Source of the DNA: Siderastrea siderea
Lineage: Eukaryota > Cnidaria > Anthozoa > Scleractinia > Rhizangiidae
Assembly: GCA_964030785.1 (NCBI GenBank)
Contig: OZ034967.1
Coordinates: 47,270,033 to 47,334,032 of the forward strand
Direction of reading: 5' to 3'
DNA length: 64,000 bases
Positions 1-64,000 of the stretch are shown here, in pieces. Position numbers and translations under genes: made by a program. Position 1 is the stretch's first letter. Every line of letters begins with the position of its first letter. Below the pieces are notes generated by a model. That model was not told where the DNA came from. It searched no databases and was given only the letters and a program-made list of their open reading frames with translations.

Positions 1-57
1 TTCGACTTGACTAACTGACTTCAAACATTCCCACTCGTGCACATTTACTTGTCAGTC

Positions 58-730
58 ATGGAGCAAAGGTAAGCACAATTGTATCGTCTTACTCAATTTT
101 TCCCGAAAACGACTCACTGAGTGTTTCGACTCACTTCTTTGAAATCACTTCAACAGAAAGAGAGCTGGTCCAAGCGATGACGAAGACAGACAGGAAGTGG
201 ATCCGAAACGCGGAAAGAAACTTTTGGTAGGTTCTGCCTTAAACCAAAAGTTATGTAACAGTTTGTCCGTTGGATTGCACATTACTTTGATTTTTTGGAA
301 GAAAAGGGCCTAAGTGGTTTCTCGTACGGTGTGGATCATGAAATAAACCAAGTTTCATTTTGTTTCTCAGGTCCACATGTTGCGCAGCGTATATGGAAAG
401 ATCGTAATCTTTCCAAAGAAGGAGAACACCTTTAGAAGATGGCAAGATGGCAAAACCTTTGAAGAAATTGCCAGATTGGCAGGCGTTGCAGTGGCAACTT
501 CTCAAATATATGTCATTGACATGATCGCCAGTGGTTCGGGGAAGCCTCATCACAGAAGACTTGCTAGAGAACTCGAGATCCAGCATGACTCATTTGCAGA
601 CGTCCATGAAATGCTCTGTAGGGGCAGCATATCTTTGAGAGAAATAAAAGATTCATGTAATAAAGCCAAGCTTTCATACAATCAGATAAGAGCAATCATT
701 GCCCTTCTCATGAACGGGTATGAACTGTGA
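58..730 (+). CDS. Small helix-turn-helix protein (HTH_40-like), three exons
   Basis: Three exons join in frame: 58-68, 157-226 and 371-730, with GT/AG borders, giving about 146 aa from an ATG at 58. The first 40 residues are charged and rich in K, R, D and E. The rest resembles the HTH_40 domain found at the C-terminus of some RecQ/UvrD-type helicases: a TFEEIARLAGVAVAT helix-turn-helix followed by a second helical bundle ending LSYNQIRAIIALL. No helicase core is attached, so it is either a stand-alone DNA-binding protein or a fragment of a larger gene. An AATAAA at 828-833 lies about 100 nt after the stop. RecQ-like pieces occur at 14.2-15.9 kb, but on the other strand and separated by transposons. 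The domain call is by pattern only. Confidence 0.55.
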
Positions 731-2488
731 CTATCTTGACAAATGTGAGTTGACAAGGTTTGAATAATATTCCAGTTTACTTTGGAAATGCTTTTTTAAC
801 ACTTGAACTGCAGAAGTAATTCAGTGTAATAAACGCTAATTTTATTGGACATGTTTCTCTTGCGGCTTCGTTTGTTCTTCACCTTTTGCTAGTGTCGCGT
901 TTCTCCGCATTGATTTTAGAGCAAAACAAGCTACCCCCAGATGAAACCCAACTATAGAAATAAAAGAAAGCTGTGAAAAACCTGGTAACAATAGGACTTC
1001 CTTAAGCGCAGAAATGAAAGAAAAGACTGAATTTGTAAGGGCGCAAAGTACAAAGGGGATACTGGAAAAGGGATAAGAGGTTGGCCAATGAACTTTTTCG
1101 GTTGCAGACAAAACAGGTTGGTTTGTGAAATACTGAATAATATTTTGAGGTAGTTATGACCGAAATATTTCATTCAATACAAAGAAAAGATGCGCGCCTT
1201 CGTGCTAAAATCAGGAAGTATTCATCTCGCTCAACCTTAATTCTAATAGAAGTAACTTGGAATTTAAGGGACAGGAATTTTGCTTACAGTTTCTTTTTAA
1301 AAGATGGGAAAAAATTGATAAGCCAAACACCTGAGTAAGACTAATAGTTCCCCACTTGAAAATCCCTTTTTCAACTTTCTGGGAGAGTAATTGCAATTGC
1401 AAGCAATCCTTCAGTATGGTGTTTTCCATGTCCATTGTTTTGAATTAGGTTCATACTGGGTCCACACTGGAGATAAAAATCGTTGTGACAATATTGATCA
1501 TGCACAAAATGTAGCGATTAACCATTTTTATTAAGAACTTTATGAAGTGTTCATTTCATGTGTATTTTTTACATACACATATAAAATTAATGCCAACATG
1601 TTGTCAGAACTTGTAATGATCAGTAACATATCTTATTTTCAACTGATCTGTTTTTTCTAGACCAATCCAAAATGAGCATAATTTTTTTTAGGCAGTGGGA
1701 CTGGGGGAGTAGCTCCAATGTGAAAGGGGCAATTGCTTGTCAAGCATTTGAACTTTCCCCTATCCAAGACCAAACCGGACGTATGGTATAGCTATATTTG
1801 ATCCCTAAAAGATAAGAGCCTATAACTGCACAAATTAGAGCTTATGGCTAAGCAGAACTTAACCATAGACAAAGTATTGTCTGTAAGTTTTTTGTAATGC
1901 AACCCCAACTGAGACCTTGATGCATCAACACAGTCAAATTCAGTGTACACCGCTAACAGATTTGACAAGCATGCCTACTTTTACTAAGAAGTTTTCCCCC
2001 TTCTCTCACTTTCTGTGCCTTGTTCCTGAGGGAATCAGTGGGGGATTTAGGGGAGGGACCGGGGGGGCCCGGGCCCTCACCTTAGTTTTAGGCCAAATAG
2101 AGGCCTGAGGGCCGAGAAAAATTATTTTCGAGAGCCCCCCCCCCCCCCCTCCCCAACTGGGAATATACAAATAGCCATAGCAATAACTATATAATTAGGA
2201 ATAGACACACACAAAACTTGATCATGACCATTTTAGCAAACAAGCGGAAACTGAAAGTTCTAAGCCATGAAACAAAACTAGACCACCTACATGTACATAC
2301 ATGTACAGTTCAGGATATTTTGAGACACCAACCACATTGCCAGGGACATGATTGTCAAGTCATGCATTTGAAAGGTGTTTTCGTTTGAGAATTACACTAT
2401 TGCTGATGGATGACAGACGAAAGATAAAGCTACTTTAAGTAAATGTGTGTACATACAAGTACATAACACTTTTTGAATGTACACTCCT
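731..2488. other. Non-coding stretch, no supported gene
   Basis: After the 3' end of the first gene I see only short open frames without family resemblance, a C-rich tract near 2136-2150 and AT-rich sequence. Nothing else here can be supported. Confidence 0.5.
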
Positions 2489-2608
2489 GGGGTCAATTCA
2501 ATAAAACATTTACAAGTGTATTTTACAATTGTAGCTTTTGTTTTTGACCTCTAAAACAATAGCTACACTTGTAAATTACACATGTACATGTTTTATTGAA
2601 TTGACCCC
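2489..2608. repeat. Foldback MITE-like element, about 120 bp
   Basis: The segment starts GGGGTCAATTCAATAAAACA and ends with its reverse complement (TTTTATTGAATTGACCCC). The arms run inward for about 45-50 nt with few mismatches, so it can fold on itself almost completely. It has no coding capacity. This is the shape of a foldback MITE. The parent family is unknown and I see no convincing target duplication. Confidence 0.6.
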
Positions 2609-3265
2609 TGATTGATGACACATTCGTCCCAGTAATTTGTGCCACTAGCAAAAATACAGTTGAATATACAGTTGAATCTAGATAAGTCTAACCGCCAATA
2701 ACTTGAACCTCCGACTAACTTGGACGTTTTACGCTCCCCCACCCTCACAGGTCATTTTCTAAATTTTTTCCCTCAATAAATCAACTCCCAATATATCAAA
2801 CCTTTTTCCATTTCCTTGAAGGTTCAAGTTATCGGGATTCAACTGTACTGGGATGTACCAAAAAATAAACTGTGATGCAAATGGTTCCTGTTTGTTTTTT
2901 TTTTTTGTTTTTTTGTTTTTTTTTATTGATTGCTCACACATTTACAAACATTACATTAACAGTGTTATTATTACACTACTTACAGATATTTTATGAACAA
3001 TACATTACGAACAATACATTACGAACTACAGTTACAATACAATGTAAGTTAACCTTATTAGAAATAAAAGAAAAAAAAACTTACAAACACTAGCCTATCT
3101 TATACCCTATAGAAAATAGTCCCCGTAGCATTTAAACAAATATTTTTTAGGAGAGTAATATTGTATAATTAAGGAGATCGGAAGAAAAAAATTACTACTA
3201 ACAGGGTCAAACCAGGACTGAAAAGTTAAATTTGATTCAGTTTTTTTTTTTTTTTATATAAATTT

Positions 3266-4372
3266 TTAATTTGAAAGGTGGCCGAGGAGAGGTTTCCATT
3301 TCTCTGATGAAGAATTAGGATCATTTTTTTCAATTTCATAGCTTTTGTTCATAAGATGCAAGAAGTGCGAAAGATTAGGGATTTCGTTTTTTAATTTACA
3401 GACCCAGATACAATATCTGCTCATCAGACAAGAGAAATTAATTTGCAACTTTGCATTTGAGGTGTCTGGCTTTAGGCCGAGAGCAATGGTCATGTCTAAT
3501 TTATTCCCTTTCTGCGTACATAGGGATGTCTGAAGCCATTTAAAAAAGCTTTCCCAAAAACGAGTGGTCTGGTTGCAATGCCAAAAAAGGTGGAGCAAAG
3601 TTTCTGTTTCCTTTTCGCAAAAGGAGCAGCGGTCACTGTCTTTGACGTTAATTTTATACAAAAAGGAGTTTGTAGGTAGACGTCGATGAAGAAATTTAAA
3701 TTGGAATATTATTAGTTTGGTACTTTTTGTGCAAATCTTTGTAGATTGAAAAGCTCTTTTCCAGTCAAATTCACCTTTTTCCAAGTCGCAATCTTCGTGC
3801 CATTTCGCCTGAGAAGTTTCCGGTGCTTCGCTTTTAGTTGCAACTAGAATTTTGTACGTTAAGTTGCTGGGTTTTTTTGCCTTGAGGAAAATTTTAATGA
3901 ATGGTTCAATCTCATCTTTTTCGGGGCTATCTATGTTTTCTTTGAAACGTTTTCTTAGATTCTTCAGCGTGGCAATAATCCCCCCGAATGCTAAAGGGCA
4001 GGCTTTGAATCCGTATTTGTTCTGAAATTCTTCATAGGAGAGAGGTTTGTTTGCGTCTTTCATGAGAGACCTAATGGTCGATATTCCATTTGCAAGCCAT
4101 TCTCGAAAATAGATGGGTTTGCTGTCTATTCTGATAAGAGAATTATTCCAGAGAGGCTGTGATTGATAATGTTGTAAGGAGGAGATATTGTCAGTGTAAT
4201 TAACCTCGGACCAGATCATCAGAATTTCATTAATGAAGATATTGGTAGATGAGAAGTGATGCTTGATATCTGTTTTGTTTAAATTTCCAAGAAAAACAGC
4301 TTCTCCGCCATATCTTCCAAGTTCTCGTTCAAAGAAAAGTTTCCATTTTCCTAAGTTTGTTTTGTCAAGATA
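3266..4372 (-). pseudogene. LINE ORF2 C-terminal tail with zf-RVT motif
   Basis: Downstream of the internal deletion the frame reads from about 4372 (LGKWKLFFERELG) to the stop at 3266. It contains the C-terminal region seen in L1/Tx1 ORF2 proteins, including CSFCEKETETLLHLFWHC, a CxxC-H-C (zf-RVT-like) finger, and a short helical tail. It aligns by eye with the tail of copy 2 (30600 and 55020-55261). The reverse transcriptase catalytic core is absent, so this is a remnant. Confidence 0.7.
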
Positions 4373-4845
4373 TTTTTTAATCCCCCTTTCTTATCTTTTG
4401 AAACATCCATAACTAAATTAAAATCTCCTCCTATAATGATCTCGTCGCATTGGAAATCTTGTAAATAAATGGCTATATCTCTGAAAAAATCAGGTTTATC
4501 TTCATTTGGCGCATATAGATTGCAAAGAGTGATGTTCTTACCGTTTGTACAAATGTCGCAGATGATGAAACGACCATTAGGATCTGAGCGTGTTTTGGTG
4601 ATTTGCAGATGGAAATTGTTATTAAACAGGATGCATGTGCCTGCCTTGTTGCTAGCACAACAACTAAACAGGGCTTTGTATCCCCATTCGGCTGTCCACA
4701 AATGAATATTTTTTTCTGTGCAATGCACTTCTTGCAGCATGTATATGGAAAACTTTTTCTTCCTTAGCCAGTTAAAAATTTCTTTCCGTTTAGAAACCTC
4801 TCCGAGACCCCTTACATTTAGAGAACTAAATTTTAAATCACCCAT
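4351..4845 (-). pseudogene. LINE ORF2 N-terminal APE-type endonuclease fragment
   Basis: The ORF starts MGDLKFSSLNVRGLGE and carries the apurinic endonuclease-like landmarks: N near the start, LQEVHCTEKN (catalytic E), LYAPNEDKPDFF and IIGGDFNLVMD (GDFN). This domain nicks target DNA for target-primed reverse transcription. The frame stops at about residue 164, just after KDKKGG, where the sequence jumps without spacing into the ORF2 tail in another frame. The end of the endonuclease and the whole reverse transcriptase are missing, so this copy cannot act alone. Confidence 0.75.
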
Positions 4846-5292
4846 TCAACATAGATTTCATGGGGTATATGCAGTCCGTTTCAGAAATGTTTGACCCATT
4901 CATGAGACCTCTATTATAAATTAGTTTACACTTTTGTATGCCATGAGACTTGTGAAAAATAAGTATCATTCTATTTGCACAATAGGCCAGTAAATCAAAC
5001 GAACAACAAAAGTTTACATAAACACACACAAACGAAGCGGCTCTTGCAATCGCCCTCGAAATTTTGGATTCAAAACCAAAAGTTAGATTAATTCGGGAGT
5101 AAATTGCCTAGAGCTTAATAAAACTTAGCTATTAGGATGCGCTGTGTCGATGTTTACTACCTCAAAGCGATCTACCGTCCGCATAAGCCGTTTTTCGGGC
5201 TTATTCTTAGAGGAAAACAAACAGCAGTAATGAATATATATTCTTAAATATACATATACGTTTTCCTATTTCGGGTCGATAACAAAATGTTA

Positions 5293-6222
5293 TTACGAGA
5301 TTTCTAGAGTTTTTCCATCTGGCCAGAGCTTACCTCTAATGAACAATTTGTCTGGCTGGGCCTTGCTGAAGGCTGCGGGAATCTTATTTTTTTTCGCTTT
5401 CATCAGTGTCGGCATTTGTCGTTTCCTTCTCTGGACGATTTCGTACGGCAGGTCCTGATACATCTTGTAGTTGCTGTCTTTTAGACGTCTTCCCAGGGAA
5501 AGGATCTGCTCGCAATCCTTGTATCTTAGAAATCTGGCGAGAATAGGTCTTGGCTCGCCCTCCTTCTTTTTTCCTAACCGATGCACCCGCTGAATTTCTA
5601 CGATGCTTGCGTTCAAAAAGCCCAGCTCAGTTTCTAAGAACGAACGGAGGACTTGCTCGGTGTCTTCCCTGTCGCTGCCGTCTTCAAATTCGAGGATGTT
5701 TTCAAACTTTATGTTCTCCCGTCGCGAGTACGCTTCTAGATAAAGGCGTTTTGTTTCCAAGTCGGCCACTTTTTTATTAAGCGCCTGATTTTCTTTTTCG
5801 AGGTTAGTAAGCTTCAGGTTGATGTTTTCATTGTGCTTGTTGATGCTTTCAAGTTTAGAGCTGTGTTTCCCTTCAGCGAAGTTCAAGCTTTCTTTCAAGT
5901 CGTTGATGTCTTTGGTGGCGCTGGCTTGAAAACTTTCCAGAGTCTCAGTTCTCGTTTCTAATTTTAGAAGGTTAGCTTGAATATTGTTGACAGACTGCTC
6001 GATAGCATCTAGTTTCCCAAGCTTTTCGAGAATTTGTTGGAGTGTCTCCTGCATTTTATCAGCTTCACTCATGATGCACGGACCCGTTAATGGCGGCTCT
6101 TCTTCGTCGTCCACGTGGAGTTGCTCGGTGTTATTTTGCGTGTTCCGAGGTTTTTTTTGTTCTGGCGACTCGTTCGTAGAGGAGTTAGACGACCTATTTT
6201 TTCTCTTTGTCAACGTTTCCAT
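5293..6222 (-). CDS. LINE ORF1 protein (coiled coil, RRM-like, C-terminal domain)
   Basis: This 309-aa ORF has the layout of L1-type ORF1 (Transposase_22-like) RNA chaperones. A basic, S/N-rich head is followed by a long heptad-like coiled coil (about residues 55-160), then a core with YSRRENIKFENI, VEIQRVHRLGK and RPILARFLRYKD, then a C-terminal segment ending in FIRGKLWPDGK. It should trimerise and coat the LINE RNA. The ORF looks intact. A paralogue from the second LINE lies at 28054-28989 and shares all these motifs. Confidence is high in the family and lower in the exact clade. Confidence 0.8.
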   Translation of the reverse strand: METLTKRKNRSSNSSTNESPEQKKPRNTQNNTEQLHVDDEEEPPLTGPCIMSEADKMQETLQQILEKLGKLDAIEQSVNNIQANLLKLETRTETLESFQASATKDINDLKESLNFAEGKHSSKLESINKHNENINLKLTNLEKENQALNKKVADLETKRLYLEAYSRRENIKFENILEFEDGSDREDTEQVLRSFLETELGFLNASIVEIQRVHRLGKKKEGEPRPILARFLRYKDCEQILSLGRRLKDSNYKMYQDLPYEIVQRRKRQMPTLMKAKKNKIPAAFSKAQPDKLFIRGKLWPDGKTLEIS

Positions 6223-6300
6223 GGGATTCGGCCATTAAATATTGAAAAATTTTGACGGCCTTGGCGGACGATTTGCCCACGCTGCTTACTCCTTCGAGGC

Positions 6301-7003
6301 GCGCAGAGATTTGGTTTACAAGTCTCCTACTCTTTCCCAAGATGCTTTAACACAGTTGTTTTATCTACATCTAGGTCAAAAATCAATAAATCAAAAATGT
6401 GTTAAAAAAATCAATGTCAAATTAATACAACAGTAAGAAAATCACGAGAGATTAAGTCAAACTAAAATTCTGCTTCTTTATTTCTCCTTGAGGGTCTGAA
6501 TGGGGTTTACCGACTAGTGACAAAGGGCCAAAAATATAGCTGACAACAAACAAATTAGTGGACCCTCCACTTCATACCCGACTAATGACAAAGGACAGAA
6601 AGTATAACTGACAACCGACAAAGTAATGACATTTTAACTGCCAGCCAACATGTGGACCCCCCACTCAGACCATCATCCACAGATGCACATATGTAGATGG
6701 GGTATACATGTATCTAATAATTATTGTTCATTGTATTTCGTCTGCAAAGAAACAAAGTCAGCGTGCAAAGAAGTTAGTGACCGCTAGGCCAGGGCTAGTG
6801 GATTCTATCCTTCACTTGCCCGACAGGCAAGAGAAAGTTTTTGGAGGAAATTTTTGATTATATAATGTGCTTCTGAAAAAAGTTTTCAAGCTAGTGAAAA
6901 TGACTTTTGTGCCAATACATCCTAGCTACAGCTTGCCCGATGCAAAGCTGGAAATTGATATTCTTTGCAGGCTGCTGAAAGTTAAGTCCATTTCAACACA
7001 GTC
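6301..7003. other. Non-coding stretch
   Basis: AT-rich sequence between the LINE and the next gene remnant. Two short imperfect repeats of a phrase containing GACAAAG and GACCCCCCACT/GACCCTCCACT occur at 6515-6665. No gene is supported. Confidence 0.4.
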
Positions 7004-7612
7004 TTACATTTTACTACTTTTTAAATATAAAAAAACCTTTGTAAGTTTGGCAATGGTCGGGGGTTGTTGCCAGTTGTCCACCATCATTGAATCCAACCAC
7101 TGAGCCAGGAGATGGACATTGCCTGGATTACTGTATGTTACAATGGCCCCCTCATTTCCATGGCTATGTGAATCAACAATCATTCCAGAACTGTCAGAGT
7201 TCACTAGTAATAGCATTGCACGGCCATGGGTCATAATGACACTGCAGGAGTTTGGCGTGTTGTTATGAGCTTCTTGAATAAAGACATTTGACAACTGCTG
7301 AATTGGGTTTCTCCCGAAAATGTCAATCTCCTGCCCCACTCTCTGTATCCCACATTCAATGTCTGCCAAGGAAACTGCTTCTTCAACTTCCAAATCTACT
7401 GCTTAATTAGCAAACAGGTCATCGTGGATTTGATTACCTTTGATCATTGCCTCTATGAACAATTTTCTCCATGACTTTGTAGAGAGCCACCTCTTGGCCA
7501 AAGCAAACGTCCTCCTGTCCATACCTTTCCCATTGTCTTCACACCAGAGATCCAACACTTCTATTTTTCTCTCTAATAATATAATTATGTAATATCTATA
7601 TTGGATGGCCAC
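7004..7612 (-). pseudogene. Remnant of an unrecognised spliced protein
   Basis: Reading on the minus strand, an ORF of about 69 aa (7612-7403, with RRTFALAKRWLSTKSW) runs into a TAA and continues in the same frame as 7393-7004 (VEEAVSLADIECGIQRV, then IMTHGRAMLLLVNSDSSG and DSHSHGNEGAIV). The D-x-H-x-H-G segment resembles a fold seen next to mobile-element proteins, but I cannot name it. Its first part (ERKIEVLDLWCED) is nearly the same as one at about 7930-7890 (ERRIEVLDLWCED), so part of the neighbouring remnant has been duplicated. Probably non-functional. Confidence 0.4.
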
Positions 7613-7799
7613 TTCAGTTTCACAGCAGCTATCAATGTGGACCCTGTTGAAATGACGGGGGTGTGTCCAAATATCTTTATTTGCCTAATTCTTAAATCCT
7701 GAAAATGTGTCAAGCCACAAAATGCATGTTCTGCTTCTTGGAGCAATTGCAATAGCATAATAATTATTGAACCTGAGGTGCAATGTACATTGTACTCAC

Positions 7800-10700
7800 C
7801 AGAAAATAAGTAAATATGGAAGTTTGGAAACACTTTCTCCATCCAAGAAAAACCAATATCTAGAGCACTTTGGGTAAACCAAGCATCCTGCTTGGTGTCT
7901 TCACACCAGAGATCCAACACTTCTATTCTTCTCTCACCGACAGCAACTTGTGCAATCACATAAACCATGAAGTGAAATGCTACGCTTTCCATGCCAGTCA
8001 TGTTACACTTCTCGGGAACGCATACGCAGCTCTAATTTCATCTTGTAATCTATAATTACTACAGCCTCCCCAGGTTGCAGGTTCTTCAAAACAAACCTGT
8101 TATGATGATAAAAAATAATACCTTAAGCCACATACCTGTAGAACATTTCAAATATTTTAGTTAAGTGTAGGCTTCCGAGAATGCAGAACACTGCAACTCC
8201 ATCCTTATCCCCAGAGCCCACAATCCTCCTGGTCTGTACCAGGGATGAAGACCTCTGGGCCAGCTCCATCATAATTTGGGATTCATGGACTCACTGTCAA
8301 ATTTCACATTATCTGATTGGTTGAAAATTTGAAAAGTGTACTCTGTGCATGCTCACAAATCAGGTCTGGCCAGAGATCTTGATCCCTGGCGCTGACCATA
8401 AGAATTGTGGGCTCTGAAAATGAGAATGCTGCAACCCATGCTGTGACGTATCTGTGTGTAAAATAACATTCACGCAGTGATCCCCTATCATTTCCAATTC
8501 GAAGTAATGTATTTACCACAAGACTTGAAACTATCATAATGAAAATGGAAGTGGAAATGTACATCTACATGTATTGGTTAAGGATTCATACATGCACATG
8601 TACCAGCTACAGCTGTAGCAAAATAAGACTTGCTCTCAAGTTAAACAACAACAATGGAATCTCTGAATAGCTTTGGCAAATTAGCAATGCCCAAGAAATG
8701 ACTGCAGTAACTGTACAAGTGGAACATCATGCAGCCATCTGATATAATTAAGACTTAAATTGAGTACATTTTTGTAGTCTAGTACTTTTGATAAATTTCT
8801 CTTTCAAAAGTGTCAAAATGTTTATTTTCACCTGTAATAGTCGCCTTGGTGTTTTGTCCTTAGAATGTGACCAATGTAATCCCAGAAAGTTGCAGTGCAA
8901 GTCTGGAGCTGCTCTGAAAAGCTGTCCCGTTTCTCTCGTGAGGTGGTCAAAATTGCAGTGGACAGCAGAGAATGGATGTTGTGGAATGAACAAAATTCTT
9001 GGGACAGGGAATTCTGGCTTTCTGAACATTCACTGAATGCATGGTTTAAGCACAGTTCTAGGCAGCTGGATTGCGTCTTTGCCTTGATTAAAAAAAATGA
9101 CAAAACAAAATGTCAATAATATAATTACAGATACTGTAGAATACTTTTTAACTAAGATAAGCATTGTAAATTTAGTCACTTACATGTACTTCCCAGTCAC
9201 AAACAACCACAAAAAAGATGCCATTTAACACCACTGAGAATTTTATGCCAAAAGAATTCACTGATCGAAACATACATTGTGGTTCACAATTTTTCTTGTT
9301 TGAGTTTTTTCCCTCTTATTTTATACATTAAAATTACCCAATTACATACCTCATGTGGAAATTTGTCTTCAGCTAACGTTGAAGAACATCAATTGTTTTG
9401 GCAATCCCACTAAGCTCTTGGGCTCTTCTCTCTTGCTGACAATCAGCTCTCACCTTCTGAAGATCCTTCAAAGTTGCAAAATTTGTATACCCATAATCTT
9501 CGCACAAATTACACAAACCAGCAAGCATGGTATCAGTGCGAAAGTTCTTGGGGATGTGGCCATATATGTAGCTATGTTTCACACCTCCTGGAAACTCCAA
9601 AAGGTACTGCTGTATGACCTCTTTAATAGAGCTCTGCCAGTAGCGCACTGGGCATTCCTCACCATCGACTACAACACCTCTGCAGGAGGACGGTCATGAT
9701 ATGTCATCACGTAAAAGGAAATCGGCCAGTTGATCCAAGGTGTCCTGTGAAACGCTCTGGCGAGTGAATTTCATAGATGGAGGTGGTACTCCTCCTCTGC
9801 CAAACAAGATGCAGTGAACTCATGCAGCAGTAACTGTACTCTTTGAGCACTTGAACATTTCAGTAAGGATGGTTTGTGGATAGTATGTTGCAACTATTGA
9901 TAGAAGTCTCCTCCTCTCAGCTGAATAGGTGGTAAGCCGACCCATGCTTTGAGCTGCATCAGTTCGTGTTCTAAAACCTTGAGGTGTTTTGCCCTGAAAT
10001 GCAATGTGGCTGGTTGACATTGTCCCAGAGATCTTGATAGGCTGTTTTAGTTTTTGTGCTTTTCTCCGAATAAGGCTATTTGTCTCTTTTTTCTTGCACT
10101 CTTGGTAGTCCCTCAGAAGTGAAGAAAGAAACTTCTCAGTTGCCTTACAGTCATGCTTTTTTGTCACACTACCAAAGGTGCTGGACCATTTTTTTGATGA
10201 CAGTAGGTCATCAACAAGATCATTAAGTGCCACAGAATCACCATGAACGTACATGCCCAGCAAATCGTAAACTTTGTCAATGATTTCAGTCCTAAGTTCA
10301 CTTCTCTTGCGACTCTCGTAGCATTGATATGGACGAGCTGGTGGCAAAGGGCCAACCTGAATGGCCTGGTCAGACACAGGATTAGGTAAAGCAGTATTTG
10401 AGGATTGAGCAATAGATAATGGTAAGGCAGTACTTGAACTATCACTGTGCTGCTTAGTTTGTTGATGCATCTTGTAACTCGTATGACAACAAAGATTCAT
10501 CTGGGATTTCATCATCAATCACAGAAAGTTCAACACCAAGTTCTTCTTTATTCAGTCTTTCCTGCAACCCAGCAGAAACTGTTTTCTGGTATAACAACAC
10601 AAAAACAAAAATTAGGAACCTGTCTGAGCAATGAATTTTTATTGAAGATTTAAAATTTTGTTCTAGTCGCGAAGCTAACTTTGTGCAGTCAAAGTTCAGG

Positions 10701-10977
10701 GACAAAGTAGGGTGACATGTATAAACTTGTGTAACAGCTAACATGTACATTGCTGACAGCAGACGTTTTATCTCACCTCTAACTTATCGCACTTGTCTTC
10801 CAGCTGGATGCAATTTCGGCAAGATGTGCATCTCTTTCTCTTTCTGCCTTTGTGGCGACCATCGTTATCCACCTCACAGTACTTTATCTCAGGTGTTGTG
10901 GCGATCCTCAATTCGGATACCTCTGAGTGCCCCCAGTGGCTGTGCCGCGGACAGGAACACGAAGCGTTTGGAGGCAT
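7800..10977 (-). pseudogene. Decayed multi-exon gene of a multicopy, transposase-like family
   Basis: Minus-strand pieces line up as one protein. They are 10977-10790 (C-rich start, CTSCRNC, donor GTGAG), 10585-9820, 9819-9373 (GGVKHSYIYGHIPKNFRTD, LAGLCNLCEDYGY), about 9103-8832 (IGHILRTKHQGDYYR, donor after TACAG) and 8096-7800 (EAVVIIDYKMKLEL, IEVLDLWCED). The last two exons join in phase. The frame has a shift near 10455, TGA codons near 9820 and 9697, a TAA near 8000 and another shift just after. The acidic VVIIDY segment suggests a DDE-type domain, which is an inference. I do not know the family name. The gene is broken. Confidence 0.5.
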
Positions 10978-11017
10978 TCCTCGACTTAAAAACGTAAATA
11001 TCCTTCATTTCAGTTGC

Positions 11018-12285
11018 CTACTTCTTGCATGGATCATTACTTAATTTTTTACATGAGTAACTCATTTGAACTTTATGATAAGCAAATTGCAGTAACAGTT
11101 GGCTAAACACCAATTCAAAACATTTATCAGTTTCAGACATCCGTACATGCCCGCAATGCACAGGCCGTTTATTTTTTAAGTCTCCGAGTGCTTCGCGTTC
11201 TGCCGGAGGGAGATCATTTCTTGGCTTTGTAATGTGTACTTCTGCAAGTTGGCATTTAACCCTTTCTAGATAGCTCTCTAAAGCAACTGATTGTTGCACT
11301 GGTGGTTTGCAGTTTGATTTTATGTGGAAAGGTTGTGGTTCTTTATCTTGCCCATGAAATATGTACGGTAGGCGCATTCGCCTTGCAAACTGATTGAGGT
11401 CTTGCAAGAGTTGGCGTCTAATAAGATTATCATTTGTAATGGGAGTAGGAATAAATTTGAGGCTAAGGCTAATTTGGTCGTTTGTCAGTTCTTTGTTAGA
11501 GGGGTTTTTGATATGTTTTATTATTTGCCTCTAGGGTCTCGTCTGTGCATTCTATGCGCTTGAGATTTTTGCGTTCTTTTCGTTTTCTGTTTGCTATATT
11601 CGGCTTATTATTGATCCCTTGAGCCTTGTTAATATTCCGAGTTCAGTTAACAGACATGTATACTGTTCAACGTCTTCATAAAAAGACTCCTGGTCAAGAC
11701 TCCTGGTCAGTTAACAGCAATTCGTTGAACTTAACGAATTTCTCCTGGATGTTCTTGGCTAACTCAATTACAGATTCTTTTGTTACATTGATTTTACTGG
11801 TCGCCGAGTGTGCTAGTTCTTTTGACTGAAAGTTATTCACAGCAGTGCCTTGGACCCCTCTTTTTCGTGCCCACAGGAGCTAAAGATCATTTTTGCTGGT
11901 AGTGAAATCTAGTAAGAGCTCCTACGATTCCTTGCTCTGCTTGACTGCGGATATGCTTAATGTCAGATTTAAAGTCCTTGTCCACTTTAATTTGAGCATG
12001 CGCCCTGTACTGTAGGGACTTAGGGCAGGTTCCTCTGTCAGAATGTCTTTTGAGGGACTTAATTGCCTGCTCACTCTGTTCGATCAGATCCTCTGGTTCG
12101 AGCGTTTCGCTACAGCGGCGCTTTCTTGACTTGTTTCCTTGGCTCTGGTCATCTTGGCGGGTCCAGTCTTCCCGGCGGTTGAGGCTCTGATTCTTTCCAC
12201 TGCCACTGGGTCGCGCTTTGTCTCGGCTGGAGCTGATATTTGTCCTTGTTTTCCCACTAGGGACCAGCTTCAAGAACATGTGCAT
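11018..12285 (-). mobile_element. Penelope-like retroelement fragment (5' part)
   Basis: Two minus-strand pieces resemble the N-terminal part of Penelope-like element proteins. 12285-11887 is a basic ORF ending in RSQAEQGIVGALTRFHYQQ. 11407-11018 (FARRMRLPYIFHGQDKEPQ, then KPRNDLPPAEREALGDLKN) leads into where the reverse transcriptase should start. A decayed linker lies between them (11620-11408). The reverse transcriptase and GIY-YIG domains are absent, so the copy is truncated. Confidence is moderate and based on remembered family pattern. Confidence 0.55.
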
Positions 12286-12965
12286 AATTGATCACTAAAA
12301 GGATAATATAAATTGGGATATAATAGGCCATATTCATAATGGCATCAGTTCTTCTTTACTACAATTACCTACCAGGATCTTTCAGAATTTTGTATTCTTC
12401 TGAGAAATAATTGGGTAAATAAATTATTCTTTTAACCTCACTGGGATTAAAAGCTCGTTATAAGAAAGGAAAGACATATCGCCAAATTAAATATATATTT
12501 TCCACTAGGCATATCCATACCTTTGTCACTGCCAGGAGTACTTATATTGGTCCTGTTTCCTCACTAGGACCAGCTTCAAGAATGTCTGCTATTATTGATC
12601 GATAAAAATATCATACATATTGGCATATAACAGACCATGTTCATTGTGGCATCAGTTCTTTTTGCTACAATTAACTAAGAGAATTGTTCAGATTTTTTTC
12701 TCATAAATATTTGGGCTTTAATGTTCATTTAACATTTTACAATAATAATATATTACAATTTTAAGGGAAAGACTTCAGATATAGTATTCAATTTGGCATG
12801 TATGATTATGTAATTATACATAACTGTGTAACTATATACCGTTGTCAGTGCTAGGAGTACTGATATGGGTCTCCACTTTCCCTCTAGGACCAGCTTCAAG
12901 AATGTCTGCATAATAGATCGAAAAGATCATATTATATAATGCATGTAGTCCATATTCATAATAGC
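12224..12965. repeat. Three diverged ~310-bp tandem repeats upstream of the Penelope fragment
   Basis: The phrase CTAGGACCAGCTTCAAGAA (or a close variant), followed by TGATC/AGATC, a palindrome-like AT block and CATATTCATAATGGCATCA, recurs at about 12241, 12549 and 12867. Spacing is about 308-318 bp. The repeats begin where the Penelope-like ORF begins, as expected for the tandem 5' repeats (pLTR-like) of Penelope elements. The copies have drifted by many substitutions. Confidence 0.55.
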
Positions 12966-14206
12966 ACCAAACTGCACATGATTCTGCATAGGCGTGCTAG
13001 ATAGAACTGAGTACGTCACACTTGTGATCATGATTGCTGCATTCCAAATAGCAAAACTAACAATATAATAGGGCTGATATAATCGTTTGCGGTTCTCTGG
13101 GCAATTTTAAGTAATTTGCAAGACCAAATTAATTTATTAGAATTAAATACATGTATGGGCTGTCTCCACCATTTCCCCTCAAGTTGACCGGAATATAATA
13201 TTAGTAGCCGGAGAAATGAACACCTAGGAACCTCTTTTGGTTTCTATGACCGGGGGGGGGGGGGGGTCATGCTCGTAGTAGCTGGGGGAAATCCCTGACC
13301 CCCCAGCCCTTAGTGACAGCCCTGTATAAATAACTACAACCAATAAAGTGCAAGATTCAAATAATAACAATTGGACATTGAGTTATAGCTAATTTATCAA
13401 AGAATAAAATAGTCAATGCATTCATTCCAGCCCCCACTCCTGTGTAAATAAATATTTAATTGCATTGCAGCTCCTGGTGAGCATTATCTGATATTTTTAC
13501 CATATTTTTATTTTTATTATATATTTATATCTTCTATTAAAAAAGGAAGTGAGCATATAATTGTTGATTAGTTATATCTGGTGCATTTTCAGTAGATTTG
13601 GACTGACCGTAAGATATCTTTTCCTTGAAGATTGACAAAATGTAAAGTGAGTTCTTAAGTGATTTTATAACAGAGTCAATAATTTTTTTTTCTTGTTGCC
13701 TCCTACATGACACTAGGCTCTAAACCAAATAACTCCAAGTGTATTTGTTGTGGTTCAATTTTTTCCTTGGTTGAATTTTATGATAATGAGAATAGAACAA
13801 AGGAAAATAAATATTGAACCAAGGATAAAATTGAGCCACAACATATTTGCATCTAATCATGTATGTTGCCAAAACATGGCAATGTGATGTTCTGTATACA
13901 ACACTGACAGCAGAACATTTTTCCAAGTTCGGGGGGGGGGGGTGTTGGCTGAAGTGGTGGGGTTGAAAAGACTCTCCTCTTAGTAAGCCTAAATTTTTCC
14001 ATAAAAAGTGGAGGGAGGGGGGAAATCTGGTGTAGAATTTCAAGAAAACGAGACTGAGCTGCTCTTTTTGGTTAATATTTTGCCAAGTATACATTCAGCC
14101 ACACATTCGAAAGACAGCTATTTCAAAGCTCTCAATCCAGAAAAGTGTTGAAAAAATACCAGTTGAAATTTACAATAATCTTAAAATTCTTTTACAAAAT
14201 TTATGC
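12966..14206. other. Non-coding stretch with G-runs
   Basis: AT-rich sequence with homopolymer G runs at about 13252-13267 and 13930-13941. I see no gene or structured repeat that I can support. Confidence 0.4.
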
Positions 14207-14674
14207 TCAACCAGTCATGTCACTGGCATTCTCAACAAAACTACTCGAGTTCCTTGAATCATCAAAGTCTTCGGAGGTGTCCGGCAGGAAACTAACACCT
14301 TCTACATCCCAAGTGTCAAGCATGAATGGAAGTGACGAGTCATCCCGCACTTGTGTCCAGTCAGGCCTAACAGACTCATCCCGGCATTGTTCTGCACCAC
14401 TGATATCAACAGCAGGAAGTTTGCTTGTGTCGATGTCACCAAAAACTTCAGCAACTACATGCATTACTGCAATGGCATGTTGTTTTCTCCAGATCTCCAC
14501 AACATCCATTACATCCCTTAGGCTAAACAAAACATGACAATTGCAAACAATTTGTTTGATATGAAATGAATTAAATTCAAGTAAAACATTATAGCAGGAG
14601 ACCAATGTCTGTACTTCCACTTGCTTTGACATACCACTTCCTGAAAGGCACCTTCTTGGACCCAGACAAGCCCC
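14207..14674 (-). pseudogene. Possible C-terminal exons of a RecQ-like helicase gene
   Basis: An exon-like segment 14522-14207 (acceptor TTTAG) reads LRDVMDVVEIWRKQHAIAV, continues through a D/S-rich stretch and stops at 14207-14209. A small upstream exon candidate (14674-14639, GLVWVQEGAFQEV) has matching AG and GT borders. The acidic tail resembles what I recall downstream of RecQ-like cores in related genomes. The first exon of such a gene lies at 15898 on the same strand, but the middle of the helicase is missing, so the locus is probably truncated. Low confidence. Confidence 0.35.
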
Positions 14675-15406
14675 TGTTTAGGGATTGTAAATATAAAGGG
14701 AAGATGCTTTAAATGTTCAGCAATTTTTACAAGTATTAATTTTTACGTGACTCTAAAAATTAAATTATAGATTACATGTGTACAAAATTTGAAAATATAA
14801 AAAGATCATTAAATAACCTTTTAATTAAAGAAAGATCCTCACAGTTACAAACACAACTTAAGAATTAGCCTGCGTTGCAGCCGGCATTTGTGAAAAAAGC
14901 CTGTTTTCACATGTGAAATTCTATTATAAGCTTACGAAACTGTAATATCTCCTAACCTAAACTATCCTTTTTTGAAAACTGTATAAACATTTGGAGCAAC
15001 TTTATCCCCTCCCCCTTTTTTCTCTTAATGCTTTGAAGAACGAGGCATACGAAAACAAAAGGAATAATTGTTATTCAATGACATGCAAATAAGGGGACTG
15101 CTATTCCTAAGTTTTATTTAATGTCTATATTTAAGACAAATTTGCACGTTCTTTTATTTTCCTAACTGACCGCACCGATATTGGGATACTTATTTTGACC
15201 GGAAACTCAGCAATTTTATGTAAACAAGTAGTTGGAAATTATGAAGGTATACAAAGATACCTCTTGGTAAATGTTGGTGTTGTGGCATGACAACATAATC
15301 GAACAAACTTCTGCTATAAACATGAGACACTACACTTTGAAAATCGCTATTTGGCAAGTCCAAAGAAGAAAATGTTGAATGAAAAAAAAAAGCGAAGAGA
15401 TACATA

Positions 15407-15898
15407 CCATTGGGTCATACAAAGTGCCTCGTCGATAGCCCGCAGCAGCATAAGCATCTTTGTAAATGTTTTGCAACTGAAGATGCTTCTCCAAGTCGCG
15501 GTGGAAAGCAGACACTCAGGCGAACCGTACACGACAATGCAATTGCCATTAATTACTTGTTGGACGAAATCTGGGTCCTCTTCGTCAGTAATAGCGATCG
15601 CTGGCACTTCGTTGTTGTTGAGAAAAAGAACTTGGTCTTCCATTAAAGATTGTAAAGGCGAAATCACGACCAGAAGACTGGAGCCCCAAGGTTTATCAAG
15701 CAGAGCATGTGCAGTGATTGGAAGACACTGGAAAATCAAGGATTTCCCGTAACCAGTCGGCAAATTCACAAACACATTCTGGCCTTCAAGGAATTCTCTC
15801 AGAGCATTTTCCTGTTCAGGAAGAAGGCTTTCAAGTTTGAGCTGCTCCTTCACTGCTGTAAAAGCTCTTTGCCAACTTCCTTCTGTAAATTTCGACAT
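15407..15898 (-). pseudogene. RecQ-like DNA helicase, N-terminal exon only
   Basis: The ATG at 15898 opens 163 aa with the start of a superfamily 2 helicase core. A Q-motif-like LLPEQENALREFLEGQNVFV is followed by Walker A (PTGYGKS), motif Ia (VVISPLQSLMEDQV) and a motif II-like IDEALCMTQW at the end. The usual histidine of DEAH/DEAx-H is replaced by leucine. The exon ends at 15407 with a GTATGT donor. Motifs III-VI are not found to the left, only possible C-terminal exons at 14.2-14.7 kb. RecQ enzymes unwind DNA 3' to 5' in the nucleus; this locus is probably a truncated copy. Confidence 0.6.
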
Positions 15899-16772
15899 GT
15901 CGAGTTAGGAATGATGTACCGTCACGCACACGCAAGAATTGCACCAATTGTGAGGCGCATAAGAAACCCGCCTATCAGAATCGCTTACATATATCCGTGC
16001 AACTCTGCTGGATGTCGGAACAAGCTTTTGTGCACTAATTCGCAGACGGACTATATCAACAGTTTCAAGAATGCGTGGGCTGGCTGCAACACAGGCTATA
16101 GCAAGACGAGTTCAGGATTTTGTTTGACTCTTCCTGTGAGGAGTCTGTAAATGCCTCGTTGTTAGAGAGTGAAAATAGAAAGAAAATCAAGAGGTCACTG
16201 AAAGAATTCTAGGAAAACGTCTCACTCGGTTATGCTGTGTATGAAGACAAACATTTTCTAGGAGTTGGTTTAATCCTATGTCTACATACAGTATTGTGCA
16301 AAAGTAATGCAAACGAAATTCGACAAAGGTAAACAAAACACTTTCACTAATTATTAATTCAAGTGGCGCTTAAGACTCTGCTACTTCTAGCTACTTTGCC
16401 CTTTGATGATATAACTTATCCTTTTCGGAAATGTTAACAAAAAGAAGCAATCAGCTTTTAAGTCTCGTGTATGCAGTATCAAAGACCGGATCAAAAACCT
16501 TTTGCAGAACAGACTTTTAAAGTGAAAGTAGACTCAAATATTTATAGGAAGCTACCATTTTATTTATACATGTGTATTTGTAATGCCAATAATTACAAGA
16601 AATCGAATTCACACTGAAACTTATCAGGGTCTTATCCAATTAACCATTAAACCATTTAACCATTAAACCATTAACGAAAATATACAGCAAGTCCTTCATG
16701 CTAATAAAACGCCAAGTCTGTAATACACACATGACAACTATTTGAAAACGAAAAAAAGTTCTACATGTAATT

Positions 16773-18170
16773 TTAATCTTGGCGAGTTTGTTTTTCCTTG
16801 ATGTGTAAATTCTGGCATCTCTTGCCGATGCTGACTTTGCCCTGGTCCCACATCCGAGCTGCCTCCTCACTGTTGTTGCACTGGTAGGAAAAGGCTCCCA
16901 TCACTTCCGCTGCAAAGAAAAAAGTGCGGGTAAGTATAGTGACTTGTAGCGAGATGTAGTATTATCAATTTTCACTATGTAAACTAAGCGCAGTTTGTCT
17001 TTCCACTCAGGACTTTTACGCGCTGATGTGTTTCTCTAATAGATTTGCTTGTAAGTTGATGATTACATGTTTAGGAAGGACTACTCGATTTAAGGTTTCA
17101 CGCAAGTATTGGGGCTCGTGCGAGTATATTGCATACCAGTTTACAAATCGCAGCTCAGCCGTCAAGATACTCATGCAAAACCCCAATCAAATGTGTCATA
17201 TAACTATCTTACCTTTTATCGGAGCAATCTTGCTTGGATCGAGAGCAGCAAATTCTTTTGTTCCATTCACAGTGGAATGCATCAGCGTCTGTGTAGAAAA
17301 CAACTTGTCTACAAGCCGAAGAGCCATTGCTGTAGGCTTTGTTGCCCCCTTGAAATAGATGTAGTCGCCACGTGACAGCCGGACCTTGCTTGATCCACCA
17401 ACGTGGACTGAATCGTTGGTTCCTGATAAATAACAGATAAAGATGTAGATAAATAGTTGATACCGTAAAATCCTGGTTATAAGCCCCCTCCGCTAAAAAC
17501 CTCTACCGTAATTTCTTTCTTCAGTTTTGTTATGTTGAAAAATAAGTTTCACTTCATCCAAATAAAGCATTCAAGGACATACGCTGAGAAAATTGCAGGC
17601 GGATCTCATTAAAATCTGTATATTGGTTTTCCTTAGCTTGAATTAGTACAGGTAACTGTACGAAACCAAGATCAGTAAAAAATGCATGGTGGCCCTGGTC
17701 AAAGTTGGTTCTGACTATCCGAAATATTGGGCCGTATTAAATATACTTCAGCAACTGTTTGATCAGCCTTGTATTTTTTTAAGTGTGTATATTCAAGCTA
17801 AAACTATACGCATTGTGTACCTGTTAAGTCGGGATCATCTAGTAGTCTGTCTACGTCAGGGAGTGGTGTCCGCTGAGAAACTGCTGGTGGACTATACTCC
17901 AAACTGAGAGACTGACTTGGACACGGGACGGGATTCGGACTTGAAAACTGTTGCTGTGTCTGCAGGCGAGTACATGGGACGGGATTCGGAGATGAAAACT
18001 GTTGCTGTGTCTGCGGTCGAGAACATGGAGATTCCACCTTGCGGGGAGCTGTTACGATGCTCAGAATCCTGTCAAGTTTCGCTTCGTCTCACAAAGGAAC
18101 ATTCAAGGTGCTCTAGTATTGTTCTCATTAACCCAAGCTCTTTGGTCATTTCGTCATTTCCCTGGGATAC
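16773..18170 (-). CDS. BEN-domain protein gene inside the Tc1-type element (5' end missing, one frameshift)
   Basis: Exons 18170-17821, 17422-17213 and 16909-16773 join in phase with GT/AG borders and end at TAA (16773-16775). The first is helical (EMTKELGLMRTILEHLE), then Q/S/P-rich with a 17-residue direct repeat (QTQQQFSSPNPVPC twice). The others form a BEN-like domain: MALRLVDKLFSTQTLMHST, then LDPSKIAPIKAEV, then VSIGKRCQNL. BEN domains bind DNA and usually act in nuclear repression. No start exon was found upstream, and a single-base shift near 18070-18085 breaks the first exon, so the copy may be decayed. A second BEN gene lies at 48671-54035. Confidence 0.6.
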
Positions 18171-19302
18171 CTAATAAATAACCCAAAAAAATAAAAATAA
18201 ATGTTTTATGGGTTGTGTAGGTTTTAGCAAAATACTTGAAATATCATTTTCTACTTTAGATTGTTTTAGAGCTTTTTTTAGGGCATGTTCATGTAAGCGA
18301 ACGCAGATTGATCTGTTCGGGTTTCTTAGCTCAAAATTTATGCCGCAGAAAATTTTAGGAAACAGAATCCCTAAGCGGAATTTCCGAGCTGCTGATGGCT
18401 CTTTGAAAATGCTAGCTGACCTTATTTTGCACTCTAAGTGACATATTTATCCCTTCGGAACAAACAGTTCCTCTTCACGTAAATTAGAGATCGCTGTCAG
18501 TTATACATAAGAAAACTGGACATCTCACCATTTACGACAATTCTAGTCTATCACGGGGGTTAACATACAAAACTGTCATTTCTCAATCCATGACTTAACT
18601 AATTATCTCACACAATTTCAGTAATCTGACGATCGAAATGGCTCAGAATGGAATCTCGACATTTTATAGCAATATGCGGCATCAGTTGGATCAAAAATTC
18701 TGCAATTTGATTTGTTGTTAAAAATACTATTATATCGTCAAGGCAATAGATGTGGCTTCCCTTCCACAAGCTCATTAGGAACCATGAAACAAAGCGGTGT
18801 TATAAGGATTATGCTATTTTGAAGGGTCAATATAATTAGAGGCCAGGTAATTGATCTGCTACGTAAACAAAAAGCTGTTTCTTAAAAAACGCTTGTGACT
18901 CATGCGCGCTAATGAAGATTACCTGTGAATGACAGATCAAGAGAAAAAGAAACTAGAAACCTAAAGAACCGGAAGTTGTCTAACCACAAATTGTGTTTGA
19001 TCATGACTCAGGAAACCGGTAATACTGAGAGCCATGTGAGTTAATAGGCGGTCTTGGGAATAAGCAAAGGGACAACAAGAATCGATGTGTGATTTTATGT
19101 AAATTCAACATTAAACTGATCACAAAAAGACCTTTCTGTGTCAAGTCTCTGCCTGCTAAAAGTCCTAAAACTGTTAAAAACGCCTTAAGCATGATTAAAA
19201 AACAGGTTAGTCAGGAAACGTGTAATGACAAAACAAAATTGTTTGATCGTGACTCCTGCGTGCCAAGGATTGATGTGTGATTTTATTTAAATTTTAATTT
19301 TA

Positions 19303-19628
19303 TCTGATATCCTAACTGTGGAGGAGTTGACCACAATTCTGCGCTTAGCTAGTTTCTTCTGAATTTGGCTGCTGGTCGCCTCGTCATTCTTTTTCATCTG
19401 ATCTTCTATGAAAGCTTTCGCTTCCTCTGAAATTTTCTTTGGCCTTCAAGATCTGCAAAGGTTCTTGGTGGAGCCAGTCTGTTGAATCTTCTTGATGATT
19501 TACGTGATGCTAGCGAAACTCACTTTCAAACCTTCTTTCGTCAGCTCTTTGAATATTTCAACTGGACGAGAACCCTGATTGTAAAGGGACTCGATACGAC
19601 TTCGCGTGTAGCTTGTAACTTTCGGCAT
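19303..19628 (-). pseudogene. Tc1-like transposase, N-terminal DNA-binding part only
   Basis: From ATG at 19628 the frame reads MPKVTSYTRSRIESLYNQG, then VEIFKELTKEGLKVSFASIT, then TAA. It continues IIKKIQQTGSTKNLCRS, then TGA, then RPKKISEEAKAFIEDQMKK. This is the bipartite paired-like HTH region of Tc1 transposases with its GRPKK-type hook. The frame is cut off at about 19303, before the DDE catalytic domain, and carries at least two stops. It explains the TIRs and TA duplication of the surrounding element. Confidence 0.75.
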
Positions 19629-20301
19629 GATCGCATCTAGAATGTTTGAGTGTTTGAAAAGTTGACCATTCTTATACGGTGTAGCCGCTTGTTGCTATGC
19701 CGACAAATCAACATTCAAAAGTTGCATGGAGACTGGATCGGGCAAGTACTCACATGGCTGTGACAAAGCCGCCGCGTTCGTGATTCAACTTAGGGAATTA
19801 TATCTTGAAAAATAAATAATGTCACCGGTCAGTGTATAGTGAATTTAAGTTCGACTATCTACAGTAGGTGATGAACAGGTAAGTTTCAATTCCATGATGT
19901 GAAACTTGTATTCAAGATGTCATTGAATTTGTGTTTACAAAGTGAGCGTATTAATTCGTTTCCAACATGTTTACACCTTGTTACATGACTGCTTACACAT
20001 GAACGAAATAAAACAAAACAAGATAAATGAGTCATTCAGAGCAAGCAAAAAATCGCTTACTACAAACGACAATTAGCTTGAAATATCGCTAAGTGCCACA
20101 AAATTTCGCTGGCACAGCTGCCAAGTGCCACGAAATTTCGCTCGAATTATCACAGTGTGCGGAGAAATATTGTTGTCACGCAAACAACAGGTCTCCCAAA
20201 ATATTGTCGGAATATCGCTCCAAACGAGAGTTCGCTTATTCTTGTCGAATATTTGCGTAATTTGTCAAATTTCGTTTGCATTACTTTTGCACAATACTGT
20301 A

Positions 20302-22360
20302 TCAAGGTTTTTACCAATCAGGCTGAAATAAATTCCCTGCCTTTTCACTGATGACCATGACCTGACCTGACCAGATTTACATCAGCTTGCCAACAACAAA
20401 AATCCCTGTTAATACCAACAGCTGTAACTAAGCTAGATCCATCCAGGCCTCGAGAAATCTAGATTGGGTGGTTGTTGATACTGACACAGGGCATTCAGAC
20501 CCCCCCCCCCTTTGCTTTTTGCTCAGCTGAAGTAAACTGGAATCATTATCTCTTGTTGCTTTATGTTTGGTGGTGGTTCTGATAAATCAATAAATATCAA
20601 CTATCAAAATTGAAGATCAAGTGATGATCACAGAAGGACATTCCTTCTGTTGCAATGATTGTGACCTATTGTCAACAAGAACGATACATTTTATTGTATT
20701 TAATTTACTATTTTAGAAACTTCCACGTAGGAATACTTAGATAAATTGTTGTTGTTGTTGTACTGCCACTCTTTGTTGGCTGTGACGAAACAGGTACACT
20801 ATGACATGTTACAAACACAATAATTATTCCTAAGTAAAAATTGACTGGTGATTTACAATGTTGTTAAGGATGCCACAAATGCCCCAAGCTTTAAATCTGT
20901 CTCCAGTTATTAGGAACTATGGTATTAATTTAGGTGCTCCATACAGGACTTCCACCTCTCTCCATCAGAATCAGGCTTAAGCAGATTAAGCTTGCTGGGG
21001 CAGCCCTGTGTCAGGGAGCTGCATTGTGTGCGTGTGTGTGTGGGGGGGGGGGGGGAGGGGGAGTGAGCTGTTGTAAATAATATCTACAAGGGATGTATTT
21101 ATCCTCATCACTGTCTGAGTGATACATAATAATAATGATTATTATTGATGAAGGTTGATGCTGATTTCCACTGTTCATAGGAAAATTGTTTGAGAAGGAG
21201 TCAATATGGAGACCCACTGTTAATTTGGAAATTTACTCGCCAATTTTCAATTCCTGTTGGTTCATTTATAATTAACTGTTACTTTTAGAAGAGTTTGATG
21301 TGCTGCGCTCCCCTCCTGTGGTATTAGAAACAGCAAAAGCTATTTAAGAAGCTCAAGGACACCAGTTATTTTAAAAGCTAATGAACATAGTTATGATTCA
21401 ATAACAGTTCTACAATATTGGAAAACCATATCCACCGCAAAATAAAACAAAATGAACCTTATTTTAATGCGAAATGTGACATTGCCTTCATGGTACTGAG
21501 TTGTTTGAAAAATTACTGATACTCTAGATATCAGCCAGTGATATGGCAAGTAGCATGCGAGCCAAAGTCAGTTTCAGTGCCGTTTTTAAAGTAAGGCGTA
21601 TATAGATTCTAATTGCAGGATAACACGACAGTGGAAATAAATGTCTTTTCTGGCCTGGAAGTACATTGCGTACGGCCATATTATCAACAAAACGATTTTG
21701 TCATTGGCTTTTCTCTACACTCTGTAAAAACACTTTTGCTTGCTGCAGAAACCACTGAAACTAAGGCCAGGCTGGGGATAACCTCTAGGAACTCATTCTT
21801 AAATCGAAATGAATCAAAAATCCAGCGCACTCTCTATAAGAACGATGACATTTTTGTGGTATTAAAACATCAAAACAATCGGCACTTTCGTTTCTCCTTA
21901 AGTTGATGGAAACAGTAAGCTGTTTATGTGAGCACAAGGGCTTTGATGTTCTCGATAAACCCTAAAAGAACTCAAGAAAGAAATCTCACAAATCTGAGGT
22001 GCTTCCACTGATGAACGGTCAGGATAAATCTTCGACTTTGAGATCAACTTCCTCACCACAGTACGAATGAAGAGAAGACCGCAAATGTTCAATGTTGTCT
22101 GGTTTGATAAGACCTAAAACAGCTCTATTTTTTATCCTACTTGTTCTTTCTCACTGTAGGTCTTGGAAGTTTTGAGAAGATCCCCGATACTGCTGAACAA
22201 TGTCAACATTTTGAGGTGGTTTGTAACGAAAACACTGGGTTCGCGGGAAGGCAATCAAGTCGATTGACATCACTATGTGGTAAATTTGGTCCCAGTCCCT
22301 GGGACAGTTTTAAAGTGAAAAATAGGGTCTTTTGCCCACGAAAAAGGAGCTTTTTGAAAA
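20302..22360. other. Non-coding stretch with simple repeats
   Basis: Between the Tc1-type element and the next TIR element I find a (TG)n plus G-run at about 21027-21056 and short AT-rich repeats. A 97-aa open frame at 21613-21906 has no recognisable family. No gene is supported. Confidence 0.4.
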
Positions 22361-23775
22361 TGGGTGGTTCCAGAAAATATCCATACCCATACCACGGGCG
22401 GCATCTCGGAATTCCGAAGGGAAGGGGGGGTTACGTCGACTTGAATTCCGAAGGGAAGGGGGGTTACGTCGACTGGAATTCCGAGGACATGGGGCGGTTC
22501 ATTGGACTGGAATTCCGAAGGCATACGGTTTTCAGGAGAGTAACTTCCAGTTTGTTGTAGTTAAGTCTCTTCAAGAAAAACTCGTCAAAAACGTCTTATC
22601 TAAGGATGATGATTTACTCGTAAACACGAGACACGTTCAACTCAATCAACGTGCCGGAGACACATTTCAATGGCCATGGTCAATAAAATGTTTATGCTAA
22701 CATGACGGCTGAAAGCTGTTCACTTGCCAGTAGATCGGTCAATAAAGCGATCGTAGGCTTTTCTTCGATTGTTTAGCTCGAATTCAATACTGTAGTTCCC
22801 AGCAAAGGGTTTTCAGCCCCTATATTAAAGCAGATATCATCGAGACACATGTGAAATTGTTGCCTTACATACCATACGACGTTCATTGAAAAGGTCAGAT
22901 TTCACGCGTTATGCAAATTTGATGTGCTTTTGATCAGACTACATTCACTATTTTGTACAAATTCTTTTAAAGTTGTCATTGACTTTGAATTTCAATGTGA
23001 GTTTCATTTACTATTTTAATTTTAATCGAAGGATAAAGTGCGGGGAAAAAGTTTGATTTGTTCTCCCGCAATTTATTTGAGGCTGCAGGACAGTATGCAA
23101 ATTGCGTTCACTGAACTAAAAATAATTGCAGGAAAAAAAGCTTGCTGTTTTACTCTAATTCTTTTCCTAACATCATAACCTTCGATTTTTAGAATAGGTT
23201 GCATTCAACAGTTTCGCTTTTAACGGCAGGTTTGAGTCTGGCAAACGCAATTATGAATTTCCAAATTCAATTCTGAAAATTTTAGCTTTGTTGTTAAAAT
23301 TTTACGTCGCATTCGGCACGCAAATTATTCACAGCAACCCTCGACACCAAAAAGTACAGACACACGTTTAAACATTGGACCAAGCGTTGGAATGACTTCA
23401 AAGCCGTTTGAGTTTTCTTATGTTTAACGGATTATCGGCAGTGTACGTTTTGCCGTGGAAGGTTACAATGTAAAATATCACTCAGTCGGCCGCTGTTTGT
23501 CATTAACCAACGTTGATTGTTTGGGAGCAAAAGGATTAATTTCCGTTTAATAAAGGTGTTTAGAATATAGAGAGGGCTTTTCAAATCAGTTGGAAGAAAA
23601 AAGCGGCAATTCCTAAGGGGGGTTTGAATGATTACGGAATTCCCAAGGCATGGAGGGATAGAACGGATTGGAATTCCAAGGGCAAGGGGGGGTTGAGCAT
23701 TCTGGAATTTCCTAAGGCAAGGGGGGTCTAGATGAAGATGCCGCCCGTGGTATGGATATTTTCTGGAATCACCCA
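22361..23775. mobile_element. Non-autonomous TIR element with AATTCC subterminal repeats
   Basis: The ends are inverted repeats: TGGGTGGTTCCAGAAAATAT at 22361 and its counterpart ending ATATTTTCTGGAATCACCCA at 23775. They extend through the ACGGGCGGCATCT region (about 45 bp with a small indel). Just inside both ends the phrase GGAATTCCNAAGG recurs (three to four times on the left, three on the right), separated by G-rich spacers. No transposase is encoded and no clear target duplication is seen. The superfamily is not determined. Confidence 0.6.
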
Positions 23776-24891
23776 ATTGTAGGCAGGTTTTAAGTTAAAT
23801 ATCGTATTTACACATCAGACTCTCAAAAACCGAAGAAAAAAATTTCGTGTCATATACACTTGAATTTCCGATAGACTGATTTTTGCTATGACTTAAGTGT
23901 TGTTTGCTTACCAAACTAAACATTTTAATCAACTCTTCTACCCCTCTTTTGAACAAATTTTTAATTCTAAATTTCAGGTTTTTACTCTGACATCACAACT
24001 GTGTTTAAATACTTCCATGCAAACACACCTCTCAGCCAATCTTAGTTACTGTATTTTATAAAACAGAGAGATAGCATAACTATACCAACATTTACCTTTT
24101 TGCTTTTTTTCCCACCATCTGTAGAAAAATGAAACTAAACATTTAGTTCACATAATGACAAGGCACAATAGAGGTGTGAAATGTTTGGGGTTGTGGTTGA
24201 GAGCTGGATAGATGAAACTATTGGATGGCAAGAAGCTTTGCTATCTGGTAAAATTTGTCATATAGCCTTGTATTTCTTGTATCACTGCAGCCTTGGTATT
24301 AATGTATTATTATTCTCTGATTTAATGTACTTAGTTAAGTTTTTGAGGCATTAAGATGGTACTCTAGGACTCAAGAGAAGGGTTTAAGGTCGTGGCTGCC
24401 ATAAAAACACTGTACCTGTATTTTCTGCTATGTTTGCCCTACGTTAAAAATGGCAGTCAGGACCGTGAACCCTTCTATAGCATGTGCTACAATTTTTCTG
24501 CCTGACATTGATAAGGCTTGAATGGAAAAAAAAACTGTGCAAGCAAGTACTTTATTATGTGGGAGTCACCCTCCTTGAAGATAACCCTCTTTACACATGA
24601 AGGGGTTTTTGGAGAGGTCTATCTTCTCTTGGATAGTCATTGAGTACCCTTGTCAAGTATGTACAATCACTATGTAAACACCAAGCAGATAGGGTAACCC
24701 TTCCTCTTGAGTGATAATTTAATAGGCCTTAAGTTTCTCTGTCACATGCCACACATTGGTACACACTTAAATAAAAGTTATGCACGATTCCCACGCAAAG
24801 TTGAGAAAACCTGTTTCTGACACAAATTTCTGCATCATACAGATCCAGTTTGAGTTGGCATACAGCACATTGTGAGTTAGGGTTAGGGTTT
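23776..24891. other. Non-coding stretch
   Basis: AT-rich sequence without a supported gene. A short run GTTAGGGTTAGGGTT at about 24876-24890 matches the animal telomere repeat but covers only two units. Confidence 0.4.
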
Positions 24892-26100
24892 TCACCCTGC
24901 CTTCTGTTCCCGAAGGAATTTCAAAACAGGACCAATAAGCAGAAATGGGGGGAAAACATAGCAGCTCTCAAACACTGAACCTTTCACCCAAGCGATGTCT
25001 TGAGTGAACAAATTTACACCCATGGCTTGGGGCATGGGCACTGGCATAATGTGGGGAAGTGGGATGCCATTGTTGTCCCGTTGGGCATTAGAATCCAAAG
25101 CCATGAGGTCACATGTGTGACCCCCCCGGGCCACCAAACACTCTTTGGACAGTCAACCAAATCCTAGGAGCAAGGGCGGAGTCCACAACTGATAGGCGAT
25201 GAGAAGGGGCGTCGGCTGGTTTATCTGCCGACTTAATGTGCTGCAGGGAGCACGTTGAGAAATCCACTGTCGTCCAAAAAAGATCTTTTAGAGCCTCAAG
25301 CATAGAATGAGAGCTGGCGTACTGCCTTTCCCAACAGCCATGTAGCACATGAGCTGTCCACCAGAACGTCAATGCAGCGACTCCTCACCACATCCCCAAA
25401 AGACCGAAGCGTACGAGAAAGTGCAACTGTCTCTTTCACAGGAATTGGACAAGAGAGCATTGTTTCACACCATGAGTCACCAACCTCTTGTCTGACTCGA
25501 CCATCATTATTCAGCAGTGCCCCACCCCAACCCGAGCCAGATGCGTCCGAAGCCAACAAAAGTGAAACGTGCCTTTCTTCACGCCAGGTCATGTGGCCTT
25601 CCCATGTGTCAAGGAATCGCCAGTATTCAAGTTCCTTTCGAAGGGGGCCAGTGATCTTGACAAATTTTTTACACTTTAAGGCTCTGGACACTGCAAGGTT
25701 CATTTCTCTGGTGAACAGCTTCGCTGCTGGAACTACCAAACTGAAAGAAATACATTTGCCAATAATCTTCTGGAGACATACCAATGACACAGACTGCTCA
25801 GATAGTATCTGCTCTCGAAGCTCAGCGAACTTTTGGATCTTGTCAGACGACAGGGAAAAGGCTGTAAGTGTTGAATCACAGCAAAGCCCCAGATAAACGA
25901 GGTTTTGGACTGGTACAAAGACAGACTTAGCAAGATTCAGGAAGAATCCCAGAGATGTTAAAATGCAAACTGCTACATGGTTGGCTGCTGCCGGCAGTTC
26001 AAAATCGCCTGTCTGAAGATTTGAGTGTTGGCCTGATCAAGTGACTGGCGTCTTCGTTGCCCCAAATGGCGATCATCAATATACTGGCAACACGCAACAC
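24892..26100 (-). pseudogene. RT-RNase H fragment of the DIRS-like element
   Basis: Near 26085 the catalytic-type YIDD box follows EIRNQRVACCQ. After a disrupted segment the ORF 25790-25296 carries the thumb and RNase H start (ASDASGSGWGGAL, where D and the G-rich turn are typical). 25372-25109 and 25137-24892 finish the domain (PADAPSHRLS, then YVFPPF). The pieces lie in different frames, so the gene has indels and stops and is not functional. Confidence 0.55.
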
Positions 26101-26414
26101 GCTGATTTCGGATCTCTTGGGTTGCTACCATGCATGCCGGCTAAAAGAAAGACAGAGAAAATCGCGTGAGGACTGGAATCCCCCGGGGACCAGCGGAGGG
26201 CAACAGTCCCGGCGCAACTGCAAGAGTCAGGCACAAAGGGCTTTAGAAAGCCCCGGGACAGTTGACCCCACTGGAGGAAGGGTTGAGAGCCACCTGGGCG
26301 CAAAGTGCACATCAAATGGATATAACAAATGATAATATACTTGGACAAGTTTATTTCAGATCATACCATCGCGTAGAGTGGTGTACAAGATAAACGCTTT
26401 CAACTTATTTCAGT

Positions 26415-26909
26415 TCATTTAGAGGACTGAAGGCAGTTTCGGGCAATATGCCCAAAATGGCGGCACCTAAAACACCTAACATTTCTAGCTGTTGAAGATT
26501 GTCCACCCCCACCCCTGGGGTACGGCCAATCCTGACCGGGTCTAAGATATCCTGCACCACCATTTCCGGGTGTCAGCGGCAAGGACGCTGAAGGCTTATA
26601 CATCTTTGCAACTGTCTTGGCAACTTCTTTTTCAATGTCGTTACCAAGGATATGAGTCACCAGATCCCCCAATCTTGAGCTGGGAGGGAGCTTTTTGCAA
26701 TTTGTAAGGACTGCAGTAAACTTTCTCACATCTGCGTGTCCGGCACGACGGCCAACATCCTCTAAATGCTCCAATGCCCCAATTAATGCATATGGATCAA
26801 AAACAGGTGGACGGGATGCCAGCTGGCAGACCATCAGGAGAGCCTGGTCAACCATAGATGTCTGGGCTGCCTGTGAAACCCCATCTACTTGCTCTCGGAG
26901 CTGCCTCAC
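26415..26909 (-). pseudogene. Gag-like protein fragment with CCHC zinc knuckle
   Basis: This open frame of 164 aa is helical in its first two thirds and ends with a G/P-rich stretch and CFRCRHFGHIARNC, a CX2CX4HX4C zinc knuckle of the kind that binds retroelement RNA. It sits just upstream, in the direction of transcription, of the RT fragment at 26.1-24.9 kb, which supports a gag role. No start was identified with confidence. It may belong to the same decayed copy. Confidence 0.55.
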
Positions 26910-27949
26910 TTGATCCTAAGCAAATTATAAAAGGGGGCATTCCGTCAGTTATCCGCCTCACTGTACCCTTCTATTATCCATGTCATAAGCTCTTAATCCA
27001 ACCAATCCCAATATCAGGGTAATATAAAGAAGGAAACCTCCCCCACTTAAATACGAGTTGAAATATATTACCCCTCGTTGGATTACAAAAGGCACACCTA
27101 AAAGCCCAGTCAAGGGTATGGTAATTCGACTTACTGAGAGAGGCTGCACAAAATATACCGACCTCACGACAGAACAGCGCATTAACATTAGCAGCACTGT
27201 CTAGTTCCGATAAAAATGAACAGAACTAAATGCAATTGAAAGCATTAAAAATAAACACTGCTCGCTATCAGGATCTGTGAAAATACACCAAATCAGTAGG
27301 GGGCCCAAACATAAATAAACTTCCCAAACAATGAGTTTAACTGTCCCCAAGCACATCAGAACCCGGACCCTGAACAGCATTCATGCCTAAACAGGAGGCC
27401 CAAATATAAATAAAAACAGTTGCACTAAGAACTAAATTCAGTTATCAACCAAAGACACCTATTTGGCAACTAAACCAAATTCACTATTTGTAACCGGTCC
27501 AACTGGTCCAAGAACATTGATTTCAAGAATAACCCAACACACCTAATAGTAGGTATTATTTGAGAGTTCTGAGCCAGTCTTTTGCAAAAGAAAAAATATT
27601 TTCTTTTAAATGAAATTGATATAAATTTCATTTTTCTGGGGGGGGGGGGGAAATATAATGATACATATTTCTGGCTAAAAGTAAAATATTATGAGCCTGA
27701 AATACATATCAGGCTCATAATATTTAGAATTCTGAGCCAGTCTTTTGCAAATATTTTAAATATTTACACGTTTTAATATTAAGGAAAAAATGGTATGTGC
27801 ACCATTTAATCGAATCAATTGATTATTTGTATCTGTTAAATACATTCTAATACTAGATATTATATGTTTATTGACTGGCATATAGATGATTCTTTTAGCA
27901 TCAATCGAAAAGCTACTAGATGGATGTAACAAAGATGTGCTAAAACTAT
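26910..27949. other. Non-coding stretch
   Basis: AT-rich sequence left of the LINE. It contains a hairpin (see 27685-27724) and the direct repeat CTGAGCCAGTCTTTTGCAAA at about 27569 and 27731. No gene is supported. Confidence 0.4.
27685..27724. repeat. Perfect 16-bp hairpin with 8-nt loop
   Basis: AATATTATGAGCCTGA (27685-27700) is followed after AATACATA by its exact reverse complement (27709-27724). There is no T-run after it and no gene end next to it, so its role is unknown. It may be the remains of a foldback element. Confidence 0.5.
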
Positions 27950-27962
27950 AAATTATATCTGT

Positions 27963-27975
27963 AAATTATATCTGT
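27963..27975. repeat. Target-site duplication of LINE copy 2 (left)
   Basis: AAATTATATCTGT lies directly before the LINE 5' end, with an extra tandem copy at 27950-27962. The same 13 bp follows the LINE poly-A tail at 55496-55508, 27.5 kb away. Confidence 0.8.
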
Positions 27976-28053
27976 GGAGGACGCTGACCATGGCGGCATA
28001 AGGAGCTTTGTGAACCCGCTCGCGAAAAAATCTCTTTTTATTTGCAAGACTGG

Positions 28054-28989
28054 ATGGCAAACCAGTTTGTGAACTACTTCAGTAAAAGGAGAAAGAACGC
28101 CGAACAGCTCTACTAGCGAAAGTGAGTCACCCGAGTCTAACAGATCCAAAAATCTAGAGGAATGTGTTAAAGAAAACGAAGATGGCGATGTGATCTTGAC
28201 GCCCTGGAGATGACGGGTGAGATTGCTGGAACCCTCAAAGGAATTTTGGAAAAGCTGCAAAAGCTAGACACTATCGAAAGTAGTGTTAAAAGAATCGAAA
28301 CTACGATGGAAAATCTCGAATTAAGAATAGCAAACCTCGAAACCTTTGAACAAACAGCTACGACATATATCGAACACCTTAAAGAGAGCGTCACGCAAAA
28401 TGAAAACAAATGCATCGACCACCAGAAGCGCGGCGAGAAAAAGCTAAAGAAAATCAAAGACATGTTAGCAGAACTGGACCACAAGGAAGAAGAAATTAAC
28501 AACAAACTGAAAGAGCTAACGACCAAAGATCTGTACCTGGAAGCCTATTCGAGGCGGGAGAACATTAAATTCAACTACATCCCTGAGACACCTTCAAGCG
28601 GGGAGAACGGTGAGAACACTGAAGCAGTCCTCAGAGCCTTTCTTGAAAAAGAATTAGGATATGCTGATGGAAGTACGGTCGAAATCCAACGGGTTCACCG
28701 ACTAGGGAAGATAAGAAATGAAACCCCGCGTCCAATCTTAGCAAGATTCCTTAGATTTAAAGATGTGGAAAAGATTCTCTCGCTGGGTTCCCGCCTGAAG
28801 GGTACAAACTTTCAAATGTTCCGCGATCTACCACAAGAACTTGTGGATAGGAGGAGAGCACAGATGGAAAATTACAAGTACGCAAAAAGAAACGGAATTC
28901 CAGTATCCTTTAGTCGATCGAAACCAGATCCGTTATATATTAGAGGAAAACTCTGCCCACCAGGCCAGATTCTATGCTCTGACGGATAA
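28054..28989 (+). pseudogene. LINE ORF1 protein with frameshifts near its start
   Basis: From 28210 the frame is open to 28989 and matches ORF1 of copy 1 in order: coiled coil (EKLQKLDTIESSVKRIETTM), LYLEAYSRRENIKF, VEIQRVHRLGK, RPILARFLRFKD and YIRGKLCPPGQ. The likely true start is the ATG at 28054 (MANQFVNYFSKRRK). Reaching the main frame needs shifts near 28095 and 28200, so the N-terminal third is damaged. The role is RNA chaperone of the LINE. Confidence 0.7.
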
Positions 28990-29443
28990 CTGTTCACTAT
29001 GATTTAGTTTATTGGACACTACCAAATCGGTTCGAACTGTGTTAGCCTCCAGTATAAATTCTTTATACTGCTTAAAAGCGAGTGGGACAAAACAAAGCTT
29101 AAACCAAACGAACACTGTATTGTTCGCTAGCTACTTTTTTATTTATTTACTTTCTTGTTTGTTTTAGTTTCGCTTACTGTGTTAGGTTTTCTTTAATTGT
29201 TCACTTTGTCTTGAGTTTTAATTATCACCCATTCAGGAAATATGACACAAATACCTTCGGAGCTAAAGACTTATCTAACTTTAATGTTACTGATGCTCTA
29301 GTTCAGCGATTTTCAGATTTAATTTTTTTTTGGAAAATTTTTTCTGTTTGATCCGATGTGTGCTGTACACGCAAGAAGAAATATGCAAATTTTAAATCCA
29401 AAATCTGCTGCTTTGGGAATTATGACAACTCCGACACCTCTTT

Positions 29444-30700
29444 ATGAATAGTCCTATTGATATCAAATGTCTGTCAGTGAACATTAGAGGTTTGAACAAA
29501 ACACTTAAGCGTCGTTCTGTCTTTCGGTGGCTACATCATCAAAATTGTATGACACAAATAAAACCAAAGAGTTAAACTTCGCAGAGAAAATCCGAAACTT
29601 AGAAAAGACGCTTAATAGTTGGAAGAGAAGAAACTTAACACTGTACGGAAAAATAAACATTGTTAAAACTTTCGGGCTTTCAAAATTAATCTACAATGCA
29701 TCTGTTCTTGTTGTCCCAGTAAAATATATCAAAGAAATCGAGAAGTTGATTTTTGACTTTATTTGGGATGGAAAGCCTGCAAAGATAAAAAAAATCAACT
29801 ATCATTGGTGAAAAAAACACGGCGGTCTTAAAATGACTGACTTTAACATCATGAATAAAGCTTTAAAGGTTGCTTGGATACCACGTTTGCAAACCAATAC
29901 TGATGCGTCCTGGAAAATAATCCCTGAGATCGCATTAGAACATCATGGAGGACTCTCTTTTCTAACACACTGCGATTATGATATTAACTTGCTGAAACTT
30001 AACTGCCTCCCAAGCTTCTACCACGAAGTCTTAAAACATTGGCAGAGCACAAAACAGACCTTTCAGAACAACACATCGCTACACAACGAAATAATTTGGA
30101 ACAACCGCAACTTAAAAATCCAGGGTAAAACACCGTTTTACAAAAATTGGTTCGAAAAAAATATTCTACGTATTAAAGACCTTCTCCAAAATGACGGTAG
30201 TTTCCTTTCTTTTAAACAATTCTCCGAGACATTTCATCTTGAAACACCTTTTACTTTATATTTTGGATTGATCAATTCCATTCCGAATGACTGGAAAGTA
30301 AAAATTAAAAGAACTCCCCGGGAAACAGCAGAAAATGGAAATCATAAAACAAACATAATTTCTACCAAAAACGTCTACTCCGCTATGTTAAAAAAAGTTT
30401 TTTTACCCCCAACCGCTGAAAGCAAAATTTTGAGGTATGGTGTTAACCGAGCAATCTTAAACAAAGTTCACCAATTACCCTTCCAGATAAAAAATGACAT
30501 AAAGATATCAATGTTTCAATATAAACTTATTCATAATATCCTTCCAACAAAAGTTAGCCTTTTCAAAGCCAAAATATCGGATAGTGATTTATGCCCTCAA
30601 TGTCTCACTGACAGACATTCTTTAGATCACATGTTCTTACACTGCTCTTCAACTTTATTGTTTTGGAATTTATTTCAAAACTGGTGGTCCAGCAAAACTA
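29444..30700 (+). pseudogene. LINE ORF2, internally deleted, first part
   Basis: The ATG at 29444 opens the endonuclease start (KCLSVNIRGLNKTLKRRS), which breaks after about 35 codons. In other frames the sequence resumes as the C-terminal part (LNFAEKIRNLEKTLNSWKRR, a TGA at about 29810, HGGLKMTDFNIMNKALKVAW) and reaches the zf-RVT-like motif CPQCLTDRHSLDHMFLHC. It is cut at 30700 after WWSSK. Joined across the inserted transposon to 55014 the frame continues without loss. Not functional, because the RT core is absent. Confidence 0.75.
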
Positions 30701-30721
30701 CCCGTGCAAAAAAATGTCCTG
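30701..30721 (+). repeat. Left terminal inverted repeat of the 24.3-kb transposon
   Basis: CCCGTGC, seven A, TGTCCTG. It matches the reverse complement of 54991-55011 except for one position. TA precedes it at 30699-30700. Confidence 0.85.
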
Positions 30722-31010
30722 GCCAGGCCGGCCTGGGCCGGCCCTTACTGGCCCCGGCCGGCCTGGGCCAGCCCTTACTGGCCCCGGCCAGCCAGGGCCA
30801 GCCAGGGCCAGTAAAAAAAGGTTAAGTGGCCTGGCCCAGCCTGGACTTGGCTGGCCTGGGCCGGCCCATGCTGGGCAAATTTACTTTTCTTGGTGTTTCC
30901 ACTGGCCAGGGCAGACCCAGTCCAGCCCAGGCCAGCTAAGGCCAGTATACACCAAACTTCTAACAATTGCTGACCAGTCCAGGCCAGCCAGTGCCAGCCT
31001 GGGCCACAAT
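30718..31010. repeat. Left subterminal GC-rich repeat region
   Basis: About 290 bp with many copies of GGCCGGCC, GGCCTGGGCC and GGCCAGCCAGGGCC in both orientations, in sharp contrast to the AT-rich neighbourhood. The phrase GACCAGTCCAGGCCAGC occurs here (about 30972) and again in the right subterminal region (about 54830). Such arrays are the binding sites of the accessory protein in CACTA transposons. The open frames across it (PGRPGPALTG-type) are a composition effect. Confidence 0.8.
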
Positions 31011-31708
31011 GTCAAATTTTTCAAGGATACTGACATAAACCAGACAAGATGTGGCTTATGTTGGATGTGGCTGGCTACCAGTAAAAAGTTCTGTTCAATT
31101 CTTGGCCAATTTTGGAATGTTGTTTGGTAAGAAAGCTATGGAAGTTGGTTTATCACATCTCAGTGATTATGTTGATACAAAGACCAAGAATTTGAGGTCA
31201 GTTTTTTTTAATGCAAAAAGGACAGTCACTGTTTTTACAATGTTCCATTTGCATTTATTTTTCTTTTATTAAATGCCTTGTCCATTGTATTATTGTTATG
31301 CGCGGGTGAGCATTTCCGTATGGAACCCGCGCAATACAAATATTAAATTTATTTATTTAGTACATGCAAACCTATGTGGTAAAACATGCTGTGCCTACAA
31401 ATTGTATTTACACATCAGTAAAAAACCCTTCCCACATTAGGTGAGCATCGTAATTCTCAAAATGAACAAACTGTAGCTTATTTAACGAGCATTTACATTT
31501 TAATACTTAAAATTACTTAATTTTCGTATTGAATACAGAGTGTTCAATAAGACTAGTGATAGAAAAATGTAAAAAGTATTATAAGTATTTCAAAATTCTA
31601 CAAGTTTTGTTTTTTGAAACAAGATGTCAATTGCATTCCTAAGACTTCCTGAAAAACATGGATGAACAAACAAACAAATGAATAAATAATAAAAAGGAGA
31701 TTATAATA
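31011..31708. other. Untranslated part of the transposon end, with a GC-rich hairpin
   Basis: Between the subterminal repeats and the last transposase exon lies AT-rich sequence without a gene. At about 31298-31336 GCGCGGGT and ACCCGCGC flank a 22-nt AT-richer loop and are followed by AAATTTATTTATTTAG, which could be the 3' tail of an old retroelement. Confidence 0.4.
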
Positions 31709-34700
31709 TCAGTCTCTCTCAACATAATTTGGCATTAGGGAGACGTATGTCTGTCTTTCATTTCCCTCCAGGATGACGCATTTATCTAAAATCTCTGACA
31801 CCTCCACAACTGTGGTCACTGGTTCCCTAAAGAGAAATAATAACAAAAATCAAAAGTCAAAGAGATAAGGCAGATTTTGTTTTAAATCTAAAAACTAAGG
31901 ACAATCAAAAGCAATAGGGAAACGAAAGAAGTCCACATCACTGTGACCACTGTTTGTTTAAGGCTACAAAGTGAAATTTTTGTGTCCTCCTGGCTGGTTT
32001 CTAGCAATATTACTTGTTTTTCATATTCTAAGTTTACTCAAGAAAACAAGCAACACGATACACTGTAATTGTAAAATTAAACGAAACTTACCTAAGTTGA
32101 AGTTTGATTGAGATTCTACGAAGTCATTGGTCTGGAGCTAAGGAGTCAGGTGAGATATGCGCGCGAAACCAGAGCGGTCACACTTTAAAGGCGAATGATC
32201 AGGACTGTTGTAAATCAGTAGGGTGGGTAGCCCAGATGGGAGGGCACCTGACTCCTTAGCTCCAGACCAATGACTTCGTAGAATCTCAATCAAACTTCAA
32301 CTTAGGTAAGTTTCGTTTAATTTTACAATTCTACTTCGTCATTGGTCAATGTCGCTAAGGAGTCACGTGAGACTTTAAAGCGTCATGATCATGAGCAAAA
32401 ACCATGAACATCAATCTATTTAATGCAATTTAGACATCAACAGGGTGCTGTAACAAGGTACACACCACATCAAAATGTCATATCTCTTCAAGTAACATAA
32501 CAGTAACAGTAACAGTATGGTAAACAATTCTGGTTGATACAACTGTGTAAAAAGCATTTAACGGCTACTGTGCAGTAGTTCATGTCCAAAATTTGCGGCA
32601 GTGTCTTGGATAGGCTTATCATAAAACCGAGCAAAGGTGCTCTCACTACTCCAACCTGCTGCAGACAAGATAGTGTCAATAGGGACTTGTTTCCCCTTTG
32701 CAGCTGATGTGGCAGCTGCTCTTGTGCTATGTGCTTTATATACACTAGTGTCAATTCCTGCTTTGCCCATGGCATTCTTGATCCAGCGAGCAATAGTGTC
32801 AGTTGACACAGGCTTGTGAGGCTTCTGATAGCCAATCAGCAACTGGTCAGTTTCTCCTCTTAAGTGAGATGTTCTATCGATATAGGCTTGTAGATGTTGT
32901 ACAACACACAAGTTCCGGTCAGGCTCGTATGCCAAAAACTCAATTCGACCTAGGTGCTTGCCCGGTCGAGTGGTCTTCAGTGGTGTTTCAATGGTAAATA
33001 CACATTTGTTTGCAGTTAAAGTCATTGAGGTCAGAGTTAGTGCCTTCAGCGTCTGTACTCTCTGGCCAGACAAGAGGGCAAGCAACATGGTAAGCTTCCA
33101 GGACATATCGCTCAGACTTAAATCCACTCCAAGAGTCCAGGTGGCAAGTACCTTAAGGACAGAGTTTACATCCCATATTTCTTTGTATCGTGGGAGGGAA
33201 GGCCTACTTTCGAAAACGCCTTTCACAAACCTGGTGACGAGTGGATGGCTACCAAAGTGAACACTCCCTGGAAGCACAATAATAGATGACAGGGCACTAC
33301 GTGCAGTGTTAATACAGCTGTATCCTACACCAGTAGCAAAGAGGTCTCCAAGGAAATTTATGCCATCCTGTAAAGTGGCCTGAAGGGGATTAATTTTCCG
33401 TCGACAGCAGAATGATTCCCACTTCTTGTAGTAAGTTTGGTACTGGGTTGTGGTGCCCGATCTCCAGGACTGCACAATGATTCTGGAAGCTTCTGTCGAA
33501 ATTCCTTGGCTTTCAAGTGATCTCCAGACAAGTGGCACATCAGCAGCTCCAGTTTTGGATATAGAGGGTGAATCTTTTCTGGACTGCTCGGAAGAAACAG
33601 CAGTTTCTTTCTTTTGGGTAGTAGTACTGGATTGTCGACCAGCATTCTCATCAAGACAGGCCACCACGTTTGTGTTGGCCATTTCGGCACAATGATAATT
33701 CCCTGAACCTTCTCCTGTTGGATCTTCTGCAATACTCTGGAGATAAGAGAAAATGGAGGGAACATGTAAGGCACATATTGCTTCCATGATAAATGAAATG
33801 CGTCAATTGCCACAGCCCCTGGGTCAGGATGCCAGGATACATAAGGCTGAAGCTGGTGGTTTATTCTGGAAGCAAATAAGTCAATGTTGGGCTCAACCTT
33901 TGCTGCATTGATGCAGTCCCTAAAAATAGTTCTGTCTAGTGTCCACTCAAGTTGTGAGTGAGACCGTCTTGATTGTTTATCAGCTTCCACATTCTCTACA
34001 CCAGGGATATGGACAGCTGTCAGCCAAATATTTCTTTGGGCACACCATAACCAAATTTCTTTGGCTACGTCATTTCTTTTTTCAGAGCTACTAGTACCCA
34101 TATGGTTAACATCAGACAGGGCAGTCATATTATCCACCATGACCTTCACATGCTGCCCATTAATGATAGTTGAAAAAGATTTAAGAGCCAAATATATGGC
34201 TAGGAGCTCTAAATAGTTTATGTGGTTTCTGGCTTCCTCTGCGGTCCAGTGTCCACCTGTACTGGTATCATGTAGGGCACAGCCCCAGCCAGTGGATGAG
34301 GCATCGGTTGACTTGACAACAGTAGGCTCCCCATGACTAATGATATTGTAACTGGCTTCAAGGTGTGTGTTCCACCACAATAATTCTGAACCAGCTTTGT
34401 CTGATACTACCATACAAGCATCATAATCACCCTTGCTATATCTTAAGGCAAGAGTTTTCTCCCTCTCTAACTGACGGAAATAAAGCGGGCCATACATGAC
34501 ACCTGGGAAACTAGATACCATATACCCAAGGGCCCTTGAAACCTCCCGTATAGTGGTTTCTTTGGCCTTGATAAGCTTGGTACAAATTGATTTGAGCTTG
34601 TCAACTTTTTCATTGGTCAAATAAATTTTCATCTGGACTGAGTCCAAGACAAACCCCAAAAATACTAATTTTTGTGTAGGGATAAAAACTGACTTTTTGA

Positions 34701-37700
34701 GGGTGAAGAATGAAACCCAATGAGAGGAACATTTTCACAGTGTCTAGAACATTAGCTAGGCATTCCTCATAACTTCCACCTTGTAGGTATGAGTCATCAG
34801 TATACGGTGAGTTTATATGCCCAAGTTGTCTCAAAACTGGACAGAAAGCTAAACCATTAGGAAAACAGGTAAACTGATACAATTTACCACCCCATTTAAA
34901 CTTAAGGTACTTCTGGTCTGAAACCGCAATAGGAACACTGTAATAAGCATCCTTGAGGTCAACAGAGGCCATATAGCAGTTAGGGGTAATAAGACTTATT
35001 ACACTTTGAAGTGTATCCATTTTAAAGTGGTTGTATTGCACATGTTTATTTAGGTTTTTAAGATTCAGGATCATTCTGTGTGATCCATCTTTTTTGGGTC
35101 GTACAAAAACAGAAGAGATAAACTCCCCTGGTTCATGACTGGTTTCAACAACAACTGCCTTCTTAAGCAGGTTTGCAACCTCTTTGGAAATAATAGCATT
35201 TTCTTCTGCACTAAAACATTTCACTGCAGGGGGGCGTGTTTGGCAAGGCTTAGTGTCAAATTCAATGTACTGTCCTGACACCATTTGAAGAATCTCAGTG
35301 TCTGAGGTGATTCTTTGCCAACAATGAACAAATTGTGCCAGCCTACCGCTTTTGAAGCAACATGTTTGTGTAACAAGGTAAGCTATAAGTGTAGGAATAA
35401 AGCCTTCAAATTGGGTTACCTGTAACGTGTGGAGCTTTGTCATGATGTCATCGGCAGTATTTATTTCTTGCTGGTGTCCTCCTTTTTCTTCCAGGTTTTC
35501 TGGGGTTTCCATCTGGACTGGAAATGGCCCTTGCCTAAAAAAGGCTGGTCCTGTTTTTGGCGATAAGGAGGTTTGGTGAAAGATTTGTTGGTGCTATTGT
35601 GCACTGCTGTATGACTAATTCGGTTTGAGGCTCGAATTGCCGTAAGCTGCGACTGAAGCTCGTCGCCAAATAGCAAGTTGGTTACCGGCGTTTGCGAAGA
35701 GCACAGCGAGCTGTATTCCTTGTTAAGGTTGGGTTTAATAGCTTCCTGTCTACGAAGCGAGAGCTCGTAATTGGTGTGACCCAACAGGGCAATGGCATCA
35801 ATTTGTGCTGTGACTAATGCGCCCGTGTCGAGCTTGCCACCTTGCGTGCTCTGGCCTCGAAAATCCATGAGCTTCTGGGTTGATTGTGCAATAATGGCTC
35901 CAACCCTCACTATCATGTTCTGAATAGCGGACAATCTGAGGTCCTGCTTTTTCCCATGATGAGTTAATTTTCCCCAAATCTCTGGGTTCACTTTGGGGGC
36001 AACAAGCTTCTCGCAGTTTTCAGGGCGATCATATTTCTCGACCGTCTCTTTGACCTTGTTCTCACTCAGTTTCGAAGCCCATCTCTTATTGATGATATCT
36101 GCAAGTTGCTTAGATATTGGGCTGCTCACTTTATCATCTTTCGAGAAGTCGAGGGCCAATTTCTTTAAAAGATCGTCTTCGCCTTCATTGATGCAGGAGT
36201 CCTGCGTTTTGGCGGCCGACGTTTTGGCGCCTTCAGAGTCGTTCTCAGCGTTGGTTGCAAGAAGCTCTATTACGTCCGAATCATCGCTGTCACCGCCAGT
36301 TTCAACAGCATCACCGGCATCAATTCTAGGTTTCTTTGTTTCCCCATTTAAAGGGTCTTAAGTTCCCAGAGCGAGCGTCTCGCTTCGCTGGGCGCTGCTT
36401 CGACAAAGAAGCGAAAGCTTCGCCCATGCCGGACAATGAACCCGCCATGTGATCCATGTTTTGGTTCAACTTACTGAGTACACTCAATAGCGAGTCGCTA
36501 TTGTCGAGCTCAGGATCCTCTAGAAGTTCGTCTTCGGCTTCCTCAGTGGGATTTTCGTTCGTTATTGCGTCGGGATCTTCTGGATTGTTCGTTTTCGCCA
36601 TGATGAAAATTTCTACGTGCAACTACTCCAAAGTTCGCTTGCAAGTGACCGCTCTGGTTTCGCGCGCATATCTCACGTGACTCCTTAGCGACATTGACCA
36701 ATGACGAAGTAGAATCATATGGTTTAATGTTCTAAACAGAAAAAACTCACCCTCTGGGTATTTCCACTGCATACAATCTTGTGCAGTATGTGGGGAGTGG
36801 GCTTCTGATCACCTTTAATTCAGTTATGCATGCGTACCCCACTTGTCGCAGCAGCACAAAGTACTGGATTATTCCAAACTTGCCATCAAAGTACACCACC
36901 GTGCAGTTTCGTTTTGCCATCCTCGTGTACTCTCTGCTGAAATATGCCATGTCAGCCACTACTGCCCTTCCAAACTTTTCAACTGGTACATCACTATCCA
37001 GTGAAACACCTGATTTTTTGAAAACTTCTTTCAGCTTTGCATTTGGTTGAGAGGTTGTCAGCTTGCCTCCAATTTCACAATTTGTTACAGTCACAGTAAC
37101 TTTAAATGCTCTTAAAAACAAAAAAAGAAAGCATGAATAACACTACTGCTCATTTCAATAACACAGGAACTCTGAAGTTCAAGACAACCAACAGTTGCAT
37201 TTTTCACTGTCACTAATTATCGTAATGGGTCTTTTGAAGTTCAGCTTTACAGGGTCAAAAGGTCAAGTTTGTCCACTATGTTTGGAGGATTTCCATCCAT
37301 CTTGTCAATTTATATTTTTCACCCTTAGAAAATTAATAATAATTACTTACCAATAATCACAAGTGTAATGAGTTTACAATACTTGTTATTGTATTTCTAC
37401 AAGCATAGTAATCAGATTCTAGCATAGTATAAGCATAGTACTCAGATTCTAGAATGAACAGTTCTACTTACTGTCGTTTGCTGGAAACCATCTTGATTAC
37501 GAAGTCTGTCAAATCACTATGGTCCTGAGTACTGGCCATACATTTGGACACCTCAAACGAAAGCTGACGTTGGATGCAGATGCTCCAAAGAACCTTTTTT
37601 TTTAACAAAAGAAACCAGAAATGTTTTGCAACATTTTAGTGAGACTAATAAAACTATTCACTTCGAATGTATTTCAAAAGGGCTTTCATCAGTTAAGGAA

Positions 37701-40700
37701 CAATCTTACTATAACTCAAGAATGATTGCTTGCAACACAGTAATTTTTTTAAAAATAAATATTACCTGTTTTCCTATCATCCCTGTCCCATGGATGAACT
37801 TTGTCAAGCTTCCATTCATCCCTTCAAAACCAAAACATGACCATGCCCGCAATGGTCCCCAACACTTCACAAACTTCGCCAGATGCATCAAGTTGTGATG
37901 GTTTATTCTGCATCTGCCTTCACCTAGAATTTGGAAAAAAATGTAGTTTAGATTATTCTCCTCCTGAAGTCAATCATTTTATCTTATGGAATATTGGCTG
38001 AATTAGCAGCATCTTAAGGTGGCTCCCTAGCGTTTCTACAAAATTGAGTATTCGAACTGGCAAACTGGCAACGGTTACAAAAGAAACTCTAATTCTGTTG
38101 TCTTGCAATCTTTGTTCCTGAGATTTGCCAGTAAGGTTACTAACATAAATTACTCTTATTTTTCAGTTTTTGCTTCTTAGGCATAGGCCATTGTCATGGC
38201 AACAAAGCGTCTAAGGAATGACGGATATTTACCATTAATTCATTTTATTCTTTAATATTTTGATTTTGCCTCAGTGAATTTTTGTTAAACTTTCCAGTCT
38301 TGTGAAAATGATTTTTACTAACATTTTGCAGGGGAAAAAATATGGGGTTGTTCAGACAGTTTCACTGATATCACGAGATTTCTTATTTTTAACCATTAAA
38401 CTGAATTGCTCTGACAGAATTTTTTCAAAACATAGTATGTGCAAAATTCAACAAAAATACTATTTTAGGCTAAAGCAAGTATTATGATTGCCAGTGTATG
38501 ACAAATGATGGCTTACCATACAAAGGTGCATACTGAGCATAAAAAAGGGTCAAGTACTGCTCTGCCATCATCAAATCACTCTGTGATATGGATTCTCCAA
38601 GAAGGATGTGTATGCCTTCCACCAGCAAAGCAAAGTGCTCTAAATAAATGTCTGGCAGAATACCATCAAGGCAGGGCAAGGCATAAAACAGAAGCCAGCT
38701 TCGTAATTCAGATGCTGTAACCCAAAATTTCAGAGAAAAAGTCAAACATAAGCAAGTAATGCTTAAATTGCATGAACAAATAGGTTATGACAATGAGGTC
38801 TTGAGAATTAGCTACCAAAAGCACAGGATCAGGACAGTGAAAAGTGTCATATCATATCATGACTGAGGTGTTATTTGAGACAAAAAAAGTGGATGTAATC
38901 AGAGCTGAGATTTAGATAGTCAGCTACACATAAGTTAAAACTCAAGATGGGTGTTTTTAATCTTTGAGTTGCCAGTCATCTTGACCAAAGTTGCTAGCCA
39001 CAATACTGCTTATCACAGGCATTTGCAATAAAGAGGTTGTCATATTTAACAAGGGGGCTATTGGTTATTATTTTTAACATAAAAATATATGGACATGACA
39101 TGTCCAATGTACCTTTCATGTGGTTTCGATTTGAGTTTAAGCTGCGAGGCAAACGGCTGATGAAATCAGGTGGCCGCATTTTTAGTAGTCTTGAGTCTAC
39201 TTCACCAATCTATTAAAAGTGTATAGGAGAGCAACCTTTAATCAGTGATCTATAATAGTAACTGGAATGTTTAAGATACATGTATGCACCAACCAAAGAC
39301 ATTAATAATTACTGGAATAAAAGTCAAGTCTACTGTTTCTTTTCCTTTTAAGATTTTCTCTCAATGTGTTCAACATTGAACTTAATAGTTAACGTAAATA
39401 TTATTTCCCAGTTTCTTATAGACTACTTTAATAGGTACTACAGAAATATTAAATGAAAAGCCAGAGTTTCCATAATTTTTGTTTTCTAATTTAAACTTAC
39501 CAAGTGGCCAATGAAATAACCCTCATCCTTGTTTTTCGCACCAAACCAAAGTGACAGCAGATCTTTTGTTACTCCAAGTAACACTCCATGCATATAGTCT
39601 GGAGGAAAGCCCAGTGCCAAGTCAAACAGTTCGTCCAGGATAATGAAGGGTGAGAATCCCAGTATTCCTTTAACATGCTGGAATATGAAAATAAAAACTT
39701 AGCTTAACATACAAGTGTACAAAGTTATGAGCACTACACAACAACCAGCTCAAAATTACCACTGTTATTCAAGAAAAAACTAAAAGTGGTCACATTATTC
39801 ATCCAAGAAGAACAAGAACAGATAACTTAATTCCTTGCATTCAGTTTTTATTTGTTTGTTTTTTGATGCAAGCTTTGTTCTTTTCTCATGAGTTCATCAA
39901 ACACCAGAAAAAAAAATAGCTACAGTATTTAACCTTTCTGTCCAATATGGCAAAATTTCCTGATTTCTTTACCTGACAGTCACAACAAGCATTAAACTTG
40001 TTTGCAGACAGTTTTCATACAAGAATAATCCTCGAAATGAACCTTTATTTTCTAATAAGCCGGTACATAGGATGTACTTTCTTGTTAACTACCGGTAATA
40101 ACAGTAATGGACATAAATTCCCAGAATGGCATCCTGAATGAGTTTTATTTGAAATCTACTTCAATGTTTTTACCTTTCCCATTGTTATGGCTTGGCTTGC
40201 GTTTTCCAAGATGCTCTGATGAGTTCTTTGTTTCTCATTTGGATTGTACGCATAATGTCTGGCCCATCCTTTCCCAGATCGTACATGCTGGCCTCTTGCC
40301 TCACAGGTGCTACATCCACATTCACCATTGTGCTGGTGCATATTGACATTTAATGCTTTAGCCTGCAGATCCATGCTGCTTACCAAGACAGCTCCTTTGG
40401 CCTGTACAACAGCTCCTGATGATGTAGTCACACCAATTCCTTAAAAAAATTATGAAGGGAAAATACTTCCACAGTAAGTGCATGGTCAGATGGTTTGCAG
40501 AAGGCAGAAGTGCAGTATTTCCACAAAGATAAAAAAGAAACTTAAACGTATCAGGTATAAATGAAGAGACCAAGACCATGTACACGTAATCTTTTTGCAA
40601 ACAATTATATCAGTTACAATAATATTAATAATTACAACAAATATAACACTAGGACTGAGTTAGGACTGAGTGGAGTCCAATTTGGTCTGTAATCATACGA

Positions 40701-43700
40701 GTGATTAACAAAATCATGAGAGTGATTTGTTTAATCACGAGTATGATTACAGGCTGAATTGGATGACACAAAGTCCTGTTACCAATTAATTATATCTATA
40801 ACTTGAAAAATTTAAGAACCAAAAAGAAGAAAAATCTTGGGAGAAGGAATACACAATGGAAAAAATAACTTCTTTGAACTGATCCATTAAAGTGCATGCT
40901 CTGACACATATTGTCCAATTACATGTCCTATTAAAAGTCAAATCATGGCTGGCCATAGCCAATCAGATTTGAGAATTTTGTGATAGTTATCACGATGATA
41001 ATAATAATAGTAATAATAATAACAATAATAATAATAATTCAACATTGTACTCACCTTGTTTTCTTAGTGACTGTGCACAAGACAAGAAAGGAGTTAGAAA
41101 TGTACTCATTGCAGGCTTTGTCCTCCCTTGCCACAATCCCCAAACAACTAAGTTTTTCTTGGAGAACCTATCAAATAAACATTTAGATCTTAATACCAAC
41201 AATTCAATCCATTCCATACATAAATGGCATATAAGGAAAAAGAGCAGCATCTGAATCAGTACAATAATGGAATCTTTAATTGAGTCCTGCTGCATTACAA
41301 TAATTATTCCATTTTATTACATTGTCTTTGACACTTGACAAATGAACACTAAGGAAGGAAACCATGAACAAGTCTATCTCTTTGTGACCATACCTCTGAC
41401 ATTTAGGCAGCTCGTTGATTGCTAGATAGATTGGCCAAACTCCAACACCAGAACTTTTAAATATCGGGACGCCATCAGTATTGAACACAAGGCTAAAATT
41501 GTTGGGGTTGTGCAAAAATCCTCCAGGTTTGCAATGTTCCTTGTAAGATGAGCCATCAATTATATCACATATTTTGGTAGGATGCTGCCTAGTCAATTTG
41601 TTGACCACATGATTCCACACTTCCTCCTCTGTGACAAATAAAAAGAAAATATAATGACGGATACAAAAATAATTCTTGCAATAATGCTATTTTGTCTGTT
41701 TTACGAAGGTCCAACATAGCTTGTAAGCAGAACGTGATTGCAAAATAGCACTTATAAATTCAAACCACCTTTAACAATTTTGCCTTGATGTTCTATTGCC
41801 AACAATATTGTACAGTTTTGTTTCGGAGTTGAGATGATACAATATGTGTATACTTAGTGGTCCTTAATGTTGCTGTATTTTTAATCTGAAAGCATTTTGG
41901 CACTGCAAATGACCTCAGCTGGTTGCAAACGGAACAATTCCTTTTATTTAATACATACTTTCAAAAATAGTTTTGAGTTGATCCTCAAATGGAACTGACA
42001 TGAAGAAGTACTTTCTCCTCATCAACTTTTGGTCTTCCCTGGAGCCCTGGTACCTAAACCTTGATAAGAAAAAAGTAAAGGTCTTCTCAGTCACTAGTGA
42101 AGACTGTTATGAGTTAACAAAGTTCTGCAAAACAAGTTTTGTACAACGACAGGTTGCACTACAAGTTTGTGGTTCCACTCGCAAATTAGCTTGGGCTATT
42201 CGAGGCAGGTGGAAACTACATGTATAATAAAAAAAATAACAAACAACAAAAAATGACTATAGCTATACATATTATGTATAATTGTGTTTATGAGGAATAT
42301 TGTCCCTAAATAAAAATGAATGACTCTCAAGCATGAATACCTTATTGTTCCTCCATTTTCCTCTTTGATGCAATTCTGGCACACCACTTCAGTTTCCCCA
42401 AACAACAGAAAACAGTTCTCACAGTAGTCATGGTAAATGATCTTATCCTCTATGGCAACAAATGAGGCTTTCGCCTTCAATACAGAAAGTTCACACAAAT
42501 TAGGCTGCGGGCAATGCAGTGAAATTAAGCGCAACAGATCTTGAAAGGCTTGATAAGTTAAGCAGTGTTTAAGGGCATAAGAAATAATCATCATCAGATG
42601 CTCAGTCTGTGTAATCGGAGCAGTGTATACTGAACTGGATGGAGGAAGCTGATACAATGGAGGAGAAACAACTCCACATGATTTATTTAGTAACGACTCA
42701 TTCTTTTCACTGTCATTGCAATCTTCATCGAAATCGGAATCACTGCATGAGTCTAAGTCAAAATCGATAACGCTCTCGCTCCCTGTGCTGTTGTGATCCG
42801 AGTCAGCTGTGTCGGTGTTTCCAGGTAAACAAACACGTAGCGCGGATGGCGTGTCGCAATCACTTTGAACTTCTTCGATCGTTCCACATGTCGTCGCATC
42901 AAGGTCTGAGAAAGTGTCTGAATTCTGATAACATTCACAATATCCTGTCGTTTCTTGCTGCTTTGCGAGCAGTAATGTTCCTTTTCCTTGGTAAGGGCCA
43001 CGTTTGACTTTCTCTGGAGTAACTGCAGAATACCCCGCCACTCGGAAGCAATGCCTCAAAAACGGCGGCTACGTGGCTACGCGGCTACGCAGCTAAGTGG
43101 CTAAGTGACTACGTGGCTACTCAGCTACGCAGCTAAGTGGCTACGCAGCTACGCGGCTACGCGGCTACGCGGCTAAGTGGCTACGCAGCTACGCAGCTAC
43201 GCGGCTAAGTGACTACGTGGCTACTCAGCTACGCAGCTAAGTGGCTACGTGGCTACGCGGCTAAGGAGGCTAAGTGGCTAAGTGGCTACGCAGCTACGCG
43301 GCTAAGTGGCTAAGTGAATACGTGGCTACTCAGCTACGCAGCTAAGTGGCTACGTGGCTACGCAGCTACGCGGCTACGCGGCTACGCAGCTAAGTGGCTA
43401 CGCAGCTATGCAGCTACGCGGCTAAGTGGCTAAGTGGCTACGCGGCTACACAGCTACGCAGCTAAGTGGCTACGTGGCTACGCAGCTACGCGGCTACGCA
43501 GTTACGTGGCTACTTGACTAAGTGTGTACGCAGGTACGTGGCTACGGGGTTACGCGGCTAGTTGGTTATTTGGCTACCTGGTTATTTGATTACGCGGCTA
43601 AGGGGGTACGCGGATATTTTGTAAGTTGAATTTTTGGCTGTGTTGTTTCGGCTATATGGTTAGGCCAAACAGAATTAAATACTTTGCGGTAATGTTTTGT

Positions 43701-46700
43701 CATAATTTATTTACAAACGCACTGAAATTGACTATTACAGCACTTAAGCAATTAAACTAAACTTTGTAATGAATAACAACTGTCCTTGTAATCTATGTTT
43801 ACAAACATTGAAAACGATCTTTTTTACAAGTAAATCCTCGGTTATTATTGCGGTAATGTTTTGTCATAATTTATTGACTATTACTGCACTTAAGCAATGA
43901 AACTAAAGATTGTAATGAATAACGACTATCCTTGTTAAAATTAGCAATTATCTTTCATGAAATGATGTGAATTCTAATGGTCTGTGAAATGTCAACTAAA
44001 CATCGGGAAACATGTCTTGAGGAATAAATTCCGCATCAATCAATGCTCTCTTGATGGCTGGAGTGACGCAGTTATTTGCAGTTAGATTGTACCTTGCTTG
44101 GTAATCAGTCTGAGTACACAAATCGGACGGCCAGTTTACCTTCTGGTTCTTCTTTGATAAACACAGTAACGGGGGTTGAGACGTATCGTACTTGCACGAT
44201 GCGCACCTTTCCCAGACCGGATTCTTCTAAGGAGTTGATCGCATTCGTGAACTCGGAATTTGCGATTCCACGAAGAGCGCGTGGGCCTGATTGCTTGAAC
44301 GCACGGAAGGTGACAAGTGGTCCACCAAAAACGAGGCATGCAGTTTTAATGGCCAATAAGGTTGGCTGGGTTTTGGTTTCATCCATCGTAGGGGATATCA
44401 GATCATTTAGGAACTGTTAAAAAGAGATAAAAATATTTCATTAATTTAAGGTTGAATGAATATGGATTGCCGCAAATGCGTTACACGTCACTAAGCAGAA
44501 TTTGGTCCAGCAGAAATAAAGTTTGCATTTAAAACGCTCAGACAGCATAATTTAGTAACGCGATTGCTTTAACTGAACAGACGAAACTTCTCTCTTCGCG
44601 ATGTTTTGAAAATCATGGAAATGGCGAAAATTAAGCCCCGCGAAAATAAGTAACAATAAGGTACAATGTCGTAAGCAATCAGAGGAATTAAGATAGAAGC
44701 GATAAAAAATGGTTACCTCAACGAAGATTTCTTTTTGTGACTCTGCCCAAGTAACGTAGTCGATGGCTTTTAGGAGAGTCGACTTCTCAATTGCGTCTGC
44801 TGGCGGTGTTGGCTCTCTGTGTGCAAGCAGGTCTGAAGTAACATGGTTGAAGATATGGAGAGCAGCTGCAACACGCAATATCACATCCATTTTTTTTGTT
44901 TTTGGTGGAGTCCTGCCCTCCGGATCCATGATAGCTTCATTGACTTCGGTAATGAACTCTTCGTTAAGTCCGTTCAAAGTGTCGGCCGCTTCTTGGGTCA
45001 GTGTGTAAGTTGAGCGTGAGGTGTGGAGGCGCGCAATCTCGATGAAAATGTCATCACAGTTTGTAAGGCCATTTTCTTTCAACGCTTCGAGGGCTTGGCT
45101 GGTTTGTGTTGGCGTCGGTCGCAAGCATTTTGGAAAGGTGATTAGAAATCGGTCCAAAAGACCGTGTCCTTGATCTAACAGGGCGACGAGTCGGGCAGCA
45201 AAAGGAATCTGCGTTGCTCCTAAGATGCAGAACGGCGTGCTTGCCGCGATTTCTCGCGTTCTTTCTGTGGCATATCGGTAGGACGCCTCTTCTCCGGAAA
45301 ATAATTGGCATAGTACTTGGACATCGCCAGTAGCGTTTTCCTCGTCGGATTTGAGTAACTTGAATAGGACGTCGTAGATTTCGCCTGACACAAGGAAAGC
45401 CCTGTTGTTGTCTGCGACGAACTTGATAAGTCCCGAGGAGGTACATTTCTGTATGGCTGGGCTTTTGGAATCTGTTTCCTCCGTTACTGAGCTCAAAGGA
45501 GAAATGGCACATTCTTTAATTGCTTGGGATTTACCAGTTGTTGGTGGCCCGACGAAGATCGAGTAAATGTTAAGAGGCATTTCTTGTGTTGCTGTGGTGA
45601 GTGTAGATGTAGAGCCAGTTATGAAGGCGGTGGTGGTAATCAGGCTGGTAGAAACATATCCAGGATTCGTGCTCATTGAGTGCGACTTGTTCAGAATGAA
45701 GTTCCAGACTGCGGCAGGAAAAATCTGTTCGAAGGGATCAGGTAGCGCGATTAACCGTTTTTGAAGAAGGGCCCAAGTGCTGTTGGGTTGTTTTCTGAGC
45801 TTAGTTAGGCGTGCAGTAGACATACTCGACCGATGTGGCTATCTCAAGTGATGCGGTAGTCGTTAAGCATAAGGTAGATTGACCTGAAGGAAACCCCAGT
45901 GGGATTGTAATGTTGTTGTGTCGGAATTAATTTGATGGGCGGTAAGTTTGCACAGTTGATTTAAGTCTTACTCGTGCCGACAACAAAGGGTGTGAAGTTA
46001 ACGTTAAATAGAATAATTTAAGTGTTCAGTTGCAGCTACTTTTGTTTGAGTTATTTGATTGTTGAAGTGATAGAATTGTAAACGTGCCGCTTGGGGGTCG
46101 ATCAGGATTTGTTTATGAGAAAAAGTAGTTTTAACCACTACGAAGTATATATCTTTATGTATTACTGTCTGGGAATACTTTTGTAAAAGCAGGTTGAATA
46201 CTGGTTCGAATAGGGAAGACGCGATATAGGAAAGTCATAAAGCTTCTCATGAGATTGTTTATTAAATTGGTGTCATGAACGCTATGTTTGAACAGTCGAT
46301 AAAAGTGTTACAAGCGAGTTGATCGGGAACAAAGCATGTGAAAAGTGTGAAAACTAAAAGGAAAAGAAACATAAAAGAAATTAGCATTTTCTTAATTTCT
46401 TTTGTTTCACTTGTTTTATGGAGGGTGGATGAGGCCGAATGCACGCATGGTAAGGTTAAAAAATCAGTTCTGTGTTTTCCTGTTGCTTGTGCTGTTTGAA
46501 CATGTACACCGTTAAACGTCGAAAGACAACTGGAGTGCAAAGTGGGTGCTCAACAGCTGATTTGAAAGACTGAAGCACGCAGTGCGGCGATACCAAAGGA
46601 AGTTATGGAAGAGATGAGAAGAAAGAGAACTTCACTAGCTATGAAAGTCTTCTGAGAAATTACCTGTGGGACAGGGACTTTACCCTGTCATGGCTGAAAG

Positions 46701-48370
46701 ACGAGGGACTGATCGCGTCGAGTCGTATATGCCCCACTTGCGGATCGGAAATGAACTGGGTTGAACGTGGGGACAGGTCAGATGGCTACGTCTGGGAGTG
46801 TCGAAAACAAATCAATGGTAAACGGCATAGATGTGAGAGAAGTATTAGAGAGGGAAGTTGGTTTGAGAAAGCGAACTTAACAATTGAAGAAGTGTTGAAA
46901 TTTACCTACTGGTGGTGTCAGGACCTGAGGCAGTGGCAGATAAAACAGCAGCTTGGGCTTGGTTCGCACACAGCCGTTGACTGGGACATGTTTTGCCGCG
47001 AAGTGTGTGAGGTTGCGTTGTTCGATGGAAGGGAAAAAATTGGAGGCCCAGGAAAGTTGGTTCAGATAGACGAAAGCAAAATTGGAAAGAGGAAATATCA
47101 TCGTGGTCATGTCGTCGAGGGTCAGTGGGTTTTCGGCGGCATCGAAGAGGATTCACGCAAATGCTTTATCGCCACAGTAGAAGACCGCTCGGAAAAAACT
47201 TTGCTTAACCTCATAAAAGAATGGATCGAGCCAGGCACGACAATTGTTTCGGATTGCTGGAAGGGATACGTGAACCTTTCCAAACATGGTTATATCCATA
47301 AGACAGTGAACCATTCCGTTGAGTTCGTTAACGATGAGGGTTTTCACACCAACAAGATCGAAGGACATTGGCGACAGATGAAGGCAAGGCTTCCGACGCA
47401 CGGTCGTAAAAAGGAACACTACTCTTCATACTTAGCGGAATTCAAATGGAGATATATCCACAGTGGTGAAGATTTGTGGAAGGCGTTTTTGAAGGACATT
47501 AAGGAAATTTACAAATTTGAATAATTAGAACATTAAACTGCCTGTAAATATGTGCCGTTTCTTTCTACTTAAGAAAAGTGTTGGAATGAATTTGAAATGT
47601 TGAGATTTAAGTTTGAGTTATTGCATGTATGGAATATTATAGGTCACTGTATTGATGACGCCAGTGTATTTGAATTAGATTGTAATTTTCTGAAAGCATC
47701 TTTGGAGCAACTGAAACGGAGTTACTGAAACGGACTGTATTGCAATAAAGTTAATTGCTTGAATTAAAAATACCATGTAGTTATTGTCTGGTTACGGGGA
47801 AAGAACGAGGTATATTCATGTGTAGCGCGCTTTCTTCGGTTCATGGATTAAAGAACGAGGTATATTCATGTGTAGCGCGCTTTCTTCGGTTCATGGATTA
47901 AAGAACGAGGTATATTCATGTGTAGCGCGCTTTCTTCGGCTCGTGGATTAAAGAACGAGGTATATTCATGTGTAGCGCGCTTTCTTCGGCTCATGGATTA
48001 AAGAACGAGGTTTGAACGAAGTATATTCATGAGGACCCTGGGAACGAGATTGGTGGCCACGTAGCTGCGTAGCCACTATTTTAGAGTATAGCTGCGTAGC
48101 CGCGTAGCCACTATTAGCCACTATTATTGGTGGCCACGTAGCTGCGTAGCCGCATAGCCACTATTTTAGAGGTATAGCTTTGGAGTGGGAGGGTATTCTG
48201 CAGTTAAGCCCTTTCTCTTCGCTATCTCCCGATTCGCCGCGATAAGCACCTCTGCGATATTTGTTATTTCTCCGTTCGTGTGTCACTCCTTCCTCAAAAC
48301 TAATGCCTTCATCTTTCTTCAATGAATAAGCTCCTCTTTTTCGAGATGAACCTGTATTCGTGGAGGACAT
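31709..48370 (-). CDS. tnp2/CACTA-like transposase, 13 coding segments, split by nested elements
   Basis: Minus-strand segments: 48370-48207, 43019-42341, 42059-41959, 41628-41394, 41167-41055, 40439-40174, 39677-39501, 39209-39113, 38714-38517, 37923-37766, 37593-37472, 37110-36751 and 31826-31709. From 43019 to the stop every GT/AG junction keeps phase, giving over 800 aa in total. Order: basic head (RRGAYRG, KRGPYQG), acidic D/S-rich stretch, ZnF-like CENCFLLFGETEVVCQNC, catalytic-type region (FNTDGVPIFKSSGVGVWPIY, VVWGLWQGRTKP, GECGCSTC, PPDYMHGVLLGVTKDLLSLW), then a tail ending SLMPNYVERD. It should cut and join the element ends. A Merlin-type element splits the N-terminal coding part, so this copy may be dead even though the remaining exons are intact. 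A DIRS sits in the last intron. Confidence 0.8.
32068..32330. repeat. Perfect 84-bp inverted repeat, 95-bp spacer, at the DIRS end
   Basis: 32068-32151 and 32247-32330 are exact reverse complements over 84 bp by my reading. The spacer contains ATATGCGCGCGAAACCAGAG, which is repeated inverted at 36655-36674 near the other DIRS end. This is probably the internal complementary region that lets the DIRS RNA form a circular intermediate. Confidence 0.75.
32558..33560 (-). CDS. DIRS tyrosine recombinase
   Basis: The open frame ending at 32558 holds a complete phage-integrase-type fold: an N-terminal SAM-like part (SWRSGTTTQYQTYYKKWESF) and a catalytic domain with the conserved residues in order, R in SGQRVQTLKAL, H-x-x-R in AHSTRAAATSAA, W in AAGWSSESTF and the nucleophile-position Y in FARFYDKP. 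It integrates the circular DIRS DNA without target duplication. The frame extends upstream to 33787, overlapping the end of the RNase H ORF in another frame; the functional start lies in that overlap. No lesion seen. Confidence 0.8.
33358..34659 (-). CDS. DIRS RNase H region (RT C-terminal part)
   Basis: The frame carries the RT connection and RNase H: LGFVLDSVQMKIYLT, then the RNase H core with D in STDASSTGWG, E in INYLELLAIYLAL, D in VMVDNMTALS and D in VEADKQSR. A DIRS-typical tail follows (DLFASRINHQLQPYVSWHPD, YMFPPFSLISRVL). It is separated from the RT ORF (34610-35512) by a one-base shift near 34690-34700 in an AAAAAG run. RNase H removes RNA from the cDNA hybrid. Confidence 0.75.
   Translation of the reverse strand: MGFVLDSVQMKIYLTNEKVDKLKSICTKLIKAKETTIREVSRALGYMVSSFPGVMYGPLYFRQLEREKTLALRYSKGDYDACMVVSDKAGSELLWWNTHLEASYNIISHGEPTVVKSTDASSTGWGCALHDTSTGGHWTAEEARNHINYLELLAIYLALKSFSTIINGQHVKVMVDNMTALSDVNHMGTSSSEKRNDVAKEIWLWCAQRNIWLTAVHIPGVENVEADKQSRRSHSQLEWTLDRTIFRDCINAAKVEPNIDLFASRINHQLQPYVSWHPDPGAVAIDAFHLSWKQYVPYMFPPFSLISRVLQKIQQEKVQGIIIVPKWPTQTWWPVLMRMLVDNPVLLPKRKKLLFLPSSPEKIHPLYPKLELLMCHLSGDHLKAKEFRQKLPESLCSPGDRAPQPSTKLTTRSGNHSAVDGKLIPFRPLYRMA
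34610..35512 (-). pseudogene. DIRS reverse transcriptase, damaged in the palm
   Basis: This is a DIRS-type RT: FSSVFVRPKK-like FISSVFVRPKKDGSHRMILN, MASVDLKDAYYSVPI (first catalytic D) and YTDDSYLQGG (the YxDD box). Between FPNGLAFCP and VLRQLGHINS about nine residues usual in this family appear to be missing. The ORF ends out of frame with the RNase H part after a one-base shift near 34695. Both point to an inactive copy, although the recombinase frame is whole. It starts overlapping the end of the gag-like ORF. Confidence 0.7.
35461..36601 (-). pseudogene. DIRS gag-like protein with one frameshift
   Basis: The start is the ATG at 36601 (MAKTNNPEDPDAITNENP), an acidic head. The frame stops after KWGNKET (about 36359) and continues one base over from KPRIDAGDAVETGG to the stop at 35461. 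The second part is basic and helical (ADIINKRWASKLSENKVKET) and ends in a lysine- and tryptophan-rich tail (SRWKPQKTWKKK). The function is presumably RNA packaging. No zinc knuckle is seen. Confidence 0.6.
40651..40780. repeat. Foldback element in a transposase intron
   Basis: The left arm (GTCCAATTTGGTCTGTAATC, then ACGAGTGATTAACAAA) and the right arm (TTTGTTTAATCACGAGTATG, then ATTACAGGCTGAATTGGA) are imperfect reverse complements meeting at about 40720. It lies in the intron between transposase segments 41167-41055 and 40439-40174. Non-coding. Confidence 0.5.
40996..41040. repeat. (AAT)n microsatellite
   Basis: Irregular AATAATAAT repeats of about 45 bp in a transposase intron. Confidence 0.7.
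43062..43620. repeat. GGCTACGC 8-bp tandem array (left subterminal repeat of the Merlin-type element)
   Basis: An 8-bp unit GGCTACGC with variants GGCTAAGT, AGCTACGC and GGCTACTC, nearly 70 copies, with a higher-order pattern of about 110-120 bp near 43086, 43203 and 43305. The array degrades toward 43620. A short inverted version is at 48048-48165. Confidence 0.8.
44105..45823 (-). CDS. DUF3987-like P-loop ATPase, two exons, inside the Merlin-type element
   Basis: Exon 1 is 45823-44717 (donor GAG|GTAACC) and exon 2 is 44413-44105 (acceptor CAG); they join in frame to about 471 aa. Residues 25-95 carry the leader typical of DUF3987 (PDPFEQIFPAAVWNFI), then Walker A in FVGPPTTGKSQA, a central helicase-like region (LVSGEIYDVLFKLL, QVLCQLFSGE, ILGATQIPFAARLVAL) and, in exon 2, a winged-helix-like end (NDLISPTMDETKTQ, then GPLVTFRAFKQSGP). 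DUF3987 proteins are known mainly from phages, plasmids and other mobile DNA and resemble replicative helicase/primase partners. Its role here is unknown; a replication or transposition helper is an inference. Confidence 0.65.
46574..47524 (+). CDS. Merlin (ISXO2/IS1595-like) DDE transposase
   Basis: The frame is open from 46574 and the first in-frame ATG is at 46751, but the upstream part (LWDRDFTLSWLKDEGLIASS, then RICPTCG) clearly belongs to the protein, so an upstream exon or other start is likely. Features: a zinc-ribbon-like CPTCGSEMNWVER...WECRK, then the DDE domain with D in LVQIDESKIGKRKYHRG, D in IVSDCWKGYVNL and E in HTNKIEGHWRQMKARLP. This is the core of IS1595/ISXO2 transposases, called Merlin in animals. 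No internal stop. AATAAA at 47744-47749 follows the TAA stop. It should cut and paste the surrounding 5.2-kb element. Confidence 0.8.
   Translation, partial: STQCGDTKGSYGRDEKKENFTSYESLLRNYLWDRDFTLSWLKDEGLIASSRICPTCGSEMNWVERGDRSDGYVWECRKQINGKRHRCERSIREGSWFEKANLTIEEVLKFTYWWCQDLRQWQIKQQLGLGSHTAVDWDMFCREVCEVALFDGREKIGGPGKLVQIDESKIGKRKYHRGHVVEGQWVFGGIEEDSRKCFIATVEDRSEKTLLNLIKEWIEPGTTIVSDCWKGYVNLSKHGYIHKTVNHSVEFVNDEGFHTNKIEGHWRQMKARLPTHGRKKEHYSSYLAEFKWRYIHSGEDLWKAFLKDIKEIYKFE
47801..48031. repeat. Four 50-bp tandem repeats plus a partial one
   Basis: Units start AAGAACGAGGTATATTCATG at 47801, 47851, 47901 and 47951, with a shortened fifth from 48001. They are almost identical (TTCATGG/CTCGTGG variants). 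Located between the Merlin transposase and the right end of its element. Confidence 0.85.
48048..48206. repeat. Right terminal region of the Merlin-type element
   Basis: Contains GTAGCTGCGTAGCC units, the inverse of the 8-bp array at 43062-43620, separated by ACTATTTTAGAG-type spacers, and ends in GGGTATTCTGCAGTTA. It pairs with the left end at 43020. Confidence 0.65.
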
Positions 48371-48670
48371 TATCGATGGATTTCACAACGCTACAACCGT
48401 CATGTTGGTTTCATCGCGGTTCAAAGTGCCTCCAGGGATTTACAGATGTCTTTTCCAGTCTCTCGCGGTTGTTCGTCCCATTGTTTTGTATGATGTATGG
48501 CAAACAACAGCCAATCGGAGAGGCAGATTGAATGTTTACGCGTCCTTTCATTAGCTTTGGCGCTATATTTCGATTTATCGCACCTAAAGAATACTTCGAG
48601 ATCTTACTGAAGCACGTGGAAATTTTTTAATACTTCTGTTAGCCGTAAAAAGACGTATTCTTCAATCAGT
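48371..48670. promoter_or_regulatory. Divergent promoter region between transposase and BEN genes
   Basis: Only 300 bp separate the two start codons, which point away from each other, so a shared bidirectional promoter is likely. No clear TATA box or motif was identified. The call rests on layout only. Confidence 0.4.
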
Positions 48671-51600
48671 ATGTCATCTGTTAAGCGATCGAAACACTGC
48701 AAAGGTAAGCTTGCGTATAACAACGAGCTCTTGGTTTCCTTATGCCCCAGGGGGGGTACTCCGGACTTCAAGTGACGGGGATGATCGAAGGATTTTTTTG
48801 GGTTTGAAATTTTCGATTCCGGGATTTTTTTGGGTATGAAGATTTGGCAGGTATTTTTTTGGGTGGCTTGATTTAAGTATGGATTTTTTTGGGTATTCAA
48901 AATGATCTGAAGATTCATGGTAGTGCCCATGTATCCGGGCCGCGTAGTTCCGCAAATAAAGTACAACCAAACTTGTTCTTGCCCGGGTAGTCTTGTTTTG
49001 TTTAGAGTTGTCATTCATAATGTTGTTGTTGACACAGAAGATGTTCTTGGGTGTCCCTAGTGTTGTTAGAATGACTACCAGATAAGGAAAGGATAAAATC
49101 ATCTGGTATGATGAATTATAACCAAATACAAACATTCAATTTCTAGTGGGTTTTTTTCGTGTTAGATCATTTAATCCTTTCTGGAAATTAAGGCTCGGAA
49201 TTTCGGCATGGGATTTTTTTGGGGTAAATTTTTGGTCCAGGGATTTTTTTGGGTTTTGTTGGAAGCCCTAGGGATTTTTTTGGGTATTGATTTTTGCCCC
49301 CATTCGATCATCCCCGTCACTTGAAACTCGGAGTACCCCCCCTGGGCCTTATGCCTACTTTGTAGACGTGCTCATGACTCATCTCCTTCATAAATTTTCT
49401 CACCTCTGCAGTACCCAGATATTTCCTTGTTGCTTTCAATGAAGATGACACTGTTAAGTTTTGTATCGTGGAAAAAAACAGAGTCCGTTTGCCAGAAAGC
49501 CAGGATTGCAATGTGGGATCTCAGGTGAAAGTCAAGTGGCAGGATAACAGTGAATACACAGGCAAAGTTTTTGGAATGAGCGGTACGTTAAGTGTGAAAC
49601 TTTTTTCATGTGTATTTTAATATATTTGAAGATTGGCTTGGAAAACTAAAGGTAAACTGCGCTCAAACTATTTTGATCTGCTAGCTAAAAATTGTCGATA
49701 AGCTCGGTGGTTTTCTAACTTAAATAGGCATCTACAGTGTAGATTACAAATGAGTTAGAAAAGCATTTTAAAACTCTTTGATATTTAAATCAGGGAAAAC
49801 CCTCATTTATTGGGCCTTTAATTTATTGGCGATCCAATGTTTGGCAGTGTTTGTTTTGTTTTGCTTTTCTGACACAAAAGGATGACTCGTGTATTTATTC
49901 TTTAAGATGACAGAAATGAACTTGACAGACTGCAAGGGACACTGTGTAACTATCAGAGCTTCTCCGAGAAGGCTTCCAATGAAAATATGAAATCTGACGA
50001 CTTGGTGGTGTCAGAGTCATCACAAGATATCTCAGTCAAGGAATTTGAAGTGGATGAAGCAAAGGAGGTGAGTTCATCCTTTACAATACTCTGCGGCAGT
50101 GTTAAATAACTCAATCAAAATGTTTTGAAAGACCTCTGCGAGCAGGGACGTTTTCTTGGGAAGGGTACATACATGGAGTTCACTGGTTTGCCCACTTGTC
50201 TCTCTGAAATGGAATGTTCGATACTAAATATGCATTCAACAAAGTCCCAATCAGCTGTATCAATGTTGAAAAATCTCTACCTTGGAGGAAGTAGTAAGGA
50301 ATCTGTAGACTGCTCACAATTTTAATTAGAGCTCTTGGCTTTAAATTCACAGGTTATTGATAAGTTCAAAGATAAGAATCTTGACTCCCAGTTATCTGAT
50401 TATGAAAAGGAGCGCCAAAAGAACATCCAAAAAAACAATGAAGTCCTCGAAAAGCTTGGCTTGATGGTGGTAAGTGACATTTATTTCTTATAACTCCTGA
50501 TCCCATAAGCAAAAAAGTTGCCTTCAGTTGATAGGATACAGTATGACATTTTACTTCACAATATGGATTTCCCTAAACTTACTATGTTTCATCAAGTTTG
50601 AACAAAGAAAATCAGAAGAATGACAGTGGTTAAATTTCCAACACCTAAAATTTCACTAAAAAGGAAACTATGATGTACGTTGTTATATGACATGGCATGT
50701 TTAATAAATAACATAAATAAAAGGAAAGCCACAGTGTAACCAAGGAAACCACAAGCACTAGGATTATTTTTGAAATGCTCACTGTACTGGAAGCAGTCAG
50801 ACAGGAGATCAAACCAGAAGAAAAAAAACTGCAAACCAAAAAATTAAAAAATAACTCCTGTTACAGCCTGCAGTTTATTCATCACGTTTCTTTCGTTGCA
50901 CAATAAACATTACGTTAATAATTCCTGGCCAGTGTTCTTGGATTTCCTAGTGCTGTAAATGCTAACTCCAGTTTTTATTCCCAGCCAAAGCCAGATAAAG
51001 AAAACAAAAGAGCAAGGAAAACTGAGAAGAAAAAAGTAAGTATTGAGTACATGTTTTTTTCTCCTAAAATTTCTTGAGGGGAAGATGAATTTTGCTAACT
51101 GTTTTTGCTTTTTTTTAATAGAATCAGTCAAATTCATCCACTTTGGTGAAAGAAGCTTTTGAGGATGCAAGCACCAAAGGTAGATACTTCATTTTCGATA
51201 ACTTAGCCATCAGGTTACACATATTTGTGTTACTACAGTAGAAACTTGCTAACTCGAACTTCTTCCTGTCTTCAACCCTATAGAGTTTCCACAGTTTCAC
51301 TTGGTTGTTAAAAAAACAAAGAGCTGTGTGCTTCTCCTGGTGGTTTGAGTTATCAAGGGTCTGCTGTTATAACTGTTAAATTAAGGATGTCATATTTAAA
51401 TTGATGATGACTTAAAAAACTTTCAATGATGCATAGAATTTGCTACTGATCTGACAATGACAGATTCTCTGAATTTTAAAAGAAGGACTGCTGTTCAAAA
51501 TTGTCCATCAGTGAATGTTTTTAGTAAACAAATAAGGGGGTTAGTTTCTAAAGAAACTGTGGTACTGCATTGGTGGAGACATGAAATACAAAATTTTGGA

Positions 51601-54035
51601 TTTATTAACTGAGTTGAGGTAAATTGGCCACCATAGAGGGATTGAAAGCTGACGTTTCAAGCGTCAGCCCATCATCAGAGCAAATCAACGAATTGATTTG
51701 TGGGTTGCACTTGGTTTATATAGAGAGTGGTGGTGGAGCTATGCTATTGGTAGGAACATGGCAACGTGAAAAACAAGAATAAATTAGTTGAATGAAAAGC
51801 ACTTTTTATTGATACCGTAGGGATTAAGTGTGCTGATTTGAAAAATGAATTTTTGTTGGTAGCCCTATGTTTCTTGTCTGATTAAAGTTTTAACCTGTTA
51901 ACTAGCGCACTATATACATATTAGTACTCATTTAATAATTATTTATAGCCTGTGTACAGCCGCCCACTCTCCTCAAGAAAAATCTTGGCTATTGGTTAGC
52001 ATGGTGATTGAAACCATGTTTGTCTTGCTAAATAGTTGCAGTGTAGTACTAAATGTGTTTAATCTCTTTTTGTATCCTAAGAACTTCAACAGCAAAAGAA
52101 AAAAAGAAAACTTCAGTCAAATTCCTCTGAAAATTTAGATGCTGCTAAGAAACCAAAGGTAACATAGACTTTTCATCACAATTATTAATGGTTATTATGG
52201 TATGTGAAAAATCAGCATTAAGACATTTCAACAAAACCTCCATCCTGTTGAATAGAGTTGCTTGTCGTTATAAATGAATTGATGGTTTGATACAATAAAA
52301 AAATACATGAACTGGTCAGTGAAGTTTTTTGCTTGTATTTTGTTCATGTGCTTTGATGTTTAAGGTTTCAATATATATTTTTTCTTTACAGAAAAGCACC
52401 CATGTGGAACAGGCAACAAAACTTCAGGCGACATTGGGAAACTTGAAGAGGGCCATTCTTCAAGAGACCCAACCACAGAAGGAAGTAGTCCTAATTGATC
52501 AGGAATCAGATGAATCATTTGTAGAAAGCTCATCACAATCGCTTGAATTTCCCTGTATTTTTCACCCTCGGCAACAATCTACTCCCATGAGTAAGGATCA
52601 GAGAAGAGGAGATATCAGTTCTGACCAATACCACTACCTGCACTCACTGATCAAAGATCAAGGAGAAAAATTGAAGGCAATGGAAACAGAAATGGTCAGA
52701 CTGAAAGCAGAGATTAAGAAGCTTAAGGCATGTACTTTTTTATTTTAATGTAGTTTTTAAGATGACCAAACAGATACCTCTTGCTCGAACCAGGCGTTAT
52801 TAAGGAATCATAGTTACTGGTAGAAATTTTAAAATCTTTACTTGGAAAGCCGTGCTTTACATAAAAATCATGCTTTGAAGTGTAACTGACAGAATTCATT
52901 TCTAGGTGTGATAATGCTTACCTGTGATCCAGATTTAACCCTTTAAGCCCTGATATAAAAATGCATATTCTCATTACTGATCTCCATACATTTCTTATGA
53001 AACTAGTAAGGAGAATTTGTATAAATATCAAGACATCACATCCTCAGTGATCACTTCCATTGGGGCTTAGGGCTTAAAGGTTTAATGTAGAGGAAGGTTT
53101 ATTGTCCATCTAAGAATGCGTGTAAGTGGTAGAGATTCAAACACCTATTTCATATTTCTTTTATAGCATGAAAAATCTGCTGTCGAATTACCAGTTTCAC
53201 CCAAAAGTGATCAAGCAGCGGGAAAGACTGAGATGGACAGGGACACCAGCCTGCAACAGTCAGTAACTAAAATGGAGGAATCCACCAGTGGACTTCCTGT
53301 TGACAAGGTAAAACAGTATGACATTTTCAAACTTAGTTACCTGTATTACACACCAGTGCAGGCGATTTCAAGAGTTTTTTGAAAAGTTTTCGAGTTTTTC
53401 GCCAAGGCACAGTTTGAAGTCCACTTATAAACACAAGCGGCGCACCTAGGATGTAACGCGGACAAGAAAACATCGAGAATTTTCTCCTAATTGGAGTCCA
53501 GCATTTTGATTGTTGTTATTGGTATGTAAAACTGTACCTGATAACCCTATGTATTTTGCACTCTAGGTTACCTTCCTTCAGTCATCTATGGCGCATTATG
53601 TCACAAGGATGGAAGTAGTCCGCTTCCTAATGACCCAAATATTCGCAGAGGAAGAGCTTAAGACATGCAGTGTCTGGGGCAAATGTGTGAACAAAAACAA
53701 GGCTCCCAAGCCAATGCTTCCAGCAGCAAAGAGATCCCTTTTGTTTAGTAAGTGAACCTGTGAAGCTTGTTACCTTATTTGCTCAATCAAATTTCTGTTT
53801 TCAAAAGAAAATTTATGGATTACTTCAGTTAGTCAATCTAAGTTATTTTTACGGTAAGCTCTCCATTTTAGCCAACCTGTCATACATAAATTTATGCATT
53901 CAACATTAATGTCATTTTGTTTTCTTATTTGTAGGACTTCTTAAAGAACGGTTCCCAGGTGAACTAAATACTGACCAGGACTGTGGTTTGGCGGCGAACA
54001 GCTTCTTAAAGCGGTTACCTGGGAGAACACAATGA
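48671..54035 (+). CDS. BEN-domain coiled-coil protein, 11 exons, second gene of the 24.3-kb transposon
   Basis: Exons 48671-48704, 49412-49582, 49907-50067, 50353-50469, 50985-51035, 51122-51179, 52082-52158, 52392-52727, 53167-53307, 53567-53747 and 53935-54035 join in phase to about 475 aa. Layout: start MSSVKRSKHCK; a Tudor-like small barrel (RYFLVAFNEDDTVKF, then VKVKWQDNSEYTGKV); a helical YEKERQKNIQKNNEVLEKLG stretch; lysine-rich NLS-like linkers; a coiled coil (EKLKAMETEMVRLKAEIKKL); a C-terminal BEN domain (HYVTRMEVVRFLMTQIFAEE, CSVWGKC, LLFRLLKERFPGEL). The intron after 52727 has a GC donor. AATAAA at 54082. BEN domains bind DNA, so this is probably the element's accessory DNA-binding protein, divergent from the transposase 300 bp away. 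No lesion seen. Confidence 0.75.
48746..49346. mobile_element. 601-bp MITE in BEN-gene intron 1, 8-bp duplication
   Basis: Inverted repeats of about 44 bp start CCCAGGGGGGGTACTCCG at 48746 and match the reverse complement ending at 49346. CCTTATGC is duplicated on both sides (48738-48745 and 49347-49354). The interior has many GGGATTTTTTTGGGT phrases. The 8-bp duplication suggests a hAT-like parent. Non-coding. Confidence 0.8.
51540..51800 (-). mobile_element. Penelope-like 5' fragment in a BEN-gene intron
   Basis: The segment with GAGTTGAGGTAAATTGGCCA and the adjoining hammerhead-like motif (51648-51681) resembles the 5' repeat region of Penelope-like elements. No protein is left. Borders are approximate. 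Confidence 0.45.
51648..51681 (-). ncRNA. Minimal hammerhead ribozyme motif
   Basis: On the minus strand the order is GCT, CTGATGA, a short stem-loop (GGC-TGAC-GCT), GAAAC, GTC, AGC: the conserved core boxes, a stem II hairpin, the cleavage triplet GTC and a closing GCT/AGC helix I. This matches the small type I hammerheads known in Penelope-like retroelements. Activity as a monomer would be weak because helix III is very short. Confidence 0.6.
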
Positions 54036-54663
54036 AGAACTGACATGTACCAAAAAAGTGATTTTCTTTTTAAAGTGTTTTAATAAATATGTTTGTGCTC
54101 AAACAAGACCAGAGGATAATAGGACATTGGTATTGATGCTGAGCCTCCATTGTGGTCCAGTTGGATATTTTTTTGACTTGGCCTTTTCATGAAATGAGAG
54201 ATTTTTCATCCACGCATTTTCATAATTACTGGTGTATATAAACTTATTTTTAATTTGTAAATACTGAAAATAAGTGGAAGGGTTGTTAGGGTTCAATTAT
54301 TTTGTTTAAAAGAAGTAACATTGATTTTGTTTTTAAAAGCTTCGTTTCTCCACTTGTAGGATTGTGCTCACTGCATAAAGTCTTAATATTCTTTGCATTG
54401 TTTAAAGATCTTGACAAAATTTTTTACTCAGTGGAAGGAGTTTGAGTTTTGATTTGTTTCTAAGAGAACTTTAGAATGAAAATAAAAAAAAGTAAGAAAG
54501 AGACCACAGTTTCTGTGTTCTAATTTGCTTCACAGTTGTCAACAAAAACGATGAAATCACCCAACTTGAGCCAGCCACGTTCTGGTATTGACCCAAGACT
54601 GTCAAATTGTTCAGGGACATGACCAAGTAATAAAAGCCCCTCCACATATTTTAGAAAGGGGAG
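54036..54663. other. 3' UTR and AT-rich spacer
   Basis: AATAAA at 54082-54087 probably ends the BEN transcript. No further gene up to the subterminal repeats. Confidence 0.5.
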
Positions 54664-54990
54664 GGCCAGAATGGGCCGGACTGGGCCGGCCTGTTCCACG
54701 AAATGCCCCCAAATTCATAGTAGTGACTAGAGGCCAGAATGGGCCGGACTGGGCCGGCCCGTTCCACGAAATGCCCCCAAATTCATAGTAGTGACTAGAG
54801 GCCAGTCTGGGCCGGCCCGGGCTGGACATGACCAGTCCAGGCCAGCTGAATATACCGTAAATAATGTTTGTGATGTGGGCTGGCCTGGGCCACTCATTAG
54901 TATTTTTCGGCATTAGCATTTTTGAAAAATGCTAATTTTGGGCCGGCCTGGGCCGGCCCAGTTGGGCCGGACAGGGCTGGCCAGGGCCGG
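54664..54990. repeat. Right subterminal GC-rich repeat region
   Basis: Many GGGCCGGCC, GGGCCGGACTGGGCC and GGCCTGGGCC motifs in AT-rich surroundings. It includes a 68-bp unit starting GGCCAGAATGGGCCGGACTG repeated in tandem at 54664 and 54732. It mirrors the left subterminal region (30718-31010). Confidence 0.8.
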
Positions 54991-55011
54991 CAGGACACTT
55001 TTTTGCACGGG
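54991..55011 (-). repeat. Right terminal inverted repeat of the 24.3-kb transposon
   Basis: CAGGACA, C, TTTTTT, GCACGGG, the inverse of 30701-30721 with one mismatch, followed by TA at 55012-55013. Confidence 0.85.
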
Positions 55012-55013
55012 TA

Positions 55014-55495
55014 AAGAAAAGATCACATTATCAAATAGTATGATTTTATATGGAATTCTTGACAAAAGGATGCACTTGTACTCCTTAAACTACACGCTTC
55101 CAGCGAAATACTCCATTTTCTGTAAATGTTTACACAACGAAAAACTATGCTTCGAAAGTTTTCTGTCACTCCTAAAAGAAAAACTTAATATACAAAGAGA
55201 AATCGCAATCCAAAATAACAAACTGCCTGAATGCAAAGAAATATATCGAAATCTTTTGTAGTTTTTATTTATTTATTTATTTTTTAATACTACTATTTCT
55301 ATGTTTTCTTCAGCGTAGACCCTTGTTTCAGTAAGTTTAGCGATAAATGTATGCACTGTATGTAAAAGTAATTGTAACGCACGTCAATACCTTCATTATT
55401 TATTCATTTAATTTTTTTTTTTGCTTCTTGTTAGTTTATTGTTTTTTCTTGTACTGTAAGCACTAACACCAATGAAGCTTTTTATTGCAAAAAAA
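55014..55495 (+). mobile_element. L1/Tx1-like LINE, copy 2, 3' part
   Basis: The rest of the LINE whose 5' part ends at 30700. The ORF2 frame continues (KITLSNSMILYGILDKRMHL) to TAG at 55259-55261. A T-rich 3' UTR follows, then a poly-A tail (about 55489-55495) and the 13-bp target duplication at 55496-55508. The tail aligns by eye with the C-terminus of copy 1. Confidence 0.85.
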
Positions 55496-55508
55496 AAATT
55501 ATATCTGT
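55496..55508. repeat. Target-site duplication of LINE copy 2 (right)
   Basis: AAATTATATCTGT, identical to 27963-27975. Confidence 0.8.
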
Positions 55509-55582
55509 ATCCCTACCATTTAGATGAATTCCTCTGTCTACAAAATCGCAGTGAACTATTTAGATCTGGTGTTTTTGATCCT

Positions 55583-56014
55583 TCATGAGTACCAGAATTT
55601 AATTTTTTTTTCAAATCCAAGTAGATTATTTAAATTCGATTGACTAAGATCTAAACTATAATTTATTTTTATTGTAGTATATAATGTATTTCGATCAAAT
55701 GTTATATTGATAGGATTATTATCATTAATCTGGCTATTTATATAACTATCCAATTCATCAAAATCCCAGATACCTTCTGGAATCATAATTGTTTTATAAT
55801 TATGCCCATTATCACTACTATATAATATTGTTTGGTTATTATATTTACTTGTAATGTTAAACCATGTAAAAGACATATGTATTATTCGATTTAATCCTAT
55901 AGAATATTCAGAATTATTATCTAATATAATGTTATTTTCCAAATAAATAGTAAAATCTTCTGGTTGATCTTCAGAATTATGTGACGATAATATGATTTCA
56001 CGATCTATACTCAT
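55583..56014 (-). CDS. AT-rich gene of a virus-like or large mobile element, function unknown
   Basis: 143 codons from ATG at 56014, with AT-biased codon use unlike the neighbouring transposons. The protein is rich in N, I, D and S with likely beta strands and no transmembrane segment. It ends (FWYS, stop) close to the LINE target site and could be truncated. I recognise a general likeness to short structural-type proteins of Polinton-like or other DNA-virus-derived elements but cannot name the family. It is divergent from the gene at 63294, with the Kolobok element inserted in the gap between them. Confidence 0.4.
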   Translation of the reverse strand: MSIDREIILSSHNSEDQPEDFTIYLENNIILDNNSEYSIGLNRIIHMSFTWFNITSKYNNQTILYSSDNGHNYKTIMIPEGIWDFDELDSYINSQINDNNPINITFDRNTLYTTIKINYSLDLSQSNLNNLLGFEKKIKFWYS

Positions 56015-56422
56015 TTTATATAAACTAGATATTTTTTTAGAATTTTTAAGAATATATAATTTACAATATATGAAAAGCTATTGTGTGAAACAAGAAAAAG
56101 TCACTGAGTGTGTACCTGCTAGCGAAGAGATTGTTAAAGTGCATATGAAACGAAATTTTACCACCCCTTTTTTTTCTGGAATATGAAAATTGATGATATA
56201 AGAAATATTTTCACGGGAAAATAAACGCTCTGGTTCCCCGGGAACTTATTTTAAAGAGCGACGAAAGTTTGGCATTTCACACTAAAATTTTAGACAAGGG
56301 CCTGGGGTCTAGTCTAGGGGGTCGTGACGTCATTCGTGTGTTTTGACAACAACGTCTCTTCAGTGCGTCACTCATTTTGCAAGAGAATTCAGCGAAGTTT
56401 GAGAGCAACTATTTCTATTGGC

Positions 56423-57710
56423 ATGGCTGAAAGCGATCAGGAATTCTCCTCCAGTACATCCGAAGAAGATCTGGAGTCTTCTGAAAGTATGGAGGAAGAT
56501 TTAGTTTCGATTACGAACCAAGTAAGTCCTTACCAAGGCGAACCTTTGGCGGATTCCGACAGTAATGGCGAAGGGAGCGAAGATAAAGGAGAAGGCGGTG
56601 AAGACGGGCTCACTCCAGCTACGCTAGAACGCCGATTTGATAAAACAGAGCCTGCCAGTTCTTGGTACGTGTAAACTCTGTTGTTACGTCGATTCTAGGA
56701 CGAGTTTCACTCCAAGAGTGGAATAGAATTAGACATTGCTTTGGTAACAATCGGCATGTCTCGACTCGTATTAACCAGCCGTATTTTATACAGGTGTACT
56801 TGTAACCATTGCAACGATGCTACACTTGTATCAGCCCGGGAATTCAGATGTTGCAGAGAAGTCGATTGTGCCGCTGGGAAACTGATGTTTGATGGCAGCA
56901 TCGAACGTATCTCATGTATAACCCAACACTCTGATTTCCTCGCTATGACCAACAGCACGGTGCTGAGGCTGGTCGCCCCACTACTGAGGGACAGGAATGG
57001 TCGAGCTTATCGACGAAAAAGTGGTATTTCAGAAAATGAGTGAGTACTTAGTGATTTTACATTCGTCTTAGAACTCTTTTGGGTTTCCTAAGCAACAGAG
57101 GGTGTGTGAAACGCGAGTTGATTCCTAACGTCAAATCACGTCAATGAACACAACTAGCAACCAAAGATGTTTGCATATGTTGCTGTTACGTCCGGTCCTG
57201 TGAAAGTTTTAAATTTTCAGTGCTTGAACTAAGTACTTTTAGAGAAATCTATTTGCAGTTTATGCACACTTCATGATTTGTCCACTATTTTCTGGCTTTA
57301 AATTTTGCCCAGCCCTTTTTTTTGGGTGGGGGGGGGGTGGGTTAGTGAAAACGAACAATCTGAGAGCTAAATTATGTTACTGTTTATCTTAGAAATATGT
57401 GGTAGTGTGCACAAATACAAACCCAAGAGCACTATGTTCTTGCACGACTTGATTTGTGGAAAATAAAACGATCGGCAAAAAACAAAACTACAGTGTCTTC
57501 AAAAGATAGCCCTCCTCTAATAATCACAACTGCATTTCTTCCTCCAGGTTTCTCCGAGCGACAGCCTACAGGTGGCTTGTTCGATGGATATTTAGTTATT
57601 TGGGCTGGGATCACAGCAGGCCATTACCAGCATGTGTATACCACAATGTGAGGACCAGATATGCCACTCATACCTTGACGGGATATGTGCCAGCGGAAGA
57701 AAGAAACTAG
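56423..57710 (+). CDS. P2X7 C-terminal-like cysteine-rich protein, three exons, Kolobok cargo
   Basis: Exons 56423-56664, 56794-57039 and 57548-57710 join in phase to 216 aa. The first third is acidic and S/E-rich (DQEFSSSTSEEDLESSESME). The rest has a zinc-binding-like pattern: CTCNHCNDATLVSAREFRCC, then REVDCAAGK, then ISCITQHSDFLAM, and a final FLRATAYRWLVRWIFSYLG. This is the arrangement of the cytoplasmic 'ballast' domain of P2X7-type receptors, without the channel part. It is often annotated as P2X7-like in genomes with Kolobok copies. Its role in transposition is unknown. The ATG at 56423 is the first in-frame ATG. AATAAA at 57771. No lesion seen. Confidence 0.7.
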
Positions 57711-58114
57711 ATAAACTATCATTTTTGGACAGATCCCACTGATTCCTGGAGCTATTTCATTATGTTTGTAAATAAACTGCCTGTTTAGGGAGTAATTTCA
57801 TTGTACCATAAGCTGAAGCAGATTGCCTGTATTCTAGAATGAGAGGCACAAGAGGGAGTTGCTGAGAGACCATGTAAATGAGGTTGAGGGATGAGAGGGT
57901 AATCCTGTACCTAGATGTTTTGCTACATTTCAGTCAAGAGCAATGGAAGGTTTCCTAAGTAATATGGTACTGCTGTAACCAAAACTCTGTCAATTTTTAT
58001 TAATAAAATTAAAATCTGCCGGTATATATGCTACTGCTTACAAAAAGGCTGAACATGTACAAATTACTTCACAATAACACCAGGCTGAGATTTTAGAAGG
58101 TAAAAGAGAAATAA

Positions 58115-61100
58115 TCAACTGCTTTTAGTTTCCTGCATTGTGGCAGGTACAGGGCATTGATTTCTAGGATGTCCCCTCATAGGTTGGTGGCATTTTCTGC
58201 AGGAAGGTGCCTTTTTCTTAGAAGGGGGCTCCACAGAAGCTGATTCATCTGAAGGATGACTCCCAGGAGGATTTTGCATGGAACTTTGCTCGGCCTCTGA
58301 AAACACACAAAATGTTCCCAAGAACACATTAGACACAGGGATCCTTGTTAATTTTAGGCCTCACATGGAGGAGGGTGGACATGCATTAGGAGTGGGGAAT
58401 ATAAAATTTGTACCATATATGAATTAAAGAACATATCCCCATCAACAAAACTCTTGTAGAAACAATTTTCTATTTTTATGAGCAAAATTAAGTTTCTAAA
58501 AAAGGGGATGAAAAAGGAGGGAGGCTTGACAAAGGATACATGGTAATGCATAACTGGAGCAACATGAAGCATACAGCTCAACTATTGCAATGTGTGTGTA
58601 TGTGATTTTAAGTTTTTATTGGGGGTTTGTATCTGCTTACCTGGGGGAAACAACTCTGCCCTTGTTCTCTTTCTGTTCTCTTTGTTCTTTACAGCATCTT
58701 CTCTGCTCACTCTTTCTGGAAACTGTCTGTTCAATGGCAGAGGGATCTTTTCTTGGTACTTTTTACCAGTTGCATTAAGGTCATTGAAGGGTACTCTGAA
58801 CAGGACCTTACGGATGTCATCCACATATCCTGCAATGAAAAATTGCCCAGTATTAACTGCAAAGTTGGCAAATTATGCTTACTTATTATTATTTTTTGGT
58901 ATTTCATTAAGTTTTTCATTCTTCTCTAAATAAAGGATATTACCTTACATCATTTATTATTACATTATATACAACATCCCACCAATTATCTGAATTATCA
59001 AGCCTGCAAGTTTATGTGCTTACCATATGTGGGTGGAATTGCCACTTCCCGTACCACTTCCTCTCCAAGTTTGAACTTTAGATAAGTCACCTTGTAATAT
59101 GGTTTGCCATCTTTGTCCCTCTGAGTTTCCCTCTTTACATTTTCATTGAAGTGAAGGCTAGCTAAGATGTGCCTGAAAGACATTAATTTATACGACCGAC
59201 TTTGTAACACACTATGTAACAATAGTATGCATGTGTGCAAAAGAATTCCTCTGATGCCCTGGAAAGGGGAATTTGTGAGTGGTCATTTTGTCGTTTTGTC
59301 CCCAGAGCAAATAATAATAATTATATTTATTACCTGATATTGCACAAATTAACATACCAATAACATGATCAAATGCACATTACAAAAAAACTATAACTAC
59401 CCAAAACAAAATAGCACAACAAGCCTATCTATGGAAACAAATTGTAGTATTATAAGCTAACCTGCAAAAAGTCCCTAACCAAGAGAAGTGGATCATTTTA
59501 GGGTGCCAGTGATTTAGGGTAGCATGGAACCCCTCCAGACAACTTGTTTGTGTGTCCGACGACAGCTTCTTTATGTCATCAAGGAGTTGTTTGCTAGTCA
59601 GGATGGAGGACAGCTTGTCATACGCTTTTGTACCTGAATGCAAAACCCATATAAATGCTTTCAATCTACCATGTAAAGGAGGCAATTGTAAATAACCCAC
59701 AGACATTTCTTTGTTGTATAGTAAACTTAAGATTTAAGGGCAAGATACGCGGCTGCCAAGAAAAACGAGTAATAACTTTTTATTGAAAAATGGGGGGGGG
59801 GGCAAATAAACTCCTGATTCAAAGTAATGCCAGGTAAACCATGCCAAGATTGAAATAAACGTCGGGGCATTTAATTGAGAAAATACAGTAATGTACTTTA
59901 GCACTTTGTCCACAACATTACGAAATTACCTCACAACTTCAAATATAAGAATCACCAATATTTTAAATCAATAACTCAATGTCATTAGTTGCTCAAAACT
60001 TGACCTTTGGGAGATAACTCTAAGGCAAGGCTACTGTTAGCACACAAACATTACCTATTTTAATCCATTTTCTGGGAGCAATATCTTCATGGGCACACTC
60101 AGTGAACAATGCATCAGGATGGTCCTTGTGTTTATTGTTGACATGACACATGAATGACTTCCACTTAGCAAGTATTAGGTCCCCGAAACCTTGCAGAGTT
60201 GAGGTAACACACCAGTACAAATGATTCCTCGCACCTCCCATCCAGTCCTTCAGTTTCTCGCATCCCTTTTCTTGACTTGCCTTCAACAATTTCTTATTTA
60301 TAGACCTAGCCACATGCCAGATATCAAAATAGTGAGAAGTCTGGGGCTGGTTTTGCCGGATCCACTTTGCGATTCCCCTGTGGCGATCTGATATGAAAGT
60401 GGCCACGGACAAACCCATACTCTTCAGGAAGTTGAAGGACCTTCTTGCCCCTTCCAATTCCATGGCATTACTGCTTCCTGTTTCATTTGCCTGTGATGAG
60501 AGAAAAAAACACAAACAAAACAGGTTCCAATATCCATGTCAAATTCTCCTCAGTGGACTTCACAGAGATATATGTTAATATATGATAATGAATATGAAAC
60601 AAAAGAAAATGAAAATTGAACCAAGAATAAAATTGAACTACAACAGATATATTTTGTAAAGTAGTTGGGAGAACCTGTACAGTTGAAAACGTCAAGACAA
60701 TATTGTTACTTTGTCTGTTGATCAGATATTTCCTTACTTCCTAGTTCCTTTGAGGTGCCATTACTGTCAAAATTGAAATCCATATTACTTTACATTTTGA
60801 GACATCCGAGTACTGGATGTCTTGGCACCTCATAAGTTCCAAGGTTGATTATTTTAACTAGTTGAAGAAATTTTACCTGTAAAAGCTCAAAATGGACAAT
60901 TTACGTTATTGTGGAGCAAAACATGGTGTAGGCCCCATATTTTGCACTGTGGCCCATAGAATCAAATCTGCCATCACCACTCCACACGACATCTTTAGTC
61001 ACTTTTAGCTGGTCAATGAGGGCTGCCCTGTAAGTCTCCCAGTGATGTAAGATTGACAGGAATACAAACTTCTTCTGGTGTGCAAAATATGTACGGATGC

Positions 61101-63041
61101 TGTACGTGCACAGTCCCATGTGCCGGAACACCAACAGGACTTTGCTTATAGAGGCCCCTGCAAGGAGCACAGCAAAACTAAGCAGAATATTTCCAGCAGG
61201 ATATCTCCCCAGAACTGGATGATATGGCTGACTCCTCCATGTAAAAGGATTTCCTTCACAGTACTTGCAGTATTGCAGCACGGTCACCATGGTACCAGTT
61301 TGCTTCATCTCCACCTTTGGCTTCCCTGCCTTACAGCGGAAGCAGAACATGGAGAACAGACTAAGGAGCATGCTGTAAAATACCAAGAACTTCGGCTCAC
61401 TCTCCAGTGAAGTGTTCTTCTCAACCCTTTTGAAAGAGAAAGAGTTATAAGGCATAACATGTACATGTACATAATGATTGAGCATTCCAGTTGAAAACTT
61501 CATATAATACATATAATATATAATACGCTGAAATCAAAATCAAAGATAATCACAGGATACATACTATTGACAAGTCTCCATTCCTTTATAAGATAATATT
61601 TCAAACAAACTCTTTTTCATAAACACTTAGGGATATCAAGGCTTATTTGCACCTTATTCCTACCTGACTTTTGTTTCTTTCTCATCATCATCCTTATCAC
61701 TGGTGGAATCTTCCTCCAAGGAGGCCCAGTTTGGATCACATTCATCATCTTCATCTTCTGTTCCAGTTGAGAACATCACCTCTTCCTGATACGAGTGCTT
61801 TTGACCAGCGTTATAGGTGCTTTCATGTACTTCCTCCTCTTCATCCTCGTCAGCTGAGCTCTCAGTGCTCTCATCAACATGTACCTACGCAATAAACACA
61901 TAGGTGAGTTTGTAAAAGTTGGAGCAGGATGAAAGCAAAATAAAATATAAGAAGGATCTAAATATAAGAAGGATGGTAATTCAATAACCAATAAAACAAG
62001 AAGCCAGAGAAAAAAGGGGTGAAGACTTGTGAAATCTATTAATAATTATAGTCAAGGGTATTATTATAAATGGTAGTACAGTTAATCTCAAAATATCAAC
62101 AGGAAAAATATTCTTTAGGTAAGCAACTCAAGTTCAACAAATTAAAACCTATAAGAATTAAGACAGAAACGAAGCAAATAAAATGGCATTCAACAAATTA
62201 AAAGGGCACAAAAGACCCAACAATAATTTCTCACCGCTTTTAGTTGCCGGTTTCTTTTCCTAAGGTAACTATTATCTTTCTGGACACGTCTAAGGTTTTT
62301 AGACAGCCGCGAACATTTGTTACACATTGGAGGACTTGGGGGCCTTTCAGCTCCAGCTGGAGTTTCAGAAACAATTTCATGTGTGTTATTGTCACCACGA
62401 ACTGGACTTTCTGTGGCTTCTGTGATGTCTTCAGTTTCTTGCACACATGGCAGTTCGGTGTCGACATCTTGCTCATTTAGTTCCACAGCTACGGCGGGTG
62501 ACAATCGTTCAATAGAAGTAGACGGCGTTGAACTTAGCATGTCTTTCATCATCTACGTCAACAAATAAATTCGAAGATTTGAGAAAAAGATAAGTAAAAA
62601 GAGTTGTGGAAGTCTTCTCTCACTGAAAGATTTCGGGAGAAACACTCCCTATAATCAATAATTTCTACTCACCATCCTACGCTCCCGATCTGTTAAACTC
62701 GGTTCGTCCGGTGGGTTTACTGCCGCATCTATCGTCGGAACTGACCCTCTTATTAAATGACGATGGCCTGATGAGCTATACTCCGATTTCGTAAGATCCA
62801 ACCTTCGAGTAAAGCAGTCCGGGGTGAAATGAATGGAGCATAACACCGAAGTCTTCGTGGGCACGAAATCAGGTCGGTGTTTATGCACAAACTTTAACCA
62901 CTGCTCTCTGACTTTCTCGTCAGAGGGAAACAGATGCGTTGATACACCTGGGGTTGCATTTGTATTTGTGCAGCTCACTTGGTTGGGCCCGCCAGCCGCA
63001 CAAAACTTCCCTGGTTTTCGCTTCTTTCCCTTCTCCGCCAT
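58115..63041 (-). pseudogene. Kolobok THAP-domain transposase, nine exons, one internal stop
   Basis: Exons 63041-62673, 62552-62235, 61884-61664, 61426-60877, 60490-60055, 59633-59462, 59172-59024, 58829-58641 and 58296-58115 join in phase (862 codons). Exon 1 is a THAP zinc finger (CAAGGPNQVSC start, C-x-x-H in SVLCSIHFTPDCF). Exon 2 is a coiled-coil linker with CNKC, exon 3 is acidic. Exons 4-7 hold the Kolobok catalytic part (WSGDGRFDSMGHSAKYGAY, SNAMELEGARRSF, FISDRHRGIAKWIR, HYFDIWHVARSINKKL, CLEGFHATLNHWHPK). The last exon ends with a CxxC-H-C knuckle (CRKCHQPMRGHPRNQC). A TAA at 60901-60903, shortly after the first catalytic aspartate region, cuts the frame. Otherwise the gene looks recent. 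Confidence 0.8.
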
Positions 63042-63293
63042 GTTGATTACCACGATCAAAACACACGAATGACGTCATAATGACTTTTTGGCCGCGCGAA
63101 GAATGTCGCAAATTTCAGACGCGGGAGTGCAAATTTCAAAGAGCGAAAAATGGTGGATACGCTTGGCGCACAAGGGGAAAAAAGTTAAAAATGAAATAAG
63201 GAGAATATAAACTAGGCAAAAACGTGAAAAAAAGTGCTGGTAAAATTTCACTTCATGTGCACTTTAAGACTCGCAACCGGCGGTTTATGTTAA

Positions 63294-63596
63294 ATGTATT
63301 GTGTTGAATGTGGGATTACTAAAACTCGATTTGTGAAAAGCCAAAAGGAAACTGGTGTTTTAGGTAAGCCATTGGAAGCAGCCAAATGGGCTGAAAAAAT
63401 AACTCGAAAATTAATTCCATCTACTGACCATGTATTTGACCGATATTGGTCAGGTGATATTCTTAAAGGTGCTTTTACAGGACCTACTGGTATAACAAGT
63501 AAAAAATTTTGGACTAATCCTAAAATGGGTACTATCATGCGTATGATTAAAAATCCAAAAACTGGTAAATATGAGAACGTATATGTTGAACCTTAA
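63294..63596 (+). CDS. AT-rich short gene of the same virus-like cluster, function unknown
   Basis: 100 aa from ATG at 63294, starting MYCVECGITKTRFVK, which looks like half of a zinc ribbon, then a basic, G- and T-rich body. Codon use is AT-biased like its neighbours at 55583-56014 and 63670 on. Possibly a small nucleic-acid-binding or virion-core-type protein of a DNA-virus-like element. Family not recognised. Confidence 0.4.
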   Translation: MYCVECGITKTRFVKSQKETGVLGKPLEAAKWAEKITRKLIPSTDHVFDRYWSGDILKGAFTGPTGITSKKFWTNPKMGTIMRMIKNPKTGKYENVYVEP

Positions 63597-63669
63597 AACT
63601 TTTAAACTTAATTTGTAAATATATTATTTGTGAATATTTACAAATTAATTTTATTAAATAGACAGTATA

Positions 63670-63996
63670 TCATTCCAGTAACCTGCCCACCAAATTGATT
63701 TTTTTTTTCATCCAAAAAGGTGCATTCCACCAAGCATAAGTATAACCACCACCATTTTGGTGATCAACATAAAATCTACCAAATGAATCATGGAAAATGG
63801 AATGTATCCTCAATGTGTTACAACTTGTACTTGTATAATTTTTTCCAGGTCCTGTAAGACCAATATATGGATGTTTTTCTAAGATCTCTTTTATAGTGAT
63901 ATTCTTCATCATATAAAATTCATATAAAAATTTGTATATAAGAGCTGCTTTTAAAACATTATTATCTTCCTCAGGATAATTACTTTTGATACGCAA
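63670..63996 (-). CDS. AT-rich gene, partial at window end, function unknown
   Basis: This frame runs off or starts near the window edge (start at about 63996; upstream sequence not available). It is convergent with the gene at 63294. It has YPEEDNNVLKAALIYKFLYE near the start and the striking GLTGPGKNYTSTSCNTLRI and FGRFYVDHQNGGGYTYAWW segments. Codon use is AT-biased. Not recognised; grouped with the two other AT-rich genes by composition and position. Confidence 0.35.
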   Translation of the reverse strand: MRIKSNYPEEDNNVLKAALIYKFLYEFYMMKNITIKEILEKHPYIGLTGPGKNYTSTSCNTLRIHSIFHDSFGRFYVDHQNGGGYTYAWWNAPFWMKKKINLVGRLLE

Positions 63997-64000
63997 AATA

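Follow-up and report, generated by a model that had tools for sequence, protein, structure and literature searches.

Structure and boundaries of the element

The window, the whole stretch of 64,000 nucleotides of the Siderastrea siderea genome that was analysed (contig OZ034967.1), carries at positions 30701-55011 a DNA transposon in which a tnp2-type transposase gene and a BEN-domain gene lie between terminal inverted repeats (TIRs) (Table 1). The TIR coordinates given in an earlier note on this DNA hold exactly: the left end at 30701 reads CCCGTGCAAAAAAATGTCCTG, and the right end at 55011, once reverse-complemented, matches it over 21 bp with one mismatch. TA is present on both flanks, and once these are joined with one TA the reading frame of a LINE stays open and the joined sequence aligns through the junction, at 91-97%, with at least 40 LINE copies in the genome (40 of 92 candidates scored). 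All six LINE copies that were read are seamless at the junction with a single TA; they share a 3-bp difference about 87 bp away from it, and LINE copy L048 has 4 additional bases about 15 bp from it. The insertion of the window element is proven by these matches across the joined flanks, together with the single TA in the six copies read. Furthermore, its terminal sequences recur at dozens of genomic places, which excludes chance as the origin of the ends.

Table 1. Features of the transposon, in window coordinates
Feature	Position	Strand	Remarks
Left terminal inverted repeat, 21 bp	30701..30721	+	TA before (30699-30700); seamless empty sites
Left GC-rich subterminal array with GGCCGGCC palindromes	30701..31010	.	
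Transposase exon 12 with stop codon	31709..31826	-	exon also read in C1 and C5
DIRS-like retroelement insert, ~4.6 kb (tyrosine recombinase, RT, RNase H), transposase intron 11	32070..36714	-	edges accurate to within a few bases
Transposase exons 11 to 1 (exon 1: 3' part)	36751..43015	-	
Transposase exons 7-11	39209-39113, 38714-38517, 37923-37766, 37593-37472, 37110-36751	-	
Transposase exons 1-6	43015-42341 (exon 1 3' part), 42053-41959, 41628-41394, 41167-41055, 40439-40174, 39677-39501	-	
Merlin-type insert, 5195 bp, within transposase exon 1	43016..48210	.	8-bp TSD CTTTCTCT
Transposase exon 1, 5' part	48211..48370	-	ATG at 48370
Interval between divergent start codons, 300 bp	48371..48670	.	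C5 interval ~270 bp
BEN-domain gene, 11 exons, 475 aa	48671..54035	+	
BEN exons 1-6	48671-48704, 49412-49582, 49907-50067, 50353-50469, 50985-51035, 51122-51179	+	
~600-bp insert, BEN intron 1	48747..49346	.	absent from L019 and C1
BEN exons 7-11	52082-52158, 52392-52727, 53167-53307, 53567-53747, 53935-54035	+	
Right GC-rich subterminal array	54640..55011	.	
25-bp palindrome ATTAGCATTTTTGAAAAATGCTAAT	54912..54936	.	start 72-126 bp from right end in copies tested
Right terminal inverted repeat	54991..55011	-	TA after (55012-55013)

Eleven exons of the transposase gene join without a stop to 832 aa, the first codon of which takes in bases of the 5.2-kb insert in exon 1, and the last exon (exon 12) is likewise open. 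The product narrowly exceeds the cut-off of the Pfam Transposase_21 profile (PF02992; 29.4 bits, and 29.2 bits in the diverged relative C5, against 28.6), and a protein database search yielded 243 homologues with a best identity of 47%. When it was aligned with 19 of the 120 homologues listed, D309, D397, C416, C419 and E556 proved invariant in all 20 sequences; the two aspartates and the glutamate are presumably the catalytic DDE residues, judging from tnp2 motifs. H492 is also invariant, and no clear H(3-4)H, a motif of the CMCT superfamily located between CxxC and E, was picked out before E556. None of the 120 homologues listed has a BEN domain in the Pfam column.

The BEN-domain gene has no internal stop, and its introns are of the GT-AG (nine) and GC-AG (one) types. 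Its product scores 33.1 bits with the BEN profile PF10523 (38.3 bits in C5; cut-off 23.2), so that both profile tests suggested in the earlier note gave values above the cut-off. Neither the whole protein nor the BEN region alone had a match among 5.8 billion proteins, and a sequence search against the PDB returned 2 weak matches, neither meaningful, one being a coiled-coil tag. By eye, one stretch of the protein resembles a coiled coil. The N-terminal 56 residues, encoded by one exon, gave a predicted fold with four strands (mean pLDDT 59.5, pTM 0.38) that was set aside; a Tudor-like assignment of the N-terminus was dropped, the match (E 0.057) lying below the cut-off. The two spliced genes are divergent, as had been proposed, and the interval between their start codons is a candidate bidirectional promoter. 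The earlier note had most transposase exons and all BEN exons keeping phase; the 11 joined transposase exons and all 11 BEN exons are free of internal stops, and transposase exon 1 is interrupted by the 5.2-kb insert.

The GC-rich arrays noted earlier at both ends are distinguished by GGCCGGCC: the two 300-bp ends together contain 8 occurrences of it, a count reached by 0 of 500 dinucleotide shuffles, and it is absent from 11.4 kb of the element interior. Terminal GGCCGGCC arrays were found in all six copies tested.

The element was earlier given as 24.3 kb long; these ends are exact and the empty site is seamless, but the length is inflated by inserts of 5.2 kb, ~4.6 kb and 0.6 kb. The ~4.6-kb insert, which is DIRS-like, is absent from C5 and from another copy, C1. 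The 5.2-kb insert carries a DUF3987 ORF and an IS1595-like transposase ORF and is of the Merlin type. We rejected the idea that it belonged to the element from the start: it is absent from C5 and from the copy L019, and C1 differs near the same place, where it has another insert.

Related copies and selection on the two genes

The two-gene copies lacking the DIRS and Merlin inserts that the earlier note had sought do exist in the form of C5, a diverged relative of 13.75 kb that is also free of the 0.6-kb insert. It retains 12/12 transposase exons and 10/11 BEN exons (7 clear; exons 1, 6 and 9 are weak matches and exon 5 was not found) in the same arrangement as in the window. Both genes are further found in C1 (17.7 kb) and in C7, whose two-gene status and ends are read from match positions only, and L019 contains a complete BEN region with a transposase stub inside the family ends. 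Genome-wide there are 39 matches to this BEN gene at 8 places, five of them multi-exon, and each of these five has left-end and right-end matches (C7 by match positions only). The loci with transposase of at least 57% identity (n=5) are the same five places.

Among 23 copies that had been chosen by end similarity, the left end starts with CCC in 22 and the right end ends with GGG in all, the termini of the element being CCCGTGC..GCACGGG. Equal flanks of 2 bp were seen in 17 of these copies (TA, TG, TT, GA, CT, AT, GG and AA) and equal flanks of 3 bp in none. A TA-specific target site duplication (TSD) was therefore rejected: TA does flank the window element, as claimed earlier, but the family rule is a TSD of 2 bp with varied sequence. 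The TIRs are shared by copies of about 2-8 kb without a transposase match (19 of the 20 copies fetched), and in 17 of these 19 the last BEN exon is still present close to one of the ends. Two 6198-bp copies, each with its own TSD, are 100% identical, and copies with the family ends but without transposase are shown to have moved recently.

The abundance of such copies might suggest that TIRs of a MITE family bracket two unrelated genes by chance, the outcome that the earlier note had named as fatal to its reading. Short copies do share the TIRs, but at none of the five loci with several BEN exons and with transposase of at least 57% identity were the genes found without the ends; the bracket is repeated in C1, C5, L019 and C7, the empty site is seamless around the whole 24.3 kb, and C5 refutes this explanation.

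Between the window and C5 families both genes are shown to be under purifying selection. The dN/dS is 0.125 for the transposase (813 codons) and 0.156 for the BEN gene (438 codons; 0.125 over 360 codons with the 7 clear exons only), the BEN dS of 1.58 being near saturation. Among young copies, comparison of the window with C1 gives a transposase dN/dS of 1.08, i.e. no constraint, and the BEN gene shows weak constraint (0.40-0.54).

Transposons do capture genes, and the BEN gene could accordingly be a host gene carried as a passenger, to which the lack of BEN matches near other tnp2 loci in the genome (a weak test) would conform. We regard this as strained and very improbable, given that no host copy was found in the genome, all 5 multi-exon BEN places having both ends, that dN/dS is low across two transposon families and that the divergent arrangement is fixed, being the same in C5. 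In that test, 46 tnp2 positions listed from 60 matches were compared with 16 PF10523 matches, and no pair was closer than 100 kb; 54 of 571 tnp2 candidates were scored, and the exon-by-exon PF10523 reading missed the BEN domains of the window family too. Because no BEN match was seen near these other tnp2 positions, tnp2 transposases may not generally require a BEN gene.

Relationship to known transposons

The CCC termini, 2-bp TSDs and Transposase_21 domain of the window element fit a TRC-type animal relative of CACTA. The earlier comparison with CACTA elements is sustained in that respect, but the ends are of the TRC type: the CACTA or CAC..GTG termini and 3-bp TSD of plant CACTA/EnSpm sensu stricto are not seen. 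To our knowledge no BEN domain occurs in the plant CACTA DNA-binding protein, and no account of such an element carrying a BEN gene came up in our literature search.

TRC elements (SmTRC1 of Schistosoma mansoni and those of Tribolium and Aedes) are described with the same CCC termini, 2-bp TSD, Transposase_21 and spliced products (PMC1636069). SmTRC1 is ~4.7 kb long, and its other products arise by alternative splicing; they are reported there to have no detectable similarity to other proteins, and their TnpA-like role is only presumed (PMC1636069). In the window element, by contrast, the second product has its own divergent gene, and its BEN domain is recognisable. Plant CACTA elements (En/Spm, Tgmt*) share the tnp2 transposase, subterminal repeat arrays and a second element-encoded protein, but as described in PMC2613891 they have CACTA termini, with a 3-bp TSD in Tgmt*, and their DNA-binding protein is a splice product of the same gene. 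CMCT lineages, ESTA and Plavaka among them, have a DDE transposase with CxxC between the second D and E, a configuration also present in the window transposase, and some have 2-bp TSDs (PMC12730594). In that account ESTA and Plavaka are fungal, their extra gene encodes a TET/JBP dioxygenase, and the ESTA TSD is TA, unlike the varied TSD of the window family. BANP-like BEN proteins resemble the window protein in combining a coiled-coil stretch (in the latter by eye only) with a BEN domain; they are described as host chromatin proteins (PMC11472053), whereas the protein database search detected no relative of the window protein.

Proposed mode of action

We consider it quite probable that the element is a cut-and-paste transposon of the TRC kind with two divergent genes as a unit, whose BEN protein acts in a TnpA-like manner. 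The transposase would cut at the CCCGTGC ends, and the BEN protein, as an oligomer, would bind the subterminal GGCCGGCC arrays, bring the element ends together and regulate transcription, a part equivalent to that of TnpA in plant Spm. Both proteins would serve the gene-less copies in trans.

BANP and BEND3 are reported to prefer unmethylated CpG motifs, BANP via oligomers (PMC11472053), and each GGCCGGCC contains a CpG. As a tentative extension, the BEN protein might be a CpG-binding animal counterpart of TnpA that reads GGCCGGCC methylation and licenses synapsis and excision; were this true, mobility would be tied to host DNA methylation via the element's own BEN protein.

It appears unlikely that the transposon's BEN gene encodes a regulator, either a repressor or an anti-silencing factor, that is unneeded for cutting or synapsis. 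Chromatin-related functions are described for most BEN proteins (PMC11472053), L019 lacks the transposase body yet has a whole BEN region, like a derivative that makes a repressor, and among young copies constraint is higher on BEN than on the transposase. However, L019 now shows a stop and a 1-bp gap in its BEN gene, and a regulator is hard to separate from a helper, plant TnpA being described as both regulating and needed for transposition (PMC1636069, PMC2613891). An anti-silencing factor of this kind would keep methylation away from the CpG-rich ends or from the shared promoter.

Implications

Plant Spm needs two element-encoded proteins, the transposase and a DNA-binding partner, and the partner in an animal relative was presumed in 2006, being unrecognisable by sequence (PMC1636069). 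As related copies carry both genes, the pair described here travels as one unit, and its conserved second gene, with a known type of DNA-binding domain, is a candidate for the unrecognised helper of such animal elements. The recently moved family copies, combined with a recognisable BEN gene, make the helper question open to direct test. Such elements could also be a source of BEN-domain host genes, or the reverse.

Boundaries, duplication and copies of the element

The ends of the window element match over 21 bp with a single mismatch, as proposed in the earlier note and borne out by end-to-end comparison, and TA stands on each side. Its host site is a LINE reading frame (zf-RVT), which is still open when the flanks are fused with a single TA. 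Of 92 candidate LINE copies elsewhere in the genome 40 were scored, and these match the fused flanks (300 bp) at 91-97%; the junction is continuous in all six of the 40 that were read. Since the fused frame is open and the LINE copies run continuously across the junction, both the boundaries of the element and its 2-bp duplication are demonstrated directly. Close to the element lies a 164-aa ORF without a Pfam match, which we take to resemble virus-like capsid-gene pieces of animal genomes.

Searches of the 831-Mb genome gave at least 47 matches to the left 300 bp of the element and at least 54 to the right 372 bp. Twenty copies were fetched from paired end matches, followed by two more, C1 and C5; several longer pairs were left out. 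Together with the window element, 17 of these 23 copies have equal 2-bp flanks, of many different sequences, and none has equal 3-bp flanks; those lacking equal 2-bp flanks are C1, L024, L025, L028, L030 and L038. Three copies (L022, L023 and L024) have flanks in common and look like a single insertion duplicated along with its surroundings; with these counted once the figure is 16 of 21. Hence the TA duplication claimed earlier holds for the window element, with its TA flanks and continuous LINE junctions, but the family as a whole duplicates no fixed dinucleotide.

No transposase match was found in 19 of the first 20 copies fetched, with lengths of 2.2-8.1 kb. The last BEN exon is retained in 17 of these 19 (44-68% protein identity) and is missing from L027 and L035. 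L032 and L033, two transposase-less copies separated by about 61 kb and oppositely oriented, show 100% identity along their 6198 bp, and each has its own duplication. The family machinery therefore acted very recently, and the pair points to very recent movement over a short distance.

Positions of the features (Cn:number, genome position; otherwise window position)
Feature	Position	Strand	Remarks
Window element	30701-55011		
Transposase gene	start 48370	minus	12 exons
BEN gene	start 48671	plus	11 exons
Merlin-type transposon	43016-48210		5195 bp; in transposase exon 1; 8-bp TSD CTTTCTCT
25-bp palindrome	54912-54936		ATTAGCATTTTTGAAAAATGCTAAT
164-aa ORF	55583-56077	minus	
L032	C4:43129700-43136700		
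L033	C4:43068400-43075400		
Two-gene copy C7	C7:51668408-51689513		
7.7-kb insert of C1 (L039-L040)	~C1:44495419-44503137		
DUF3987-part piece	C13:25018630-25019515		flanked by end matches of this family

The two genes and their linkage

The gene models are predicted from sequence alone, with exons assigned by visual inspection and by comparison with relatives. Neither gene of the window element has an internal stop in its exons; one BEN intron would need a GC donor. Proteins of the tnp2 type are DDE transposases, and D309, D397 and E556, presumably the DDE triad, are invariant along with C416/C419 when 19 of the listed homologues are aligned with the transposase. The Merlin-type insert contains GCGGCTAC repeats and ORFs for an IS1595-like transposase (316 aa) and a DUF3987 protein (428 aa). 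The latter looks unusual inside a Merlin element, and near-identical pieces of this part occur elsewhere in the genome. A DIRS-like insert sits in the last transposase intron and a 600-bp insert in BEN intron 1.

The transposase and BEN genes are a unit. The diverged relative C5 (13,748 bp) is flanked by TA at each end. It keeps the full set of 12 transposase exons in their order, with clear matches to seven of the 11 BEN exons (2, 3, 4, 7, 8, 10, 11) and weak but in-place matches to three (1, 6, 9), all free of internal stops; exon 5 was not found. The 17.7-kb C1 aligns collinearly with the window element at 92-97% and is free of the DIRS-like insert. Its transposase has stops and has lost exons 5-8 and part of 9, and its BEN gene has a stop and some pieces gone. 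A different insert (7.7 kb, with TIR-like ends) interrupts transposase exon 1 of C1 some 20 bp away from the site of the window's Merlin-type insert; it carries a 712-aa ORF with a putative PHD-like zinc finger (by eye) at its end. In L019 a deletion fuses transposase exons 1 and 12, and the BEN region persists but has acquired a stop and a 1-bp gap.

Searching the genome with BEN yielded 39 matches at eight places. The earlier note had raised the prospect of the genes occurring without these ends; all five places with several BEN exons (window, C1, C5, L019 and C7) have both. C7, assessed from match positions only, is matched twice by transposase exon 1 and twice by the first BEN exons, a pattern suggestive of internal duplication. 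The other places are the transposase-less L026, C8:40549849 (less than 3 kb from a left-end match, the matches listed including no right end for it) and a lone 43-residue match at C5:27214086.

Selection

Between the window element and C5, dN/dS is 0.125 for the transposase (813 codons) and 0.156 for BEN (438 codons; 0.125 over the 360 codons of the seven clear exons), the BEN dS of 1.58 being near saturation. Between the young window and C1 copies the transposase looks unconstrained (1.08). BEN values of 0.54 (window-L019, Fisher p 0.21), 0.40 (window-C1, p 0.02) and 0.46 (L019-C1, p 0.06) point to partial constraint only. BEN exon and intron divergence differ in window-L019 (p 0.019) and do not differ in window-C1 (p 0.55). 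The dN/dS values of the young copies are compatible with post-insertion decay and offer no independent support.

Subterminal sites and a possible role for BEN

Each of the six copies tested has 5-8 occurrences of GGCCGGCC within its 600 terminal bases (shuffle means 0.04-0.11), and the interior sequence counted for the window element and for C5 contains none. The palindrome (up to 3 mismatches) occurs once in each of eight copies tested, two of them identical, starting 72-126 bp from one end only (right in window orientation), and is kept across diverged subfamilies. Both are candidate binding sites.

Spm of plants requires TnpD and TnpA, the latter binding subterminal repeats (PMC2613891, PMC1636069), and CCC termini with a 2-bp duplication have been put forward as diagnostic of animal TRC elements (PMC1636069); other tnp2 lineages were described recently (PMC12730594). 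Among BEN proteins, BANP (via oligomers) and BEND3 bind unmethylated CpG motifs (PMC11472053). Of the open-access papers listed, judged by title and abstract opening, none dealt with BEN in an animal DNA transposon of the present kind; a record may exist unpublished or solely in a database such as Repbase. The anatomy, duplication, gene linkage, selection and recent mobility of the family are established by these comparisons; the BEN protein would be the DNA-binding partner of the transposase.
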